From assembly GCA_022841905.1 (NCBI GenBank), contig JALHQO010000004.1, positions 1 to 64,000 on the forward strand: 64,000 nt of DNA, written 5' to 3'. Positions 1 through 64,000 of the stretch are shown here, in pieces. The notes under the pieces were generated by a model. That model was given only the letters and a program-made list of their open reading frames with translations. It had not been told where the DNA came from and did not search any database. Position 1 is the stretch's first letter, and each line of letters starts with the position of its first letter. A program made the translations under genes and the position numbers. Source of the stretch: Hyphomonadaceae bacterium. Its GTDB lineage: Bacteria; Pseudomonadota; Alphaproteobacteria; Caulobacterales; Aquidulcibacteraceae.

Positions 1-309
1 TGTGATCTCGAATTGCACGGGGCGTCCGGTCTTCTTCTGAACGATGATGCCGCGCGTCTTCACCTCGTCGCCGGCCGCGATATCCTCCACCTTCAAACGG
101 GTCAGATCACAAGCACGCAACTTGCTGTCGATCGCCAGATTGAAGAGCGCGAGATCGCGGACGCGCTTCTTCAATTCCAACCTGGCGCGGATCGACCAGA
201 CCTCCTTCATCTTCAGGGCCGGCTTCTGGCCTGTCAGCTTTCCACCCGTAATGCGACGCTGGCGCTTGGCGGCGCGGAATGGCGTTTCGGTGATGATCTC
301 TAAGGTCAT
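1..309 (-). CDS. Tyrosine-type site-specific recombinase (integrase), N-terminal part
   Basis: The reading frame runs off the left edge of the window; 103 residues are visible from an ATG at 309. The visible part resembles the compact integrase-like proteins of alphaproteobacteria that begin with a short basic N-terminus (residues 10-30) followed directly by the catalytic fold. The segment DSKLRACDLTRLKVEDI (residues 61-77) matches the box I region of tyrosine recombinases, with Arg65 in the place of the first catalytic arginine. The His-x-x-Arg and nucleophilic Tyr lie outside the window, so activity cannot be judged. Its presence suggests that the left end of the window is mobile or rearranged DNA. 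The family call is fairly secure; the target site is unknown. Confidence 0.75.
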   Translation of the reverse strand, partial: MTLEIITETPFRAAKRQRRITGGKLTGQKPALKMKEVWSIRARLELKKRVRDLALFNLAIDSKLRACDLTRLKVEDIAAGDEVKTRGIIVQKKTGRPVQFEIT

Positions 310-361
310 GGTGTGAGCCTTCTGCTCACCCGCCCGCACAGTACGAGCGGGGAGGGAAAGG

Positions 362-545
362 CTACGCCTCAGACCGAACGACCGCGATCGAGGGACCCAG
401 CCAGTCGCGAAATGTGATCAGATGGCGTGGGCTGGATCGACCGCGCCCCCAGCGAGATCAGCGTGCCGGTCGGGCAGGGCCTAAGCCACTGACCGCATTG
501 AATCGGGCAAGCCGTTCGCCCCGAGCGCGGCCAGCTCCGCCTCTA
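362..545 (-). pseudogene. Possible remnant of a LysR-type regulator C-terminus
   Basis: Between the recombinase and the curlin operon the minus strand encodes short stretches in different frames that read like the end of a GcvA-like LysR regulator: GERLARFNAVSGLG in one frame and, after stop codons, HLITFRDWLGPSIAVV ending at a TAG at 362. The FRDWL ending is typical of LysR proteins. No intact frame joins the pieces. The match is from memory of the family and is weak; the stretch may simply be noncoding. Confidence 0.22.
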
Positions 546-947
546 GCGACCGCGAGGGCCCATCATGAAGCCCATCACGCCACTGTTGCGCGCGCGTGCG
601 CAGGCGTCCGGAGAGATTTCGCGTATTCCTCTACGCCCCTGCAGCACCCCGACGCGGTTGTTGTCGCCGGTCTGGACTACAGCGCCATCGAGATTGCGCC
701 CAATCTGAACCAGGCACGCTTGGTTGTTGTTACCGTCCTGGCTGATCGTGCCGATATTGTTGCGGCCGAGCTGAATGACCCCTGCATCGTTATTCGCGCC
801 GTTCTGCACCACGCCGGCAGCATTGCCGGCGCCGCGCTGATCGATTGTTGCGCGATTGCTTAGTCGGCCACCGAGGCTTTGCGCCACGGCCGGTTCAGCC
901 AGCGCAAAGCACAACAAAAAAGCCGCCGCCGTGGAACGCCATTTCAT
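543..947 (-). CDS. Curlin-repeat protein (CsgB/CsgA-like minor subunit)
   Basis: 134 residues: signal peptide (about 1-23, ending AEPAVAQ), then about 3.5 curlin-type repeats of ~22 residues with the alternating N-x-G-x-x-N / Q-x-G pattern (residues ~33-105), then a basic, non-repeat tail containing one Cys. The start at 947 is chosen because GGAG lies six bases upstream; a longer ATG at 959 has no ribosome site and would spoil the signal peptide. It has fewer repeats than the curlin at 1505-2011, which would suit a nucleator or minor subunit (inference). It is the last gene of a three-gene minus-strand operon, 16 bases after csgH. Secretion genes (csgE/F/G) are not in the window. Confidence 0.8.
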   Translation of the reverse strand: MKWRSTAAAFLLCFALAEPAVAQSLGGRLSNRATIDQRGAGNAAGVVQNGANNDAGVIQLGRNNIGTISQDGNNNQACLVQIGRNLDGAVVQTGDNNRVGVLQGRRGIREISPDACARARNSGVMGFMMGPRGR

Positions 948-963
948 CGTCAACTCCATTCAC

Positions 964-1443
964 CTAGAGCCGCAACGTGCGGCGGCACACTTCGCCGGCC
1001 CCATCGTGGACGACGAGTTCAGCCCGCAAACGGCTACCGCGGCCGAGGCTCACCTCGTTCTGCGCTATGAGCGCCACTTCCCCGGCCTCCAGTGACACGG
1101 CGCCGCCCTGGTTCACGACGGACGAATTGCCGCCGCCAGAAACGTCGAGATCGAAGCTGTAATCGGCTTCGAGCGCGGTGTCGGAAAACACGCGCGCTTC
1201 GACACGCGCGCCGCCGGGCGTGCGACGGACGCGCACGTCGCACGACGCTTCTGCGAAGTCATGGGACACAGACGTCACTGCGGGCGTCTGAGCCGCGGTC
1301 GCCAAGATTGGCGCGACCGTTGCGGCCGAGACCATCACGGGCGCGGCTGCAGGCGCACCGAGGGCGGCCGTTGTGCTCGCCGCGGCGGAGCAGCCGATGA
1401 TTGCGAACATCGCCGCGGCGCACATAAGCTTGATCTTCAGCAT
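964..1443 (-). CDS. csgH: CsgH-like curli assembly chaperone, putative lipoprotein
   Basis: 159 residues. The N-terminus MLKIKLMCAAAMFAIIGC is a signal sequence ending in a lipobox-like IIGC. A low-complexity Ala/Pro/Thr linker (~20-65) leads to a C-terminal domain (~70-159) of short beta-strands with two Cys residues, which looks like the immunoglobulin-like fold of CsgH, the alphaproteobacterial counterpart of the CsgC inhibitor of premature curlin aggregation. The start at 1443 is set by AAGGAA seven bases upstream. It lies between two curlin genes, which fits a periplasmic holdase for them. The lipobox is unusual for CsgH, and anchoring to a membrane is inference. The family call rests on context plus weak sequence features. 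Confidence 0.65.
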   Translation of the reverse strand: MLKIKLMCAAAMFAIIGCSAAASTTAALGAPAAAPVMVSAATVAPILATAAQTPAVTSVSHDFAEASCDVRVRRTPGGARVEARVFSDTALEADYSFDLDVSGGGNSSVVNQGGAVSLEAGEVALIAQNEVSLGRGSRLRAELVVHDGAGEVCRRTLRL

Positions 1444-1465
1444 GACAAAGTTCCTTGTCGGAGAA

Positions 1466-1494
1466 GTGGACGGCGGCGCTACGCCGCCGTCCAC
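1466..1494 (-). other. 13-bp intercistronic hairpin between curlin and csgH
   Basis: A perfect 13-bp inverted repeat (GTGGACGGCGGCG, loop of 3, then its complement) fills half of the 61-base gap between the first curlin gene and csgH. On the transcript it would form a very stable stem-loop without a following U-run, so it is more likely a processing or 3'-end-protecting stem, or a partial terminator, than a full terminator. Such an element would give more curlin mRNA than csgH mRNA. Confidence 0.7.
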
Positions 1495-1504
1495 ACCGCT
1501 TCCG

Positions 1505-2011
1505 TTAGTTGTAGCCGCTCTGGACCACGACTGAGATGTTACCCTCGCCGCGCTGGCGCACTTCTACGTCCTGGCCATTGCCGATCTGGATAATGCCGGA
1601 CGTGTTGTTCACGCCGTCCTGATCTGTCACAGCCCGGCTGCCGTTGCCGATCTGAGCGACGCCCGCGACATTGCCGCGACCCGTCTGGATTGTTTCAGCC
1701 CGCAGATTGCGGCCCTCTTGCCCCGTCGCGGAGAAATTGTCCGTGCCGATCTGAGTGGTGGTGACGCGATTGCGCGTGCCGAACTGATCCATACGCAGGA
1801 AGTTGCGATGGCCTTCCTGAACACCGCGCGAGTATTGCCCGTTGCCCCGCTGGTTGATGACCGCGCCATTGCGGTTGCCTTGCTGACCGGCGCCAGCGGC
1901 GTTGTCGTAACCGGATTGGTTGACGACAGCGCGGTTTTGCGCGGCTGCGGGAGCAACGCTCAGTCCGACGGCAAGGGCTGCGGCAGCCGCCGCCATAAGA
2001 AAACGCTTCAT
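1505..2011 (-). CDS. Curlin-repeat protein (CsgA-like major subunit)
   Basis: 168 residues: signal peptide (MKRFLMAAAAAALAVGLSV... cleaved after PAAAQ, ~25), then about seven imperfect repeats of 21-23 residues built on N-x-(A/G)-x-x-x-Q-x-G-x-x-N, covering the rest of the protein to the C-terminal QSGYN. This is the layout of secreted amyloid subunits of curli fibres: each repeat supplies one strand-loop-strand rung of a beta-solenoid. The ATG at 2011 is preferred to an in-frame GTG 15 bases upstream because GGAG sits nine bases before it. It is the first gene of the operon curlin-csgH-curlin. No promoter element could be defined with confidence upstream. Confidence 0.85.
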   Translation of the reverse strand: MKRFLMAAAAAALAVGLSVAPAAAQNRAVVNQSGYDNAAGAGQQGNRNGAVINQRGNGQYSRGVQEGHRNFLRMDQFGTRNRVTTTQIGTDNFSATGQEGRNLRAETIQTGRGNVAGVAQIGNGSRAVTDQDGVNNTSGIIQIGNGQDVEVRQRGEGNISVVVQSGYN

Positions 2012-2370
2012 TGGTTTACGCTCCACCTCAAGTGACCACGCTCCCTCGCTTGGCGCTTGAATGATGCGAACATGACCAGCCGAACATGAGCGGAGCTTGA
2101 ACGGCGTTTTCAGGCTGCGGCCGCGGCGCTAGGCGGTCGTGCGTGAGGGCGCATCGGCCGCTTTATCCCTCGAGTTGAGCCCCTTACCAAGGAGGGCAGC
2201 GGGCACAATGACAAGTCCGCAATCGGCGACCACGCGCCCTAGCATTTGCAACGTGAGGAGCGGGGGGTTGGAGCAGGGCCGACACTGCGCGCTAATCGGC
2301 GAGAGACACTGACTGCCCCAAGTGGCAGACCGTTGCCATTAAATCGCGATGGCGACTCGGGGGAATGGCT
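2012..2370. other. Divergent intergenic region, curli operon / MAPEG gene
   Basis: About 360 bases hold the promoter of the curli operon (leftward) and of the MAPEG gene (rightward). No FixK-type box, strong terminator or small gene is visible. Nothing here identifies the curli regulator. Confidence 0.5.
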
Positions 2371-2769
2371 ATGACAACAGAACTCACCATGCTCGGCTGG
2401 ACACTGGTTCTGGCCCTTGTTCAAATTCTGCTCTTCGACATTGCGCGCACGAGCCAATACGGCGCCAAATGGAACATGGGCGCGCGCGATGGGGCGATGC
2501 CGCCCTTGTCCGCTGTTGCTGAGCGCCTCAAGCGTGCGCAGGATAATTTATTCGAGACGTTGCCGCTCTTCATCGCCGCCGTGTTGATCGCGCACGTGGC
2601 GGACCGGGACAGCGCATTGACGATATTAGGGTCGCAAATCTACCTAGCATGCCGCGTCGTCTACGTGCCGCTTTATGCGTTTGGTGTGCCGGTACTGCGC
2701 TCGCTGGTGTGGATCGGGAGTGCTGTAGGCCTTGGCATGATCGTGTGGGCGATTTTAGCGCCAGTCTAG
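2371..2769 (+). CDS. MAPEG family membrane protein
   Basis: 132 residues with four hydrophobic segments (about 8-27, 60-80, 85-105, 110-130), the size and topology of the MAPEG family (membrane-associated proteins in eicosanoid and glutathione metabolism). The segment RLKRAQDNLFETLPLF (~50-65) is the family signature around helix 2, with R-x-x-x-N-x-x-E. Many bacterial members are annotated only as MAPEG; glutathione transferase activity is possible but unproven. GGGGGA sits six bases before the ATG at 2371; an ATG at 2365 overlaps that site and is less likely. It stands alone. Confidence 0.85.
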   Translation: MTTELTMLGWTLVLALVQILLFDIARTSQYGAKWNMGARDGAMPPLSAVAERLKRAQDNLFETLPLFIAAVLIAHVADRDSALTILGSQIYLACRVVYVPLYAFGVPVLRSLVWIGSAVGLGMIVWAILAPV

Positions 2770-2886
2770 TTAGGTCGAGAGACCGGTTACGGCGAACTTA
2801 GGCCGTCCACGCCGATAGGGCGCAAGCGGCAGCAATTGAGCGAGTAGGCCGGTGCAGAATTTCGCGCTACGACGCACGCTGGCCCA

Positions 2887-3219
2887 TTGCGGACGCCCGC
2901 GAATGCGCCGCTTGAGGTATTCATCGCCGCCGCGTCGCTGCACAATTGGACGCACGGGTGCGACCTGTTCAAGTTGATGGACGCCGCCGAGGACTTGGTG
3001 CGGCCGTTGCAGGATAGACCCGTACGCGTCGACCGTGAGACGCTGACGCTCGGTTACGCCGGGGTCTATTCAAGCTTCTTGCGCCATGCAGAGAAGGCCT
3101 CGCTAGATTATGGCGTCGACACGCGCGCGATCCTGATCGAACTCGGGCGGCGCAATATGGTGGGCGGCCAAGAGGACATGATCGTCGATGTCGCACTCGA
3201 CTTGGCCGGTCGGGACTAG
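2887..3219 (+). pseudogene. C-terminal fragment of 4-hydroxy-2-oxovalerate aldolase
   Basis: About 107 residues match the C-terminal communication domain of DmpG/BphI/MhpE aldolases: [11 protein letters not shown], then [36 protein letters not shown], and near the end [12 protein letters not shown]. The full enzyme has about 340 residues with the metal site and catalytic His in the missing TIM barrel, so this piece cannot be an aldolase. Homology begins abruptly near 2900; upstream in frame there are unrelated residues and a stop at 2845. The first codon here is only a TTG without a ribosome site. The partner dehydrogenase (DmpF) is absent. This is a deletion scar of an aromatic meta-cleavage pathway gene. 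Confidence 0.8.
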
Positions 3220-3320
3220 GCAGCGCGCGGATTTGCGCACTCGATGGCCTGATGCGGGCCGACGCTGGCGAAGTGCCGCAGATTCGATTTCCCCGTGTGA
3301 GCCGCTTAAGACAACCCAGC

Positions 3321-3932
3321 TTAGGCGCTGTCGATGCGAGGCTCTTGCGGCTCGCTCGCGAGTTTCTCCCTAAGCCTTTGCAAATTTGCGCGGTATCGCT
3401 CGCCCTGGCCGTATTCTTCGAAGTCGCGATAGCGTGGATGGGCGCTTAAGATGCGCCGGGCGTGCTTGATCGGACACCAATATTGCTCGGTGCGCGAACC
3501 GATCTCTCTCGCATAAGCGATGACGCCATTGACGTATGAGCAATAGGCGCAGTTCAGTTTTTCGAGCGCGTTCAAGTAGCGCAGCCCAGCACGATCGAAC
3601 AGCAGGTAGCGACCGCGTGGGACTTGCGGGATGGCGTAAACGCGAAAGCAAATCGCTTGATAAATGGACACCCATGCGTCAACGACCGCGAAGGGGATGA
3701 TCAACGAGTAAATGACCGGTGCGCTCAGCGCCACCAGCGGGCGGGCGTTGAGGAGATAGCGAGCAAGGCCCATCTTCAGTTCCCGATGGCGGCGCACAAC
3801 CTCTTCATCGAACTGAACCTTTCCGTGTTCGAGGCCGTACCGGAGACCGGCGCGCTGCTTGGCGAACTCTCCTTCGAGTTCAACTTCTAACGCGAGGATC
3901 TTGGCTGCAATGGCGTTGATGGCGTCGGTCAT
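3321..3932 (-). CDS. Conserved membrane protein with CxxC and WCPIKH motifs
   Basis: 203 residues of unknown function. A coiled N-terminal segment (1-60) is followed by one or two membrane segments (~65-100, ALSAPVIYSLIIPFAVVDAW), then a C-terminal domain with LNCAYCSYVNGV and, about 22 residues later, EQYWCPIKHARR. The CxxC plus Trp-Cys-Pro...His arrangement suggests a metal, heme or redox-thiol site close to the membrane. I recall similar uncharacterised proteins in proteobacteria but no assigned function. The ATG at 3932 is taken from the start of the helical segment; the ribosome site is weak. A small gene begins 215 bases upstream on the same strand. Confidence 0.7.
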   Translation of the reverse strand: MTDAINAIAAKILALEVELEGEFAKQRAGLRYGLEHGKVQFDEEVVRRHRELKMGLARYLLNARPLVALSAPVIYSLIIPFAVVDAWVSIYQAICFRVYAIPQVPRGRYLLFDRAGLRYLNALEKLNCAYCSYVNGVIAYAREIGSRTEQYWCPIKHARRILSAHPRYRDFEEYGQGERYRANLQRLREKLASEPQEPRIDSA

Positions 3933-3973
3933 CGCACGCGCGTGCGCCTACGCCTCGCCAAAAGCAATGGCGA

Positions 3974-4147
3974 TCAGCCAGCCTCAATGTCGTCGGCCAG
4001 GCGAGATTGTGCTCGTTGGCGCTTGGTCTCAAGGTCGCGCGCCAAAGCTTCCTCCAGCTTCGCCCGAAGCCCAGGGTTCGTCTCAACGTCTATGAGCCCA
4101 CGATAACGGGCAATATTCATGTCGAGGAGTTCGTCTGGGCTGGTCAT
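3974..4147 (-). CDS. Small helical protein, paralogue of the one at 22008-22172
   Basis: 57 residues from an ATG at 4147 with a strong GGAGGG six bases upstream. It begins MTSPDELLDMNIARYRGL and is almost entirely charged alpha-helix. The stretch NIARYRGLIDVETNPGLR (11-28) aligns with NIKRYERLLATEANEKQR in the 54-residue protein at 22008-22172, so the two are members of one small family. Function unknown. It is probably cotranscribed with the Cys-motif membrane protein downstream. Confidence 0.7.
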   Translation of the reverse strand: MTSPDELLDMNIARYRGLIDVETNPGLRAKLEEALARDLETKRQRAQSRLADDIEAG

Positions 4148-4522
4148 CGACCGCCCTCCGGGTGGGCCCGTCCCACCGAACTTGCACCGTGCGCTCTTTC
4201 ATCGACGGTTGCACGCAGTTCTTGCGCCTCTCCATTGTGGGCGGGTCGGCAGCGCCAAGAAGAGGTGGAGCGCGTGACGCAAGATTTGCCGGCGAGACGA
4301 CGGATCCCGAGCCCGAGGATATGGCCTGAACACGCGACCGCTCACGCGCGCATGAGCCGCCGACTGCAGGGACGTCTGAAAGCGCGGCAAGGAGTCAACG
4401 CCGCCCGTCGGCGATGTCGGGCCCACATTGCTCACATTGCACTTTGCAATGGCGGGCCGTGTTGCGCCGTGCAGGCTCGCACCGATATGGGGACCAATGA
4501 AGCAAACAATAGGGAGGCGGCT
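4148..4522. other. Intergenic region between divergent small genes
   Basis: 375 bases with no convincing gene on either strand. A palindrome TTGCACTTTGCAA at 4437-4449 lies upstream of the next gene but has a 13-bp spacing that does not fit the FixK-type boxes elsewhere in the window. Confidence 0.5.
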
Positions 4523-4711
4523 ATGGATGTCGTATCGCGCTTGCTGCTGCGCGAAGAGATAGACGCGCTTGATCACGACCTGGCGGAGGCGCGCCGGGCC
4601 GAGACAGTGGATGTCAAGCGCATCCGCGAGCTCGAAGCGGAGATCGAGCGGCTTGAAGTTCGCCATGCGGGCGCGCGCAGAGCTGAAATCGAGCGACGCT
4701 TCGCCGGCTAG
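4523..4711 (+). CDS. Small coiled-coil protein, unknown function
   Basis: 62 residues, MDVVSRLLLREEIDALDHD..., with an amphipathic heptad pattern rich in Leu, Glu and Arg over nearly its whole length, typical of a coiled coil. GGGAGG seven bases before the ATG supports the start. No domain is recognised and no functional neighbour points to a role. Confidence 0.6.
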   Translation: MDVVSRLLLREEIDALDHDLAEARRAETVDVKRIRELEAEIERLEVRHAGARRAEIERRFAG

Positions 4712-5059
4712 CCTGACGGGCGGCTGGCGTGGCGGCAGACGCCTTCGTTCTGTCCGCGCGCATGCAGTCTTAAGGCCCCGCGGCTAAGTGTCGATCTCAC
4801 AGCCGTGCGGTGCAGAGCGAGCAAGGCGCCCGCGCCGGCGCATCCCCGCCAGCAGGGAGATTTCGCTCTCTCGTCCAGGCGATCAGACCGATCACCACTA
4901 AGTTGAGGCAGGCTAGGAAGCAGACGGTTACAACAAGAATCTGCTGCAGGATTGCATTAGGCTATAACCATGCGGCGATTGCGCCAAAGTCGCCTCCAGG
5001 CAAGAAAGAGTTGCACCCTCGCAACGTGATGCAAGAGGACGCGCCGTTGCAGCGCAGGT
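4712..5059. other. Intergenic region, no recognised feature
   Basis: About 350 bases downstream of the small coiled-coil gene and downstream of the convergent USP gene. No gene with plausible codon use, no clear terminator and no repeat was seen. Confidence 0.5.
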
Positions 5060-5899
5060 TTAGTGCGACAGCAGAACCGGGAAGGCGCAGACCTGCAGCG
5101 TGCCGCGCGTCGCGCCGCCCAAGATGAACTCGCGGGCGCGCGAATGGCCGTATGCGCCCATGACAAGCAGGCCGGCGCCGCTTTGCTCGAACGCGTCCTT
5201 CAGCGCCACCGCGGTGGGACGCCCGCGGCCTAGAACCTCCAGTGTCGTTGACTTGACGCCATGACTTGCCAGCAGCGCGCTCAGTTCGGCTGCGGTTCCT
5301 GATCGGCTGAGGTCTTTATCATCGGTGATTTGGATGAGCGTCACCGCGCGCGCGCGCTTCAGCAAAGGCAAAGCGTCGAAGGCCGCACGCGTGGCGGTGC
5401 GGCTGCCGTCCCACGCCAAGGCGATCTTATGCGGATCGAATGCGTTGTCAGCGGAGTCTTCTTCGTCAGTCGGGAGCAGCAAGACGGGGCGGGCGGCGGC
5501 AAACACTAGCGCTTCAATTTGGCCGCGGGTTTCTTCGTCGGCCGTTGCACGGGCGATTACCAAGTCCGATGTGCGTCCCTTCACCGCCACGAACTCGCCA
5601 TAGAGATGCGGCGCCAGCGCCTGAGTGATCGTGGCGCCCGCGATTGCGGCCGTGGTGCGCGCCTGCGCAACGGCGCTGGCCAATTCGACCGCCACCCGCT
5701 CGGCTCTCGTCTCCACCTCAGCGGCCATGCCTGAAACCATGCCGCCGACGGCCCAATGGCCTGACCTGGCGAGCTTGGGCGTGGTGATGACGGCGTTGAG
5801 TTCGGCGCCGTGTTCGGCGGCAATTCTGGCGCCGGTTGCGATCAGCTGATTGTTTGCGGCGCCCGCCTGCAGCCAAATCAATATTCGTCGCAAAGTCAT
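5060..5899 (-). CDS. Universal stress protein, tandem Usp domains
   Basis: 279 residues: a degenerate N-terminal Usp domain (~1-140) and a typical C-terminal one (~145-279). The C-terminal domain ends with GAYGHSRAREFILGGATRG, the G-2x-G-9x-G-(S/T) phosphate-binding motif of ATP-binding UspA proteins. ATG at 5899 is chosen: GGAG lies eight bases upstream, and the longer frame from 5980 would overlap the FixK-type box. Tandem-domain USPs of this kind are typical members of FNR/FixK or DosR-type hypoxia regulons. It is divergent from sbtA. Sequence-wise it groups with the USPs at 17782, 20862 and 56518, which share the same C-terminal motif. Confidence 0.9.
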   Translation of the reverse strand: MTLRRILIWLQAGAANNQLIATGARIAAEHGAELNAVITTPKLARSGHWAVGGMVSGMAAEVETRAERVAVELASAVAQARTTAAIAGATITQALAPHLYGEFVAVKGRTSDLVIARATADEETRGQIEALVFAAARPVLLLPTDEEDSADNAFDPHKIALAWDGSRTATRAAFDALPLLKRARAVTLIQITDDKDLSRSGTAAELSALLASHGVKSTTLEVLGRGRPTAVALKDAFEQSGAGLLVMGAYGHSRAREFILGGATRGTLQVCAFPVLLSH

Positions 5900-5979
5900 T
5901 GTCCATGCTCCAACGCCGCCAATCTCCTCGAACCAGGCTGGCCTTGCGTTCAGATAGGTCTTCACGCGCGAAAGCGGCA

Positions 5980-5993
5980 TTGCGCTTGCGCAA
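5980..5993 (-). promoter_or_regulatory. FixK/FNR-type box upstream of USP
   Basis: Perfect palindrome TTGCGCTTGCGCAA, fitting TTG(A/C)-N6-(T/G)CAA. Its centre is 87 bases before the USP start at 5899; with class-II spacing transcription would start near 5945. Confidence 0.55.
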
Positions 5994-6183
5994 ATCGATC
6001 ATGAGAAGGCGCGATGACTGTGATCGGTTTTGGCAATAGTGAACAAGAGGGAGCGTGTGACGGATGGCGCTCGGACCGCTTCGTCATTGCCGGCGCCGAT
6101 CGTTGTGATTGACAAAGCTTGATCGAACGCCGCCCCGAACTGGGGCATCTGCCGCCGGCTTTGGCGGAGAGTGCGTCCTGCAA

Positions 6184-7164
6184 GTGCTTGAAAATCTCGG
6201 CGCGGCGGCGGGCGCCAATTTGCTCGCGCCCGCAGTGTTGTTCTTCGCTCTGGGCGCGATTGCCGGCTGGCTCAAGTCCGATCTCACCATCCCCGATCAG
6301 GTCGCCAAGAGCTTGGCGCTCTATCTCATGCTCTGCATCGGCTTTAAGGGCGGCGTCGAGGCGCGCGCCAGCGGGCTGACGCCGGACCTTCTATCCGCAG
6401 GCGCGCTTGGGCTCTGCTTGAGCTTCGCGGCCCCGTTCGCGGCTTACGCGGCGCTGCGCGCGTTCGGCGCGCTCGATCGGGTGACGGCGGCGGCGACCGC
6501 GGCGCACTATGGCAGCGTTTCGGTTGTCACCTTCGCCGCGGGCTCGGAATATTTGCGCGCGATCGGCGTTGAGTTCGGCGGTTACATGGCCGCGGTGCTC
6601 GCCTTGATGGAAACGCCGGCCATATTAGCGGCGCTGCTGATCGCCGGCTCGCGCGGCGGCGCCGCCGGCGCGCGCATCAAGCCGACATTATGGCGTGAGG
6701 TGTTCTTGAATGGCGCCGCCGTCGTCCTCGTCGGCAGCTTCATCATTGGCGCGATCACCAATGAGCCGGGCAGGGAGCGGCTTGACCTGTTCGTCGGAGC
6801 CTTGTTTCAGGGCGCACTGTGTCTCTTTCTGCTCGACATGGGATTGGTGGCCTCGCGCCGGCTCGCCGCGGCGCCCAAGCTCAACTGGGGCCTGATCGGG
6901 TTTGCACTTGTCTGGCCGCTCCTCAGCGCCGCGGCCGCGCTCGCCGCCAGCATGGCGCTTAACTTATCGCTCGGTGATGCAAGTCTGATGGCGGTGCTGG
7001 CGGCGTCTGCGTCCTATATCGCAGCGCCTGCCGCCATGCGCATTGCACTGCCCAACGCGGACGCGGGCGTATACTTATCGCTGTCTCTGGGCGTGACGTT
7101 CCCCTTCAATCTGCTCGTCGGCATTCCGCTCTATCACGCAATTGCACGTCTCATGTACGGGTGA
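6184..7164 (+). CDS. sbtA: SbtA-family sodium-dependent bicarbonate transporter
   Basis: About 326 residues, very hydrophobic, with roughly ten membrane segments in two inverted halves, the SbtA (DUF897) fold. Recognisable parts are the N-terminal NLLAPAVLFFALGAIAGWLKSD-like helix, LMLCIGFKGGVE, and AATAAHYGSVSVVTF, the region that lines the bicarbonate/Na+ site. SbtA imports HCO3- in cyanobacteria; in heterotrophs it may feed carboxylases. A GTG at 6184 is taken as start because family members begin close to this point; the frame stays open up to a TTG at 6109, and GGAGAG at 6166 could instead serve a CTG at 6178. The next gene, six bases downstream, encodes its PII-like partner. Confidence 0.85.
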   Translation: MLENLGAAAGANLLAPAVLFFALGAIAGWLKSDLTIPDQVAKSLALYLMLCIGFKGGVEARASGLTPDLLSAGALGLCLSFAAPFAAYAALRAFGALDRVTAAATAAHYGSVSVVTFAAGSEYLRAIGVEFGGYMAAVLALMETPAILAALLIAGSRGGAAGARIKPTLWREVFLNGAAVVLVGSFIIGAITNEPGRERLDLFVGALFQGALCLFLLDMGLVASRRLAAAPKLNWGLIGFALVWPLLSAAAALAASMALNLSLGDASLMAVLAASASYIAAPAAMRIALPNADAGVYLSLSLGVTFPFNLLVGIPLYHAIARLMYG

Positions 7165-7170
7165 AGTCAA

Positions 7171-7476
7171 ATGGACCTTGTGACGCGTACCAAACTTGAG
7201 ATCTTCGTCGAAGCGCACGCCGTCAACGATCTGGAGCGGATGCTGACGCGCGTGGGCTTTAAGGGCTGCAGTGTGTTTGAAGGCGTGGAAGGCGCAGGCA
7301 GCCATGGGGCATGGCGTCAGACCGGTGTGGACGAGGCCGGAATGCGCTTGATCATCACCATTGGTTCAGAAGCGTCCGCGCGGGCCGCGCTGACCTGGCT
7401 CGAAGACTATTTCAAATCCTATCCGGGCGTCGTGGCGGTGAGCGAAGTCAAGGTGCTCCGCGCCGAGCGCTTCTAG
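7171..7476 (+). CDS. SbtB-like PII-family regulator of SbtA
   Basis: 101 residues, the size of GlnB/PII-fold proteins. It shows the ferredoxin-like pattern beta (TKLEIFVEA) - helix (NDLERMLTRVGF) - beta (GCSVFEGVEGAG), a flexible loop rich in Gly/His/Trp (40-52) where PII proteins have the T-loop, then RLIITIGSEASARAAL and a last strand VVAVSEVKVL. SbtB in cyanobacteria binds adenine nucleotides, including cAMP, and plugs SbtA. Being directly downstream of sbtA makes this assignment strong. It lacks a C-terminal CGPEGC redox tail found in some SbtB proteins. Confidence 0.8.
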   Translation: MDLVTRTKLEIFVEAHAVNDLERMLTRVGFKGCSVFEGVEGAGSHGAWRQTGVDEAGMRLIITIGSEASARAALTWLEDYFKSYPGVVAVSEVKVLRAERF

Positions 7477-7505
7477 CGCCTTGCGCATCGCGCCGACGTC
7501 GCGCC

Positions 7506-7661
7506 TCAAGCCTTCGTCCAAGCGAGGGCGCCAACCAACACAAGGGTCAAGCAAGCGACCAGATGAGCCGCCAACACAAGGGCGTAAGCGAGGTGCGTCT
7601 CGCTCATCACTGATGCAATCCAAGCCGTCGCTGCGGCGGCGCTGCGCTGCTTAAGAAGCAC
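7506..7661 (-). CDS. Possible small single-span membrane protein
   Basis: A 51-codon frame from a GTG (a shorter form starts at an ATG, residue 19) encodes one clear hydrophobic segment, HLAYALVLAAHLVACLTLVL, with a charged N-terminus. There is no good ribosome site. It may be real or chance; no family is recognised. Confidence 0.22.
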   Translation of the reverse strand: MLLKQRSAAAATAWIASVMSETHLAYALVLAAHLVACLTLVLVGALAWTKA

Positions 7662-7684
7662 GGTGTGGACAGGTCCATTAACGC

Positions 7685-8017
7685 TCAGTCGAAAATGTCG
7701 AAGAGATCGAACCCGCGTTTGCGCCGCCGCGGATGAGAGCCGCCGCCTTCACCGTATTCGCCTCGTTCTCCGTATTCTCCACGTTCGCCGTATTCTGCAT
7801 GCGCACCATGGCTTCTCTCCCGTCCAGCGTGTTGACCCGGCGCAAATTCTGCGGAGGGCGCGGGCGAGTCGGTTTCGCGCGCGCCTTGGATGATCTTTTC
7901 GAGTTCGCCACGGTCGAGCCAGACGCCCCGGCAGGTTGGGCACATGTCGAATTCCACGCCGGCGCGTTGAAGCGCTTGCATGTTCGATTGGCAGTTCGGG
8001 CAAAGCAGCAGCGGCAC
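7685..8017 (-). CDS. zf-TFIIB zinc-finger protein with GEYGER repeats
   Basis: 110 residues. The N-terminus MPLLLCPNCQSNMQ with a second pair in MCPTCRGVWLDRGELEK (~25-41) forms the CxxC...CxxC zinc ribbon of the zf-TFIIB family. The middle holds an in-register repeat of GEYGER (about 75-90) coded by near-identical 18-base units, and the C-terminus is basic followed by FDLFDIFD. Proteins of this type are common but uncharacterised; a role in nucleic-acid or protein binding is inferred only. The repeat is likely prone to slippage. Confidence 0.85.
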   Translation of the reverse strand: MPLLLCPNCQSNMQALQRAGVEFDMCPTCRGVWLDRGELEKIIQGARETDSPAPSAEFAPGQHAGRERSHGAHAEYGERGEYGERGEYGEGGGSHPRRRKRGFDLFDIFD

Positions 8018-8079
8018 TTCAAGTCACTCCAGAAGAAGAGCGCGTCCTCGGATCGGGAGCCCCGAGGACGCGCGGTGGA

Positions 8080-8268
8080 TCAAGCGCGCCTCGTCGGCGG
8101 TTGATCGAGCCGAGATGTCGCGAGCCGGTCCTTGAGCCTGAGTTTCAGCTGCTTCAATCGCTTGATGCGGATGAAGTCAGGCAAGGGGCGTTTCAGTTCG
8201 TGCTGGAGATCGGCGTCGAGCGCTTCGTGACGCCGGGCCAGGCTCGCCGGATGCGACGTTGTGTTCAT
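8080..8268 (-). CDS. DUF465 (YdcH-like) protein
   Basis: 62 residues, matching the DUF465 pattern: HEALDADLQHELKRPLPD followed by IKRLKQLKLRLKDRLA, a helical hairpin. Function unknown; small DUF465 proteins are widespread in alphaproteobacteria. Its ATG overlaps the stop of the preceding gene (ATGA), so the two are translationally coupled and share the structured leader at 8489-8525. Confidence 0.85.
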   Translation of the reverse strand: MNTTSHPASLARRHEALDADLQHELKRPLPDFIRIKRLKQLKLRLKDRLATSRLDQPPTRRA

Positions 8269-8444
8269 GCCGTACGCTCGCGCTCAGTGCGGTCGCGACG
8301 AGGACGTTCGTCTTCTTCGTCCTTGTCCCGAATGCGGCGGCGTTTCTTCACTTCGACCCGAAAATTGATTCTGTCTTCGGGACGCTTTTTGGTTCGCATC
8401 GCTGCGTATATGGCGCCAATCGCGTTGATCATGACGTTCCTCAT
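8265..8444 (-). CDS. Small basic/acidic protein, first gene of DUF465 operon
   Basis: 59 residues, beginning MRNVMINAIGAIYAAMRTKK with a short hydrophobic N-terminus followed by a highly charged region of mixed Arg/Asp/Glu. GGAG eight bases before ATG 8444 defines the start; a longer frame has no ribosome site and would run through the leader element. ATGA overlap with the DUF465 gene. No family is recognised. What makes it notable is the RNA-leader-like element upstream that it shares with the Bax inhibitor gene. Confidence 0.6.
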   Translation of the reverse strand: MRNVMINAIGAIYAAMRTKKRPEDRINFRVEVKKRRRIRDKDEEDERPRRDRTERERTA

Positions 8445-8488
8445 GAAATCCACTCCGGCGGCCGAATGCCAATCGCGGAGCGATGCGG

Positions 8489-8525
8489 TCCGACATCGCG
8501 GCACATGCCGCCAGAGGGGCCCGGA
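8489..8525 (-). promoter_or_regulatory. ybhL-leader-like RNA element, copy 1
   Basis: On the transcript strand: an outer stem TCCG/CGGA, conserved internal-loop bases GGCCCCTCTG and GATGT, and a 5-bp stem GCGGC/GCCGC closed by a loop of 4. The same element, with a different loop but identical flanks, occurs at 10614-10652 before the Bax inhibitor-1 gene. It lies in the 5' region of the 59-residue gene at 8265-8444. Confidence 0.6.
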
Positions 8526-8634
8526 CCTGCCTCATAGAATTAGCCTCGCATCGCCGCCGATCAATTGAACCAGCGATGAGATCGGCAAATGACAGCCATG
8601 AGGCGCCCCTGAGCATTGAAGCGTCCATGGCGCG

Positions 8635-9675
8635 TCACCGGCCGAGCGCCGTCTCGGGCGTTTCGCGGGTGCGCCACAACGAATAGCCGATCGACCCGCC
8701 GAGGAGCGCGAGCGTCATGATGAGCGCCCATTGCGGTTCAAGATAGGGGACCCAGCCCAGCTCTTTCGACAACCCGAAATTCCAGATTATCTTGGCGCCG
8801 ATCAGCACGAGCACGAGCGAGAGACCGTATTTTAGATACTTGAAGCGCTCTACAGCCGCGGCCAGCATGAAGTACATCGAGCGCAGACCTAGAATGGCGA
8901 AGATGTTTGACGTGTAGACAATGAACGGATCGCGCGTGACGGCAAAGATCGCGGGCACCGAATCCACCGCGAACACGATGTCGGCTGCTTCGACCATGAT
9001 GAGCGCCAGGAAAAGCGGAGTGGCGAAGAGCACCATCTTGCCCGAGGACGGATGCGGTCGCCGCACGAAGAAATTGTGATTGTCGATGGTGTCGGTGACG
9101 CGCAGGCGGCGCCGAACGAAGCCGAGGAAGGCGTTATCCTCAAGCTTCATCTCCTGGCCATGCCCAGCGAGCATCTTCCAACCGGTGAAGATCAAGAACG
9201 CTGCGAAGATGTAGAGCACCCAGGTCCACGAATTCACGACGGCCGCACCGGCGGAGATGAAGATCGCGCGGAAGACGATGGCGCCGATGATGCCCCAGAA
9301 CAGCACGCGGTGCTGATACTCGCGCGGTACGGCGAAGTAGGTGAAGATGAGCGAGATGACAAAGATGTTGTCGAAAGCGAGCGCCGTTTCGAGCAGATAG
9401 CCGGTGAAATACTGAACCACCGCCTGCTGGTTGAGATTGTCCGGCGAAGCATAATAGCGCGGATCCGGCTCGAAGACGAAGCCGACATAGAGCCCGAACA
9501 AAACCGCCAGCGAGGCAAAGCTCGCCCACATGATCGCGCTCTTGGCCGGCGAGATGACGCCATCCTTGCGATTGAGCAGGCCAAGATCGAGCCAAAGCAG
9601 GAAACCGATGAAGGCAAGGAAACTCAGCCAGAGCCAGACGGGCTGGCTGGCGTATTCGCTTGTGAGAAATTCCAC
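8635..9675 (-). CDS. TerC/Alx-family integral membrane protein
   Basis: 346 residues with about nine membrane segments. Family features are the acidic segments LLETALAFDNIFVISLIF (~95-112) and MVEAADIVFAVDSVPAIFAV (~225-245), whose conserved Glu/Asp residues in membrane helices define the TerC family. Alx/TerC proteins are linked to Mn2+ export, pH stress and metalation of secreted proteins. It follows the Bax inhibitor gene on the same strand, separated by 81 bases that hold a strong hairpin. No yybP-ykoY riboswitch was recognised in that gap. Confidence 0.9.
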   Translation of the reverse strand: MEFLTSEYASQPVWLWLSFLAFIGFLLWLDLGLLNRKDGVISPAKSAIMWASFASLAVLFGLYVGFVFEPDPRYYASPDNLNQQAVVQYFTGYLLETALAFDNIFVISLIFTYFAVPREYQHRVLFWGIIGAIVFRAIFISAGAAVVNSWTWVLYIFAAFLIFTGWKMLAGHGQEMKLEDNAFLGFVRRRLRVTDTIDNHNFFVRRPHPSSGKMVLFATPLFLALIMVEAADIVFAVDSVPAIFAVTRDPFIVYTSNIFAILGLRSMYFMLAAAVERFKYLKYGLSLVLVLIGAKIIWNFGLSKELGWVPYLEPQWALIMTLALLGGSIGYSLWRTRETPETALGR

Positions 9676-9706
9676 GAATTGCTCTCCGGGCTAGGCGCGG
9701 GCGAAG

Positions 9707-9736
9707 GGCGTCCGCGGGCAGTTGCGCGCGGACGCC
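9707..9736 (-). terminator. 10-bp hairpin between Bax inhibitor and TerC genes
   Basis: Perfect inverted repeat GGCGTCCGCG / CGCGGACGCC with a 10-base loop in the 81-base gap. It has no U-run, so it may be a weak terminator, attenuator or RNA-stability stem that sets terC expression relative to the upstream gene. Confidence 0.45.
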
Positions 9737-9756
9737 TGGGTAGGCCTTGAGCGCGG

Positions 9757-10497
9757 CTATTCTTCGCGCTGGCCGAAGAGCGACAGCAGCAATTGGAAGA
9801 GGTTGATGAAATTGAGGTAGAGACTGAGCGCGCCCCAGACCTGCGCCTTCATTGCGGTCTCTCCGCTGACGCCTGCGATATATTCATCTTTGAGCCGCTG
9901 AGTGTCGAACGCCGTGAGCCCAGCAAACACCAAGACACCGATGACGGAAACGACGAAGTGAAGCATGCTCGACTGCAGGAACAGGTTCACGATGGACGCG
10001 ATCACCACGCCGACCAGGCCAATGATGAGAAACGCACCCATCCCCGAGAGCGAGCGCTTGGTGGTGTAGCCATAGAGGCTGAGCGCGCCGAAGGCGGCCG
10101 CGGTGACGAAAAAGACCTGAGCTATGCTTTGGCCGGTAAAGGTCTGAAACAACACCGCGAGGCTCACGCCCTGTAACGCGGCGACGCTCCAATAGACCGC
10201 GTGCGTGGCGTTGGCGCTGAGGCGCGCGGCGCTGAACGAGGCGATAAGCAAGATGCCGAGCGGTGCGAGCACCGCCACCCAACCCAGTGGCGTGAACTGG
10301 CCGGGACCGGCGAAGAAGATGGCGCTGGCGCCAGTCTGCACCAACAGCAGCGCGACAATCCCGCTGAGCGCGAGTCCCGCGAACATGTAATTGAAGACGC
10401 CAACCATGTGTCGACGCAGGCCCGCGTCGTACATGACGTCGGAAGGGGGCGCGCGCGTGCGCACACTGGCTGGGTCTTGGTAATCTTCGAAGGCCAT
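9757..10497 (-). CDS. Bax inhibitor-1 / YbhL (YccA) family membrane protein
   Basis: 246 residues with seven hydrophobic segments from ~30 to 240. Family markers include FNYMFAGLALSG (~36), the helix pairs around ~100-185, AFDTQRLK (~197-204) and the ending ALSLYLNFINLFQLLLSLFG. Bacterial BI-1 proteins act in membranes, some as pH-sensitive Ca2+ leak channels and some as modulators of FtsH. ATG 10497 with GGAGAT nearby. It is preceded by a long structured leader containing a ybhL-type element, which is expected, since that RNA family was defined upstream of ybhL genes. Confidence 0.92.
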   Translation of the reverse strand: MAFEDYQDPASVRTRAPPSDVMYDAGLRRHMVGVFNYMFAGLALSGIVALLLVQTGASAIFFAGPGQFTPLGWVAVLAPLGILLIASFSAARLSANATHAVYWSVAALQGVSLAVLFQTFTGQSIAQVFFVTAAAFGALSLYGYTTKRSLSGMGAFLIIGLVGVVIASIVNLFLQSSMLHFVVSVIGVLVFAGLTAFDTQRLKDEYIAGVSGETAMKAQVWGALSLYLNFINLFQLLLSLFGQREE

Positions 10498-10530
10498 CGG
10501 CCCATCTCCTACGCTTGGCGGCTAGCGATA

Positions 10531-10608
10531 GGATTGCGGGTGGAGGCGCGTCCCGATTGCCCTTCGGGGGGCGACTGGCGCGAGATCGCGCACATCCACC
10601 CACAATCC
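10531..10608 (-). promoter_or_regulatory. Long-range paired structure in the Bax inhibitor 5' leader
   Basis: GGATTGCGGGTGGA (10531-10544) and TCCACCCACAATCC (10595-10608) can pair as a 14-bp stem with one G-U pair, enclosing two GC-rich hairpins (around 10561-10574 and 10576-10590). It lies between the ybhL-like element and the start codon, so it probably belongs to the same regulatory leader. Confidence 0.55.
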
Positions 10609-10613
10609 TCCAG

Positions 10614-10652
10614 TCCGACATCGCGGCTAGATCAGCCGCCAGAGGGGCCCGG
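10614..10652 (-). promoter_or_regulatory. ybhL-leader-like RNA element, copy 2
   Basis: Shares TCCGACATCGCGGC and GCCGCCAGAGGGGCCCGG with copy 1, separated by a 7-base loop here against 4 there. Both arms of the inner stem are kept while the loop differs in length and sequence, which supports an RNA rather than a DNA element. Upstream of the Bax inhibitor-1 gene, as known for the ybhL motif of alphaproteobacteria. Name from memory. Confidence 0.65.
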
Positions 10653-10746
10653 TCTGGTAGTCGATAAGTAACCCGGTGGCAGCGCCGATTGAAGGGCGCG
10701 ATCCATTGATCTTCGCAATAGCAGCGATCAGGCCTCGCAATAGCGA

Positions 10747-11640
10747 TCAAGTCTCATGCGCGCCTGCTGCATCGAGAGAAGCGAGAATGAAATTGGCCAA
10801 GCGTTCGGCGGCGACCGGCAACGTCTTGCTCGCGCGCACCAACGCAATTTCGATTTCGGCAAGGGCTGGAAACCCATGGTCGACGCCAAATCGGATCAAG
10901 TCGTCGGGGACCATTTCCGATGGCAGCGCCGTGACGCCGAGGCCCGCGCGCAGCGCCGCCTGTTGGCCTGCGAGCGAGGGGCTCGTGTAGGCGATCCGCC
11001 ATGGGCGCTGCACGGCATCGAGCGCCGCGGTCGCGCGTTTGCGATAGACGCAAGGCGCAGGCGCGACCACGAGCGGCACGGGAGCGCCAGCGGGCAAGAC
11101 GTCCTCGCCGGCGCCGACCCAGACAAGCTCCTCGCGCCAGACCCGTACGCCCAGTTCAGCCCCCATCGGCTCGCGTTTAATCAGCGCGAGGTCGAGTTCG
11201 CCTTGGCTCATCTTGTCCATAAGACGCAGCGTCAGATCGCAGGTCACGGAGAGACTGACATGGGGATAGGCGCGCGCATAATCGCCCAAAATGCCCGGCA
11301 GGTGCGTCGTGGCGAAGTCTTCCGGCGCGCCAAATCGCACTTCGCCTTCAAGCGAGTGTTCAAACATCTCGCCGATGATTTCATCGTTGAGCCGCAACAA
11401 GCGCCGCGCTTGCACGAGCAGCGCCTCGCCGTGAACGGTCAGCGTGACGTTGCGCGGATCCCGTGAAAACAGCTCCGCGTTGACGCTTTCTTCGAGCCGC
11501 TTGATTTGCAAGCTGACGGTGGATTGTGTTCGCCCTAGCCTTGCGCCGGCGCGCGTAAAGCTTCTCGCCTCTGCGACAGCGACGAAGGCCCGCAACAAAT
11601 CGAGCTCCAGATTGACAAGGCGGGGCTTTTGACTGGGCAT
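10747..11640 (-). CDS. LysR-type transcriptional regulator
   Basis: 297 residues: N-terminal winged HTH (~10-70; LDLLRAFVAVAEARSFTRAG, then RTQSTVSLQIKRLEESV) and a C-terminal periplasmic-binding-like effector domain (~95-295). The helix is typical of LysR proteins, with the phrase NAELFSRDPRNVTLT at the wing. Target genes are unknown: it faces away from the P-type ATPase gene and no clear T-N11-A palindrome is seen between them. Distant in role from the FixK-type boxes. The start at 11640 gives the usual LysR length. Confidence 0.92.
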   Translation of the reverse strand: MPSQKPRLVNLELDLLRAFVAVAEARSFTRAGARLGRTQSTVSLQIKRLEESVNAELFSRDPRNVTLTVHGEALLVQARRLLRLNDEIIGEMFEHSLEGEVRFGAPEDFATTHLPGILGDYARAYPHVSLSVTCDLTLRLMDKMSQGELDLALIKREPMGAELGVRVWREELVWVGAGEDVLPAGAPVPLVVAPAPCVYRKRATAALDAVQRPWRIAYTSPSLAGQQAALRAGLGVTALPSEMVPDDLIRFGVDHGFPALAEIEIALVRASKTLPVAAERLANFILASLDAAGAHET

Positions 11641-11764
11641 GGCTTCTAACTAGGGTCCGGTTCTGAGCGACGGTAGTGGCTCGGCCTGAGACGCCGTCGC
11701 CCGTCATGAGCTTGTCACGCTCCCACGGCATGAGACTTGGCGCAAATGGCGAAGGGACACGCGG

Positions 11765-11890
11765 GTGTGCTTGGACAGACGGCTGCTGATCATCGTTGCA
11801 GCGCTGGCGGGCTGGATCGCGGTCTGGCTCCTTCTAACGGCAATCTACAAACCCTCGCTCGTATCCGCTGATCGCCTCGCTCACGCATAG
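11765..11890 (+). CDS. Possible 41-residue membrane protein
   Basis: GTG at 11765 with AAGGGA seven bases upstream opens a 41-codon frame: a short basic N-terminus (CLDRRLL) and a single strong membrane helix (IIVAALAGWIAVWLLLTAIY), ending SADRLAHA. The good ribosome site and clean single-span profile favour a real small protein, but no family is recognised. Confidence 0.4.
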   Translation: MCLDRRLLIIVAALAGWIAVWLLLTAIYKPSLVSADRLAHA

Positions 11891-11979
11891 GCCTGCGCCG
11901 GTTTGTGGGGCGCGGTTCGTGTTCGCGACGGCTGCGCACGCACAATCATCAAACATGCGATGAGAGACACGTGCTCACC

Positions 11980-11993
11980 TTGATGCGGATCAA
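11980..11993 (+). promoter_or_regulatory. FNR/FixK box upstream of P-type ATPase
   Basis: TTGATGCGGATCAA, an exact match to the FNR consensus TTGAT-N4-ATCAA. Centre 64 bases before the ATG at 12051; class-II spacing puts the transcript start near 12028. Confidence 0.75.
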
Positions 11994-12050
11994 GCGTCGC
12001 GTGCAGCGCCCGTTCTAGACGGGCGCACGTTCATCGGTGTCGAGCAGGAC

Positions 12051-14813
12051 ATGCAGAACAAAACGCAATTCCAAGCCGACAAGAACGCAACGGAGTTCCA
12101 CGCCCGCAGCGCGGCAGCGGCGCTCATGGCTATGGAGACGCGGCCCGAAGGTCTGACGCAGACCGAGGCCCTGCAGCGGCTCAAGCGCCATGGACCCAAC
12201 ACATTGCCGCGAGCGCAACAGCGCAGCCTTATCGTTCGCTTCCTCGCACATTTCCACAACGTGTTGATTTACGTGCTGCTGGGGGCGGCGGTCATCACCG
12301 CAACGCTCGGGCATTTCGTCGACACTGGCGTCATCCTCGCGGTTGTGATCGCCAATGCGATCATCGGTTTTATACAAGAGGGACGCGCAGAGCAGGCGAT
12401 GGAGTCCATCCGCCACATGCTTGCGCCCAAGTCTGCGGTTTTGCGCGATGGCGTACGTTGCAGTGTTGATAGCGCTGAAGTGACGCCAGGCGACATCGTG
12501 TTGCTGGAGGCCGGCGAAAAAGTCCCCGCCGATGTGCGTCTGCTTGAGGCGACTGGACTGCGGATCGAAGAGGCGATCCTCACCGGCGAATCCGTACCCG
12601 TGTCGAAGGCGGTCGCGCCGGTTGCGGCGGACGCGCCGCTTGGCGACCGCACCTCTATGGCGTTCAGCGGCACGCTCATCGTGGCGGGTCAGGGGCGCGG
12701 CGTTGTCGTCGCCACCGGATCGTCGACTGAAATCGGGCGCATCAGCGGCCTTTTGTCCAAAGTGGAAACGCTGACTACGCCGCTTGTCAGGCAGATGGAC
12801 GGCTTCGCGCGCTGGCTGACGGTCCTCATCCTGCTGATCGCGGGCGCGTTGCTGATCTACGGCTATTTCGTCGGTCACCTGCCGTTCTCAGAACTCTTCA
12901 TGACGGTGGTGGGGCTCTCGGTCGCCGCCATTCCCGAAGGGCTGCCGGCGGTGCTGACCATTACGTTGGCCGTCGGCGTGCAAGCCATGGCGCGGCGCAA
13001 CGCAATTGTGCGCCGTTTGCCGGCCATCGAAACGCTGGGCTCGGTGTCGGTCATCTGCAGCGACAAAACCGGCACGCTCACACGTAATGAAATGATGGCG
13101 GCGACGCTTGCGAGCGCGGAGGGGGCCTATGCCGTCGCCGGAGAGGGCTATGCGCCCGAGGGCGCCATTCGCTTCTCCGATGCGGAGGTCGATCCCAGCA
13201 AGCACACGCTGCTTATTGAGTTCGCCCGCGCGGCCGCCCTCTGCAACGACGCAGCGTTGCGACGTGACGCGGCCGGCTGGAAGGTCGAAGGCGACCCGAT
13301 GGAGGGGGCGCTGAAGGCGTTGGCCGCGAAGATCATGCACGCGGGTCCTGATCCCTTCAGTGACTGGCGCCGCGTCGATGTCATCCCCTTCGATGCGCGC
13401 CATCGCTACATGGCGGTGCTCACCCAAGATCAAGGCGGCGAGGCGGCGATACACGTGAAGGGCGCGCCCGAACGCGTGATTGAAATGTGCTCTGGCCAAC
13501 TCGCGGCCGATGGCGGTTCAGCGCCTGTCGACGAGCGTTATTGGCGCGCCCGAATCGAAGAGATCGCCGCCAGCGGTCAGCGCGTGCTGGCGCTTGCGCG
13601 CCGCCGCGTCGGGCAAGACCAACGCGCGCTGTGCGAAGCGGATCTCCAGGAAGGTCTGATGCTGATTGGCTTGGTGGGGCTGATTGACCCGCCGCGCCGC
13701 GAAGCCATTGACGCCGTCGCCGAATGCCGAAGCGCTGGCATCCGCGTCAAGATGATCACTGGCGACCACGCCGGCACGGCCGTTGCGATTGCCCGTCAAA
13801 TCGGTCTTCAACATCCCGATGGCGTGCTGACTGGCGCCGAGTTGGAAGCCATGAACGATGCGGAGCTGGCCGCCGCCGTCCTCGACACCGATGTGTTTGC
13901 AAGGACAAGCCCTGAACACAAGCTGCGGCTTGTGACCGCGCTGCAAGCGCATGGCATGACCGTGGCGATGACCGGCGACGGCGTGAATGACGCGCCGGCG
14001 CTGAAGCGGGCGGACGCTGGCATCGCCATGGGCCAGAAAGGCAGCGAGGCGGCCAAGGAGGCCTCGGAGCTGGTGCTCGCCGACGACAATTTCGCCTCGA
14101 TCGCCGCCGCCGTCCGCGAGGGCCGCACCGTCTATGACAACATCAAGAAGGTGATCAGCTGGACCCTGCCCACCAATGCGGGCGAAGCGATGACGATCAT
14201 TGTCGCCCTGTCTCTCGGCATGGCGCTGCCGATTACGGCGGTGCAGATTCTCTGGATCAATCTGATTACAGGGATCACGCTGGGCCTTGCGCTCGCCTTC
14301 GAACCCACCGAAGCGAACACCATGTTGCGTCCGCCGCGCGCGCGCAGCGAACCGCTGCTCAACACCGAACTCGTCTGGCACATCGTGCTGGTCTCGGTCC
14401 TGTTCCTCGCGGCGGTGTTCGGCATGTACGCCTACGCAATCGACAAAGGGTACCCCGCCGAACTGGCGCGAACGATCGCGCTCAACACGCTGGTTGTCCT
14501 CGAAATCTTCCACCTCTTTTTTATCCGGAACATTTACGGGACGTCGCTCACGTGGCGCGCCGCGCAGGGGACCCCGGTTGTGTGGGGCTGCGTCATCGCA
14601 ATTACGCTCGCACAGTTCGCCGTCACCTACGCGCCGCCGCTGCAGAACGTGTTTGGCACGCGCGCCGTGCCCCTGCTCGACGGCCTTATCATTGTCGCGG
14701 TTGGAGCGGTGTTCTTCGCGGTCATCGAAGCGGAAAAGCAGACGCGCCTTGCTGTGCGCGCGTCCAGCATTCGACAAGCGGCCTCTTCGTCCCGTCGATT
14801 TGGCCGGCCTTGA
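12051..14813 (+). CDS. P-type cation-transporting ATPase, type II (Ca2+/cation)
   Basis: 920 residues with the full type II P-ATPase plan: cation ATPase N-terminal region (~15-85, GLTQTEALQRLKRHGPNTLP), actuator motif TGES (178), membrane motif AAIPEGLPAVL (~300) in helix M4, phosphorylation motif DKTGTLT at Asp338, KGAPE in the nucleotide domain, hinge GDGVND at 642, and a six-helix C-terminal region (~700-905). The PEGLP motif fits Ca2+/Mn2+ or other cation pumps of the PacL/PMR1 type; mycobacterial CtpF is a hypoxia-induced relative. Substrate cannot be fixed from sequence alone. A perfect FNR box precedes it; it is monocistronic. Confidence 0.93.
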   Translation: MQNKTQFQADKNATEFHARSAAAALMAMETRPEGLTQTEALQRLKRHGPNTLPRAQQRSLIVRFLAHFHNVLIYVLLGAAVITATLGHFVDTGVILAVVIANAIIGFIQEGRAEQAMESIRHMLAPKSAVLRDGVRCSVDSAEVTPGDIVLLEAGEKVPADVRLLEATGLRIEEAILTGESVPVSKAVAPVAADAPLGDRTSMAFSGTLIVAGQGRGVVVATGSSTEIGRISGLLSKVETLTTPLVRQMDGFARWLTVLILLIAGALLIYGYFVGHLPFSELFMTVVGLSVAAIPEGLPAVLTITLAVGVQAMARRNAIVRRLPAIETLGSVSVICSDKTGTLTRNEMMAATLASAEGAYAVAGEGYAPEGAIRFSDAEVDPSKHTLLIEFARAAALCNDAALRRDAAGWKVEGDPMEGALKALAAKIMHAGPDPFSDWRRVDVIPFDARHRYMAVLTQDQGGEAAIHVKGAPERVIEMCSGQLAADGGSAPVDERYWRARIEEIAASGQRVLALARRRVGQDQRALCEADLQEGLMLIGLVGLIDPPRREAIDAVAECRSAGIRVKMITGDHAGTAVAIARQIGLQHPDGVLTGAELEAMNDAELAAAVLDTDVFARTSPEHKLRLVTALQAHGMTVAMTGDGVNDAPALKRADAGIAMGQKGSEAAKEASELVLADDNFASIAAAVREGRTVYDNIKKVISWTLPTNAGEAMTIIVALSLGMALPITAVQILWINLITGITLGLALAFEPTEANTMLRPPRARSEPLLNTELVWHIVLVSVLFLAAVFGMYAYAIDKGYPAELARTIALNTLVVLEIFHLFFIRNIYGTSLTWRAAQGTPVVWGCVIAITLAQFAVTYAPPLQNVFGTRAVPLLDGLIIVAVGAVFFAVIEAEKQTRLAVRASSIRQAASSSRRFGRP

Positions 14814-14928
14814 TCGAACGCAAGCCCGGGAATTGCCCTCGCCCCTATGAGTTAATGAATGGCCGTGTGAGCAGCAAAGTCATGTCGCAGCAGCAATTCG
14901 CCGGCTGCGTTATCGAACACCTTTAAGT

Positions 14929-17595
14929 TCACGATCCGCCCCCGTGTGCGCCGCCGCCGGGCCGGAATTCCGTACGCACTGCCCCCGCGCCCGGCGTCAA
15001 ACTCGCGCCCATGGCGCGCGCCATCATGAGCATGTTCTCGTTGTCATTGAGCACGTCGCCCCAGACGCTGACGGCGCCGCGGTGCTCAGCATAGTGGAGA
15101 AGGGCTAAGAGTAATTCTCGGCCAATGCCGCGGCCCTGCATGTCGGAGCGTACAATGAGGCCGTATTCCGCCGCCGAGAATTCTGGATCGAATATGAGGC
15201 GCGCGACGCCGGCAATGGCGCCATCTTCCTCGCACGCGACGAACGCCATCTCGCGATCATAATCGATTTGTGTCAGGCGCTGAGCTTGCCCAGGCGCGAT
15301 TCTGCGGACCGCGCCGTGAAACCGCAGCCGCAAATCTTCGGGCCGGGTGCGTGCGACCATCCCGGCGAGCGCTCCGGCGTCGCTTGGCCGGATCGCGCGC
15401 AAAATGAGCTTTTCGCCGTCAGGCAGGGCGACATCGCGGGCAAGCTCAGCCGGATAGGGCCGTATCGCCAGGCGCTTCTCAGCATCGGCGGGGGCAGGCC
15501 GCACCAGGATGCGCGCGTCGAGCGCGATGACGCCGTCCGCATCGGCGAGCAGCGGATTGATGTCGAGTTCGGCGATCTCTGCAAAATCAATGGCCAGATC
15601 GGACACCGAGACAAGAGCGGCTGCGACCGCGGCGAGGTCCGCTGGCCGGCGATCGCGAAAGCCGGCCAGCAGCTTGGCGACGCTGGTCTGTGCGATCAAC
15701 GCCTGCGCCAGCGTCGCATTGAGCGGCGGCAAGCCGACGACGCGGTCGGCGATGACCTCTGTCGCCACGCCGCCATGACCGAAAAGGATGGTGGGACCGA
15801 AGGTTTGGTCTTCGCTCAGTCCAAGTATGAGTTCTTGTGCGTGCGGACGCCGGATCATCTGCTGCAGGGTGAAACCGGTCAGTCGGGCCTCGGGCGCGGC
15901 GGCTGCGACGGTCTCCAACATCCGCGCAGCGGCGGATTTCACCGCGTCTGTGTTAGCGAGCGCGAGCGCGACGCCGCCGACATCGGTCTTATGGCTGATA
16001 TCGGGCGAGAGGATTTTCAGCGCAAACGGACCTTGGCGCCGGCTGGCGGCTTCCGCGGCGTCGTCGGGGGTGTGAACGATTTCGGTTTCCACCACGGGGA
16101 CGCCGTAAAGCGCGAGCACGCGTTTGGCTTCCGGCTCGCTCAACATGGAGCGCCCCTCGCCGATGACCTGCGCGATGATGGCGCGCGCCTCCTGGCGCGC
16201 GGCGGGCGAACGTTCCGGGGACGCCGGCGGCGTCTCAAGTAAAGCGGCCTGGTTGCGATCGTACTCGACCAGATTGACGAAGGCGTTGACCGCTTCTTCA
16301 GGCGTCTCAAAACTGGGCACGCCCGCATCGGCAAAGCGCTTGCGGGGTTCGGCGGCCGTCGCTTCGCCCATCCAGCAGGCGAGCATCGGCACTTTAGGAT
16401 GACGCGCCTTCGCCGTCAGCACCGCCTCGGCCGCTTCGAGATTGTCGGCCACGCCGGTGGGACAATTGATCACCAGAATGGCGTCCTGTTCGCTGTGGCG
16501 CACAAGTGCGGCAAGGGCGGCTTCGTATCGATCGCTGTGAGCGTCGCCTAGAATGTCGACCGGATTGGCGCGCGACCAGGCGGTGGGCAGGACCACGTCG
16601 AGCGCCGCACGCGCAGCGTCGCTGAGCGGCAGCGGTGGAACGCCGCGTGCTTCAAGCGCGTCGGCCGCCATCACGCCCAGCCCCCCGCCATTGGTGATGA
16701 TGGAAAGTCTGTCTCCGTGTGGGCGCACGCCGCTCGCGACGGTCTCGGCGGCGTCGAAGAGTTCGCGCAGCGACTTGACGCGCAGCATGCCGGCGCGCCG
16801 GAAGGCCGCGTCATAGACAATGTCGGCGCCCGCCAGCGCGCCGGTGTGCGAAGCCGCCGCGCGCGCCCCCGCTTCGCCGCGTCCTGCCTTGACGACGAGC
16901 ACTGGTTTTGCGCGCGCCGCGATGCGCGCCGCCGACATGAATTTGCGCGCCTGGGTGACGTTCTCGACATAGAGGAGAATAGCTTTCGTGGCGCTATCGA
17001 GCGCGAGATAATCGAGCAGGTCGCCGAAATCGACATCACTCATGTCGCCCAACGACACGATATGCGAAAAGCCGATCCCGCGTCCGTTGGCCCAGTCGAT
17101 GATCGAGGTTGCGATCGCGCCCGACTGTGTGAGAAATGCAAGTTCGCCCTTGAGCGGCGCCAAATGAGAGAAGCTGGCGTTGACGCCAGCGATCGGCGAA
17201 AGAAATCCAAGGCAATTGGGGCCGACAATGCGCATGAGGCGCGGCCGCGCCGCCGAAAACATCGCCGCGCGCTGGCCTTGGTCAAACCCGGCGCTGATGA
17301 TGACGACAGCGCGGCAGCCCCGCTGGCCTAAGTCCTCGACGAGTTGCGGCGCAGCGTGAGCCGGCGTTGCAATGACCGCAAGCTCCGGCGCGTGAGGAAG
17401 AGCGGCGACATTTGGGTAGGCTCTGACGCCTTGGATCTCGGTTTCACGCGGGTTGATCATCATAACAGGCCCCGCGAAGCCGCCGCTCATCAGATTGCGG
17501 GCAATGACGGCCCCAACCGAACCTGGCTTGTTGCTGGCGCCGAGAAGTGCGATCGCCTTGGGCGCAAACAGTGCGTCGAGATTGCGCGTTGTCAT
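14929..17595 (-). CDS. ADP-forming acyl-CoA synthetase fused to GNAT acetyltransferase
   Basis: 888 residues in three parts: CoA-binding and succinyl-CoA-ligase-like domains (~5-460) with the active-site His250 in SHTGALAG; an ATP-grasp domain (~480-700; PFALKILSPDISHKTDVGGV); and a C-terminal GNAT domain (~725-880; RSDMQGRGIGREL is the acetyl-CoA-binding motif). This is the layout of Pat-type protein lysine acetyltransferases and of bifunctional acetyl-CoA synthetase (ADP-forming)/GNAT proteins. Because His250 is present the ligase half may be active, unlike Salmonella Pat where it is degenerate. Divergent from a USP, and each has its own FixK-type box. A role in acetate/ATP economy or in controlling other enzymes by acetylation is inferred. 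Confidence 0.9.
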   Translation of the reverse strand: MTTRNLDALFAPKAIALLGASNKPGSVGAVIARNLMSGGFAGPVMMINPRETEIQGVRAYPNVAALPHAPELAVIATPAHAAPQLVEDLGQRGCRAVVIISAGFDQGQRAAMFSAARPRLMRIVGPNCLGFLSPIAGVNASFSHLAPLKGELAFLTQSGAIATSIIDWANGRGIGFSHIVSLGDMSDVDFGDLLDYLALDSATKAILLYVENVTQARKFMSAARIAARAKPVLVVKAGRGEAGARAAASHTGALAGADIVYDAAFRRAGMLRVKSLRELFDAAETVASGVRPHGDRLSIITNGGGLGVMAADALEARGVPPLPLSDAARAALDVVLPTAWSRANPVDILGDAHSDRYEAALAALVRHSEQDAILVINCPTGVADNLEAAEAVLTAKARHPKVPMLACWMGEATAAEPRKRFADAGVPSFETPEEAVNAFVNLVEYDRNQAALLETPPASPERSPAARQEARAIIAQVIGEGRSMLSEPEAKRVLALYGVPVVETEIVHTPDDAAEAASRRQGPFALKILSPDISHKTDVGGVALALANTDAVKSAAARMLETVAAAAPEARLTGFTLQQMIRRPHAQELILGLSEDQTFGPTILFGHGGVATEVIADRVVGLPPLNATLAQALIAQTSVAKLLAGFRDRRPADLAAVAAALVSVSDLAIDFAEIAELDINPLLADADGVIALDARILVRPAPADAEKRLAIRPYPAELARDVALPDGEKLILRAIRPSDAGALAGMVARTRPEDLRLRFHGAVRRIAPGQAQRLTQIDYDREMAFVACEEDGAIAGVARLIFDPEFSAAEYGLIVRSDMQGRGIGRELLLALLHYAEHRGAVSVWGDVLNDNENMLMMARAMGASLTPGAGAVRTEFRPGGGAHGGGS

Positions 17596-17648
17596 GGAAG
17601 GCTCCGAAGCGGCTGAGCGCCATATGCGTCGATCGCGCCCAGTTGCTC

Positions 17649-17662
17649 TTGAGCGCTCTCAA
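17649..17662 (-). promoter_or_regulatory. FixK/FNR-type box upstream of acyl-CoA synthetase/GNAT
   Basis: Palindrome TTGAGCGCTCTCAA. Centre 60 bases before the start at 17595. A CATATG at 17621-17626 sits where a -10 element is expected for class-II activation, giving a start near 17614. Confidence 0.6.
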
Positions 17663-17720
17663 TCCCGTCGGGCAAGCGCCGGCCGCATCGCCGGCGCACA
17701 CGCGCGCGTTTGCGTCTCGG

Positions 17721-17734
17721 ACTTGCTCCAAATC
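17721..17734 (+). promoter_or_regulatory. FixK/FNR-type box upstream of USP
   Basis: TTGCTCCAAATCAA, one base from TTGAT-N4-ATCAA and a full match to TTG(A/C)-N6-(T/G)CAA. Centre 54 bases before the start at 17782. Confidence 0.6.
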
Positions 17735-17781
17735 AAAACATATCGCGCGCGTGGCTGCCAAAAACAAACATGGAGGCAGCC

Positions 17782-18600
17782 ATGACGCCGATGGACATAC
17801 TGGCCGTTCTGACGGGCGCCGATGAACACGGCGTCATGAACGCCGCCAACGTGCTGTCGCGGCGGCGGAAAGCGCACATCGCCGTGCTGCATTTGGCGCA
17901 CCTGCCGGAGGCGGCGGGCGGCGAACTTTATGTGGCGGGGACTTTGTGGGCAAAGCTCATTGATGACTTTCGCAAAGCGTCCGCCTCGGAACTCAAATCT
18001 ATCAGTACAAGCGTTGCTCGGCTGGCGCCTGGGGCGGAGGTGCGGCAGGCCGAAGTCGTAGTTGGAACGGCAGAATCGACTGTTGCGCAGCACGCCATGC
18101 ACGCCGACCTGACGCTGATGCAGCGGCCAGACAGCCCCTTGGCGCACGCCGCTTTCGAGGGCGCGTTGTTCAGTTCCGGACGTCCTGTTCTGCTCGTGCC
18201 GCCGGATTGGGCGGCGGACACGCTGGGCAAGCGCATCATGGTGGCCTGGAAATCCAAGCGCGAGGCCGCGCGCGCACTGGCCGACGCCGCACCATTTCTG
18301 CAAGACGCCGAGCACGTCGTTGTGGTGACGGTCGACGCCAAGCCTAACGGTGATGGGGCAGGCCCCGGACGCGACATTTGCAGACATCTCGCGCGTCGCG
18401 GCGTTGAAGTGGAACTGCGCAATGCAGACGGTCTCGGTCGTTCCGCAGAGGACGCTCTCTTGGAAGAAGCGCGCCATATCGGCGCCGATCTCATCGTCAT
18501 GGGCGGATACGGTCAGTCGAGACTTCGTGAGTTTGTCTTCGGCGGCGTCACGCGCGCGCTCACCCGGACCTCGCCCGTTCCTTTGTTGCTCTCTCATTGA
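17782..18600 (+). CDS. Universal stress protein, tandem Usp domains
   Basis: 272 residues with two Usp domains. The C-terminal half carries the nucleotide-binding signature GGYGQSRLREFVFGGVTRAL near the end; the N-terminal half has kept the fold but lost the glycine motif. ATG 17782 has GGAGG five bases upstream; earlier in-frame ATGs (17770) overlap that site. The downstream PH-domain gene starts 15 bases later and is probably cotranscribed. Same family and same type of upstream box as the USPs at 5060, 20862 and 56518. Confidence 0.9.
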   Translation: MTPMDILAVLTGADEHGVMNAANVLSRRRKAHIAVLHLAHLPEAAGGELYVAGTLWAKLIDDFRKASASELKSISTSVARLAPGAEVRQAEVVVGTAESTVAQHAMHADLTLMQRPDSPLAHAAFEGALFSSGRPVLLVPPDWAADTLGKRIMVAWKSKREAARALADAAPFLQDAEHVVVVTVDAKPNGDGAGPGRDICRHLARRGVEVELRNADGLGRSAEDALLEEARHIGADLIVMGGYGQSRLREFVFGGVTRALTRTSPVPLLLSH

Positions 18601-18614
18601 CCGCAGACGCGTCC

Positions 18615-19076
18615 ATGACCAAACGGGATACATCCTATGTGGAACGGGCCCTGGCGCCCGGCGAGACCATTGAGGCGCGCGCGCGCCTGCATTGGGTGCT
18701 GTGGCTCCGGGCATGGCTTGCGCTCATCATTCTCGGCGTCGTGCTGATTGGCATTTATATCTTTGTGCGCGACGTGCTCTTTCTCTCAAGCACCGAGGTC
18801 GCGCTCACCAACCGGCGCCTCGTCTTCAAAACCGGCATATTTCACCGCCAGACCTCCGACCTCATTTTGAGCAGCATCGAGGCGGTCAAAATCGACCAGA
18901 GTTTCTGGGGGCGTCTATTGAATTATGGGCGCGTCAGCGTCCACGGGACCGGCGACGAAGTCTGGCGGACGCCGCTGATTTCCCGCCCGGTTGAGTTCCG
19001 CCGCGCGATCGCGGCGATTCGCCCGGGCGCTTTGGCGGCCGCGCTCGATGATGTGAGGGCGGGTTCAAGCTCTTGA
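18615..19076 (+). CDS. Membrane protein with bacterial PH domain (YdbT-like)
   Basis: 153 residues. Two short N-terminal strands (SYVERALAPGETIEARAR) precede one strong membrane segment (LRAWLALIILGVVLIGIYIFV, ~37-57), then a bPH_2-type domain (~65-140) with EVALTNRRLVFKTGIF and GRVSVHGTG, the usual signature of these domains. Function unknown; YdbT-like proteins occur in envelope-stress settings. Start ATG 18615 lacks a strong ribosome site, and a TTG at 18597 overlapping the USP stop is an alternative that would imply translational coupling. Confidence 0.8.
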   Translation: MTKRDTSYVERALAPGETIEARARLHWVLWLRAWLALIILGVVLIGIYIFVRDVLFLSSTEVALTNRRLVFKTGIFHRQTSDLILSSIEAVKIDQSFWGRLLNYGRVSVHGTGDEVWRTPLISRPVEFRRAIAAIRPGALAAALDDVRAGSSS

Positions 19077-19132
19077 GCGGCGACGTGAAAACGTATGGGC
19101 TCTCTAGAGGTCCGCTGGAGACTTGTTAGTCC

Positions 19133-19987
19133 TCAACCTGGAGGGATCGCCAGAATATCGATTTGCGCCGACGCGAGAATATTTTCCGCGGTGCTGCCGA
19201 GCAGCAATTTTTTCAATCCTGTGTGCGAACGCACGCCGATGGCCAAGAGATCGATGTTTGAGGCGGTTGCCGCCGCCAGGATTGTGTGCGCAGCTTTCGT
19301 CTCATTGACCTGGAGCACGGGCTTTGCGTCCAACACGTCCGCCTCGCGCATGAATTTGGCGAGCCCTTCGCGCGCGGCGTCTTCCTCCTCGGCGACATAA
19401 TCGCCGACCGCTGCCTCGTCCAGCATCGCGCGTCGCATCTGGTTCTGAGCGGGCGCTGGGAACGCGTACATGATCTCACTTGCGTGCAGGTGAGGGGTGA
19501 GGAGACGCTGAAATTGGCGAACGACATCGGCGGAAGCGGGGGTCAGATCAGTCGCGATCATTACTCTTCTATATTGCCCCGCGGGCGCGCCATTCGCCAT
19601 CAGCACGGGAATATCGCTGTTTCGTATAATCCGCTCGGCGCTCGTTCCGACAAAGATATCCTGAAGCAGCTGACGACGGTGTGGTCCAATGACAATGAGA
19701 TCTGCTTGGGCGTCACGCGCTGTCTGCAGAATGCCGAAAAAGGCTTCGCCTTCAGCCAGGCGATAAGAGCACGATAGACCGTCGTCGCGGTTTATGGACA
19801 AGCTAAGCTGTGATAAGAGGTCTTCGGCTTCGCGTTTCTCGGCCTTGAGCTTGCGCGCTGGCTGATCATCGTCAAGGACGTGCGCCAGGATCAAATCCGC
19901 CTGAACGCGCTTCGCCAGCAATGTAGCGCGCCTTGTCGCCCGGTCCGAACGGGTGGAAAAGTCGGTCGCGACGAGGATGCGTTTCAT
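19133..19987 (-). CDS. Universal stress protein, tandem Usp domains
   Basis: 284 residues. Both halves look complete: the first begins MKRILVATDFSTRSDRATRR and carries GPHRRQLLQDIFVGTSAERI (~100-120), the second begins YRRVMIATDLTPASADVV and ends with GVRSHTGLKKLLLGSTAENI. Both have G-2x-G-9x-G(S/T)-like motifs, so two nucleotide sites are possible. Third gene of a USP operon, 22 bases after the previous one. Convergent with the PH-domain gene. Confidence 0.9.
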   Translation of the reverse strand: MKRILVATDFSTRSDRATRRATLLAKRVQADLILAHVLDDDQPARKLKAEKREAEDLLSQLSLSINRDDGLSCSYRLAEGEAFFGILQTARDAQADLIVIGPHRRQLLQDIFVGTSAERIIRNSDIPVLMANGAPAGQYRRVMIATDLTPASADVVRQFQRLLTPHLHASEIMYAFPAPAQNQMRRAMLDEAAVGDYVAEEEDAAREGLAKFMREADVLDAKPVLQVNETKAAHTILAAATASNIDLLAIGVRSHTGLKKLLLGSTAENILASAQIDILAIPPG

Positions 19988-20009
19988 GGCGTGCCTCCGA
20001 GACCGGGGG

Positions 20010-20840
20010 TCAGGTTTTCACCACGAGAAGGTCGCAGGGCGGATCGGCGGCGATCAAATCGACGATGCCGCCGCCGAAAACTTGCCGGTACATGGCGGGC
20101 ATGGACGTTCCCAGCACCAGCAAGTCGGGTTGAATTTCACGCTGAGCATCCATGATCGCGCCAAACGCTTCGCCAACCCGTGCGATGATCGCGATCTTGT
20201 CGGCGCCAGCGTTGCCGTCGCGACCAAGCGCTTCAAGGACCATGCGGCGTGCATCGGCCTCGAACTGCTTGACCAGGAAGTCTTCTTCATGGCGCGACGA
20301 AAAAGGGATCATGCAGGCTGTGACAATCGTGAACTGTGCGCCAGGCGCCAGTGCGCGGGCGAAGCGAAGTGCTTCGCGCGATGCAGGACTATCATCATAC
20401 CCGACCAGGACGCGCCGGTAGGCGCCGGCGGGTTCGGTCGTAACCACCAGCACCGGGGCAGGGGCGTCATTGATGAGCCGACGCGCCGTCGAGCCCGCGA
20501 ACACGGCCGGCGATTTGTCTCTGCGGTGAACGCCCAGGACGATGAGATCGGCGCCGCATTGCTTGGCGACATCGCGCAGGATTTCATGCGGACGCCCTGC
20601 GGCGGCTTTGACCTCAAAGCGCGCGGCTTGATCGCCTAAGATCAATTGCGCGCGCTCCTCAGTTTCCTCAAGAGCCACGCGCTCCAGCAAGCCACGCAGC
20701 TTCTGCGACGAGCCCACATCGAGGGCGTATTCGACGACCACGCCTGCGTCGTGAAACAAGGCGATCTCATTGGCCTTGCGCATCGCTTTGTCCGATCGGT
20801 CGGAATGATCGACGCCGACCACAATGGTTGAGATGGGCAT
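20010..20840 (-). CDS. Universal stress protein, tandem Usp domains
   Basis: 276 residues. The first domain (1-133; TIVVGVDHSDRSDKAMRKA and GVHRRDKSPAVFAGSTARRL) is a typical UspA unit; the second (~140-276; RRVLVGYDDSPASREAL) ends in GTSMPAMYRQVFGGGIVDLI, where the last glycine motif is altered (GG-G-I in place of G-S/T), so ATP binding there may be lost. Second gene of the USP operon, 21 bases after the first. Confidence 0.9.
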   Translation of the reverse strand: MPISTIVVGVDHSDRSDKAMRKANEIALFHDAGVVVEYALDVGSSQKLRGLLERVALEETEERAQLILGDQAARFEVKAAAGRPHEILRDVAKQCGADLIVLGVHRRDKSPAVFAGSTARRLINDAPAPVLVVTTEPAGAYRRVLVGYDDSPASREALRFARALAPGAQFTIVTACMIPFSSRHEEDFLVKQFEADARRMVLEALGRDGNAGADKIAIIARVGEAFGAIMDAQREIQPDLLVLGTSMPAMYRQVFGGGIVDLIAADPPCDLLVVKT

Positions 20841-20861
20841 GCGGTGCTCTCCCGTCCGCGG

Positions 20862-21704
20862 CTAGTGAACCAGAAACAGCGGCGTCTTCATCTTCGCCAG
20901 GACGTGCGCGGTAGCGCCGCCCAGAATGAACTCGCGGACGCGCGATTTGCCGTAGGCGCCCATGACGAGAAAATCACACGGCGTGCTGCCGAGATATGCA
21001 TCGAGCGTAACGCTGATCGACTTGCCGCCGCTGTCGACCTCTTCGATCTCGGCTTTCACGCCGTGGAGGGTGAGGTGCCGCAGCGCGTCGCGGCCAACGC
21101 CTGCGGTCGCTGTCGCCTTTTCGTTGACGACAGTCAGGATTTTGACCCGCGCGGCGCGCTGCAAAAGCGGCAGCGCGTCCGCCATCGCGCGGGCTGCGGT
21201 GCGGCTATTGTCCCAGGCCAAGACCACCGTGCCGAGGCTCTGCTGGGGCAAGTCCGCGACGCCGGGCCGGAACAGGATGACCGGTCGGCCGGACTCAAAC
21301 ACCACCGTCTCGGCGACCCCGCGCTGACCGTCGCCGTCGTTGGCGATCGGCACGATGCATGCGTCGCGGGTCTTGGCGTATGCGGCGACCTGAGGGCCGA
21401 TAAACGGCAACTCGGCTTGCGTGACGACGAGGCTTTCAAAAACCCCCAGCGCTTTTGCCTTTAGTTCGAAGTGGGCGCTCATCTCCTTGCAGCAGCGCGC
21501 GCTTTTTGCCTGCTCCTCGGCCGCCATCGCGGCGATCCCGATCAAAGCATTGGCGAGCGGGTTGCTCGGCGGGCGGATCAGCGCCTGAACTGTCATGGCG
21601 GAGAGGCGGCTATCAAAAAGCGCGGCAAACGCCACGGCCTGATCAATCGCCTGTGTGGGCGTGGGATCGGGATAGCTGTCGAGGTGCAGCAGGATGTCTC
21701 TCAT
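20862..21704 (-). CDS. Universal stress protein, tandem Usp domains
   Basis: 280 residues. N-terminal half is degenerate (DILLHLDSYPDPTP...), C-terminal half typical, ending GAYGKSRVREFILGGATAHV before KMKTPLFLVH. First gene of the three-USP operon; GGAG precedes the ATG and the FixK-type box at 21755-21768 is centred 57 bases upstream of it. The three genes differ enough to be old duplicates rather than a recent amplification. Confidence 0.9.
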   Translation of the reverse strand: MRDILLHLDSYPDPTPTQAIDQAVAFAALFDSRLSAMTVQALIRPPSNPLANALIGIAAMAAEEQAKSARCCKEMSAHFELKAKALGVFESLVVTQAELPFIGPQVAAYAKTRDACIVPIANDGDGQRGVAETVVFESGRPVILFRPGVADLPQQSLGTVVLAWDNSRTAARAMADALPLLQRAARVKILTVVNEKATATAGVGRDALRHLTLHGVKAEIEEVDSGGKSISVTLDAYLGSTPCDFLVMGAYGKSRVREFILGGATAHVLAKMKTPLFLVH

Positions 21705-21754
21705 CGATAACGTCTCCCAAAAACGTACAACAGCACAGCGGGCGACGCCCGATT

Positions 21755-21768
21755 TTGCTCTCGATCAA
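21755..21768 (-). promoter_or_regulatory. FixK/FNR-type box upstream of the three-USP operon
   Basis: TTGCTCTCGATCAA (reverse strand TTGATCGAGAGCAA), one mismatch to the symmetric FNR box. Class-II spacing gives a transcript start near 21720 and a leader of about 16 bases. Confidence 0.6.
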
Positions 21769-22007
21769 GCTTCAGGCGTCTCGCGGATTCGCACGCAGTT
21801 CGTCACGGCGCTGCCGTGTGTGCGAAGACGCCGGCGGCCGGCCGTGACTCAGGCCTGCGCAGCGCGGAAGCGCCCGTGCAGGCAAGCCCGCGCCGGAGAC
21901 GATAATCGCCGCCGCCGTATTCGCGTCCGCCCGCTCGCACTCAATTCCGGTCGCCAATCGCCGACATTGAAAGGCGCAGCCGCAAAGGCCGAGCGGGACA
22001 GGCGCGG

Positions 22008-22172
22008 TCATGTCGGCGAATCTAAGCATTCGTCTTCGCACGATAGCGCCGCGCGCTCGTCAGCCAGCAAGCGCTCAATCACCCTTCGTTGTTTTTCGTT
22101 CGCTTCCGTCGCCAGGAGGCGCTCATAACGTTTGATGTTCTGTTCGCGAATGAAGCGGGATGTCGGTTCCAT
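22008..22172 (-). CDS. Small helical protein, paralogue of the one at 3974-4147
   Basis: 54 residues from ATG 22172: MEPTSRFIREQNIKRYERLL... It is charged and helical, with two Cys near the C-terminus (SCEDEC). NIKRYERLLATEANEKQR aligns with NIARYRGLIDVETNPGLR of the protein at 3974-4147. GGAG lies ten bases upstream. Lies just downstream of the phasin-like gene on the same strand and upstream of the USP operon. Function unknown. Confidence 0.65.
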   Translation of the reverse strand: MEPTSRFIREQNIKRYERLLATEANEKQRRVIERLLADERAALSCEDECLDSPT

Positions 22173-22205
22173 ACGCGGGAGACTCCGTGCGCCGGACCTG
22201 CGCAG

Positions 22206-22634
22206 TCACGCGGCTTTGGCGCGCCTTGAGGGGGTGGTGGGAGAAGCGTGTTGCTCTTCTGTTTGGCTGTCGCTTTCAGACGGTGTCGCCGTTGATCTCA
22301 TTGCGCTACAGACGCGCATCCATTCTCTTTGTGCGGCGGCATGGTCGGCGAAAAGCCGTTGCAGCGCGCCGGTCGCCCATTCTTGCTGTGCGCTGAAGAG
22401 CGCCATGGGCGTGCGCGCCGCGCACATGGAAAGTGCGGCGCTTGACGCAGCTTTGGCGCCGGCATGGCGGCGCGCAAGCCAGCCGGCGGCGAAGTCGTCC
22501 ATGGCTTCCAGAATTCTTTCCTGCGATTGCCAGAACGCGGCGATGTGCTGGCCCGCTGGTTCCGACGCCTTGGGAAAGAGCATGAACATTGCGTCCAACG
22601 TAGGTGCTTGTTCGGTCGTGTTGTCGCGCGGCAT
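22206..22634 (-). CDS. Phasin-like helical protein
   Basis: 142 residues, mostly amphipathic helix, beginning with a short disordered segment then FWQSQERILEAMDDFAAGWLARR and WATGALQRLFADHAAAQREW. The helix composition and QE-rich pattern recall phasins and phasin-like proteins that coat polyhydroxyalkanoate granules. A PHA synthase remnant lies about 2 kb away (24710-25033), which makes a former PHA link conceivable but not shown. AAGGAC precedes the ATG. The C-terminal tail (SDSQTEEQHASPTTPS) is low complexity. Confidence in coding is good; the family call is tentative. Confidence 0.55.
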   Translation of the reverse strand: MPRDNTTEQAPTLDAMFMLFPKASEPAGQHIAAFWQSQERILEAMDDFAAGWLARRHAGAKAASSAALSMCAARTPMALFSAQQEWATGALQRLFADHAAAQREWMRVCSAMRSTATPSESDSQTEEQHASPTTPSRRAKAA

Positions 22635-22884
22635 GGCGAGAGTCCTTACTCAAGGGCGCCGGAGAATCGGCGCGAATGTGGTTCAAGCGCTGGCATCGGG
22701 CCTGGCCCGAGGTCCCCAGGGCAGCGGGCGTAATGTGCGGGCATGAGCTTGCTCCTTGAACGTCGTCGACGACTTCCGCGAACTTGCCCGCAACGGGGGT
22801 GAGGCGCACCTGTTCACCTAGACAGGATGCGGCGATGCCGCGCAGCTGCGATCCGCCTCACTCTTGGCGGGCAGGAGGGAGATG

Positions 22885-23940
22885 ATGCGTGACCTAAGCG
22901 GCAAGGCGCCGGCCGAACTCTTCAGCGCAGCCAGGGTTTGGCCAGCGATTGGGCTGGTGATCGGCGTCATCTTCGTGCTCGATATCATGACCCATCCGCA
23001 AAACGTCTCGGCGAGTTTTGCGTACACGATCCCGGTTTTCTTGAGCATTCTGGAGGTCAGGCCAAGGCCACTTTTCTACGCTGGCGCGACCACGATCTTA
23101 TCGCTAGCGGGCTCGTTTACGCTGTCTGCGGATGAGCTGGCTTCTTGGTCGACGCTGATCAACCGCGCGATCGGCGTCGGTACGCAATGGTTGGCGGCGG
23201 CGCTGGTGGTGGTGGAGGCTGGACGGCGCACGGCGCTGCAGCGAAGCCTGGAACGACAGCAGCGCTTCGCCGACATTCTCGCCCATGAAGTTCGCAACGC
23301 ACTGACCGCGGTGAGCGGACATGCCCAGCGTCTAGCCAAGCATGCAGACAAGCTAACGCCGGGGGATGTCCTCGCGCGCGCTGACAAGATAAGGGCTGCG
23401 GCGACGCGTATTGAATCGGTCGTCGAGCGCGTGCAGCTGGCTTCTTCTCTGGGGAACGGGATCGTCCCGGTGACGCAGACAGCGATTGATGTCCACGCAT
23501 TGATCCATCGCCTGGTGGACGCGTTGAAGGAGGAATATCCAGAGAGAGCCTTCGAACTCAACCTGGATGACGCAGCTGCCGTAGTGAGCGGCGATGAGGT
23601 GCTTATCCAGCAGGCGTTCGAGAACATACTTCAAAACAGCATGCACTATTCTTCCGCGGCGAGCCCGATCGTGGTTTCATCGACACGAACGCCTCTCGCA
23701 GTGAAGGTGACCATTGCGGATTCCGGCGAGGGTGTGCCGGCGGACGAGTTGCCGCGTGTCCGTGAAGCCTATTACCGAGGTTCAACCAGCAAGTCCAAGC
23801 CCGGCATGGGGCTCGGTCTCTACTTTGTCGATCGCATTATCGACGGTCATGGCGGCTCGTTCTCGCTCGAGAGCAAAACCGGCTTGGGTACGACCGCGAC
23901 GATCGAGCTGCCTCAGATCTTGGAGCCGGCGCTGACATGA
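22885..23940 (+). CDS. Membrane-bound sensor histidine kinase
   Basis: 351 residues: four to five membrane segments (~18-115) forming the sensor, a HisKA domain with ILAHEVRNALTAVSGHA (phospho-acceptor His134), and a HATPase_c domain (~225-345) with the N-box FENILQNSMHY, G1 DSGEGVP and G2 GMGLGLYFV. There is no separate periplasmic sensor, so the signal may be membrane-borne. ATG 22885 has AGGAGG six bases upstream. Its stop overlaps the start of the response regulator (ATGA), so the two form a coupled two-component pair. Confidence 0.92.
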   Translation: MRDLSGKAPAELFSAARVWPAIGLVIGVIFVLDIMTHPQNVSASFAYTIPVFLSILEVRPRPLFYAGATTILSLAGSFTLSADELASWSTLINRAIGVGTQWLAAALVVVEAGRRTALQRSLERQQRFADILAHEVRNALTAVSGHAQRLAKHADKLTPGDVLARADKIRAAATRIESVVERVQLASSLGNGIVPVTQTAIDVHALIHRLVDALKEEYPERAFELNLDDAAAVVSGDEVLIQQAFENILQNSMHYSSAASPIVVSSTRTPLAVKVTIADSGEGVPADELPRVREAYYRGSTSKSKPGMGLGLYFVDRIIDGHGGSFSLESKTGLGTTATIELPQILEPALT

Positions 23941-24533
23941 AACAATCGCCCAAAGTTCTCTGTATTGAAGACGATCAGGACACGATCGAATTGCTTGCTG
24001 AGGTTCTAACAGAAGAGGGCTACCAAGTGATCGTCGCGACCAGCGGCGTCGAAGGCGTAGAAAAGTTCGCGCAAGGTCCCGATCTGATCATTTGCGATAT
24101 CGAGATGCCGAACGGCAGCGGCTTCTTTGTCATCAGCGAGTTGCGGAAGCTGGGCGCGGAGGCGCCGTCCGTGCCGTTTATTTTTATCACCGCGCACGCC
24201 GAGCGCGAAAACCATCTCCGCGCGCGCCAATTGGGCTGCGATGACTTTGTCGCCAAGCCGATCGACTTTGAATTATTGATCGAGATGGTGCGTCACAGGT
24301 TGCGCGCGCCAGCAAGGCCGGCGCCGGCTGTGAGCTTAACGCCGCGGGAGACGGAAGTGATGACCTGGGTCGCGCGAGGCAAGTCGTCCGCGGACATCGC
24401 TGTCGTGATGTCGACAAGCGAGCGCACGGTCAATTTTCACGTCAACAATGTGCTGCAGAAACTAGCGGTGGGAAGCCGGACGCAAGCTGCAGTGCGATGC
24501 GCGCAATTGGGCTTGATTGATGTCAACGACTGA
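23937..24533 (+). CDS. Response regulator, REC plus LuxR-type HTH (NarL/FixJ class)
   Basis: 198 residues: receiver domain (~5-120) with acidic pair EDDQ, phosphoacceptor Asp54 in CDIEMPNG, Thr/Ala in FITAHAE and Lys in AKPID; linker rich in Ala/Pro; C-terminal LuxR HTH (~135-198) with SLTPRETEVMTWVARGKSSADIA and VNFHVNNVLQKL. Coupled by ATGA overlap to the kinase. FixJ-class regulators often sit above FixK-type regulators, which would fit the many FixK-type boxes in the window, but no fixK/fnr gene is present here and the link is inference. Confidence 0.92.
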   Translation: MKQSPKVLCIEDDQDTIELLAEVLTEEGYQVIVATSGVEGVEKFAQGPDLIICDIEMPNGSGFFVISELRKLGAEAPSVPFIFITAHAERENHLRARQLGCDDFVAKPIDFELLIEMVRHRLRAPARPAPAVSLTPRETEVMTWVARGKSSADIAVVMSTSERTVNFHVNNVLQKLAVGSRTQAAVRCAQLGLIDVND

Positions 24534-24709
24534 GCGGCGTCCGCGTTCTCAGCCAGGAATTGGGGCAAGAAGTCCGGCGTGGTCGGCGGTCAAGGCGGCG
24601 ATGACGCCAGCACTTGCGACAGAGTTTGGCGCCGTCTCGCGCGGAGGGGTTCACTCATCGGTTTTCGGGGTGTCTCGCGGGCGCCAAGAGGCGACTGGGA
24701 TGTTGCTCA
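24534..24709. other. Intergenic, no feature
   Basis: Between the response regulator and the phaC remnant. No gene, box or terminator recognised. The 100 bases between the remnant and the next gene (25034-25134) likewise hold nothing identifiable. Confidence 0.4.
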
Positions 24710-25033
24710 CTAGGTTTGACGCACATAGAGGCCTGGCGCGGATGCCTGTGGGGAGCGCCCCGCAGAAGAATCGCCGAGCGTGCGCGGAGCTGGGAGTTCG
24801 TGCGTGGTGCGGTCTTCAAGCCAGCTCTTCCAGGCTGGCCACCAAGAGCCCGCTTTGACCGACCAAGCTCTGAGCCATGCATCGGGCTCCTTGTTGATGC
24901 GGAAATAGGCGCGAGGCTTGGCTGGCGGGCTTACGATCGCTGTATTGTGGCCGCCGCCGCTCAGCACGAAAGTGGTTTGCGCGGAGGCGAACAGCCCGAT
25001 CTTGTGAACCGAACGCGCGTGGCTCGCGCTTGC
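24710..25033 (-). pseudogene. C-terminal remnant of poly-3-hydroxyalkanoate synthase (phaC)
   Basis: 107 codons open from an in-frame TAA at 25034-25036 to a TAG at 24710. They read HKIGLF, TTFVLSGGGHNTAIVSPPA (His in GGGHN is the catalytic His region of class I PhaC), then GSWWPAWKSWLEDR and the end APGLYVRQT, all characteristic of the PhaC C-terminus. The Cys nucleophile and most of the alpha/beta hydrolase domain are missing, so no activity is possible. No start codon or ribosome site suits the fragment. It marks loss of a PHA synthase gene. Confidence 0.75.
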
Positions 25034-25134
25034 TTAGCAGCGAGGAGGCGTGCTCCGGATCGGCATTGCATGGCGAGAATGAGAGTGGTGGCGTTGACAG
25101 CGGCGCAATTCGTTGCGTGTCGGGTAGCGGGGCC

Positions 25135-26874
25135 TTATGCCGCCGCCACTGTCATCGGAGATGCTTGTGGCCCCCGTATCAGCTTACCCGGATGTACGCC
25201 CAGATAGGCGCCATCGAGAAAGGTGATTTGACCCGACTTGATCGTGGCTTCGTACCCACAGGCCCTTTGCAGCAATCTTTTGCCGCCGGCGGGCAGATCG
25301 AAGGCGAGCCAAGGCTTGCCCAGTGTGATCCGGTCGAGGTCGATCACATTGATATCGGCAAGACAGCCAGGCGCGAGCAGCCCGCGATCGCTCAATCCGT
25401 AGAGCAGGGCGGTGTCACGCGATTGGCGTTTGACCGCCTTTTCCAAAGTAATGCGCTTGCCTTTGCGGTCGCGAACCCAGTGCTGCAGCATGAAAGTGGG
25501 CGAGGCCGCGTCGCAGATCGTGCCGCAATGAGCGCCGCCGTCGGATAAAGAATTCACCGTGTCGCGGGCTTCCTGCAGATCTTCGAGGAAGTTTAAATTG
25601 CCATCGGCATAATTGAGAATCGGAAAGTAGATAAAGCCCCGCCCGTCGCCCTGCATCAGCAGGTCGTAGGCGTAGTCTTGTGGCGAGACCCCTGCGGCGG
25701 CCGCGCGCGCCATGATGGTTTCGTCCTGGGTCGGTTCGTAATTGAAACCCGGGCCCATTTCGTATTGCACCGACCAGCCGTTTGCGATGATCATCATAAG
25801 ACCGATCAGGTCGCTTTCGGGAAAAACGCAGTCCTCTGTGATCATGCGCTGCTTGAACGCGGGGTCCTTGAGGCGCTCAAGCTGCGCGTTCCAGGGCAGG
25901 TTCATGATTTCGAGCCACGCGGGGCGAAAACGGAACGGGTGCACCGTGCCTTGCCACGCCATAACGATGCCGTTTCCGCGCAGAGCAATCTGGGCGATGA
26001 TGTTGGCGCCGCTGGCGTTCTGAGCCCGCATTTCGCTGATTTGTTCGGACAGCGGCAGTTCTTTGGCGATCGATTGAAGCGCCGCGAAGGTGACTGGCAA
26101 ACCAGTCTCGCGGCTGAGTTCGCCCATCCACTCGAACTCATTCCACGCGCGCTTTAGATCGGAGGCCATCTCAAACACGCCGTAGCCAACCCGGCCCATG
26201 GCTCGACCGATGCCGATCAGCTCTTCCTTTGTCGCCGTGGTCCCCGGCACGAGTTCGCCTTCGACGGATCTGTGTAGGATCGTACGCGAGGTGGAAAAGC
26301 CAAGCGCGCCCGCGCGCAGGCCATCTTCTACGATTTGCGACATGCGCGCGATTTCATGCTCAGTGGGATTGAGATTTCGAGCGCCGCGCTCGTCCATCAC
26401 ATAAGCGCGCACGGCGCCGTGGGGCACGTGCGTGCCGACATCCACAGTGCGCGGAAGGCGCTCCAATTCATCAAGATATTCTGGAAACGTCTCCCACTTC
26501 CAGGTCATGCCTTCCGCGAGTGCTGTGCCTGGAATATCTTCGACCCCCTCCATAAGCCCGATGAGCCAATCGTGCTTGTCAGGCTTTGCCGGTGCAAAGC
26601 CGACGCCGCAATTGCCCATGATCACGGTGGTGACGCCGTGCCACGATGACGGCGCCATTTCCTGATCCCAAGTGGCCTGGCCGTCATAGTGCGTGTGAAT
26701 ATCGACCCACCCTGGGGCGACGATCTTTCCGCCAGCATCAATCTCGTGCTTGCCTCGGCCGAGATCAGGGCCGATCGCGGTGATGACGCTGGCGTCGATC
26801 GCGACATCGGCCACAAAGCGCGGCGCGCCCGAGCCATCGACCACTGTTCCGCCTCGGATAACCAGATCGTGCAT
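25135..26874 (-). CDS. Amidohydrolase of the N-acyl-D-amino-acid deacylase family
   Basis: 579 residues. N-terminal beta-sandwich ([15 protein letters not shown]) leads to the TIM barrel with the metal motif [15 protein letters not shown] (~63-77). Later elements include [12 protein letters not shown] (~95), the metal-binding region around [10 protein letters not shown], and SDGGAHCG (~455) with the catalytic Asp. Members hydrolyse N-acyl-D-amino acids or related amides; the exact substrate is unclear because this is the long DAN-like form, about 100 residues longer than D-aminoacylase. GGAG seven bases before ATG 26874. It stands alone. Confidence 0.88.
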
Positions 26875-27056
26875 CAAAGAGCTCCAACCGCCGCTGCTAC
26901 AACGCCCAGCAAAGACCGGATTGAGGAGGAGGACAATTCCTCTCGCCGCGGCCAGACGATTGATGGCTTACAATGATCGACGGTCTTTTGTCTTTCGATC
27001 TGCGCCCGTCCTCAACAGAGCCCTAAGTGGGGCGCAAGGCCGACAGGAGCCACACA

Positions 27057-27070
27057 TTGATTTGCGTCAA
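27057..27070 (+). promoter_or_regulatory. FNR/FixK box without an adjacent gene
   Basis: TTGATTTGCGTCAA fits TTGAY-N4-RTCAA exactly. A -10-like TATTGAT at 27092-27098 is correctly placed for class-II activation with a start near 27105, yet the next gene begins at 27359. Confidence 0.6.
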
Positions 27071-27104
27071 GGGACGGCGGTCTGGGCGGGCTATTGATGC
27101 CTGG

Positions 27105-27290
27105 ACGGCTGGTGAGCGGTGTCTGCGTCTCGCCGACCTTCGCAAGGACTAAAGGGCCTCACCCACGACTTATCGGATGAGCGTGGGCCCCAACTACGAC
27201 GAGATTTTGCGTGTCGTCAGGGGCGTCGGCGAAAAACTAAGCGCGGGCTCGAAATCGCGAGAAACGAGGTTTTCGCGTTTCGAGGTGTTC
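27105..27290 (+). ncRNA. Candidate FixK/FNR-activated small RNA
   Basis: Downstream of a consensus box and -10 element lies a 185-base noncoding stretch with two stem-loops: CCCACG/CGTGGG near 27165-27195 and a 12-bp stem with one bulge (CTCGAAA-T-CGCGA with TCGCG-TTTCGAG, 27248-27284). The tail is only weakly U-rich. It could be an oxygen-responsive small RNA like FnrS, or simply a long ompA leader. Confidence 0.3.
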
Positions 27291-27358
27291 TAAGAAGGGC
27301 CTGAGGCGACTACGCTGCTGACGACTTGCTTGTGATGTCTGCAACACGGGAGGGGAAT

Positions 27359-28429
27359 ATGCCTAAGCGTATCTCGATTATCGCAGCTGCGGCTGCGACG
27401 GCTCTCGCTGCCAATGCTGGTGCAGCGTCGGCCCAAGATTGGCAGGGCTTCTATGTCGGCGCGCACGCCGGCTACACGGACGGCGAAGCGGATTCGCCCT
27501 ACGGCAATGTCGGCGGCCCCTACATCTTCACCAATCAAGACGCTCCTGACGTTAGCGGTGCCATCTACGGCGTCCAAGGCGGCTACAATTGGCAACTCGG
27601 CGCAAACTGGGTCTTGGGTCTGGAGGCGCAGGCCACGTGGGGCGATCGCGAAGGCGATGACGATGGCACTGGCGGCGACGTCAATGGCGTCGATATCAAC
27701 TCGGAATACTCTGTCCGTGGTCGCGCCGGTTATCTCCTCTCACCCTCGTGGCTGCTCTATGGAACCGCCGGATGGGTTTCCATGGATGTCGACGCTACGG
27801 CGCCAACGACGGGTGCTGTGAACGAGAACGTCGATGGCTGGACGTATGGCCTCGGCACTGAAGCTCGCTTTGGCCCCCACTGGAGCGGCTTCATCGAAGT
27901 TCGCCACGACGAACTCGATCAGACCCGCTTTTCGTTCCCGGCCGATGGTTATGACGAAGGCATCACGCCAGAGACCGATAGCATTCGCGTTGGCGTCAAC
28001 TATCGCTTTGCGGCCGCCGCGCCGCCGCCACCGCCACCACCGCCGCCGGTCGTCACGCGTCCACCCCCGCCGCCCGTCGCCTCCACATGTCCGACCTCTG
28101 AGTTTGTCGTGTACTTCGAATGGGACCGCTCCGCTCTCAACCAAGCCGCGCTCGAAACCATCGATTCTGCGGTCACCCGCGCGCGTCAGTGCAATGTCGG
28201 CAGTGTCATCGTCGTCGGTCACACCGACACGTCTGGTTCGCCCGCCTACAACCAAGCGCTGTCGGAGCGCCGCGCGTCGGTGGTGCGCGACGCCCTCGTG
28301 GCGCGTGGCATCGGCGCCGGGTCGATCCAAACGCAAGCGCGCGGCGAAAGCGCGCTCGCGCGTCAGACCAATGATGGCGTGCGTGAGCCTCTGAACCGCC
28401 GCACGGCAGTGACGATCAGCTTTCGCTAA
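27359..28429 (+). CDS. OmpA-family outer membrane protein
   Basis: 356 residues: signal peptide (1-25, ending AGAASAQ), an eight-stranded beta-barrel (~28-215; strands such as FYVGAHAGYTDGE, SVRGRAGYLLSP, SIRVGVNYRF), a Pro-rich hinge (~222-245, long PPPP runs), and an OmpA C-terminal peptidoglycan-binding domain (~250-356) with EFVVYFEWDRS and the binding motif GHTDTSGSPAYNQALSERRA. GGGAGGGG precedes ATG 27359. A strong terminator follows. Anchors the outer membrane to the cell wall. Confidence 0.93.
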   Translation: MPKRISIIAAAAATALAANAGAASAQDWQGFYVGAHAGYTDGEADSPYGNVGGPYIFTNQDAPDVSGAIYGVQGGYNWQLGANWVLGLEAQATWGDREGDDDGTGGDVNGVDINSEYSVRGRAGYLLSPSWLLYGTAGWVSMDVDATAPTTGAVNENVDGWTYGLGTEARFGPHWSGFIEVRHDELDQTRFSFPADGYDEGITPETDSIRVGVNYRFAAAAPPPPPPPPPVVTRPPPPPVASTCPTSEFVVYFEWDRSALNQAALETIDSAVTRARQCNVGSVIVVGHTDTSGSPAYNQALSERRASVVRDALVARGIGAGSIQTQARGESALARQTNDGVREPLNRRTAVTISFR

Positions 28430-28454
28430 TCGGCCTCGCTGTTGGAAACTTGGA

Positions 28455-28487
28455 CGGGCCCGGTGAAAGCCGGGCCCGCTCAGTTTT
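28455..28487 (+). terminator. Rho-independent terminator of ompA
   Basis: 9-bp perfect stem CGGGCCCGG / CCGGGCCCG with loop TGAAAG, followed by GCTCAGTTTT, 25 bases after the OmpA stop. Confidence 0.85.
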
Positions 28488-28489
28488 GC

Positions 28490-28793
28490 CATGCTTCACT
28501 TGCTGCGTGCGCGATCGCCCCGTTGAGGAAATGTGTCGATTGGAGAGCGGGCGCATTGCTGAACCCACGCCGTGGACCTGGCGTTGCAAGCCCTCGTCAA
28601 GCCTTGCGTACACGGCGCGCAGTTCTTCGGCCCCGCTGTGGCAGTGGTGCGAACCTTCTCGACCGATATCCGATGCTTTGCAGCCGCCGCGCGGAGCGAC
28701 TTCGGTGGAGATTGAATTCGGCGCCAGCCCCACTCAAGCTGGGAGAGCGTCGATGCGCGACCAGGATCGTGTCGAAGCGGACTGTGACCAAAG
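28490..28793. other. Intergenic, no feature
   Basis: About 300 bases after the ompA terminator without a credible gene on either strand. Confidence 0.4.
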
Positions 28794-29066
28794 TCAGCGG
28801 GCGCTTCGGCAATTGGAATCAGCGTTCGGGACCATCAAGTACGCGAAACGGTCAAGGCGTTGGCGATCTCGATGGAGGTAGGCGTCCACGTAAACGGGCT
28901 GGACAGAAGCGGGCAAGTGCAAGCCGTTCGCCGCCACGCGTTGGCGGATCGCATCGGGTAATGCGTCTCCATCCAAGCGCGCGTTCCATACAAGCAAACA
29001 TCTGCCCTCCTGTTCAAGAAGCTGCAAAGACGTGCGCCGCAGTCGTAGTTTACGGACACGGCGCAC
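28794..29066 (-). CDS. Possible small protein downstream of the lipoprotein gene
   Basis: A 90-codon frame beginning at a GTG that overlaps the end of the lipoprotein gene by 17 bases. The sequence (LQLLEQEGRCLLVWNARLDG, ...HLPASVQPVYVDAYLHRD) has a protein-like pattern of alternating hydrophobic and charged residues, and the frame is also open further upstream. No family is recognised and the codon bias is weaker than in neighbours, so it may be a decayed gene. Confidence 0.3.
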   Translation of the reverse strand: MRRVRKLRLRRTSLQLLEQEGRCLLVWNARLDGDALPDAIRQRVAANGLHLPASVQPVYVDAYLHRDRQRLDRFAYLMVPNADSNCRSAR

Positions 29067-29502
29067 GTGTCCAGACTTCTGGGTCCCCGCGGCGGCAGGT
29101 GTGACGCAGGTAGGCGTTGGTCGGATACCAGCCCTCCGGCTCGCGCCGAAACTCGATGCGGATGTGCTCCCTGTCGATCGCGTCGTCAGCGAGATCGGTG
29201 CGGAGAATTTCGGCGATCTGGTCATTGCCGGATACGCGGATGCGCACGGTCAGGGCTGGATCGGCGCCTTCGGGTTCGAACGACTGACCGAGCGGTGAAA
29301 GCGCGTCCCAAACCGTTGGCGCCCCGATGATGCCAAACACCGTCGGCTCGACCGCCTCGAACTCTCCGTTCGGCGCGGCGAACACATCGACCGCCGCTGG
29401 CGCTGGCTCGCCCCGTTGCGGTGCTTGCCGACGTTGCGCCTGGTCCGGGACACCGCAGCCGGCCAGTGCGACCGCAAAGACAAGAATGAACACCGACCTC
29501 AT
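29050..29502 (-). CDS. Putative lipoprotein, unknown function
   Basis: 150 residues. MRSVFILVFAVALAGC is a lipoprotein signal with lipobox LAGC; GGGAG six bases before ATG 29502 fixes the start within a longer open frame. After a Gln/Arg/Pro-rich linker comes a globular part (FGIIGAPTVWDALSPLG..., RIRVSGNDQIAEIL, REHIRIEFRREPEGWYP) with two Cys (HTCRRGDPEVWTRAPC). No domain recognised; probably outer-membrane anchored. Confidence 0.65.
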   Translation of the reverse strand: MRSVFILVFAVALAGCGVPDQAQRRQAPQRGEPAPAAVDVFAAPNGEFEAVEPTVFGIIGAPTVWDALSPLGQSFEPEGADPALTVRIRVSGNDQIAEILRTDLADDAIDREHIRIEFRREPEGWYPTNAYLRHTCRRGDPEVWTRAPCP

Positions 29503-30053
29503 GCGACGCTCCCATCGAGACTGACTGGCAAAGGCCGTTACACTGCGATGGCGCCGTGTCACACGCTGTGGAGCAGAACAATCGATGCAACGATCATTGC
29601 GGCCTAGACGTTCCAAGGACCGCCGAGACACTTCGGGCGGTTGAAGACGGGCGGCCCCTCCACTGGGTGAAGGAGCCGCTTCAAGTTCGCCGGACGCGAC
29701 GGGAAACTATCGCGGCGGGCCGGGAATGGAGCGAGCGCCTGGGCGCGTCTGCGCGCATTGACTTCGATCAAGGTTGACAACAGTGGCCTGCCACTACGCC
29801 CCTAGCTGGCGTCTTATGGCGAGGCCAATCATCATTTGGGCGGCGCGACACACATAGGTCGCACATTTCGGACTGCTTGCAGGTGCGCCAACCTCCATTG
29901 GCTGCTAGTCCGTTTTCTCTTGCGATTGGCGGCGGTTCAAATGGCGCTACGGCTTGGAGAGGTGTTGGCTGAGCCGTGTCGCGTAGATCGGCAGCGGACA
30001 CACGCGAGATTCAAGCAAGGCGCCGACAGCGTCGTAGGACCGGCGCCATAGCT
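29503..30053. other. Intergenic region between divergent lipoprotein and antiporter genes
   Basis: 551 bases. Besides the box at 29758-29771 no gene, repeat or structured element could be supported. Several short frames exist on both strands but lack ribosome sites and typical codon use. Confidence 0.45.
29758..29771. promoter_or_regulatory. FNR/FixK box, target unclear
   Basis: TTGACTTCGATCAA fits TTGAY-N4-RTCAA. It lies 283 bases before the antiporter gene and 256 before the lipoprotein gene, too far for simple class-II control, so either a long leader or an unseen transcript is involved. Confidence 0.5.
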
Positions 30054-31295
30054 ATGCTCGACATCGCCGCCATCGCCTTGGTTGGGACGGCGTTGCTGGC
30101 CTACATCAACCACCGCTTCTTCCGGCTGCCGACTTCGATTGGCGTCATGGCCGGGGCGCTCGCGCTTTCGCTCATGCTGATCGGTTTTAATGCGCTTGGG
30201 GTTGGGCGCGGCCTTCTCCTCTACGAACAAGCGTTGTTGCGATCACTGGATTTCTCGACCGTGCTGATGCAGGGGATGCTCTCGCTTCTCCTATTTGCCG
30301 GCGCGCTGCACATCGATCTTCGCGCACTTAAGAGGTATCGCCTTCAGGTGGGGGCGCTCGCCGTGGTCGGCACTTTGGTGTCGACCGTCTTGGTTGGTGT
30401 CGCGATGTGGTGGCTCTTGCCGTTTGCAGGCGTTCAGCTGCCGCTGCTTTATTGCCTGCTCTTCGGCGCGCTGATTTCGCCAACCGACCCGATCGCCGTG
30501 ATGGGCGTCCTTAAGACCTCCGGCGCGCCGAAAGATCTGGAACTAGTGATCGCCGGAGAGTCGCTCTTTAATGACGGCGTCGGTGTTGTGGTGTTCACCC
30601 TGCTCTTAGGGATGCTCGTCAGTGGCGTGACGCCGACCCCTATTGAGGCTGCAGGATTGCTGCTGCGCGAAACGGGCGGGGGCCTCTTGTTTGGCCTCGC
30701 GCTCGGCTATCTGACTTTTCGCCTGCTCAAAAGCGTCGACAATTATCAACTCGAAGTGCTGCTGACATTGGCCGCGGTCATAGGCGGATACGCGTTTGCA
30801 ACCTGGATCGAAGTGTCGGGACCGCTCGCCATGGTGGTTGCCGGCCTGATCATCGGCAACAGGGGGCGCGCTCTCGCCATGTCGAGAACGACGCGGGGAT
30901 ATCTCGACATGTTCTGGGAGCTGCTCGCCGCGATCCTCAACGCAGTGCTCTTCGTCCTTATCGGCATGGAGGTTTTGCTCGTTGTCTTCACCGCCGAACT
31001 TTGGATTGCGGGCACGTTGGCTATCGTGGTGACGCTGGCTGCGCGGCTGATGACCGCCGGATTGCCGGCGCGGGCGTTTTCCGATTGGTTCCGCCTTCCG
31101 AGCGGCTCTTGGAAGGTGCTGACATGGGGCGGGCTACGGGGCGGAATTTCGGTTGCGCTGGCGCTCTCGTTGCCAGAGGGACCCGGCGCCGATGCTGTCC
31201 TCGCTTTGACCTATTGCGTTGTCGCCGTTTCAATACTTGCGCAGGGACTGACGTGCCGGTTCGTCACACGCAGGGCGCTGGCTGACGCGCCTTAA
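30054..31295 (+). CDS. Na+/H+ antiporter, NhaP (CPA1) type
   Basis: 413 residues with 12-13 membrane segments. Diagnostic motifs are LFGALISPTDPIAVMGVLK (~140-158, with the ion-binding Asp) and VIAGESLFNDGVGVVVF (~168-184), the CPA1 core, plus GGLRGGISVALALSLPEG (~360-377). Exchanges Na+ (or K+) for H+ in pH and salt homeostasis. Start ATG 30054 (MLDIAAIALVG) gives the normal family N-terminus; a longer frame from 29976 adds an Arg-rich stretch with no parallel. No C-terminal regulatory domain. Confidence 0.9.
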   Translation: MLDIAAIALVGTALLAYINHRFFRLPTSIGVMAGALALSLMLIGFNALGVGRGLLLYEQALLRSLDFSTVLMQGMLSLLLFAGALHIDLRALKRYRLQVGALAVVGTLVSTVLVGVAMWWLLPFAGVQLPLLYCLLFGALISPTDPIAVMGVLKTSGAPKDLELVIAGESLFNDGVGVVVFTLLLGMLVSGVTPTPIEAAGLLLRETGGGLLFGLALGYLTFRLLKSVDNYQLEVLLTLAAVIGGYAFATWIEVSGPLAMVVAGLIIGNRGRALAMSRTTRGYLDMFWELLAAILNAVLFVLIGMEVLLVVFTAELWIAGTLAIVVTLAARLMTAGLPARAFSDWFRLPSGSWKVLTWGGLRGGISVALALSLPEGPGADAVLALTYCVVAVSILAQGLTCRFVTRRALADAP

Positions 31296-31713
31296 CAGAC
31301 CCATAAGGGGCCAAACGACGTGGGTCATTCTTCAAAGTCACGTGGCCCGCATCATGAAATGCAAGTGCGATCACGCGCGAGAGGACGAAGTCCTACGCCA
31401 AATAATGTTCGCGCCGCGCGCGTGCCTAGCGCGTGTATAGATTGAGCGGCTTGAGAAGGCGGCGCGGTCGCCGCCTTGAATGCAAAGCTCGGGTGCGACC
31501 GCGTATCCCGCGCCAGCAGTGCTTTTCCGGCAAATTCTTAAACGGGGGGCGATTGCCGGCAGAGATTTGGCGCGCCGACACGCGAGTGAGGGTCGCCCGA
31601 AGTGCGACGCTTAGTATCTGGCGTCGCCCGTGCGCAAAATGTCGTCACTCGCCGAGATCGCTTGGCCCATCGTGATGCGCAGCTGCACTCGGCGGGTGCG
31701 CTCGCCACATGCG
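31296..31713. other. Intergenic region with terminator-like hairpin
   Basis: 418 bases between two convergent genes. It contains a perfect 9-bp stem (AAGGCGGCG / CGCCGCCTT, loop CGGT) at 31456-31477, probably the terminator of the antiporter gene although no U-run follows. No other feature was seen. Confidence 0.5.
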
Positions 31714-32118
31714 TCAATCCGAATTGGTTTGCCGCAGCGTCAGCAAATATACCGCGAGGTCTTGCGCTTGGCCGGGCTCCAACGCGAAGTTCATTTCGTC
31801 GGGAAAGTTGTGCGAAGTGCCGAGCCATGTTGAGGCCGTCGCCTCGGTAAGGCCTGGCCGTCGGGCGATCGAGGCGAACGGGGGCGCATCCGAATGGGAC
31901 GAGACTTCGCCCGGAGCAACCGCGTGACAGCCGGCGCAGCGCGCCTCCGCCAGGCGAAATCCCGCTGCAGCACGATCGGCGACTTGACCGGTGTCCTCGT
32001 CGCTCAGGGCGGCGGCGGCCGAGTTCGCGGCGGGTGCGGCGTCCGTTGCTGACCGCGTCGGATGACAGGCGCAAACCGCCACAAGGAGGGCGGCGGCGAA
32101 TAGGAGCTTACCCAGCAT
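31714..32118 (-). CDS. Class I cytochrome c, putative lipoprotein
   Basis: 134 residues: signal sequence with a CAC end (Cys18) that suggests a lipid anchor, an Ala-rich linker, then a small cytochrome c domain with heme motif CAGCH (61-65) and a likely Met ligand in HNFPDEMNFALEP, followed by the C-terminal helix DLAVYLLTLRQ. A periplasmic electron carrier. ATG 32118 has AGAGG six bases upstream; a TTG one codon earlier is less likely. Partner oxidases or reductases are not nearby. Confidence 0.85.
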   Translation of the reverse strand: MLGKLLFAAALLVAVCACHPTRSATDAAPAANSAAAALSDEDTGQVADRAAAGFRLAEARCAGCHAVAPGEVSSHSDAPPFASIARRPGLTEATASTWLGTSHNFPDEMNFALEPGQAQDLAVYLLTLRQTNSD

Positions 32119-32346
32119 CAAAGACCTCTGGCTTATGCGAATCTGCCAAAGCCTTGCCTAACATCCGCCAGCGCAATTGGCCACGAAGTGAAGTTGCGAG
32201 ACAGTATATCTCCACGTTCTGCGCATACGCGCACGTGGATTTGTCTCCGGGAACTTTCGGATGGGCGTGCCGGGGCGGCGATCGTCTTGCGCTTAACGCT
32301 CTCTTAACCACCTCGCGTTCTGCTCCATCGCGCAGGAGAGCATGGC

Positions 32347-33387
32347 ATGGACGCCAACAAGATCTTCGACGGCGCCGATGGGATTGCTCTGGCGCGGGGC
32401 GCGATCGACCGGCTCGCGCAGGTGAAGCTGTCCACAACGCCATTCCATTACGAACTCTGGGCCACGCACTTGTCGGGGGCGCGGCCAGCTTTGAGCGAGG
32501 AGATCGATCGCCGCCTCGCTCTGGGCGACGCGCCAAGCGCGCTCAGCGAAGAGCTCTATGAACGCTATTTCGGCTCAACGCGGCTGTCGGTTGAGATCAT
32601 CGAAGCCAGCGAAACCATCGCGCGCGAACTGACCGAAGTCGCGGCCAGTCTGCGCGACGCGGGCGATGACACGGGCCTTTATTCAGAGGCGCTGGAGCAG
32701 GCGGTGCAGACATTCGAATCTGGCGCCGATCGGGCGAGCACGCAGACCTTGCTTCGTCACCTAGCGGTCGCAACACGCGATATGGCGGCAAAGAACCGTG
32801 AACTGTCCGCGCAGATGGCGGCCTCGTCGCGGCAGGTTGAAACGCTTCAGTCGACGCTCCAGTCCGTCAAATTGGAGGCTCTGACCGATGGGCTCACGGG
32901 GCTCGCTAATCGCAAGTATTTTGATGAGACATTACGCCGAGAGATCGAGCGCAATGGCGGCAATGTCTGTCTGCTCCTGTGCGACATTGATCATTTCAAG
33001 CGTTTCAACGACACTTGGGGTCATCTCGTCGGCGATCAGATCATTCGCTTCATTGCCCAAGTGCTGCGCGCTCATGGGGAGGGGGATGCGTTTTCCGCAC
33101 GATATGGCGGCGAAGAATTCGCGGTCATCATGCCGCGCGCGTCCCTGCCATGCGCTGTCGCCGCGGGCGAAGCGATCAATCGCGCCGTCAAAGCCAAACA
33201 GCTTGCCCGGCGCTCAACTGGTGAAGTCCTGGGTGCTGTGACCATATCGATCGGCATTGCGCGCCATCGCGCCGGCGAGCGGCCCAATGAGCTTATCGCG
33301 CGCGCTGATGCGCAACTTTACAGCGCCAAGCGAGAAGGCCGAGACCGGGTCAATGTCGATAACACTGATCGTGAACTGGCGGCATAA
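32347..33387 (+). CDS. Diguanylate cyclase (GGDEF domain)
   Basis: 346 residues: helical N-terminal part of ~175 residues without a recognised sensor domain, a coiled linker (AKNRELSAQMAASSRQVETL), then a GGDEF domain (~180-340) with ALTDGLTGLANRKYFDE, DIDHFKRFNDTWGHLVGD and the active site RYGGEEF (254-258). The inhibitory I-site RxxD is not kept (GEGD in its place), so product inhibition is probably lost. Cytoplasmic; makes c-di-GMP. This kind of cytoplasmic N-terminus resembles the general DGC form common in Caulobacterales. GGAG eight bases before the ATG. Confidence 0.92.
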   Translation: MDANKIFDGADGIALARGAIDRLAQVKLSTTPFHYELWATHLSGARPALSEEIDRRLALGDAPSALSEELYERYFGSTRLSVEIIEASETIARELTEVAASLRDAGDDTGLYSEALEQAVQTFESGADRASTQTLLRHLAVATRDMAAKNRELSAQMAASSRQVETLQSTLQSVKLEALTDGLTGLANRKYFDETLRREIERNGGNVCLLLCDIDHFKRFNDTWGHLVGDQIIRFIAQVLRAHGEGDAFSARYGGEEFAVIMPRASLPCAVAAGEAINRAVKAKQLARRSTGEVLGAVTISIGIARHRAGERPNELIARADAQLYSAKREGRDRVNVDNTDRELAA

Positions 33388-33547
33388 ATAGCGTTTAGCG
33401 CGAACCGTGAGCCGGTTGGCGCCGCGCGCCGGGTGAAGCTCGAGCGGGCGACAAAAAACTGTCAGCCTCCAGAGAGACGATTTCGCCGTCAGGGACGCCA
33501 AAGTGACACCAAAGGGAACCGATCGCATCGTCCAGCCTTCTTCTACT

Positions 33548-33826
33548 ATGAAGCCCACAACCGACCCCGCCTACGCAGAGCGCGCCATGGCGATGGCGAC
33601 GCAGCACTCTGCGAGAAAAGCAGCCGCCGACGATCGCAGACAGAGTGTAAAAGCCGCTGCGAGAGAACTTGCCGATTCTGGATTGCATCAAAACTGGCGC
33701 GCGATTGAAACAGCGCTTGTGGCGCAAGGTTACCCAGACGCGCCTCAGGCCCTCGCGGATGAGGTCGTGCGCGGCCAATTGAATGTGCGATGTGGTGGCC
33801 GCCGCCAACCGTATAAGCGTCACTAA
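33548..33826 (+). CDS. Small hypothetical protein
   Basis: 92 residues from ATG 33548 (an upstream GTG at 33503 would add 15). The helical centre (RKAAADDRRQSVKAAARELADSG) and the C-terminal part NWRAIETALVAQGYPDAPQA look protein-like, and the end is basic (CGGRRQPYKRH). No ribosome site is evident and no family is recognised. Confidence 0.45.
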   Translation: MKPTTDPAYAERAMAMATQHSARKAAADDRRQSVKAAARELADSGLHQNWRAIETALVAQGYPDAPQALADEVVRGQLNVRCGGRRQPYKRH

Positions 33827-34146
33827 TCGACCGGCATAAACGACAGCTTTGCGTCTGCGTCTCACCAGTGCGGCCGCATGGCCCAGCTACGCTGGACTCA
33901 CCTCTGCAATAGGAGACAGGCGTGCGCGGCGCGCGCCAAAGAGCCAGCACTTCCATCACGGCAGTGCTTGGCGTCGCAAGCTATCCGCCGGTGGCGGCGG
34001 GTGCGCCATGCCACGACATCGGCATGGCTTCCGCGCCCCAAGCCCGCGCGTCGCCGATCATGATCTTGCTCCACACTCGCTTCCTTCTGAAACGGCGCCG
34101 TGTCAGTCTGATTGAGTGCCGAAACACGAAATCAAGCGGAGCAATG

Positions 34147-34683
34147 ATGGGTCTGTGGGTGAAAACCGTCGCTATTGTGTTCATCGCGACGCTTGGCGCG
34201 TGTGAGCAAGGCGCAGGCCCGGTCGGCGGCGGGGCCGTGCCGGATGAGACTGTGTCTCAGCCAACAGGCGGCGAGCAGATTGTTGGCATTGCCACCGTCA
34301 CTGACGGCGACACCATTGAGATCCACGGCCAGGCCATTCGCATTCATGGCGTCGATGCGCCTGAGCGCGGCAAAAGCTGCGGAGACGCCAATGTCTATCA
34401 GCAGGCCTCGCTTGCGCTTTCTGACTTCATTGGCGCGCGAACAGTAAGCTGCACCATAAACGGGAGAGATCGCGACCGGCAGGTTGCGACCTGCACAGCC
34501 GGAGGCGTCGACCTCGCCGAGCACACGACAGAGCAAGGCTGGACGCGCGATTGGCCACGCTATAGCGGCGGCGCTTATGCTGACGAAGAGGCCGAGGCGC
34601 GCGCGGCATCACGCGGGATATGGGGTCTTGCGTGCCCCGACGATCTTTGGGGCGCGCGCGATTATGCGCCTCGCACGCCCTAG
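34147..34683 (+). CDS. Staphylococcal-nuclease-like (SNase) lipoprotein
   Basis: 178 residues. MGLWVKTVAIVFIATLGAC is a lipoprotein signal ending LGAC. The SNase domain (~48-170) shows ATVTDGDTIEIHGQAIRIHG (Ca2+-binding Asp region and first Arg), VDAPERGKSC, and RDRDRQVATC with the second catalytic Arg. Cleaves DNA/RNA at the cell envelope. GGAG five bases before ATG 34147 selects this start from a much longer open frame whose N-terminal 75 residues are not family-like. Confidence 0.85.
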   Translation: MGLWVKTVAIVFIATLGACEQGAGPVGGGAVPDETVSQPTGGEQIVGIATVTDGDTIEIHGQAIRIHGVDAPERGKSCGDANVYQQASLALSDFIGARTVSCTINGRDRDRQVATCTAGGVDLAEHTTEQGWTRDWPRYSGGAYADEEAEARAASRGIWGLACPDDLWGARDYAPRTP

Positions 34684-34828
34684 GGCGTGACCGGCGGGCG
34701 CGCTGGCGCCCCCTGTAAACCCCATGTCGAGCAGGTCATCTTGACGGGCCATCCTCGCTGTTTAAGCAAGCTGCCCTGCCAACACTGGCCCTGGTCATCG
34801 CCGGGGCGCTCGCCCTGGGAGGCTGCTC

Positions 34829-36112
34829 GTGATCGCCTCCATCGGCCTCGATTTCGGCACCACCAACACAGTTGCGACAACGATCCATGCGGATGGCCAG
34901 GCCGAAGCAATGCAGTTTGCACACGCGGGTCAAGCGTTCGACGCGTTTCGCTCGGTCTTGTGCTTTTGGCAAACCGATGACGCTGCGGGGCGTCGAACGC
35001 ACGTCGATGCAGGGCCATGGGCGATCGATCAATTTCTCGAATTGGCCGGTGACTGCCGCTTTATTCAGTCATTCAAGACTTTCGCCGCCAGCCCGCTTTT
35101 CACTGACACTCTGATTTATGGCCGCCGGCTCGGTTTTGAAGAGCTGTTATCGAGCTTTCTGCGCCAGTTGCGGGCGCATGCGGGGCGCGAGTTTCCCAAG
35201 CGCGTTATTATCGGGCGCCCCGTCAAGTTCGCCGGCGGCGCGCCCGACGAGCGCCTCGCCCGGTCGCGCTACGAAGCAGCGCTCAGAAGCTTAGGTTTTG
35301 AGGACATCCATCACGTCTATGAGCCGGTCGCTGCCGCTTACTATTTTGCTCAGCGTTTGAACGCCGACGCCACTGTTCTTGTTGCCGACTTTGGCGGCGG
35401 GACGAGCGACTTTTCGATCGTGCGCTTTTCGCGCCAACCAGACCGCCTTCGCTACGCGCCGCTGGCGCACGCCGGCGTTGGCGTGGCGGGCGACGCCTTT
35501 GACTATCGCATCATCGATCAAGTGGTGGCGCGCGCGTTCGGGAAGGGCTCTGAATACACAAGTTGGGGCAAGGTGCTGCCCGTGCCCAACGGCTATTTCG
35601 CCAAGTTCAGTCGTTGGCACGAACTCTCGATCATGCGCCATTCGCGGGACTATCGCGAACTTCAGCACTTGCTGCGCTCGAGCTTGGACCCCGAGCGCAT
35701 CCAAGCCTTCCTCGATTTCCTAGACGCCGATGCGGGCTACGCCATGTACCGCGCCGTATCCGCCGCGAAGATGGCGCTCTCAAGCGCGGAGGCGGCGCCA
35801 TTTTCCTTGTACGTCGGCGACGTCGCCATCGAGCGCACCATCAGGCGTGCGGAGTTCGAGGCTTGGATCGCGCCGGAACTCGACGCCATCCACAGATGCG
35901 TCGATCGCGCGCTCAGCGATGCAGGGCTCAATGAAAGCGCCATCGATCGTGTCTTTCTGACCGGGGGCACATCTTTCGTGCCCGCCGTGCGCACGCACTT
36001 TGAAGGGCGTTTTGGCAAAGCCAAAATCGAAACCGGCGATCAGTTGGTCTCGATTGCCTACGGGCTGGCGCTGATAGCGGCGGAAGATGAGCTGGAGAAA
36101 TGGACAGTTTGA
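34829..36112 (+). CDS. Hsp70-like ATPase, YegD type
   Basis: 427 residues. Nucleotide-binding domain of the Hsp70/actin fold: phosphate 1 GLDFGTTNTVAT (6-17), phosphate 2 VADFGGGTSDFSIV (~186-199), adenosine motif FLTGGTSFVPAV (~373-384). It ends after this domain and has no peptide-binding domain, as in E. coli YegD. Role in stress is inferred; a J-domain protein is encoded 2.4 kb downstream. GTG 34829 is the start: GGGAGG lies six bases upstream and family members begin at this point. Confidence 0.88.
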   Translation: MIASIGLDFGTTNTVATTIHADGQAEAMQFAHAGQAFDAFRSVLCFWQTDDAAGRRTHVDAGPWAIDQFLELAGDCRFIQSFKTFAASPLFTDTLIYGRRLGFEELLSSFLRQLRAHAGREFPKRVIIGRPVKFAGGAPDERLARSRYEAALRSLGFEDIHHVYEPVAAAYYFAQRLNADATVLVADFGGGTSDFSIVRFSRQPDRLRYAPLAHAGVGVAGDAFDYRIIDQVVARAFGKGSEYTSWGKVLPVPNGYFAKFSRWHELSIMRHSRDYRELQHLLRSSLDPERIQAFLDFLDADAGYAMYRAVSAAKMALSSAEAAPFSLYVGDVAIERTIRRAEFEAWIAPELDAIHRCVDRALSDAGLNESAIDRVFLTGGTSFVPAVRTHFEGRFGKAKIETGDQLVSIAYGLALIAAEDELEKWTV

Positions 36113-36189
36113 ACGGAGCGCGCCGGCGCGCGCCGACGGGTCTTTAGTCGTATCCCCCTTGCGCCTGACCTTGGCGGCGCGCCCCGCAC

Positions 36190-38046
36190 ATGCCACATCC
36201 CGGCATGACCCAAACGGATACGGACCGCCCAAGCTACGGCGCTGAGCACGCAGCGAGCATCAGCATCGCTCAACAAAAGCGCCCGCGCGCGCGCGACGTT
36301 CGCCCCCTTCAGCGTTTGGCGCCCTATCTCGGACGCCATCGCCTTGACCTCGTCGGCGCAGGCGTCTTCCTGCTCTTGGCCGCGGGCGCAAGCCTTGCCG
36401 TGCCGCTGGCGTTTCGCGGCGTGATCGATCATGGCTTTGTCGCCGGCGATCCTGCCGCCGTGGATCGCGCCTTTATAGGTCTCGGCGTCGTGGCGCTGTT
36501 AATGGCGGTTTTTTCCGCGGGGCGCTTTTATTTCGTCAGCAAGATTGGCGAGCGCATCGTCGCCGATCTGCGCGCTGACGTGTATGACCATCTCTTGTCT
36601 TTATCTCCTGGCTACTTCACCCGCGTCAGCACCGGCGAAGTCTTGTCTCGACTGACAGTTGATGCAGCGATGGTGGAAAATTTGGTGGGCTCGACAGCCT
36701 CAATCGCGGCGCGCTCAACCATTACCTTGATTGGCGCCTCGGTGATGTTGACCATCACCAATGCGCAATTGGCTGGGCTGTTGCTCTTGATCATCCCGGC
36801 CATGCTGGGACCCATTTTATTGTTTGGGCGCCGCGTGCGCACGCTCGCAACCGCCGCCCAGGACCGTATCGCCGACGCATCCTCGTCAGCTTCTGAAAGC
36901 ATTGACGCCATAGACACCGTGCAGGCGTTTGGCCGCGAAGACGACATGCGCGCCCGCTTTCGCAGCGCAATAGACAAAGCGTTCGAGGCTGCGCGCAAAC
37001 GTATTCGCGCCCGCGCGCAACTGACGGCCGGTGCGATCAGTGTGATGTTTTTAGGCGTTGCCTTGGTGCTTTGGCTAGGCGCGCGCTCGGTGCTCGCTGG
37101 CGACATGACGCCGGGCGCGCTGGCGCAATTTGTCCTGTTCGCCATTTTGGCGGCGAGTAATGGCGCGATGCTGTCGGAGGTCTGGGGCGATGTGCTGAAA
37201 GCGTCGGGCGCGACCGAGCGGCTGACGCAAATCCTGGGCGAGACGCCTGACATTGCAGCCCCGATGTCGCCGGCCGCTTTACCGAAACCTGGCCGCGGCT
37301 TGCTGCAGTTCGATTCAGTCTGCTTTGCCTATCCTGGTGCGGGCGAGCGCTCGGCGCTGCGGGAGTTTTCGTTGACGGTGCAGCCCGGCGAGACCGTAGC
37401 CCTTGTCGGTCCCTCCGGGGCCGGCAAGAGCACTGTGTTTCGTCTCTTGCTGCGTTTTTACGATCCGCAAGCGGGTCGCTTGCTGCTCGATGGCGTCGAA
37501 GCGCGCGACGCCGATCCGCGCGCTTGGCGCACGCGCTTTTCCTATGTGTCGCAGGACGCGCATCTGTTTTCCGGCACGGCGGGCGAAAACATCGCGCTCG
37601 GTCGGCCCGACGCAAGCGCAGCCGCCCTCGAAGACGCCGCGCGCCGCGCCGAAGCTTGGTCGTTCCTAGAGCCGCGCGGGGGATTGAACGCCCGCGTCGG
37701 CGATCGTGGCAAGGCGCTATCGGGAGGCGAGCGCCAACGCCTCGCCTTGGCGCGGGCGCTGGCGCGCGACGCGCCGGTGCTCTTGCTCGACGAGGCCACC
37801 AGCGCGCTCGATGCCCAAAATGAACGTTATGTTCAAAAAGCGCTCGCCGAGGCGCGTAAAGGGCGCACAACGTTGGTCATCGCCCACCGTCTGGCGACCG
37901 TCCTTGAGGCTGATCGGATCGTGGTGATGGAGGCTGGACGCGTGGTGGAAGAGGGCGATCACGCAGCCCTGGTCGCCCGCGGCGGGCTCTATGCGAAATT
38001 GGCCGCCATGCAGTTTATGGAGGCGTCGCCAGTTGCGGCGCCTTGA
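36190..38046 (+). CDS. ABC exporter, fused membrane and ATPase domains (MsbA/LmrA type)
   Basis: 618 residues: six-helix type I ABC exporter membrane domain (~45-335), then ATPase domain (~365-605) with Walker A GPSGAGKST (~412), Q-loop SYVSQDAHLF, signature LSGGERQRLALARAL, Walker B VLLLDEATSALD and H-loop AHR. Works as a homodimer; export of lipid, peptide or drug is possible. Most similar in style to the alphaproteobacterial ABCB-type exporters. The N-terminal 40 residues are polar. It begins 77 bases after the Hsp70-like gene and may be cotranscribed. Confidence 0.92.
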   Translation: MPHPGMTQTDTDRPSYGAEHAASISIAQQKRPRARDVRPLQRLAPYLGRHRLDLVGAGVFLLLAAGASLAVPLAFRGVIDHGFVAGDPAAVDRAFIGLGVVALLMAVFSAGRFYFVSKIGERIVADLRADVYDHLLSLSPGYFTRVSTGEVLSRLTVDAAMVENLVGSTASIAARSTITLIGASVMLTITNAQLAGLLLLIIPAMLGPILLFGRRVRTLATAAQDRIADASSSASESIDAIDTVQAFGREDDMRARFRSAIDKAFEAARKRIRARAQLTAGAISVMFLGVALVLWLGARSVLAGDMTPGALAQFVLFAILAASNGAMLSEVWGDVLKASGATERLTQILGETPDIAAPMSPAALPKPGRGLLQFDSVCFAYPGAGERSALREFSLTVQPGETVALVGPSGAGKSTVFRLLLRFYDPQAGRLLLDGVEARDADPRAWRTRFSYVSQDAHLFSGTAGENIALGRPDASAAALEDAARRAEAWSFLEPRGGLNARVGDRGKALSGGERQRLALARALARDAPVLLLDEATSALDAQNERYVQKALAEARKGRTTLVIAHRLATVLEADRIVVMEAGRVVEEGDHAALVARGGLYAKLAAMQFMEASPVAAP

Positions 38047-38048
38047 GT

Positions 38049-38100
38049 GGGCGCGAGGCGCTTGCTTTGCGGGTCGCTAAAGCAATCGTCGCTCGCGCCC
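38049..38100. terminator. Bidirectional terminator-like nested inverted repeat
   Basis: Outer stem GGGCGCGA (38049-38056) / TCGCGCCC (38093-38100) and an inner stem TTGCTTT (38062-38068) / AAAGCAA (38079-38085). It sits between the converging ABC exporter and DUF1508 genes and would fold on either strand. Confidence 0.6.
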
Positions 38101-38107
38101 GACGTCT

Positions 38108-38284
38108 CTACGGCGTGTAACGGATCGGCGTGCCGCGATTGGTGATCCTGACAAGGTCAATACCGTCCTCGCACGCCGCGCGTGTAGCGTAGTCGGTCAC
38201 GCTGTTTGCAATCGCGCTTCGGTCGTCGGTACGGAGCGTCCAGCCCCAGAGGCCGGTTGGGTCGCGGGTGACAAGAAAATGCAT
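38108..38284 (-). CDS. DUF1508-like (YegP-type) small protein
   Basis: 58 residues: HFLVTRDPTGLWGWTLRTDD followed by IANSVTDYATRAACEDGIDLVR, the beta-beta-beta-helix pattern of DUF1508, one copy where YegP has two. AGGG six bases before ATG 38284 defines the start; longer forms overlap unrelated sequence. Unknown function. Confidence 0.7.
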   Translation of the reverse strand: MHFLVTRDPTGLWGWTLRTDDRSAIANSVTDYATRAACEDGIDLVRITNRGTPIRYTP

Positions 38285-38544
38285 GCTTAACCCTAGCATG
38301 GCCCACGCTCGCCTCAGCTTAGGTCCGACGCCGGACATTGAACATCGACGCGCCGCCAATCTCGCATGGCCCCCGCGACCGATCGCCCAGCGGCTTTGGG
38401 CGGGCCGTCACCGAACCTCTCGCCAACGCGTCCGCCCAAGCCTTGCGCCGTCCATTGCGCGCGCTTGAGCGGCCTCAACACGTTTGACCTTTCGCGGTGT
38501 TCTATCCCCCGCACGAGACGCCGCTCGGCGCCGGAGGAGAGGTC

Positions 38545-39450
38545 GTGACAGACCCTTATGCGCTCTTGGGTGTCGCCCGTACGGCAACGCCAGATGAAAT
38601 TCGCAAAGCCTATCGCCGACTTGCGAAAACGCTCCATCCTGACCTCAATCCCGGTGATAAAAGCGCCGAGGCGCGCTTCAAAGCGGTCGCTGGCGCCTAC
38701 GATCTCCTTTCTGATGCGGCCAAGCGACAGCGCTTCGACAGCGGCGAGATCGACGCAACCGGCGCCGAGCGCCCCAGGCAGAGATTTTACAAGGACTTCG
38801 CTGCTGGCGCCGATGGTGATGATCGCTACCGGAGCCGCTCGGGCTTTGCCGATTTTGCCGATACGAACGACATCTTCGCCGAACTGCTTCGCCGGCAAGC
38901 TGAGAACGCGCGCCGCGCGGCTGGCGCGGATGTCCACTACCGCCTCGCCATCGCTCTTCCCGACGCCATCAATGGCGCCACCCAGCGGCTCACCCTGCCG
39001 AACGGCAATGTAATCGACGTCGTCATCCCGCCCGGCATTCAAGACGGGCAAATTCTGCGCCTGCGCGGCAAAGGCGAGGCGTCTCCAGGCGAGGGGCCCG
39101 CTGGCGATGCGCTGATAGAACTCACCATCGCGCCGCACCCGCTGTTTGAGCGGCGCGGCGATGATATCTATGTCGAGCTCCCCATCTCTCTGGGAGAGGC
39201 GGTGCTCGGTGCGCGTATCAAAGCGCCGACGCCGTCTGGGCCGGTGATGTTGACCGTGCCGAAGGGATCAAACACGGGCGCAATCTTGCGTTTGAAAGGC
39301 AAAGGCGCCCCGCGCGCGGTCGGGCGCGGCGACGCATTCATTACGCTCAAGGTGGTGTTGCCGCCCGCGCCGGACGCCGCGTTGGAGGCATTCGTTTCGG
39401 GTTGGGCGCCGGGGGGCGAGTATGATCCGCGCAAGGATATGGGGCTATGA
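38545..39450 (+). CDS. cbpA: DnaJ-family co-chaperone CbpA
   Basis: 301 residues: J domain (1-65) with HPD at 31-33 (KTLHPDLNPG), a linker with Phe/Asp-rich GFADFADTNDIF, and two substrate-binding C-terminal domains (~115-290; GNVIDVVIPPGIQDGQILRLRGKGE and LTVPKGSNTGAILRLKGKG). It has no zinc finger, as in CbpA. Stimulates Hsp70 ATPase activity. GTG 38545 is the start, with GGAGGA six bases upstream. The stop overlaps the next gene, cbpM (ATGA). Confidence 0.92.
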   Translation: MTDPYALLGVARTATPDEIRKAYRRLAKTLHPDLNPGDKSAEARFKAVAGAYDLLSDAAKRQRFDSGEIDATGAERPRQRFYKDFAAGADGDDRYRSRSGFADFADTNDIFAELLRRQAENARRAAGADVHYRLAIALPDAINGATQRLTLPNGNVIDVVIPPGIQDGQILRLRGKGEASPGEGPAGDALIELTIAPHPLFERRGDDIYVELPISLGEAVLGARIKAPTPSGPVMLTVPKGSNTGAILRLKGKGAPRAVGRGDAFITLKVVLPPAPDAALEAFVSGWAPGGEYDPRKDMGL

Positions 39451-39731
39451 CTTTTGCCTTGGCAGAGTTTCTGGTTCACACAAAACTTGACCGTGAAACG
39501 CTCGACGTTTGGATCGAAGAAGGGTGGCTGATCCCCGGCGGGAGTGGGGCCGCGCACGAGTTCTACGAGGCGGACCTAGCGCGCGCGCACCTGATCCGGG
39601 ACCTGATCGAAGATATGGGTGTCAACGCCGAAGGTGTTGGCGTCGTGCTGAACCTCCTCGACCAGCTGCATGGCCTGCGCAGCGTCTTGGCTCACATGGT
39701 CGTCACGACGCCTGAGACCCCTTCGACGTAA
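39447..39731 (+). CDS. cbpM: Chaperone modulator CbpM
   Basis: 94 residues: MerR-like helical N-terminal part (VHTKLDRETLDVWIEEGWLIP...) and a coiled C-terminus (VVLNLLDQLHGLRSVLAHMV), the layout of CbpM, which binds the J domain of CbpA and inhibits it. ATGA overlap with cbpA makes the pair a coupled unit. No separate promoter. Confidence 0.88.
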   Translation: MTFALAEFLVHTKLDRETLDVWIEEGWLIPGGSGAAHEFYEADLARAHLIRDLIEDMGVNAEGVGVVLNLLDQLHGLRSVLAHMVVTTPETPST

Positions 39732-39944
39732 AGCGCGCGCTTTGGCCGGCGTCTCCTTCAGTGAGATGAAATTCAATTCGAGCCAGTGAGCAGGTCCGCG
39801 CTGATGCAGCCTCATGCGTGCGTCCGATGCGGCGATGTCGGTCGCGACGTCGGTTCGTGGCGGGCCTTCGCAAGGGTTCGGTAAACGTCAGATTGACGCT
39901 CTTCCTGCGCAGGTGGATTAAGACTGATCTGCTAAGGCGGCGCC

Positions 39945-40250
39945 ATGCAATGGGTAGATCACGAAACCTACGTCGGACCATGCCGGCGCATCGCGCAGCG
40001 GCCACACTTGATGCATCGCCGACGCATGAACCGAGCGCAACCAGGGCCGCCTGACCTGCGCTTACTTTTAGCGCAGGTCGGCCTGGCTGTTCGTTTAGGC
40101 GGCGATGTCGCCAACCGGCCGCAGACCAGGATGCGCGTGGATGCAGCGCTCGATCTCGCTGACCGGCTCGGCGACGGCCGCATGCTTGCGGCCTTTCAAG
40201 CCTTTCGTTCTACTGCACTATCTGTCGATGATGGACGGCCGGTTCAGTGA
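39945..40250 (+). CDS. Orphan protein with WVDxxxYxGPxRR motif, copy 1
   Basis: 101 residues. The N-terminal QWVDHETYVGPCRR is followed by a basic stretch (HRRRMN) and a helical C-terminal half (RVDAALDLADRLGDGRMLAAF). Its stop overlaps the GTG start of the next gene (GTGA), and that gene begins with the same kind of motif (SWVDVASYFGPNRR), so the pair looks like an old tandem duplication kept as a coupled unit. AAGGCGG precedes the ATG. Function unknown. Confidence 0.6.
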   Translation: MQWVDHETYVGPCRRIAQRPHLMHRRRMNRAQPGPPDLRLLLAQVGLAVRLGGDVANRPQTRMRVDAALDLADRLGDGRMLAAFQAFRSTALSVDDGRPVQ

Positions 40251-40618
40251 CTGGCGCCTTCAATACGTCATGGGTTGATGTCGCCAGTTATTTCGGCCCC
40301 AATCGCAGACTGAGTAAGGCTCTTCACTTGCGTGAGCGGCGCCGGCAAGACTTAAGCGGCCCCACTCCATCTTTGAACGTGGCGCTCCGTAAGCTCAAAT
40401 TGCATGTGTTTGACGCAAGCCCCGGTCGCAACGCCTATGCCTTCGCCGAGCGCGCTTTGGGCGCAGCCATACTCGCCGCCGATGACGGCGCGCTCGACGT
40501 TGAGGCGCAGCTTGAAGCCTTGGCGCGCCGCATGCTGGCGCAACCGGACAAAGACTGGCGCGCGACCATCTATCGAGACCTCGACGATCTGAGCATCGAA
40601 ACCTACAGCTTGCACTAA
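40247..40618 (+). CDS. Orphan protein with WVDxxxYxGPxRR motif, copy 2
   Basis: 123 residues starting at a GTG inside the end of copy 1. WVDVASYFGPNRR, then RERRRQ, and helical regions AYAFAERALGAAILAADDGA and DVEAQLEALARRMLAQPDKDW that align loosely with the helical half of copy 1; a C-terminal extension of about 35 residues (RATIYRDLDDLSIETYSLH) is unique. No known domain. Tight coupling suggests that the two proteins act together. Confidence 0.65.
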   Translation: MTGAFNTSWVDVASYFGPNRRLSKALHLRERRRQDLSGPTPSLNVALRKLKLHVFDASPGRNAYAFAERALGAAILAADDGALDVEAQLEALARRMLAQPDKDWRATIYRDLDDLSIETYSLH

Positions 40619-41067
40619 AGCCGCCGGCCCGCGCCGAGGGCGTGCTTGAGCAGGGCGGGTCGCGCACGCGGTGGGACGCGCGGGGCGTGATTGCACGCGC
40701 CTTCGCGGCCCGCTGGTCTGTCGCCGCCGTTTCACCCGACATCTTCAGTTAGACCGTAAGCGGTCCGCCCATGCGGCGCGCTTTCAGCCGCAAGCGTTAG
40801 AGTGCGAGGCTTGTGCTTGCGATGAGAGGCCCCGCGCGGTTTGCGCCGGCATCCACATGTGCGCGATTGCAAGGCCAGAGACGGGCTCTGGGTAGCGAGC
40901 CGCAGATGCGCTCTGAACGTGCGATGTTTAAACGGGCGCCAAACATCGGCGCAGTCAATGCTCACAGGTCGCGGCGCCCCGGCGGCCGTGTTGATCAAGC
41001 TCAATTCCACCACACGGGTTGAGTACATCATCGCCGTCGTCGACGAAGAGATAAGTGCGGGTCGTTC
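40619..41067. other. Intergenic region upstream of the XRE gene
   Basis: 449 bases. Contains the FixK-type box at 40991-41004; otherwise no gene, hairpin or repeat could be supported. Confidence 0.45.
40991..41004 (+). promoter_or_regulatory. Possible FixK/FNR-type box upstream of XRE regulator
   Basis: TTGATCAAGCTCAA matches TTG(A/C)-N6-(T/G)CAA, with one mismatch to the symmetric FNR box. Centre 70 bases before the ATG at 41068. Confidence 0.4.
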
Positions 41068-41319
41068 ATGGCTGAGCAAAACCAAGGGCGAGCGCCCAAT
41101 ACGATTGATGTGCGGATCGGCGAACGAGTACGCGCCCGGCGGACCGCGCTGGGCATGAGCCAAGACGCGCTTGCGAACCGGCTGGGGATCACGTTCCAGC
41201 AAGTGCAAAAGTATGAGAAGGGCGTCAATCGGATCGCCGCAAGCCGGCTGTTCGACATAGCCGCTATATTGGAAACGCCGGTCGCGTATTTCTTCGAAGG
41301 ACTGGTTTCAACGAAATAG
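41068..41319 (+). CDS. XRE-family HTH transcriptional regulator
   Basis: 83 residues: HTH_3 domain (~14-70) with IGERVRARRTALGMSQDALA, RLGITFQQVQKYEKGVNRIA and DIAAILETPVAYFFEGL, a pattern very common in alphaproteobacterial chromosomal XRE regulators. No additional domain, so probably a DNA-binding dimer without ligand pocket. Its targets are unknown; it stands alone, convergent with the DUF2189 gene. Confidence 0.9.
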   Translation: MAEQNQGRAPNTIDVRIGERVRARRTALGMSQDALANRLGITFQQVQKYEKGVNRIAASRLFDIAAILETPVAYFFEGLVSTK

Positions 41320-41385
41320 CCGCGGGCCCATGCGGGGCCGATAGCGGCCACGCTAGCTGATCGGAGGGCGCTTTTGCGTCCCACT

Positions 41386-42171
41386 TCAAGTCAAGCGCAC
41401 TGGGTCGGTTGAGGCAGGCGCGTGAACGAGGTCGCGATAAGCACGCCAGCTTGCCAATCCGAGCCAGGGAAAGACCAAAGCGAGCCCGAGCCAAGAGGTC
41501 GCCGCGCACGCAAGCAGCAGCACCGTGATCAAGGCCGCCCACAAAAGCATTGGCCAGACGTTTTTGGCCACGCTCTGGACGCTGGTGAATATCGCTTCGA
41601 ACACGGTGGTTTTCTGATCCAGCAACATCGGCGCGCTGACCACGGTGATGGCGAACGTGAAGAAGGCCATCGCGCCGCCGATGACCGTGCCAGCTATGAG
41701 CATCGTATGCCCTTCGCTCGTTCCCAAAGCAAAGGCGATGAAGTCAGAAACAGTCGTGTGCAGACGGTAGGTGGACAGCCCGTAGACAAGCTGAGCGACG
41801 CGTCCCCAAAACAAATAGATCAAGACCAGTGCAAGGCCCAGATAAAAGACGTCCGCCCGCAGCGCGCCTTTGACCATGATCATATGCTTCAGCGCAGGCC
41901 GCTCGCCTTGGTCGATGCGACGGCCGGCTTCGTAAAGGCCCATGGCCAGGAGTGGCGCGATAAAAACGAAGCCGCAGCTCAGACTGAGCGCCCAGAAGGC
42001 GAGGTCAGACGCGATAAGGGCGCGCCATATCGCAAAGCTTACCAGTGCAATTGTTGTCCCATAGATCAAAGAAGCGACGAGCGTAGCTGCGAAATCACGC
42101 AAGCCCAGCGCCAGCCATCGCAACGGCGCGGTCATGCCGATCGTGTTCGCCTCAGCCAAAATGAACCCCAA
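41386..42171 (-). CDS. DUF2189 membrane protein
   Basis: 261 residues with six membrane segments (e.g. ATLVASLIYGTTIALVSFAIW, ~28-48; SLSCGFVFIAPLLAMGLYEAGRR, ~63-85; a last pair ~205-240), matching DUF2189, often found beside cytochrome oxidase or anaerobic genes. The start is uncertain: a TTG at 42171 or ATG at 42135, neither with a good ribosome site. A weak FixK-type box lies upstream. Function unknown. Confidence 0.85.
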   Translation of the reverse strand: MGFILAEANTIGMTAPLRWLALGLRDFAATLVASLIYGTTIALVSFAIWRALIASDLAFWALSLSCGFVFIAPLLAMGLYEAGRRIDQGERPALKHMIMVKGALRADVFYLGLALVLIYLFWGRVAQLVYGLSTYRLHTTVSDFIAFALGTSEGHTMLIAGTVIGGAMAFFTFAITVVSAPMLLDQKTTVFEAIFTSVQSVAKNVWPMLLWAALITVLLLACAATSWLGLALVFPWLGLASWRAYRDLVHAPASTDPVRLT

Positions 42172-42243
42172 CGGCTTGGTCGCATGACTTCGGGCGCCTG
42201 AAATCGCCAGGGGCCATCCAAGCGGTGTCCATCAAGATTGTGA

Positions 42244-42257
42244 TTGCGTTGAATCAA
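42244..42257 (-). promoter_or_regulatory. Weak FixK/FNR-type box upstream of DUF2189
   Basis: TTGCGTTGAATCAA fits TTG(A/C)-N6-(T/G)CAA but has two mismatches to the symmetric box. Centre 79 bases upstream of 42171. Confidence 0.4.
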
Positions 42258-42358
42258 AAGACGCTTCCCAGACCGGCGCGCCGGGGTGCAATACTTTGAG
42301 AGACACCGACCTCGCTGGTCGTGCGCGGCGCCTTCGCGCAGCCCTTTAAGGGTCAAGC

Positions 42359-43688
42359 CTAAATCGCCGCCGCGTGGCGCTGCCTCCCTTCTGGTCGCGC
42401 ATAGGCATCGAACGCCATGCCAACCAGACGGCACAAGGGGCGCGCCTCAGCACTGAGGACGATTGCGTCGTCCACCACGCGCACGAGGCCAAGCGCGATC
42501 ATGGGCGCCAGCGTTTCAAGCGCGCTGGCGCAGCCTTCACGTCCGCCAAGCGGACCCAGGTCGGCGACAAAGTCGCACATGATCTGCTCAATCAAACGCC
42601 GCCGAATACGATCTTCCTCCGAAAGCGCGTGGCCACGCGCCGTCGCCAAGGCGCCAGAGGCTATCGCGCGCGCCCATGCGCCGGGCTCGGCGGCGTTTTG
42701 CGCGTATCCTTGTGGCAGTGTGGAGATGGCGGAGGGACCCAAGCCCACAATCGCGCCAGGCCCCTCGGCAACATAGCCTTGGAAGGAGCGGCGCAGGCGC
42801 TGCTCTGTTGCAGCGATTGCAAGCTCATCTTCAGGTAAAGCGAAGTGATCGAGACCGATGGCGCTATAGCCCGCCGCTTCCAATGCTGTGCGGGCCGCAG
42901 CGGCCTGCTCGAAGCGCGCCGCCGCGGTGGGAAGCAGTGTTTCGTCGATCATGCGCTGGCGTTTTTTGAACCACGGCACGTGGGCGTAGCCGAACAATGC
43001 GATGCGCGCGGGCGCCAGAGCAACGACCTGTTGCACTGTGCTCGCCAAGTCTTCAAGGCGCTGAGCTGGCAGCCCATACATAAGGTCAATGCTGAGGTCA
43101 TCGACGCCATGCGCGCGCAATATCGTGACGGCGCGTTGCACCAGCTCCAAAGGCTGAATGCGACCGATCGCTCTTTGCACGTGTTCGTTGAGGTCTTGCA
43201 CGCCCAAAGAGGCGCGCGTGACGCCCGCACTCTTGTAAGCGCGGGCGGTATCGGCGTCCAAGCAGCGAGGATCGATTTCGATGGCATGGTGGGCAAGCTC
43301 TGAGAAATCAAAGCGCGCCGAGAGGGCTTGAAACAGGCGTGCGAACGCCGCTGGCTCTAGGATGTTGGGCGTGCCTCCACCCCAGTGAAGCTCGGTGACG
43401 CGTCCCCCGCCCAGCTCAGACGCCACGAGGTCGATCTCGGCGCTCAGCGTTGCGATGAAATCTTCAATCGGTTCGCGGCGCCGCGAACGTGTTGCAGCCG
43501 CAGTACCAGCAGATTTCACGGCAGTAGGGGACGTGCACATAGAGCGACAGGCGTGCTTGGCTGGGCGTTTCGTTCAACCATCGGCGCACCTCGTCGGGGC
43601 CAACGGCAGCGGTGAAGTTTGGCGCCGTCGGATAGCTTGTGTAGCGCGGCGCTTGACGATCAGCGAAGCTCAGCAAGGTCGAGTGCAT
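42359..43688 (-). pseudogene. hemN: Oxygen-independent coproporphyrinogen III oxidase, frameshifted
   Basis: The N-terminal frame (43688 to a TGA at 43464) carries RYTSYPTAPNF and the radical-SAM cluster motif YCREICWYCGCN (CxxxCxxC). The rest of HemN (REPIEDFIATL, ELHWGGGTPNIL, EIDPRC, GLGPSAIS) continues in another frame to 42359. The span is 1330 bases, one more than a multiple of three, and the shift lies near 43470-43490 in GC-rich sequence (TCGCGGCGCCGCG). Joined, the protein would have the normal HemN length of ~442. Either a true recent inactivation, a sequencing error, or recoding. Makes protoporphyrinogen-pathway heme without O2, fitting the FNR-type box upstream. Confidence 0.88.
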
Positions 43689-43720
43689 TGCCCAGTTTGG
43701 CTGACGGCGCGGTTGGCGAT

Positions 43721-43734
43721 TTGACCACGATCAA
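43721..43734 (-). promoter_or_regulatory. FNR/FixK box upstream of hemN
   Basis: TTGACCACGATCAA, exact to TTGAY-N4-RTCAA. Its centre is 39.5 bases before the hemN ATG, so class-II activation would start transcription at the start codon. Confidence 0.75.
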
Positions 43735-44015
43735 CAGATCCAACCGATGCGGCCTGCGGTTCGCAAACGCCGTCAAAACAGATGCTGCGCGTCGACTTGC
43801 CTTCATGGCGTCGGTCTGGGCCCAGGCAAGAGGTCGGCAGCGGCAGCGCCGCGTGGCTCCAATGGCGACCCGTTCAGGCGCCGGGCGCCCGCACAGCACG
43901 CCCAGGTCTTAAACGCGCCAGTGTCGGCCAGTTCAAAGGCTCAGTTGCGAACCAATAGGATAGGATCAGGGTTCATAGCGCATCTACCGATGGCATGGAC
44001 CGAACCGGCCCGCCT
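43735..44015. other. Intergenic, between two FNR/FixK boxes
   Basis: About 280 bases between the divergent hemN and membrane-protein promoters. No gene is supported here. Confidence 0.45.
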
Positions 44016-44029
44016 TTGACGCCAGTCAA
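44016..44029 (+). promoter_or_regulatory. FNR/FixK box upstream of membrane protein gene
   Basis: Perfect palindrome TTGACGCCAGTCAA. Centre 76 bases before the ATG at 44099; CATGCT at 44051-44056 is a possible -10 element. Confidence 0.7.
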
Positions 44030-44098
44030 CATCGAAGCGTTTGGGCCTGACATGCTTGGCCGTCACCACCGACGACACCAAGGCGGGGTCTGGGCTGA

Positions 44099-44782
44099 AT
44101 GGCGCTCGATCAAAGGGTAGAGCGCGTGCAGCGCCAACGAGCGCGGGCTTGGCGCTTCACCTTTGGCGTCGCGTTGGTCGCATGCGCGGCGACGGCGGCG
44201 GCAAGCTTGGCTGAGCCTCATTTGCGCGGCTGGTTTGCCCATTATCTTGGACCCGTGTCGGCGCCGCTTTGCGTCGCCGCACTCGGCGTGATCGCGGTTT
44301 CTATTGCACCGAGCTTGAGACGCGGGCGCTTTTGGGGCGCGCCGCGCCTGCAAGCCGTGTTTGCAACAGCGGCGTTTATTTCGGTTTTTGGCGGCGTCAT
44401 AATCGCCATCGACCATTTCGCGGCTGCTCCAATCGGGAGGAATGCGCCGCTGCCATGGGCGCTGCTCTACTATCCTGCCATGGGCTTTGTGGCGCAGATT
44501 GCGCTCCACCTTGTTCCACTGAGCGCAATCGTTTGGGCCTTCCCGGCGTTCTCACGACAACGACCATGGACCGTCATGGCGCTGTCAGCCCTGCCGGAAG
44601 CGATGCTGCAGGGGCTGAGCGCAGAGGGCGGCGGCGCAGCTTTCGTCGCGCTCCAGCTCATCGGTTTCGGCATCACTGAGGTCTACCTGCTGCGGCGGTT
44701 CGGATTCATCACGATGTACGCCTTTCGGCTCGGCTACTACCTGATCTGGCACATCGTCTGGGCGGCGGTGCGCTCAGGCTGA
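44099..44782 (+). CDS. Multi-span membrane protein, unknown function
   Basis: 227 residues with about six membrane segments (~20-40, 55-75, 95-115, 125-145, 155-180, 190-222). The C-terminal helix has FGFITMYAFRLGYYLIWHIVW, with Arg, Tyr and a His in the membrane, and helix 3 has an intramembrane Asp-His (AIDHFA). The pattern recalls CPBP-type intramembrane proteases but the paired Glu motif is missing, so that call is not made. Controlled by a perfect FNR/FixK box and divergent from hemN, so an anaerobic or microaerobic role is likely (inference). Confidence 0.75.
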   Translation: MALDQRVERVQRQRARAWRFTFGVALVACAATAAASLAEPHLRGWFAHYLGPVSAPLCVAALGVIAVSIAPSLRRGRFWGAPRLQAVFATAAFISVFGGVIIAIDHFAAAPIGRNAPLPWALLYYPAMGFVAQIALHLVPLSAIVWAFPAFSRQRPWTVMALSALPEAMLQGLSAEGGGAAFVALQLIGFGITEVYLLRRFGFITMYAFRLGYYLIWHIVWAAVRSG

Positions 44783-44805
44783 CCTCAATAGGCCAATGCC
44801 AGCGC

Positions 44806-46005
44806 TCATCTGCGCGCCTCGATTGCGTGCACGTAAGCGCCATCGGCCATGGCGTCGCCAGGAAAGAGAATGACCTGCTCGCCGCCGCGCAGTCCAGATG
44901 ACACCGCGCGATAATCGTCGCCGCCATCGCCCAACGCGATCGGGGTGAGGCGGGCGCGCCCGCCCTGAACCACGAACACCGCCCAGCCGTCGCCGTCGCG
45001 CACCAATGCATCGGTGGGCGCGCGAACCGCGTTGCGTTGCTCGCTTAAGACGACGCGCGCATCGACCCGAAAGCCATGCCCGAGCGGGTGCGCCGCTTGC
45101 GGATCGACAAGATGCAAGATGACGTTGACACGCTGCTCTTCAACGCCGAGCGCCGAGATGCGGGTGCGCGCATAAGGCTCGATGCGGAAGACGCGAGCCG
45201 GGATTGGCGTATCGCCGCCCCAGTTTTCAATCTGGGCTGAAGCGCCTGCCTGCATGCGTACAGCGTCTTGGGTCAAGAACTCGGCGGCGATCTCGATTTG
45301 GCTGGTGTCGCCAATCTCAATCAGGGGCGCACCCGCAAGCGCAATCGTCTCGCTTTGTTGCAGCACGCGAAGCACGCGACCGGCGGCCGGGCTGATCACG
45401 GGAGTCGCACGCCGCGCCCGCGCGGACGGAGAACTCGCCGCCGCGCGCGCGCGCGTGACCTCGGCCCGGCGTGCGTTGACCGCCGCGCGTGCTGCGCGCA
45501 GGCCGGCATTGGCGGCGTCGAGTGCTGCTTGTGAGGCAAAATCGCGGGCAAAGAGTGTCGCCACCCGCCTCTGATCACTTTGCGCCAGCTGTAAGTCCGC
45601 TTCGCTGGCGGCGAGCGCGGCCTGCGCGGCGGCAACGCCTGCACTGGCTTCCGCGGCGACGCGCGCGTCGAGCAGTGCGGGATCCGCCGGCAAGATCGAG
45701 GCGACAACTTGCCCGCGCTCGACCGCGTCGCCGGGCTCCAGCTCAATGCGCTGCAGTTCGCCGCTGACGGGCGCCGCCACCACGAACACGTCGTGGATCC
45801 GCGTGCGCGCTTCATCGATCACCTCGCTGCGCACGATGCCACGGTCAACGACGGCGACCTCCACACTCAGTGGCCGCGGCCATGCCAGCCAGACAAGCAT
45901 GAGCGCAACCGCAATGCCCGCGCCGAGCCACATACGCTGTGCGACAGTAAAATTCAGCGGCGCCTTCGCCATTGCAATCAAATCTGTGCGAGAGGGCAGG
46001 CGCAT
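44806..46005 (-). CDS. Periplasmic adaptor (HlyD/MFP family)
   Basis: 399 residues: N-terminal membrane anchor (~25-43, GAGIAVALMLVWLAW), a biotinyl-lipoyl half (GIVRSEVIDEARTRIHDVFV, PVSGELQRIELEPGD), a coiled-coil hairpin (~105-200, rich in Ala/Arg/Glu), the second lipoyl half (PVISPAAGRVLRVLQQSETI) and beta-barrel domains. Last gene of an efflux operon with an FtsX-type permease and an ATPase; links the inner-membrane pump to an outer-membrane channel or acts as a periplasmic funnel. Confidence 0.88.
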   Translation of the reverse strand: MRLPSRTDLIAMAKAPLNFTVAQRMWLGAGIAVALMLVWLAWPRPLSVEVAVVDRGIVRSEVIDEARTRIHDVFVVAAPVSGELQRIELEPGDAVERGQVVASILPADPALLDARVAAEASAGVAAAQAALAASEADLQLAQSDQRRVATLFARDFASQAALDAANAGLRAARAAVNARRAEVTRARAAASSPSARARRATPVISPAAGRVLRVLQQSETIALAGAPLIEIGDTSQIEIAAEFLTQDAVRMQAGASAQIENWGGDTPIPARVFRIEPYARTRISALGVEEQRVNVILHLVDPQAAHPLGHGFRVDARVVLSEQRNAVRAPTDALVRDGDGWAVFVVQGGRARLTPIALGDGGDDYRAVSSGLRGGEQVILFPGDAMADGAYVHAIEARR

Positions 46006-46009
46006 GAAA

Positions 46010-48373
46010 TCAGTCTCTGGCTTTGAGGACAGCGATCATATCGAGTTTGTCGATACCGGCGCGCACCACCATCGCAGCGGCGCCAACGCATCCAAGCGTG
46101 AACGCGACGGCGAATGCATACCCCGCCGGATTGAACACAAACGGGAAGGCGTACATGTCGGTTTGGAAGAGCTGCATCAGCCAGATCGACAAAAATGTGC
46201 CGAGCGCCAGACCCGCCGGGATGGCGATGAGCGCCAGCGCCATCAATTCGCCGACCAGAATGTAAGACACTTCAAGGCGCGTAAAGCCAAGCACGCGCAG
46301 CGTCGCGAGATCGCGCTCCTGTTCGGCCAGAGTTATGCGCGCAGCCGAGAAGGCGACGCCGCCCGCCATGATCGCAGCGAACGCGGCATAGATGAAGTTC
46401 ATGACGCCGATGCCTTGCTCGAACTCGCTCCGCATCGACGCCTCCGCCTGACCGACGAAGCTTACGCCGGCTATGCCTGGAATTTCCTTGATCTCGCGAT
46501 TGAAGGCGTCGTAGCGCGACGTATCCATACGCAGGTGCGCGCCGCTTATCCGCCCCGGCTCGCGCATCAGACGCGAGAGCGCGGCGATCTCCATATAGGC
46601 CGATGATCCAATCATCGGCTCGACGATCGCTGTCACCCGCACACTTGTGGCGATGCGCCGGCCGCGCGTCTGCTCCAGCCGGATCTCATCGCCCAGTTGG
46701 GCGCCGAGTTTTTGCGCAAGGGCGCGCGCGAGCGCGATGCCCGTCGCCGGCGCCGCCATCACCCTTTGCCCTCTGCCCACGATTTGGCTCAGACGCGCAT
46801 GCTCGGGCACGCCAAACACGGCCTCGTGCACGGTGCGGCCATTGTGACGTAAGATCACATCGTCGAGGCGGAAAGGCTCGGCATAGACGACGCCTGGCAG
46901 CCGCTCGACTTGATGCAGGACCGTGCTGTCGCGCGCCTCGGTAAAGGTAAGCGACACGTCTTGGCGATTGGCGACGCCGAAATTGACGTCGAGCAGATAG
47001 TCCATTTCAGCCGGCATGGTGCGCGCGACCACAAGCAGCGCGATGGCGAATGCAACGCCAAGCGCGGTGGTGCCGGCGCGGCGGGGAAAGCGCACGATCC
47101 GCCGCATAATGATCCGCGACTTGGCGTCTAGACTGGCTTCAAAGCGGGAAAGCGTGGGACCAGCCGAGAAGAAGGTGGTCGGACGCGGCGGCGTCAGCGC
47201 CTCGGCCGGAGACAGCCGCGCCGCCTTGAGCACTGAAAAAATGCACCCGGTGAGCGCCGCGGCGAAACCCGCCGCCCATGCGCCGATGAAGGTCGCGGGC
47301 GACGCAGAGAACTCAAGCGATGGAAAGTGGTAATAGTCGCGGTAAAGCTCGGCGACTGAGCGGCCGAGCGCAATGCCGGCGGCTGAGCCAATGAAGGCGC
47401 CGATGGCGGCGAAGATGAGCGCGCTTTTGGCGTAATGCCAGGCGACCGCCGCGTTTGAATAGCCGAACGCCTTCAGTAGGCCGATATTGGAGCGCTCAGT
47501 TGCGATCACGCGGCCAAGCGCGATGTTTACTAAAAACGCCGCCGTGATCAAAAACAGCGCCGGTAGAAAGATCGCCATGGTGGAGAGCTGGCGGAGTTCT
47601 TCGCTGAGGAAGCGGTCTGACACCATGCGATCGCGGCCATAAGCGCCGATGCCGCCATAGGGTTCGAGAATGCGATCAATGGCGGCGATCGTTTCGGCTT
47701 GATTGGCGTTGCGGCCAAGCAATAACACAGCATCATTGAAGGCGCCGTCGAGATCGTAGGCGCGCGCCAGCGCCTCGCGGTTCATCCAGATGACGCCAAA
47801 GCGTTTGGCTTGCCGAAAAAGCTCACCGGGCGCTGCGACGAAGACAAACTCAGGCGAGTTGGCGATGCCGACAATGCGCAATGTCTGTCGCCGGCCGTGA
47901 AGTGTGGCGTCGAGCCTGTCGTTGAGCACGAGATTATTGGCCTCGGCAAAAGCCTGGCTCAGCAAAACTTCATTGGCGCGTGCGGGATCTGGCCAGCGGC
48001 CGCGGGCAAGCGTTAGATCGTTGACGCGCGGCCGCCCCTCGATCGGGAGCGAAACTAAACGCGCCGATGGCGGCTCGGAGACGCCGGGCAGATCCAGTAA
48101 CGCAACGCCGCTCACGCGCGTCTCGATCGTCTCGACGCCCGGCGCTTCTTCCAAAAGCTCGGCTATGCGCTCTGGCGCGCGCACGGCCGACACGGCCACA
48201 TCGGCCATGTGGCGTTCAGCGTAATACGCCGCGCGGGTGCGCTCCATCGAGCCGCGCATGCCCACAGCCATGACCATGACCGAGAGCCCGCACGCGAGCA
48301 CAAGTGCTACGCCCAAAGCATGAACGCGCATGCGCCAGACATCACGAAAGAGTTTTTTGTCCAGCGCGCGCAT
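46010..48373 (-). CDS. ABC transporter permease with two FtsX domains
   Basis: 787 residues: membrane helix at the N-terminus (~15-35), MacB-like periplasmic domain (~45-240), FtsX domain (helices ~260-390), a second periplasmic domain, and a second FtsX domain near the C-terminus (~660-780). The duplicated layout is that of a fused MacB/LolC-type permease. Four bases separate its stop from the adaptor start. Works with the ATPase encoded just upstream. Confidence 0.88.
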   Translation of the reverse strand: MRALDKKLFRDVWRMRVHALGVALVLACGLSVMVMAVGMRGSMERTRAAYYAERHMADVAVSAVRAPERIAELLEEAPGVETIETRVSGVALLDLPGVSEPPSARLVSLPIEGRPRVNDLTLARGRWPDPARANEVLLSQAFAEANNLVLNDRLDATLHGRRQTLRIVGIANSPEFVFVAAPGELFRQAKRFGVIWMNREALARAYDLDGAFNDAVLLLGRNANQAETIAAIDRILEPYGGIGAYGRDRMVSDRFLSEELRQLSTMAIFLPALFLITAAFLVNIALGRVIATERSNIGLLKAFGYSNAAVAWHYAKSALIFAAIGAFIGSAAGIALGRSVAELYRDYYHFPSLEFSASPATFIGAWAAGFAAALTGCIFSVLKAARLSPAEALTPPRPTTFFSAGPTLSRFEASLDAKSRIIMRRIVRFPRRAGTTALGVAFAIALLVVARTMPAEMDYLLDVNFGVANRQDVSLTFTEARDSTVLHQVERLPGVVYAEPFRLDDVILRHNGRTVHEAVFGVPEHARLSQIVGRGQRVMAAPATGIALARALAQKLGAQLGDEIRLEQTRGRRIATSVRVTAIVEPMIGSSAYMEIAALSRLMREPGRISGAHLRMDTSRYDAFNREIKEIPGIAGVSFVGQAEASMRSEFEQGIGVMNFIYAAFAAIMAGGVAFSAARITLAEQERDLATLRVLGFTRLEVSYILVGELMALALIAIPAGLALGTFLSIWLMQLFQTDMYAFPFVFNPAGYAFAVAFTLGCVGAAAMVVRAGIDKLDMIAVLKARD

Positions 48374-48376
48374 CGC

Positions 48377-49108
48377 TCACCACACCAGATCGGAGGGTTG
48401 AACGCGGGCAGTGTTGGTCTCGACGCTGCGGACACGGCCGTCGCCAAAGCGAATGACGCGCGCGCCCATGCGCGCGACATCGCCATTGTGGGTGACGATC
48501 AAGGTTGTCGACCCGTAGCGTTGGTTCACTTCCTGCAACGCTTCCAGCACCCGCACGCCAGTCTTCACGTCAAGCGCGCCTGTCGGTTCGTCGCATAGGA
48601 GCACGGCCGGTCTCTTGGCGATAGCGCGTGCGACCGCGACACGCTGCTGCTCGCCGCCGGACAGTTGCGATGGAAAGTGATCGAGGCGCTGACCAAGCCC
48701 TACCAGCTCAAGCGCTTCGGCGGCGTCCAGCGGATCATCGGTGATCTCGCCAACAAGTTCGACGTTCTCGCGCGCCGTGAGACTGGGAATGAGATTGTAG
48801 AATTGGAAGATGAAGCCGACGTGCTGGCGGCGATAGCGGGTCAATGCTTGTTCGCTGAGGCCGGTGAGCGCAGCGCCGCGGAATTGGATGGCGCCTTCGC
48901 TCGGACGATCGAGACCCCCCAGAATGTTGAGGAGGGTGGACTTGCCTGAGCCTGACGGGCCCAGCAAAACGATCAATTCGCCGCCGCTGATGTCGAGGTT
49001 GACGTCAATGAGGGCGCGAACCGCTGTTTGGCCCTCGCCATAAGTTCGGCAAATGCCGCGCAGAGCAAAGAGCGGCGTAGGCTGATCGGACGGCGCGGCG
49101 TTGATCAT
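48377..49108 (-). CDS. ABC transporter ATP-binding protein (MacB/LolD type)
   Basis: 243 residues with Walker [21 protein letters not shown] (~50-69), [21 protein letters not shown]-loop region, signature [17 protein letters not shown], Walker [14 protein letters not shown] and the D-loop/H-loop VTHNGDV. Drives the FtsX permease downstream; the operon is ATPase-permease-adaptor. A FixK-type box is centred 39.5 bases upstream of the ATG. Confidence 0.92.
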
Positions 49109-49140
49109 GATGTTTCATGCCCGGTTTGCTCAGACGATCC

Positions 49141-49154
49141 TTGATCGGGCGCAA
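49141..49154 (-). promoter_or_regulatory. FixK/FNR-type box between efflux operon and P-type ATPase operon
   Basis: TTGATCGGGCGCAA fits TTG(A/C)-N6-(T/G)CAA (reverse TTGCGCCCGATCAA). Spacing suits the leftward efflux operon; the rightward ATPase operon begins 136 bases away. Confidence 0.45.
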
Positions 49155-49276
49155 GTGAGATTGATGCGCGCTCTGCTCTCATGTCCATGCCTTTTGCGAC
49201 GGCCGATGATAAGCGACATTGGCGTGGGTTCCTTCTGGGATAAGCCTGCGCAGCCGTGATCGCAGTGAGAGTGCGG

Positions 49277-49282
49277 GATAAT
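49277..49282 (+). promoter_or_regulatory. -10 element of the P-type ATPase / AMP phosphorylase operon
   Basis: GATAAT, seven bases before the GTG at 49290. If used, transcription would start on or next to the start codon (leaderless). Confidence 0.4.
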
Positions 49283-49289
49283 CTGTCCG

Positions 49290-51797
49290 GTGACCGAAGA
49301 AAGCCTCATGGGCCTAAGCGAGGCGCAAGCCCAGCAATCGCTTGCCCAATGGGGCGCAAACGAACTGCCGAGCCCCGGGCGTCGCGGGCTCGCCAGGATC
49401 GCCATTGAGACCTTGCGTGAGCCGATGTTCCTGCTGCTGCTCGCCGCGGCGGGGCTTTATCTCTTTCTCGGCAGTCTTGGCGAGGGCGTCTTTCTGCTCT
49501 TGGGCGCATGCGCCACGATTGCGCTTGTGGTTTTTCAAGAGGCGCGCAGTGAGCGGGCGTTGTCGGCGCTGCGCGATCTCGCCCAGCCTCACGCCCGCGT
49601 CGTGCGCGACGGCGTCCAGCGAAAGGTCGCGGCGCGGGAGGTTGTACCCGGCGACATCATGCTGGTTGGCGAAGGCGATCGCATCTGCGCCGACGCCGTT
49701 TTGGTCGCAGGCGACATTCTAAGTGTGGACGAATCGGCTCTGACCGGAGAGTCCGCCCCCGTCTCCAAGCGCTTAGCCCTTGCTGGTGAGGTCTTTGCCG
49801 AAGTCTCCGCGCCTCCGCACGAGGCGTCGCCACTTTTATTTTCAGGAACGCTTGTGGTGCGCGGCCAAGCCGTGGCGCGCGTTACCGATACCGGCGTTCG
49901 CTCCGCGCTTGGCCGCATTGGCCGCTCGCTGGCCGAGATCGATCAACAACCGACGCCGTTGCAGCGAACGGCAGGCAAGCTTGTTGGCCTGCTTGGGCTG
50001 TTTGCGCTCGCCTTTTGCGGTTTGGTGGTGCTCGCGTTCGGCGTCTTTCGCGATGACTGGGTCGCCGGCGCGCTGGCGGGCATTACAACGGCGATTGCAC
50101 TGGTGCCGGAAGAATTTCCAATGGTGCTTGCGGTCTTTCTGGCGCTGGGCGCCTGGCGGCTCGCGACCCACAAAGTTTTGGTGCGCAGGAGCGCTGTCAT
50201 CGAGACGCTCGGCGGGGCGACAATCTTGTGTGTCGATAAGACCGGCACCTTGACGCAAAATCATATGCGGCTCGTTCGGGTTTGGACAAAAGACGGCGTG
50301 GCCAGCGTCGATGCGGCGCTCGGGCAAGAAGGGCGCGCTCTGGTGGCGGAGGCCGCACTTGCGTCAAGCGTGCGGCCGATCGATCCGATGGATCGCGGCA
50401 TTCATGAAGCGGCGGCCGCGATCGGATTGCCGGTCGCGGCGGGCGCGATCGAGCGAAGCTGGCCGCTTCGCCCGGAAACCATGGCGGTCACGCAGCTGTG
50501 GCGCGACGGCGATGTCCGCGTGGCGGCCGCAAAAGGCGCGCCAGAAGCCGTGTTTGGTTTGTGCGGCCTCGACGATGCGACGATCACCCGACTGCAAGAG
50601 ATTATCGAAGCGTTTGCGAAGGATGGCTTGCGTGTCCTCGGCGTCGCCAGGTGGCGAGGCGGGAGCGCCTTTCCGGAGATGCCGGAGAACGCTTCGTTCG
50701 AATTTGTAGGGCTCATCGCCTTTCTGGACCCGCTGCGCGAAGATGTGCCTGGCGCGTTGGAGGAGGCGCGCAGCGCCGGCATTCGCGTTATCATGATCAC
50801 TGGCGACCATCCCGCCACCGCTTTGGCGATTGCTTCCGCCGCCGGGATCGATGTCGCAAGCGGGGTCATGACGGGCGCGGCGCTAGCAGAGCTTCCATTC
50901 CCAACACTGCGCCAGCACATGCGGCAGGGACGCGTATTCGCGCGCATTGCTCCAGATCAGAAGCTGCTCATCGTCGAGGCGCTTCGCGCCAATGGCGAAG
51001 TCGTGGCGATGACGGGCGACGGCGTCAATGACGCGCCCGCGCTTGAGGCCGCTCACATTGGTATCGCCATGGGGCGCAAAGGTAGCGATGTCGCGCGCGA
51101 AGCGGCTGACCTTGTGCTTCTCGACGACGGCTTTGCCTCGATTGTCGGAGGCGTGCGCATGGGGCGGCGCATCTTTGCAAATTTGCGCAAGGCCTTGATC
51201 TACATCACCGCCATTCATGTGCCCATTGCAGGTCTTGCGCTCTTGCCGATCCTGCTTGGATTGCCGCAGCTTTTGTTTCCAATGCACGTGGTGTTGTTGG
51301 AGCTTGCGATCGATCCGACCTGTGCGCTCGCCTTTGAAGGCGAACGCAGCAGCAAAGAGGCGATGAAGCGCCCGCCGCGCAAGCCCGACGAAGCGTTGTT
51401 TGGCCCACGGCAATTGCTCAGTGCTGCTTTGCAGGGCCTCGTCATCTTGGCTGCCGTCCTGGGGCTCTACGTCTACGCTGTGGCTACTCTCTCCGCGGAG
51501 CAAGCGCGCGGGGCGGCGTTCATTGCGCTTGTCGTCGCTAATCTCACTTTGGCGCTGGTGGATGCGGTCGGCGCAGAAGGACGCGTGCTCGATCCCGAGC
51601 GGCGCATTTACTGGACCATCGCCGGGGTGTTGACGGTCGTGCTGGCGATGGTTGTCGCAATCCCCTGGTTGGCGGAAATCTTTCACGTGGCGGCGCCGAG
51701 CTTTCAATACCTCATCTTGGCAGTTGGCGTAGGTCTCGTCAGCGGCGCCTGGCATTGGCCGCTGCGGCGCCTCGGCGCATTAGGGAGGCGCGCGTGA
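49290..51797 (+). CDS. P-type cation-transporting ATPase, type II
   Basis: 835 residues, shorter than the pump at 12051. It has the N-terminal cation ATPase segment (GLSEAQAQQSLAQWGANELP), TGES (152), VPEEFPMVLAV (M4, with PEEFP in place of PEGLP), DKTGTLT at Asp316, KGAPE and GDGVND at 576, and a shortened C-terminal membrane region. PEEFP in M4 suggests a different ion site from the PEGLP pump. GTG 49290 with the -10 at 49277 fits a leaderless start; ATG 49308 is the alternative. First gene of an operon of overlapping genes. Confidence 0.9.
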   Translation: MTEESLMGLSEAQAQQSLAQWGANELPSPGRRGLARIAIETLREPMFLLLLAAAGLYLFLGSLGEGVFLLLGACATIALVVFQEARSERALSALRDLAQPHARVVRDGVQRKVAAREVVPGDIMLVGEGDRICADAVLVAGDILSVDESALTGESAPVSKRLALAGEVFAEVSAPPHEASPLLFSGTLVVRGQAVARVTDTGVRSALGRIGRSLAEIDQQPTPLQRTAGKLVGLLGLFALAFCGLVVLAFGVFRDDWVAGALAGITTAIALVPEEFPMVLAVFLALGAWRLATHKVLVRRSAVIETLGGATILCVDKTGTLTQNHMRLVRVWTKDGVASVDAALGQEGRALVAEAALASSVRPIDPMDRGIHEAAAAIGLPVAAGAIERSWPLRPETMAVTQLWRDGDVRVAAAKGAPEAVFGLCGLDDATITRLQEIIEAFAKDGLRVLGVARWRGGSAFPEMPENASFEFVGLIAFLDPLREDVPGALEEARSAGIRVIMITGDHPATALAIASAAGIDVASGVMTGAALAELPFPTLRQHMRQGRVFARIAPDQKLLIVEALRANGEVVAMTGDGVNDAPALEAAHIGIAMGRKGSDVAREAADLVLLDDGFASIVGGVRMGRRIFANLRKALIYITAIHVPIAGLALLPILLGLPQLLFPMHVVLLELAIDPTCALAFEGERSSKEAMKRPPRKPDEALFGPRQLLSAALQGLVILAAVLGLYVYAVATLSAEQARGAAFIALVVANLTLALVDAVGAEGRVLDPERRIYWTIAGVLTVVLAMVVAIPWLAEIFHVAAPSFQYLILAVGVGLVSGAWHWPLRRLGALGRRA

Positions 51798-53158
51798 AGC
51801 TGACGTTGAGAAGTCTTGGCGGGGCCGAAACCGTCACCGGATCGAAGCATTTGATCGATGCCGACGGCGCGCGCGTGCTGGTTGATTGTGGACTCTTTCA
51901 AGGGCTGAAACATCTGCGCGAGCGCAATTGGGCGCCGCTGGCCGTGCCGCCGGAGGGAATCGATGCGGTCGTCCTCACGCACGCGCATCTCGACCATAGC
52001 GGCTATCTGCCGAAGCTGGTGCGAGAGGGGTTTTTGGGGGTTGCGCACTGCACCGACGCGACCGCGGCGCTTTGCGACATTCTCCTCAAAGACAGCGCCC
52101 AGATCGCCGAGAAGGACGCCGAGTACGCCAATCGCAAGGGCTTTTCCAAACACAAGCCGGCGCTCCCGCTCTATACGATGCGAGACGCAGAGCGCGCGCT
52201 GAAACACTTGAAGCCAACCCCGTTCGGCGCCGAGTTCGAGATCGCTCGCGATTTCGGTCTGACGTTCCGGCGCGCCGGACACATCCTCGGGGCTGCGACC
52301 GCGGAGGTGAAGGTCGGCGCCATGACGCTGGTGTTTTCCGGCGACCTCGGCCGCTACAACGATGCAATCATGCCTGATCCAGAACCGGTCGCGCATGCGG
52401 ACTATGTCATTGTTGAATCGACCTACGGCGAGCGGACCCACGCCAAGACCGATCCCATGGCGCAACTCGGCGACATCATCGAGCGCACGGTTGAGCGCGG
52501 CGGCACCGTGGTCATTCCCGCCTTCGCCGTCGGGCGCGTACAAAGCCTGCTTCATCACCTGTGGCTGCTCAAGCGCGCGGGCCGATTGGCGGCGACGCCC
52601 ATCTTCTTAGATAGCCCCATGGCGATCAGCGCGACCGAGTTGTTGCGCGCCCATCCCGACGATCACAAGCTCGACGCCGAAGCTATCGAAGGGTCCTGTG
52701 CAGTCGCCGCCTACACCCGCAGCGTAGAGGCCTCCAAGGCGATCACATCCAACCCCATGCCGAAAATCATCATCGCTGGCAGTGGTATGGCGACGGGTGG
52801 TCGGGTGGTGCACCATATCCGCACCTACGCGCCCGATCCGCGAAGCACCATTCTGTTTGCGGGCTACCAGGCTCTGGGCACGCGCGGCGCGCGTTTGTTG
52901 GCCGGGGAGACGGAGCTCAAAATGTTCGGCGAATGGCTTCCAGTGCGCGCCCAGATCGCCAACCTGCCTCAGCTTTCCGCTCACGCTGACGCCGATGAAA
53001 TCGTGCGCTGGCTTTCGGGATTTGAGCAGGCGCCGCGTCGCCTCTTCATTGTCCACGGGGAGGCGGCGGCCTCTGAAGCGCTCCGCACCCGGGTCGAGCG
53101 CGAACTGAAATGGAAAGCGTGCGTGGTTGACCCGCTCTTGAGCTACGATCTGACATGA
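51794..53158 (+). CDS. Beta-CASP metallo-beta-lactamase (RNase J/CPSF-like)
   Basis: 454 residues: metallo-beta-lactamase domain with VVLTHAHLDHSGYLPKLV (motif 2, ~60-77) and SGDLGRY, a beta-CASP insert (motifs A-C: GGTVVIPAFAVGR..., MPKIIIAGSGMATGG, QLSAHADADEI), as in CPSF-type RNA nucleases. The C-terminus is short. GTG 51794 is the start, overlapping the ATPase stop (GTGA), with GGGAGG five bases upstream. RNA processing or 5'-3' decay is inferred from the family. Confidence 0.9.
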   Translation: MKLTLRSLGGAETVTGSKHLIDADGARVLVDCGLFQGLKHLRERNWAPLAVPPEGIDAVVLTHAHLDHSGYLPKLVREGFLGVAHCTDATAALCDILLKDSAQIAEKDAEYANRKGFSKHKPALPLYTMRDAERALKHLKPTPFGAEFEIARDFGLTFRRAGHILGAATAEVKVGAMTLVFSGDLGRYNDAIMPDPEPVAHADYVIVESTYGERTHAKTDPMAQLGDIIERTVERGGTVVIPAFAVGRVQSLLHHLWLLKRAGRLAATPIFLDSPMAISATELLRAHPDDHKLDAEAIEGSCAVAAYTRSVEASKAITSNPMPKIIIAGSGMATGGRVVHHIRTYAPDPRSTILFAGYQALGTRGARLLAGETELKMFGEWLPVRAQIANLPQLSAHADADEIVRWLSGFEQAPRRLFIVHGEAAASEALRTRVERELKWKACVVDPLLSYDLT

Positions 53159-54660
53159 ATGGAAATGCTCATCCGCTGCGCGCGCGCCGGCTGCGGCTTC
53201 TGACCCAGGATGAGGCGATCGTGCTGATGCGCACCGACGCCCATGTGTGCAAATCAGAGGGACTTGGCCCGCGCGCGCGCGTGTTGGTGCGGGCCGGCGC
53301 GCGCGAGGTGATCGCCACGCTCTATCAAATCGAAAACGCATGGCTGCTTGCCGGCGAGGTCGGGCTCTCAGAAGCCGCGTGGCGGCGACTTGGTCTAAAC
53401 GCCGGCGATGTTGTCGAGGTCCAGAACGCGCCGACAGTGGAATCATTGGCCGACGTGCGCCGGCGAATTTATGGCGGCCGCTTAGATGCACGCGCCTTCG
53501 GCGCGATCATCACAGACATCGTCGCCGGCCGTTACGCAGACATCCACCTCGCCACCTTCGTTGCGGCCTGCTCAGCCTCTCCCCTCGATCTGGAGGAAAT
53601 CACGCATCTGACCGGGACGATGGCCGACGCAGGGGATCGGCTCTCCTGGGACACGCCCGTGGTGAGCGACAAGCACTGCGTTGGCGGATTGCCGGGAAAT
53701 CGCACAACGCCAATCGTTGTCGCGATCGCAGCCAGTTGTGGGCTCATCATGCCCAAGACATCCTCGCGCGCTATCACCTCGCCATCGGGCACGGCGGATG
53801 CGATGGAGACACTTGCGCCTATCGATCTTGATGTCACGGCCATGCGGCGCGTTGTAGAAGCGGAGGGCGCCTGCATTGCTTGGGGAGGCGCAATGAGGCT
53901 GTCGCCCGCAGATGATGTCTTGATCCGCGTCGAGCGTGCGCTTGAGATCGATACTGAAGGCCAACTCATCGCCTCGGTCTTGTCAAAGAAGATCGCCGCC
54001 GGCGCCACTCATGTCGTTCTCGATCTCCCCGTTGGTCCCACGGCGAAGGTCCGGACCGATCTCGCGGCGGATAAACTCACCGCGCATATCTCTGCTGTGG
54101 CCGCATCGTTCGGCTTGAAGACCCGCGTATTGAGAACCGATGGCGCGCAGCCGGTCGGACGCGGCATTGGTCCCGCGTTGGAAGCGCGCGACGTTCTGGC
54201 CGTGCTGCAGGGCGAGCCACAGGCGCCGCAAGAGTTGCGCGCCCGCGCCTTGGCGATCGCCGCGGCCGTGCTCGAAATGGCAGCCGCCGCACCCGAGGGG
54301 CGTGGGGCGGCTCTAGCGGAGGAGACGCTCGCGAGCGGCCGCGCTTGGGTCAAGTTCCAGCGCATCTGCGCTGCGCAAGGGGGCATGCGCGAGCCGCCGG
54401 TGGCGCCGTTGACGCGGCCGCTCGCGGCGGCTCATTCGGGCATCCTCACCCACATCAACAACCGCAAGCTTTCGCGCCTCGCCAAACTTGCCGGCGCGCC
54501 GGACGACAAGGCGGCGGGCGTCGAGCTCCTGGCGCGGCTTGGGGATTACGTGACAGCTGGGGCGCCGGTCGTGATCGTGCACGCCGAGACGCCAGGCGAA
54601 CTGGATTATGCATTAGCGTTCGCCGCCGCGAATATGGACATGTTTGAGATAGAAGTTTGA
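53155..54660 (+). CDS. AMP phosphorylase / thymidine phosphorylase-like protein
   Basis: 501 residues: an N-terminal ~90-residue barrel domain, typical of the archaeal-type AMP phosphorylase rather than short DeoA, then the helical and alpha/beta domains with SDKHCVGGLPGNRTTPIVVA (phosphate site), PKTSSRAITSPSGTADAME and KLTAHISAVA. AMP phosphorylases split AMP (or CMP/UMP) with phosphate to ribose-1,5-bisphosphate and base. ATGA overlap with the nuclease gene. With the PRPP synthetase-like gene next door it suggests nucleotide salvage under stress. Confidence 0.88.
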   Translation: MNGNAHPLRARRLRLLTQDEAIVLMRTDAHVCKSEGLGPRARVLVRAGAREVIATLYQIENAWLLAGEVGLSEAAWRRLGLNAGDVVEVQNAPTVESLADVRRRIYGGRLDARAFGAIITDIVAGRYADIHLATFVAACSASPLDLEEITHLTGTMADAGDRLSWDTPVVSDKHCVGGLPGNRTTPIVVAIAASCGLIMPKTSSRAITSPSGTADAMETLAPIDLDVTAMRRVVEAEGACIAWGGAMRLSPADDVLIRVERALEIDTEGQLIASVLSKKIAAGATHVVLDLPVGPTAKVRTDLAADKLTAHISAVAASFGLKTRVLRTDGAQPVGRGIGPALEARDVLAVLQGEPQAPQELRARALAIAAAVLEMAAAAPEGRGAALAEETLASGRAWVKFQRICAAQGGMREPPVAPLTRPLAAAHSGILTHINNRKLSRLAKLAGAPDDKAAGVELLARLGDYVTAGAPVVIVHAETPGELDYALAFAAANMDMFEIEV

Positions 54661-54665
54661 GCGCC

Positions 54666-55538
54666 ATGCGTGTCATCCTGCCAATGCCGGACAACGAGAC
54701 GATGGCTCGCGCGCTTGCGCGGCGTCTTGATGCGGAACTGGGCGTCCTCGACTGGCGGCGGTTTCCGGACCAAGAAGCTTACGTTCGCATTGCAAGCGAC
54801 GTGCGCGACAAGCATGTCCATATCGTCTGCACGCTGGCAAACCCTGATGCGAAAATCTTGACGCTCATCTTTGCGGCCGCTGCGGCGCGCGAATGTGGGG
54901 CGCAGAGCGTTCATCTGGTTGCGCCCTACCTTGCTTATATGCGCCAGGATAGGCGTTTTGAGCCCGGTGAAGCGGTTTCGGCGACACACTTTGCCCGCCT
55001 GTTATCGCAACACTTCGATAGTCTGATTACGGTCGATCCCCATCTTCATCGCATTGGCGATTTAAAAGACGTATTCTCCATCCCGACACGCGTTGGCGCG
55101 GCTGCGCCATTGCTTGGCGACTGGATTGGGCGGAACGTGGACGCACCCTTGATTATCGGGCCAGACCAGGAAAGCGAACAATGGGCAGCCGAGGTCGCGC
55201 GCCGCGCGGGTGCGCCGCATGTGGTCGCGAGCAAACACCGGACCGGCGATGAACACGTGCGCGTGGAAATGCCGGACCTGGCGACGTGGAGCAGCCGGCG
55301 CCCGGTTCTCGTCGATGATATAATCTCTTCTGGGCGGACTATGATTGAAGCATCACATCTTCTGGCCGCGCGGGCGATGGCGCGGCCTTATTGCTTGGCG
55401 ATCCATGCCGTCTTCGCCGCAGGCGCCTTTGACACTCTCGCTCGGCTGACTGAACGCGTGGTGACCACCGATACGATCGCTCATGCCTCCAACGCCATCT
55501 CTGTTTCGGACACGCTGGCGAGATTGATTGAAGCCTAG
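54666..55538 (+). CDS. PRPP synthetase-like phosphoribosyl-pyrophosphate kinase
   Basis: 290 residues, slightly short. Motifs: LVAPYLAYMRQDRRFEPGEA (ATP loop), ITVDPHLHRIGDL (metal), the flexible-loop region SKHRTGDEHVRVE, and the PRPP loop VLVDDIISSGRTM (~215-227). Makes PRPP from ribose-5-phosphate and ATP; in this operon it might instead act near ribose-1,5-bisphosphate (inference). ATG 54666 starts five bases after the preceding stop. It is probably a paralogue of the housekeeping Prs encoded elsewhere. Confidence 0.87.
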   Translation: MRVILPMPDNETMARALARRLDAELGVLDWRRFPDQEAYVRIASDVRDKHVHIVCTLANPDAKILTLIFAAAAARECGAQSVHLVAPYLAYMRQDRRFEPGEAVSATHFARLLSQHFDSLITVDPHLHRIGDLKDVFSIPTRVGAAAPLLGDWIGRNVDAPLIIGPDQESEQWAAEVARRAGAPHVVASKHRTGDEHVRVEMPDLATWSSRRPVLVDDIISSGRTMIEASHLLAARAMARPYCLAIHAVFAAGAFDTLARLTERVVTTDTIAHASNAISVSDTLARLIEA

Positions 55539-55580
55539 CGGTCGCTGCGACCATAAGAGCGGCCCGAGCGGGAATGGCCC

Positions 55581-56147
55581 ATGAGCGACACGGTGTTTGA
55601 ACTGCAGGGCGGCGCTGCAATCGAGCTTCGGCTCGATGACCTGAGCCAGCTCTTCGATCCATTCGACCCATTCCCGATCCCGACGCGCGATCTTGCCAGA
55701 AGCGCAGAAGAGTTCATCGTCGGCTGGGCGCGAGAGCTGCCCCGAGACCAAGCCTTCCGCATCGTTGTCCACGTGTCGCAAGACGAGACAAAGGGTTCAG
55801 CCGCGGCAGGCCTTGCGGGCGCGCTGCGGCGTCATTTTAGCTATCGCGCCGAACGCATGAGCGGGGATCTCCACGAGATGTTTCGCATTGGACGCGTGTC
55901 GCTACTGATTGGTTTGACCGTCTTGGGCGGGTGTGTCCTCGGTGGGCGATTGGTGAGCAGCGCGTTTGGACCCGGCGATGTCTCAAGCTTTTTCGCCGAG
56001 GGTCTCATCATCTTGGGCTGGGTCGCCAATTGGCGACCGATCGAGATCTTTCTCTATGATTGGTGGCCGCTGGCGCAGCGCCGACACTTGTACTTACGCC
56101 TTGCCGACGCAAAGGTGGATGTCCGCGCCGTGCGCGACAGACCCTAG
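55581..56147 (+). CDS. Conserved two-span membrane protein of the stress operon
   Basis: 188 residues. Soluble N-terminal ~95 residues (RDLARSAEEFIVGWARELP, QAFRIVVHVSQDETKG), two membrane segments (~105-130 VSLLIGLTVLGGCVLGGRLV and ~135-155), and a C-terminal NWRPIEIFLYDWWPLAQRR. I recall similar uncharacterised proteins in the same operon of other proteobacteria. Last gene of the ATPase-nuclease-phosphorylase-PRPP operon, 42 bases after it. Function unknown. Confidence 0.75.
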   Translation: MSDTVFELQGGAAIELRLDDLSQLFDPFDPFPIPTRDLARSAEEFIVGWARELPRDQAFRIVVHVSQDETKGSAAAGLAGALRRHFSYRAERMSGDLHEMFRIGRVSLLIGLTVLGGCVLGGRLVSSAFGPGDVSSFFAEGLIILGWVANWRPIEIFLYDWWPLAQRRHLYLRLADAKVDVRAVRDRP

Positions 56148-56517
56148 TGTGAAAAACCTCGGTTGGGCCCTGGCGCGCCGGTATGGGCTGGCGCCTTCGT
56201 CCTTCACATGGCGCTTAAGGCCAGTGCTGCCGACGAGGCCCGCGCCGACACGCATCGCGCCTGGTTGCGCGGGATCAATTGGTTGGCGCCAGGGCCCGCT
56301 AGGGTGGATGGGTGCCGCAAGCAGCGCCGGCATCGGCGCCTTGACGCAAAGGTGGTCCGCCGCCCCCCGCCGGACTGACTGAACGCCAAGGCGCCGATCG
56401 GTTGACAAAGAGACTTTGTATGGACGCGCCCGCGCCGGTCCAGCCCCCGCCACTGCAACGGTATTGCTGCCGACGCTTGCACGTGCGCCCGTCTTTCAAA
56501 TCCTATGCGCAGCCGTC
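56148..56517. other. Intergenic region upstream of USP
   Basis: 370 bases with no gene. A FixK-type sequence TTGCGCGGGATCAA at 56264-56277 is 247 bases from the USP start, and a TTGACA hexamer at 56402 could be a sigma70 -35. Neither is assigned with confidence. Confidence 0.4.
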
Positions 56518-57351
56518 ATGGCTCTGAAAAAAATTCTCATTCCGGTGATCACGCTGGAAGACGATCGCCCCGCGCTCAGCGCCGGCGCTGAACTGGCCCA
56601 GTACTTTGGCGCCCGCGCGACGGCGCTGATTGTGTCAATTGGGCAAGGCTCAGAGTTCGCACCCACCGAAAGCCCGCTGTCGGACGTGCTTTTGGACCTG
56701 GTCAAGGGCGCCCAGTCCGCCGCGGCGCTGGAGCGCGCCAAGATCATGGCTTGGTTGGAGCGATCGTCGCAGGCCTTTGAAGTGCGCGACGTAACCGCCG
56801 AAGCCGCTTTGGGGCGTGACGAAATCGTCGCTCACGCCAGCGTCGCCGACCTGATCGTTTCGGCGCGTGGACGACACCACGAGGCGCGGCGCGCGCTCCT
56901 AGAGGAGGTGTTGTTCAAATCGGGACGGCCGCTGCTGTTGGCGTCGTCATCGCCGCACCGCACGCAAAAATGCGAGCGCATACTGATTGCCTGGAACGCC
57001 AAGGCGCAGGCGGTGCGGGCGGTCACAGCCGCCTTGCCATTGCTGGCGGCCGCCAAGGCGGTGCGGATCGTGACGGTTGACGCGCCGCCCAGCGCGGCAG
57101 CGCACGGCCAAGCGCCCGGGCGCGAACTGGCCGCCTACCTTGCATGTCACGACATAGAGGCCGAGGTCAGCAATCTGGACGGGCTTGGTCGCGAGCCTGC
57201 ACGCGCAATCGCCGACGCAGCACTCGATTTCGACGCCGATCTCATCGTGATGGGGTTTTATGGACATTCGCGTGCGCGCGAGTTCGTGCTTGGCGGGGTG
57301 ACACGCGATCTGCTCGCGACATCCAAACTGGCGCTTTTACTCGCCCACTAG
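56518..57351 (+). CDS. Universal stress protein, tandem Usp domains
   Basis: 277 residues, starting MALKKILIPVITLEDD; the C-terminal domain has GFYGHSRAREFVLGGVTRDL as nucleotide motif. Like the other USPs here, its N-terminal half lacks the motif. ATG 56518 lacks a clear ribosome site. The gene is convergent with the DUF445 gene (five bases between stops). Sixth tandem-domain USP in the window. Confidence 0.88.
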   Translation: MALKKILIPVITLEDDRPALSAGAELAQYFGARATALIVSIGQGSEFAPTESPLSDVLLDLVKGAQSAAALERAKIMAWLERSSQAFEVRDVTAEAALGRDEIVAHASVADLIVSARGRHHEARRALLEEVLFKSGRPLLLASSSPHRTQKCERILIAWNAKAQAVRAVTAALPLLAAAKAVRIVTVDAPPSAAAHGQAPGRELAAYLACHDIEAEVSNLDGLGREPARAIADAALDFDADLIVMGFYGHSRAREFVLGGVTRDLLATSKLALLLAH

Positions 57352-57356
57352 AGCCG

Positions 57357-58628
57357 TCACGTCAGCCACTGCGTCAGTTGATGGATGCTCACGCCGATCA
57401 ACCCGCCAATGACCGTCCCGTTGATCCTTATATATTGAAGATCGGGGCCGACGCTCTGTTCGAGCTTCTCCACCACCGTCCGTGTATCCCAGCTGCGAAT
57501 TGTTTCGGAGATGAGAGCGCCGACATCGCGGCCATGACGGCCGGAGATTTCGGTGAGCAGGGCCCGCAAGCGACGGTTCAGTGTTTCTAGCACCACGGCG
57601 TCGTCCAGCAAGGCAGCCCCAAAGCGTTCAATACCTTCGGCGAGAGCTAGGCGCGCCGAAGATTGCGGCGTTTCCGCACCCGAACGAAGCGCTGCCTTTA
57701 GCGCCCGCCAGACATCCGCGAAATATGTGGCGACCGCCGGGTGGGCGAGAATGTCGCCAACCACTTGCTCGATCTGCAAGCGCAACTCTGGCGAGGTCTG
57801 CAGATCGTCGGAGAACTTCTGCAGCAATTGGGTGATACGCGTGCGGGCCGGATGGGCGGGCTCGGCCGCAATTTGGCGCAGCGTGTCTTCGATCGCCGAG
57901 ATCAAGGCGTCGGAAGCGCGTGCGTCGAGCGAAATCAACCGCCATACCCATGACGTGCGCGCCCGCACCTGCGCGCGGATAGCCGCTTCGTGCTCCTCCA
58001 AAGCGCGCCATCCTTCCGATAACGCCGCGTCAAGCACGCCTTGGTGGCGGCCGTGCTCGGTGAGCAATTGAAGGCCGCGGCCGACTGCGGCGGATAATCG
58101 CTCGTCCTTGCTGAAATCGCCGATTTGGCGGCGCATGAAGTCGCTCACGACCTCATCGTCGAGCAGGTCGGAAATCGCCGGCAGCGCGTCCATCACGCCA
58201 TCGGCGACGCGGCGCGCGGTGGCGGGATCGGCCAATTGCCGACCCAGAGAGGTGGCGAGGTCTTGGTTGCGCAAGCGTGCGCTGATCACTTCGGGGGCAA
58301 GGAAGTTGACGGCGACAAACTCGCCCAAGGTGTGGGCGATGCGCTCTTTGCTGCGTGGGATAACCGCTGTGTGGGGGATAGGCAGCCCCAGGGGGTGGCG
58401 AAAAATTGCGGTTACCGCAAACCAGTCAGCTAGACCCCCGACAAGGGCGGCTTCCGCGAAGGCGCGCGCATAACCCCAGCCCGCGCCTTGGTCGTGTTGC
58501 GAAAGGGCCAGGAGGTAGAGCAGCCCCATCAGAACCAACAGGCCAGCCGCTACCAGACGCATCGTCGGCAAAGACAACGCCTTGTCCTCGGCGGCGGCGT
58601 GAGCGCCCTGGTCAGTGTGGTCGGTCAT
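57357..58628 (-). CDS. DUF445 membrane-associated protein
   Basis: 423 residues. Two membrane segments (~22-45 and near 55-75, YARAFAEAALVGGLADWFAV), a DUF445 core with FRHPLGLPIPHTAVIPRSKERI and long helices (~100-390), and a C-terminal hydrophobic segment (INGTVIGGLIGVSIHQL). Related to E. coli YjiN. ATG 58628 follows a -10-like GATAAA and a FixK-type box at -41, so it may be leaderless; a longer frame from 58676 runs into the box. Function unknown. Confidence 0.87.
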   Translation of the reverse strand: MTDHTDQGAHAAAEDKALSLPTMRLVAAGLLVLMGLLYLLALSQHDQGAGWGYARAFAEAALVGGLADWFAVTAIFRHPLGLPIPHTAVIPRSKERIAHTLGEFVAVNFLAPEVISARLRNQDLATSLGRQLADPATARRVADGVMDALPAISDLLDDEVVSDFMRRQIGDFSKDERLSAAVGRGLQLLTEHGRHQGVLDAALSEGWRALEEHEAAIRAQVRARTSWVWRLISLDARASDALISAIEDTLRQIAAEPAHPARTRITQLLQKFSDDLQTSPELRLQIEQVVGDILAHPAVATYFADVWRALKAALRSGAETPQSSARLALAEGIERFGAALLDDAVVLETLNRRLRALLTEISGRHGRDVGALISETIRSWDTRTVVEKLEQSVGPDLQYIRINGTVIGGLIGVSIHQLTQWLT

Positions 58629-58662
58629 CACTTTATCATTGTGCGCCAAGGGCTGTGACGAC

Positions 58663-58676
58663 TTGATCGAAGGCAA
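58663..58676. promoter_or_regulatory. FixK/FNR-type box between DUF445 and DUF5132-like genes
   Basis: TTGATCGAAGGCAA fits TTG(A/C)-N6-(T/G)CAA. Centre 41.5 bases upstream of the leftward DUF445 ATG, with GATAAA (58632-58637) as -10; it could also serve the rightward gene at 58735. Confidence 0.6.
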
Positions 58677-58734
58677 GCGTCTGGCCGGATTTGCCGTCTA
58701 TCAGGCCTGTGACGTAGAAGTCCGGAGAGTGAAA

Positions 58735-59013
58735 ATGGGGTTTGGCGCCAGACTGCTCGCAACAGCGTTGCTCTTGGGCTGTGGGGCATTAGCGGTCGCC
58801 ACAATCGTGGCCGCGCCCCGTATCCTGCGGACGACGCGCCCTTTCATTCGCGAGGGCCTCCGTCGCGGATTTGGGCTCTACGAGCAAGCGCGCGCCGCAG
58901 CGGCGGAATTTGCCGACGATGTGGAGGACCTTGTCGCTGAAGCGCGCGCCGACCAAGCGAGCAACTCGCCCGGCGCCGCTGACCCAGTCGCGACCGATCT
59001 CAAGAAAGCTTGA
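58735..59013 (+). CDS. Small DUF5132-like membrane protein
   Basis: 92 residues: one membrane segment (LLATALLLGCGALAVATIVAA, ~7-27) followed by a helical, acidic part (PFIREGLRRGFGLYEQARAA, AEFADDVEDLVAEARADQ). The pattern R-x-x-x-R-G-x-x-L-Y-E with DVEDLVAEARAE fits DUF5132-type proteins, often near heavy-metal ATPases. GGAG seven bases before ATG 58735. Its end overlaps the convergent ATPase gene by 14 bases. Confidence 0.7.
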   Translation: MGFGARLLATALLLGCGALAVATIVAAPRILRTTRPFIREGLRRGFGLYEQARAAAAEFADDVEDLVAEARADQASNSPGAADPVATDLKKA

Positions 59014-61924
59014 TCCCGCTGCGTGGTCGAAGCAGGCGCGTGGCCAGCGGCGCGAGCGAAAGGCCGACGATCATCGCCGCTTCAAGCGGCTTGGGCGGCG
59101 TAATACGCAGGATGCGCCGCAGGGGGGCGAAGGCAAAGGGCGCCGCCAGCAGAATATAGGATGCTGCCACACCCAACTCGATCGGGCGATCGAACAGGTC
59201 GCTGGGGGGGCGGCCTGGCCGTAGACGCAGCGCATGTGCGAGCTGATGACTTGCAAGCGAAAGGAAAGTGGCGCCTCGCGTCCGTGGACCGGACCCATGC
59301 CGCGCTGTGCCAAGAACATGCGTGATCACGGCCGGCGCCGCGATGCGCAGTGCATCCGCTGCGATGGCGCCGATCTCGCGTTTACCGAAGGGGTCCTCGC
59401 TCACGTTGCGCGGCGGCCGCTTAAGGATGTCGGCCGCCGGCCGCGCCATCGCCAAGCCCAGTGCTGGAAAAACATCCGTCATGAGATTCAGCCAAAAAAG
59501 CTGCGCTGGCGTTTCCAACGCGTCGGGGCCATGCAGACCCTCGGCCAAGAGCAGGGCGACTTCGCTCGCATTGGTGGCCAGCAGAAAGCGCACGGCGCGC
59601 CGGAGATTCTCGTCGGCGGCCCGGCCCCGCGCCAGAGCGGTGGTTAGACTCGCTAGGTCGTCATCGGCAATGACGATGTCGGCGACATCGCGTGCGACGT
59701 CGGCGCCGGACTTGCCCATGGCGATGCCGATGTCAGCGGACCGCAATGCCGGCCCGTCATTTACGCCATCGCCGGTCATCGCGACGATGCGCCCGTCGGA
59801 TTGAAGCGCGCGTATGATGGCGAGCTTGTCGGCGGGACTGACCCGCGCGAACACCTCTGTCGACCGCGCCGCATGCCTGAGCGCTTCCGGGGCCATGCCG
59901 CGCAGGGCGCTGGCGTCGATGACGTCTATCTCACCGTCATTGGAAAAACCAAGATCCTCGGCGAGTTTGCGCGCGGTCCCGGCTTGATCTCCCGTCAAGA
60001 TGAGTGTGCGCAGCCCGGCTCGTTGCAGGGTTTGGATGGTCTTTGCCGCGCCCGGCCGCAGCGGGTCGTGTAGTCCGACGAGCCCGAGCCATTCCAGGTT
60101 TCGTGGCTCGCCGTCGTCGAGTGTATGGTTTAATCCGCGCGCTACGCCCAACACGCGCAAACCCTCGCGCGCCAGCGTTTCGTTTTGCGCAAGGATTTCG
60201 GCGCGCGTAGTCTCGTCCAGCGGCCGCAGTCTTGAGCCGGCCCGAACGGATACGCACAAGCTTAGCACCTGATGCGGCGCGCCTTTGACGGCCAGCAGTG
60301 TCGTGTCGCCCGTCGCGTGTTCGGTGGCCATGTAAAGGCGCGTCTCAGACCGCTGCAGAACGCCGCGGCGCGGATGGGCGGTGCGCAACGTCTCGACGTC
60401 CAACCCGGCCGCGGCGGCAAGATGCAACAGTGCAAGCTCGGTGCCTGAACCAGCTGACGGCCCTTCCGCGCCTGAAAGCGCGGCGTCGTTGCAGAGCGCG
60501 GCGATCTTGGCCAGCAAACGGAAGCTGGGCGCAGCGCGTCCAGTCTCCTGAATGTCTCGGCGCTTGAGGAGTGTTTGCACGACGGCTGCGTGCATGCGGT
60601 TTTGCGTCAGCGTCCCTGTCTTATCGAGACAAATCACGTCCACGTTTGCGGCCGTCTCCAGCACATTCACGTTGCGCACGTAGGCGCCTTCGCGCGACAT
60701 CGCGCGCGCCGCCATCGCCTTGGTGGAAGCCGCCAGCGCCGGCAAACCTTCCGGAATGGCCGAAACCGCGAGCGCTACCGCACTCTTGGCCACGGCCGAC
60801 CATGGTGCGCCGCGCAGCAAGATCATCGCGGCCAGAAGACCCGATGCACCCAAACACGCGATCGTCAACCGAACACCAAGCTCGTCGAGCGTACGTTCCA
60901 TTGGCGGCTTAGGCGCCTGGGCATGTTCCAACATGTGGCGCACGCGGCCAATTTCCGTCGCGGCGCCGGTCGCCGTCACGACTGCGACGCCTGCGCCATT
61001 GGTCACGACGCCACCGCGATGGACCATGGTGCGACGCGCTGCGAGAGCGGCGTTAGGCGCCACGAGTGTCTCCGCGGATTTCTCAGCCGGAAAACTCTCT
61101 CCCGTCAGGGAAGACTCGTCGATCATCAGCGCTTCCGCGCTGATCAGGCGGCCATCTGCGGGGACGGCGGCGCCCGGTTTCAGCACGATGCAGTCGCCTG
61201 GAGCGATGCGCGAACTTGGCACAACAGCCGCAACGCCATCGCGCAATACCACCGCGTCAGGGTCGGTCTGCCGCGCTAATCTACGAATGAGATTGGCTGT
61301 CCAGCTTTCGGTCGACGCGCCGATGCTGGCATTGAGTGCGATCACGCCCAGCGTCAGCGCCGCGTCGATCACGCCGCCGGTCGCCAAGGATAGAATTGCC
61401 GAGCCCCCAAGCAACGCCACTGGCACTGACTTGAATTGATCAGCAAGCACAGCCATCGCCGCTGGCGGCTGTGGTTCGGCGAGGCGGTTCTCGCCGATGC
61501 GATAGAGGCGCTCCCTGGCTTCGCTGTCCGTTATGCCGATGCTGTGGCTTGCGAACGCGCCGAGGACCATGGCGCTGGACATGGCGTGCCAGGGCTTATC
61601 CGCAGAGTCCTTTGTCGCCCCCGGCGCGGGCGCTGAGAGACCGCCTCGCCAAATCTCACGGGTGATCCGAGCAAGCGCTTCCGCGGAGAGGCCCGCATCG
61701 TGTTCAATGAGGAGCGCGCCAGACCAAGGGCTCTCGCGCACATCCCGCACGCCCTCCCGCGCTGCAATGCGCCGAGAGAGGGCGCCCAGCAGATCCGGGC
61801 GACCACGCAGGGGATCAAGCCGCAGGCGGGTGCGCCCCTGCATGGCATGGTGCACACGTACGAACGGTTCGAGCCGGTGGTCGAACCTCACGTCATCCTT
61901 TTGAAACGCAGCGCGCCGCGCCAT
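59000..61924 (-). CDS. P-type cation ATPase with N-terminal HMA_2-like domain
   Basis: 974 residues. An N-terminal ~90-residue ferredoxin-like region (VHHAMQGRTRLRLDPLRGR) lacks the CxxC metal pair, as in HMA_2/CtpI-type pumps. Then come TGES (ESSLTGESFPAEKS), M4 AIPEGLPALAAST, DKTGTLT (Asp434), GDGVND (718) and about six C-terminal helices. The PEGLP in M4 with a non-metal N-domain makes soft-metal transport unlikely. Resembles the long type II-like pumps of proteobacteria and mycobacteria, substrate unknown. It follows two small helical-protein genes, with three bases between. Confidence 0.9.
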   Translation of the reverse strand: MARRAAFQKDDVRFDHRLEPFVRVHHAMQGRTRLRLDPLRGRPDLLGALSRRIAAREGVRDVRESPWSGALLIEHDAGLSAEALARITREIWRGGLSAPAPGATKDSADKPWHAMSSAMVLGAFASHSIGITDSEARERLYRIGENRLAEPQPPAAMAVLADQFKSVPVALLGGSAILSLATGGVIDAALTLGVIALNASIGASTESWTANLIRRLARQTDPDAVVLRDGVAAVVPSSRIAPGDCIVLKPGAAVPADGRLISAEALMIDESSLTGESFPAEKSAETLVAPNAALAARRTMVHRGGVVTNGAGVAVVTATGAATEIGRVRHMLEHAQAPKPPMERTLDELGVRLTIACLGASGLLAAMILLRGAPWSAVAKSAVALAVSAIPEGLPALAASTKAMAARAMSREGAYVRNVNVLETAANVDVICLDKTGTLTQNRMHAAVVQTLLKRRDIQETGRAAPSFRLLAKIAALCNDAALSGAEGPSAGSGTELALLHLAAAAGLDVETLRTAHPRRGVLQRSETRLYMATEHATGDTTLLAVKGAPHQVLSLCVSVRAGSRLRPLDETTRAEILAQNETLAREGLRVLGVARGLNHTLDDGEPRNLEWLGLVGLHDPLRPGAAKTIQTLQRAGLRTLILTGDQAGTARKLAEDLGFSNDGEIDVIDASALRGMAPEALRHAARSTEVFARVSPADKLAIIRALQSDGRIVAMTGDGVNDGPALRSADIGIAMGKSGADVARDVADIVIADDDLASLTTALARGRAADENLRRAVRFLLATNASEVALLLAEGLHGPDALETPAQLFWLNLMTDVFPALGLAMARPAADILKRPPRNVSEDPFGKREIGAIAADALRIAAPAVITHVLGTARHGSGPRTRGATFLSLASHQLAHALRLRPGRPPSDLFDRPIELGVAASYILLAAPFAFAPLRRILRITPPKPLEAAMIVGLSLAPLATRLLRPRSGIKLS

Positions 61925-61927
61925 CGA

Positions 61928-62362
61928 TCAGGCCGGCGCCTTCGCCGGCTCAATCACGCTCACTGCCGTTTCGTGTCGCAGCTTTTCAGCCGCGGCGTGG
62001 GCCTTCTTTGCCCCGGCGAGGAGTGCTTCGGCAGATCCTTCCGCCCCCTTGGAGGCGGTTTCGGCAAGAAACACGACGGCATGTTTCATCGCCACCTGGG
62101 CCTCTTGGCCAAATTCTTTCAGCTTTTCCTGCATGGCGGAAGTCTGTGTTGGAAGATCAGCGCGGATCGCCTGCGCCATCAGTCCGGCGTGCACCTTGAA
62201 CGCCTCAAGTTGTTCAGCCGCTTCGTCGATCTGCTTTTTGGCCTCGCCGCCTAATTGCGTGGCCCCGCTGTCCAGGCTTCGCTTGGCCTTGCCAAGGCGG
62301 TCTTCGAGACCCAGCAGTGTGGCCTTCAGGCCTTCACAGAAATCAAGCACAGCTTGGCTCAT
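61928..62362 (-). CDS. Helical (phasin-like/coiled-coil) partner protein
   Basis: 144 residues, almost all amphipathic helix (LGLEDRLGKAKRSLDSGAT, IDEAAEQLEAFKVHAGLMA, LKEFGQEAQVAMKHAVVFLA), Ala/Lys-rich C-terminus. Looks like a phasin or an apolipophorin-like amphipathic protein but no family is certain. GGAG six bases before ATG 62362 rules out a longer form. Located between an 88-residue gene and the P-type ATPase gene on one transcript. Confidence 0.65.
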   Translation of the reverse strand: MSQAVLDFCEGLKATLLGLEDRLGKAKRSLDSGATQLGGEAKKQIDEAAEQLEAFKVHAGLMAQAIRADLPTQTSAMQEKLKEFGQEAQVAMKHAVVFLAETASKGAEGSAEALLAGAKKAHAAAEKLRHETAVSVIEPAKAPA

Positions 62363-62421
62363 TGCACACTCCAATTTTTCCGCGGCACGCTCACGCGGCG
62401 GGCTGTTGGAAGGTCTGAAAC

Positions 62422-62688
62422 TCAAGCCTCGTCAGTCGGCTCACTCTCGGCGTCGCGCGCCAGCACCTCGGCTATTGCGCGTGCTGTGGCGCTGAGTTCC
62501 AGCTGCTCGCGCGCGACCGCGTCGCCGTCGCCGCGCACCCAGATTGCCGCATCGCTCAGGTCCGCAAAGGATGGCTTCTTGGACAGAATTTTGACCGCCA
62601 GGCTGTCGTCAATGGCGCCAAGCACATGGCGAATGTCATCGCGCGTCGCTGTGCGAATGTCGGTTGCGGTCTGGTTCTGCGTGGCCAT
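62422..62688 (-). CDS. Conserved hypothetical protein, first gene of ATPase operon
   Basis: 88 residues, MATQNQTATDIRTATRDDIRHVLG... Predicted helical with the segment ILSKKPSFADLSDAAIWVRGD and LELSATARAIAEVLARDAES. AGGAGA precedes the ATG. I recall similar small proteins beside P-type ATPases or USPs in other proteobacteria, but without a known role. The FixK-type box at 62737-62750 is centred 55 bases upstream, leaving a 14-base leader. Confidence 0.7.
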   Translation of the reverse strand: MATQNQTATDIRTATRDDIRHVLGAIDDSLAVKILSKKPSFADLSDAAIWVRGDGDAVAREQLELSATARAIAEVLARDAESEPTDEA

Positions 62689-62736
62689 GAACGGTTCTCC
62701 TATTCCGCCAATCTAGACCCCCACCATCTCGGGGAC

Positions 62737-62750
62737 TTGACCCAGCGCAA
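62737..62750. promoter_or_regulatory. FixK/FNR-type box between ATPase operon and PEP synthase
   Basis: TTGACCCAGCGCAA fits TTG(A/C)-N6-(T/G)CAA. Spacing is suitable for both divergent genes: starts near 62702 (left) and 62785 (right). Confidence 0.55.
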
Positions 62751-62804
62751 TAGCGAACGGCCGGCGGTGGGTGATTGATAAGAGATTGCAGTGGAGCATG
62801 ACCG

Positions 62805-64000
62805 ATGGCGGGTGCGTCAGAGCACGTGGCGTGGTTTGAGAGTGTCGGGCGCGGCGATGTCGCCAAGGTTGGCGGCAAGAACGCCTCGATCGGCGAGATG
62901 GTCCAGACGCTCGGCGGGCAGGGCGTGCGCACACCGCCGGGCTTCGCCACGACGACCGATGCCTATAGGGCGTTCGTTGAGGCCAACGGACTACAGCCCA
63001 TAATCGTTGCTGCGCTTAGGGATTTTGCTTCAGGCCAGATGCCGCTTGATGAGGCCGGTGGAAAGATTCGCGCGGCTTTCTTGCGGGGAGAGTGGCCGGT
63101 CGAGATCGCGCAGGCGATCACACGCGCCTACCATGAACTCTGCACCCGCGCCGGACGCGCGAATGTCGATGTCGCTGTGCGCTCAAGCGCAACCGCGGAG
63201 GACCTCCCAAACGCCAGCTTCGCCGGTCAGTTGGAGACATTCCTCAACATTCGGGGCGAGCAGGCGCTGCTTGACGCCTGCAAGAGATGCCTCGCGTCGT
63301 TGTTTACAGATCGCGCCATTAGCTATCGGATCGCCCAGGGCTTGGATGATCTCAAGGTCGCGCTTTCGGTGGGCGTACAAGTCATGGTGCGATCCGACTT
63401 GGCCGGCGCGGGTGTCATGTTCTCGGTCGATACCGAAACTGGTTTCGACAAGATCGTGATCATCGATGCGGCGTGGGGGCTCGGCGAAACCGTCGTGCAG
63501 GGCGCGGTGGACCCTGACGCATACCAGGTGTTCAAGCCCTTATTGGCGAACCCCGCGTTGAAGCCAATCGTCGAAAAGAAACACGGCGGCAAAGAGATCA
63601 AGATGATCTACGCCGAGGGCGGGGACTGTCCGACCAGCATAGTGACGACGTCCTCGGCCGAGCGCGCCGCGTTCGTGCTGACAGACGAGGAAATTCTCCT
63701 GCTGGCGCGGTGGGCTTGCGCGATCGAGCAGCACTACGGATGCGCTATGGATATGGAATGGGCCAAGGACGGAAATACCGGCGATCTTTATATCGTACAG
63801 GCTCGTCCCGAGACGGTGCAGTCGCGCCGCGGCGCCGACACGTTTAAGCGCTATCGCTTGCTTTCCAAGGGTAAAGTGCTGGCGAAGGGACTGAGCATTG
63901 GCGACGCGGTTGCCTCGGGGCCTGTCTGCCGCATCGAGAGCGCAGCCGACATTGGCCGTTTCGTCGATGGCGCCATTCTCGTCACCACAACAACCGATCC
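62805..64000 (+). CDS. ppsA: Phosphoenolpyruvate synthase, N-terminal part
   Basis: 398 residues visible; the gene runs off the right edge. PPDK_N ATP-grasp domain: GRGDVAKVGGKNASIGEMVQ at the N-terminus, AVRSSATAEDLPNASFAGQ (~125-143), FSVDTETGFDKIVIIDAAWG, and VDPDAYQVFK; near 330 QARPETVQSRR ends the domain. The phosphohistidine and PEP-binding domains follow outside the window. Converts pyruvate + ATP to PEP + AMP + Pi; in the FixK/USP context this fits gluconeogenic or energy-stress metabolism. GGAG eight bases before ATG 62805. Confidence 0.92.
   Translation, partial: MAGASEHVAWFESVGRGDVAKVGGKNASIGEMVQTLGGQGVRTPPGFATTTDAYRAFVEANGLQPIIVAALRDFASGQMPLDEAGGKIRAAFLRGEWPVEIAQAITRAYHELCTRAGRANVDVAVRSSATAEDLPNASFAGQLETFLNIRGEQALLDACKRCLASLFTDRAISYRIAQGLDDLKVALSVGVQVMVRSDLAGAGVMFSVDTETGFDKIVIIDAAWGLGETVVQGAVDPDAYQVFKPLLANPALKPIVEKKHGGKEIKMIYAEGGDCPTSIVTTSSAERAAFVLTDEEILLLARWACAIEQHYGCAMDMEWAKDGNTGDLYIVQARPETVQSRRGADTFKRYRLLSKGKVLAKGLSIGDAVASGPVCRIESAADIGRFVDGAILVTTTTD

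Follow-up and report, generated by a model that had tools for sequence, protein, structure and literature searches.

The first 64,000 nucleotides of a Hyphomonadaceae contig, referred to below as the window, carry many copies of a 14-bp inverted repeat, TTG(A/C)-N6-(T/G)CAA, and raise the question of whether these copies are regulatory sites and, if so, which protein reads them. An earlier note had proposed a FixK/FNR-type regulon and had put chance matches at fewer than two in 64 kb. That estimate was too low, as dinucleotide shuffles give about five (mean 5.34 in 100 shuffles, largest 12); the excess is still real, with 23 matches in the window. Control sequence from the same genome, in ten stretches of 20 kb, contains 12 matches against 14.8 in shuffles and so shows no excess. 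The strict form, TTGA-N6-TCAA, occurs nine times in the window and once in the 200 kb of control sequence. Among 3,328 arm and spacer combinations of four-base inverted repeats, none of the 15 best listed exceeds it in fold excess, and only two G+C-rich repeats rank ahead of it by P. Genome-wide, TTGAY-N4-RTCAA has 28 sites, nine of which fall in the first 92 kb of the contig, where 0.7 would be expected.

The placement of the matches is equally distinctive. Nineteen of the 23 are intergenic in a window that is 20% non-coding by the gene calls of this analysis; when the same arms are separated by spacers of 4, 5, 7 or 8, only 5 of 27 window matches are intergenic. The box centre lies no more than 150 bp upstream of a start at 15 of the 23 sites, and at 39 to 88 bp in 13 of these (Table 1). 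The other eight (5011, 7832, 14810, 15719, 24513, 27057, 29758 and 47709) have no start within 150 bp downstream, and three of them, 15719, 24513 and 47709, are located in coding sequence. Two sites were rejected as promoters: 24513, at the 3' end of the response-regulator gene, and 14810, between convergent genes. All twelve site and gene pairings listed in the earlier note are present (5980, 11980, 17649, 17723, 21755, 40991, 42244, 43721, 44016, 49141, 58663 and 62737), and Pfam confirms six USP-domain proteins and three P-type ATPases among its targets. Of the five boxes described there as exactly symmetric, 11980 alone matches TTGAT-N4-ATCAA throughout; 27057, 29758 and 43721 have one mismatch and 44016 has two.

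Table 1. Boxes with a nearby start, and genes, in the window (distances from box centre where stated)
Feature	Position	Strand	Remarks
FixK/FNR-type box	5980..5993	-	centre 87 bp upstream of USP1 (ATG 5899); kept in 2/2 congener loci
Exact TTGAT-N4-ATCAA box	11980..11993	+	centre 64 bp upstream of P-type ATPase gene 12051
Symmetric box	17649..17662	-	centre 60 bp upstream of acetate-CoA ligase/GNAT gene
Box	17723..17736	+	centre 52 bp upstream of USP2 (ATG 17782); kept in 2/2 congener loci
Box	21755..21768	-	centre 57 bp upstream of USP5-USP4-USP3 run
Symmetric box	38465..38478	+	centre 25 bp upstream of called start of DnaJ-like gene (start uncertain)
Box	40186..40199	+	centre 54 bp upstream of orf 40247; kept in 0/1 congener locus
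Symmetric box	40991..41004	+	centre 70 bp upstream of small HTH gene 41068; kept in 1/3 congener loci
Box	42244..42257	-	centre 79 bp upstream of DUF2189 gene; kept, symmetric form, in 2/2 congener loci
Symmetric box	43721..43734	-	centre 39 bp upstream of hemN (ATG 43688)
Symmetric box	44016..44029	+	centre 76 bp upstream of orf 44099
Box between divergent operons	49141..49154	.	39 bp upstream of ABC/FtsX/HlyD operon
Box	56265..56278	+	centre 144 bp upstream of USP6 (start uncertain); kept in 0/1 congener locus
Box	58663..58676	-	centre 41 bp upstream of DUF445 gene (ATG 58628); kept in 5/9 congener loci
Box	62737..62750	.	between orf88/orf165/P-type ATPase run (-) and PEP synthase (+)
USP1	5060..5899	-	PF00582
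P-type cation ATPase 1	12051..14813	+	PF00122, PF00689
Acetate-CoA ligase (ADP-forming type) fused to GNAT acetyltransferase domain	14929..17595	-	PF13607, PF13549, PF00583; TIGR02717 match below model cut-off
USP2	17782..18600	+	PF00582
USP3, USP4, USP5 in a row	19133..21704	-	PF00582
Histidine kinase and LuxR-type response regulator	22864-24533		near the USPs
hemN-type gene (oxygen-independent coproporphyrinogen oxidase)	42359..43688	-	two frames; ORF 42359-43540 has TIGR00538 at 322 bits, cut-off 325
HlyD / FtsX-MacB / ABC ATPase exporter operon	44806..49108	-	
P-type ATPase 2, beta-CASP RNase-like protein, NMP/nucleoside phosphorylase, PRPP synthase	49290..55538	+	
USP6	56416..57351	+	PF00582
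DUF445 protein	57357..58628	-	PF04286
P-type ATPase 3, with orf165 and orf88 upstream	59000..62688	-	
PEP synthase	62805..64000	+	on to contig position 65195; PEP-utilizer domains in continuation

Conservation was surveyed in 16 regions of congeners, fetched for matching the window, so that their box counts are no fair sample. Where the window gene has a box, 28 of 38 orthologs have one upstream as well, compared with 5 of 65 for other genes; these pairs are partly non-independent, since a single box serves both the ABC gene and the ATPase 2 gene. The spacing and reversed controls give 0 or 1 each per group. The five exceptions are the RNase gene in G018, orf188 in G006 and orf165 in three genomes. 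G018 has no ATPase 2 at this locus, and its RNase gene lies directly behind the divergent promoter with a box 39 bp upstream. Loss of the box was recorded for DUF445 (5/9 kept), HTH83 (1/3), USP6, Sbt and orf123 (0/1 each). PEP synthase was scored separately from these counts, and hemN gave no congener pair because the query from 43688 represented one frame, out of frame with the later part; the counts likewise contain no ortholog for the genes behind the boxes at 21755, 38465 and 44016. The site at 49141 is also 142 bp upstream of the operon of P-type ATPase 2, RNase, phosphorylase and PRPP synthase. A box precedes the ABC gene in 8/8 congener loci, and in an alignment of 5 congeners all five keep both half-sites but differ in the spacer and flanking bases; the match inside coding sequence at 47709 is not kept. 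The ortholog of the 12051 ATPase has a box in G022 and in the near-identical G008:C2, and the 62737-type box recurs ahead of both divergent units in G008 and ahead of PEP synthase in G022. The ligase/GNAT box is present in G022 and on Sinorhizobium meliloti pSymA; the G006 gene (72% identity) has none, and its 70-kb surroundings hold only two. Downstream of the boxes, a -10-like TA is placed where a class II promoter needs one, with ten TA dinucleotides at offsets 21-24 in 28 chosen promoters and 1.7 expected, the offsets having been picked after the table was seen and the expected offset being 22.

A candidate reader is encoded on another contig of the same genome, where FixL-, FixJ- and FixK-like genes adjoin fixN, fixO and fixP and a symmetric box (L104:6848) stands ahead of fixN (L104:5146-6810, minus strand). 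The FixK-like protein has Bradyrhizobium japonicum FixK2 as its best PDB match (4i2o, E 1.6e-53), carries an E-x-x-S-R recognition helix, is without an N-terminal cysteine group and scores best against the NCBIfam FixK model, at 240 bits and under the cut-off of 300. The PAS and kinase parts of the FixL-like protein match FixL structures in the PDB, and its NCBIfam FixL score of 579 bits is under the cut-off of 850; FixJ is above its NCBIfam cut-off and has PDB matches too. At E below 1e-40, FixK is found in 27 of the 30 members of the genus, this genome included. In G001, whose genome is 87% complete, FixK is 98% identical, yet there are only nine strict sites. The enrichment over shuffles and control stretches, the conservation in congeners, the -10-like element and the fix genes support the FixK/FNR-type regulon of the earlier note. 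Boxes of FixK, FNR and DNR are described as near-identical (PMC4999443, PMC2908626); the sequence evidence favours FixK over true FNR as the regulator. The window very probably represents the greater part of a FixK-controlled low-oxygen island of some 90 kb, which would extend to about contig position 92,000, taking in a seventh USP (C4:75791), a phosphoketolase and an acetate kinase.

Other explanations have to be set against this reading. That the box excess is an artefact of composition devoid of regulatory meaning is scarcely credible: the pattern is degenerate, and its reversed control reaches 221 matches genome-wide against 321, but the idea is contradicted by the control stretches, the intergenic placement, the alignment at 49141 and the congener pairs. 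It is improbable, if less so, that the boxes are read mainly by another CRP/FNR member responding to a signal other than FixLJ. Candidates are plentiful, as HTH_Crp_2 has 21 matches in the genome and 17 proteins exceed the cut-off. One of these, on contig C9, also passes the cut-off for the FtrB model PRK09392 and has the helix ENLSR, with symmetric boxes beside its gene; the C9, C12, C23 and C7 stretches were fetched because they hold strict boxes, and their counts are no fair sample. Against such a reader stand FixK2 as the best solved relative of the FixK-like protein, in a PDB comparison that covered this one of the CRP/FNR members, the fix genes adjoining its gene, and the presence of a USP and hemN in the known B. 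japonicum FixK regulon, as reported in PMC2908626.

The earlier note had likened the targets to regulons of the FixK or DosR kind. The mycobacterial DosR regulon includes a cation ATPase, and its regulator belongs to a family other than that of FixK. It is a USP-rich programme of low-oxygen survival, as in the island, with ten USPs among 48 genes according to PMC6127331. Since a kinase and a LuxR-type regulator are encoded near the USPs (22864-24533), the island might be chiefly under this pair, with FixK boxes acting at some genes only; this is very unlikely, as two DosR-like palindromes, GGGAC-N4-GTCCC and GGGACT-N3-AGTCCC, have no match in the window, and the kinase has no GAF or PAS match in Pfam, its PDB matches starting after residue 85. 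The likeness to DosR, given the unmatched palindromes, is an analogy only.

From box density and placement, conservation in congeners and the presence of the regulator genes, we infer binding, activation, an oxygen response and a physiological purpose under FixK. When oxygen leaves the FixL heme, FixL would phosphorylate FixJ and FixJ would raise FixK, a CRP/FNR protein without the iron-sulphur cysteines of FNR. Bound to TTGA-N6-TCAA-type boxes, which would lie some 41 bp ahead of where transcription begins, FixK would then switch genes on in the class II manner. What results would be a survival programme for lack of oxygen, consisting of USPs, cation pumps, an exporter, oxygen-independent haem synthesis and substrate-level ATP formation through phosphoketolase, acetate kinase and the ADP-forming acetate-CoA ligase.

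FixK control at low oxygen is a known kind of system, and the island itself is a new example. The rhizobial FixLJ-FixK systems of S. meliloti pSymA and B. diazoefficiens (FixK2) likewise combine FixL, FixJ and FixK with fixN, fixO and fixP and use the same box. The 600-649 kb segment of pSymA holds 16 loose and 12 strict boxes, against 3.4 and 0.3 expected, and homologs of the exporter, RNase, ligase/GNAT, USP and P-type ATPase genes, with no match to the phosphorylase or PRPP synthase at E up to 1e-8; gene order and operon make-up differ from those here. Low-oxygen expression tables for Bradyrhizobium include USPs, hemN1 and a phosphoketolase (PMC6515984). FixK and FNR regulons have been predicted for Alphaproteobacteria (Dufour 2010; Tsoy 2016). 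The predicted FixK members, as given in PMC2908626, include ABC transporter parts, a HlyD protein, phosphoketolase and CBS proteins, and the predicted FNR core there includes a USP; the predicted FixK/FNR consensus is TTGANCNNGATCAANG (PMC4999443). For Caulobacterales, the account of Tsoy (2016), a study of four genomes, describes FixK targets confined to redox processes (70 genes, 21 operons), whereas many targets in the island are non-respiratory. A parallel in layout is the lxa locus of Burkholderia cenocepacia, a single large USP-rich cluster with six USPs in 50 genes, which is tied to persistence when oxygen is limited and has an Anr/FixK-like protein as its candidate regulator (PMC6127331); the island, too, is a large contiguous cluster with several USPs, six in the window and the seventh beyond it. 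The host differs, and the gene lists, as far as that source gives them, overlap only partly. A dense survival island of FixK type, patchy among species of one genus, comes with conservation at the level of promoters, which supplies a clean list of predicted targets.

Single genes were also used as queries for a footprint across the class. The ligase/GNAT gene failed, a box being found at only 4 of 25 genes scored; the set comprised the best 30 matches of 88 matching genomes and two congener loci, 32 in all, of which seven, the window's own included, were dropped for an unmatched start motif or a start not found; two of the 25 scored came from congeners and the others from the class. The phosphorylase gave a weak signal, with 14 loose and eight strict boxes at 29 loci of 57 matching genomes and 8-10 in three loose-pattern controls. 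P-type ATPase proved too general as a query, and its 80 loci support no conclusion.

A more speculative and rather doubtful proposal is that the island encodes a putative emergency route from RNA to ATP, by which cells deprived of oxygen would burn their own RNA. The beta-CASP RNase and the NMP phosphorylase would strip RNA to ribose phosphates, from which the phosphoketolase and acetate kinase of the island could make acetate and ATP. The ADP-forming acetate-CoA ligase would help, as might PRPP synthase, possibly running backwards, while the P-type ATPases and USPs would steady the membrane and the state of the cell. The set of RNase, phosphorylase and PRPP synthase is a recurring neighbourhood in the class, and in this genus it stands behind a predicted low-oxygen box.

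Putative FixK/FNR-type sites, or boxes, are concentrated in the window, which spans bases 1–64,000 (63% G+C) of C4, a contig of 294,935 bases in a genome of 3.56 Mb and 27 contigs. The loose pattern, TTG(A/C)-N6-(T/G)CAA, occurs 23 times versus 5.34 expected from shuffled sequence, and none of 100 shuffles reached this number; ten 20-kb control stretches taken elsewhere in the genome, on other contigs, hold 12 matches versus 14.8 in shuffles. The enrichment over shuffled sequence, whose absence the earlier note had named as refuting its proposed regulon, is present, and all twelve of its pairings of sites with genes were found. Its estimate of fewer than two chance matches in 64 kb was too low, and among five sites described as exact (11980, 27057, 29758, 43721 and 44016) only 11980 reads TTGAT-N4-ATCAA. 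The strict form, TTGA-N6-TCAA, is found nine times in the window versus once in 200 kb of control stretches. In a motif-free survey of 3,328 combinations of arms and spacer, it ranked, among the 15 best, top by fold excess and third by P value.

Nineteen of the 23 loose matches are intergenic, falling within the 20% of the window left unassigned to genes; when the arms are kept but the spacer is set to 4, 5, 7 or 8, only five of 27 matches do so. The box centre lies at most 150 bp upstream of a start in 15 of the 23 cases, and for 13 of these the distance is 39 to 88 bp. A class II activator site centred at −41.5 places the −10 element at offset 22. Among 28 hand-chosen box–gene pairs (20 from C4, eight from other contigs), TA occurs ten times at offsets 21–24 after the box versus 1.7 expected. 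For the ABC, hemN and DUF445 genes the box centre is 39–41 bp from the ATG, so that transcripts with almost no leader are predicted. The hemN gene is split between two reading frames, both spanned by congener DNA matches: the lesion is either genuine or an artefact of assembly.

Searched with 20 kb of DNA, 24 of 30 genus members had matches, the own genome counted, and the ten longest-scoring congener blocks are 69–87% identical. All five aligned congeners have the box at 49141, in a more symmetric form, with both half-sites conserved and the spacer and flanks variable. The match at 47709, which lies in coding sequence, is not conserved among them. When the 250 bp upstream of orthologs were scored in 16 congener regions, picked for their match to the window, a box preceded 28 of 38 ortholog pairs of box-bearing genes versus 5 of 65 of box-free genes, the pairs being partly non-independent (those of ABC and ATPase 2 have one box in common); spacing and reversed controls gave 0 or 1 each per group. 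The two inner genes of the exporter operon (HlyD/FtsX/ABC) lack a box at eight of eight loci each. In congener G018, which lacks ATPase 2 at this position, the RNase gene comes immediately after the divergent promoter, and the box is present. Conservation is uneven across targets: the box is kept in five of nine DUF445 orthologs, in one of three of HTH83 (the small HTH gene at 41068) and in none of the single orthologs of USP6, Sbt and orf123. The acetate–CoA ligase/GNAT fusion has an ortholog in G006 (72% identical) with no box in 250 bp upstream, and only four of 25 such genes scored carry one. The ATPase 1 region shares 95% identity with a 7-kb contig of G008, versus 69–87% in the ten best congener blocks, reflecting either recent transfer or a misplaced contig.

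The island extends past the end of the window. The first 92 kb of C4 contain nine of the genome's 28 TTGAY-N4-RTCAA sites (0.7 expected), and only one loose match is seen in C4:100,000–124,000. Boxes also lie near ribonucleotide reductase and radical-SAM genes on contig C9 and near an OmpW gene on contig C7. Genome-wide, the loose pattern gives 321 matches versus 221 for a reversed control, and on this scale it says little on its own.

Location of features in the window, on the remainder of C4 and on contig C12
Feature	Location	Strand	Remarks
Curli-type genes	543–2026	−	two curlin-repeat proteins; CsgH-like protein just under cut-off
Sbt-family bicarbonate transporter	6109–7476		PII-like gene behind; 5980 box 122 bp upstream
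terC RNA element	8481–8532	−	RF03067
terC RNA element	10606–10660	−	RF03067
ATPase 1 region	11962–14713
hemN	42359–43688	−	start ATG 43688 out of frame with ORF 42359–43540
RNase, phosphorylase, PRPP synthase	51755–55538
Seventh USP, phosphoketolase, acetate kinase	C4:75791–80292		box at C4:75733
Cytochrome b561 and DUF302 genes	C4, past window		one box common to both
fixN-, fixO-, fixP-type genes	C12		symmetric box precedes fixN
FixL-like PAS kinase	C12
FixJ	C12
FixK-like CRP/FNR protein	C12		best solved relative B. japonicum FixK2 (E 1.6e-53)

The candidate regulator is the FixK-like protein. Its top-scoring model is that of Caulobacter FixK, at a score under the model's cut-off, a slight pointer to an alphaproteobacterium close to Caulobacterales. 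FixK is a better fit than FNR, since the recognition helix E-x-x-S-R is present and the protein sequence has no N-terminal cysteine group. The boxes may instead be read by another CRP/FNR-family protein, as 17 proteins of the genome exceed the HTH_Crp_2 cut-off. Of the 30 genus members, 27 have FixK itself at E below 1e-40.

A close parallel is offered by Sinorhizobium meliloti pSymA, 600–649 kb, a stretch that we take to be FixK-dependent. Loose boxes number 16 there, with 3.4 expected, and strict ones 12, with 0.3 expected. The window's exporter operon, RNase, ligase/GNAT, USPs and P-type ATPase all have homologs in this stretch, and a box lies ∼62 bp upstream of its ligase gene. In the portions of the literature consulted, predicted FixK members include phosphoketolase, HlyD and ABC parts, and the FNR core a USP (Dufour 2010, PMC2908626); the box consensus is given, and FixK targets in Caulobacterales are limited to redox processes (Tsoy 2016, PMC4999443). 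The same portions place USPs, hemN1, a phosphoketolase and GNAT proteins among the differentially expressed proteins and genes tabulated for Bradyrhizobium (PMC6515984), six USPs in the 50-gene lxa cluster (PMC6127331), and a Myxococcus USP and P-type ATPase beside a cbb3 oxidase tied to an oxygen regulon (PMC11841059). On the strength of these sources and the pSymA comparison, the kind of system is already known. What is new is the member itself, its box density and its largely non-respiratory content; the literature search gave a weak negative, finding no published description of this C4 island.

The target list fits survival without oxygen. The genes for RNase, phosphorylase and PRPP synthase recur as neighbours outside this genus as well. 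Of 29 phosphorylase loci in the class, 23 have the RNase gene, and 21 the PRPP synthase gene, in their 1.5-kb flanks; strict boxes are near only a few. It is speculation that RNase and phosphorylase would strip RNA to ribose phosphates, which phosphoketolase and acetate kinase would convert to acetate and ATP.

Two terC RNA elements (Rfam) are also present in the window: the first is downstream of terC, with no clear gene seen behind it, and the second lies ahead of the Bax1-I gene and terC.
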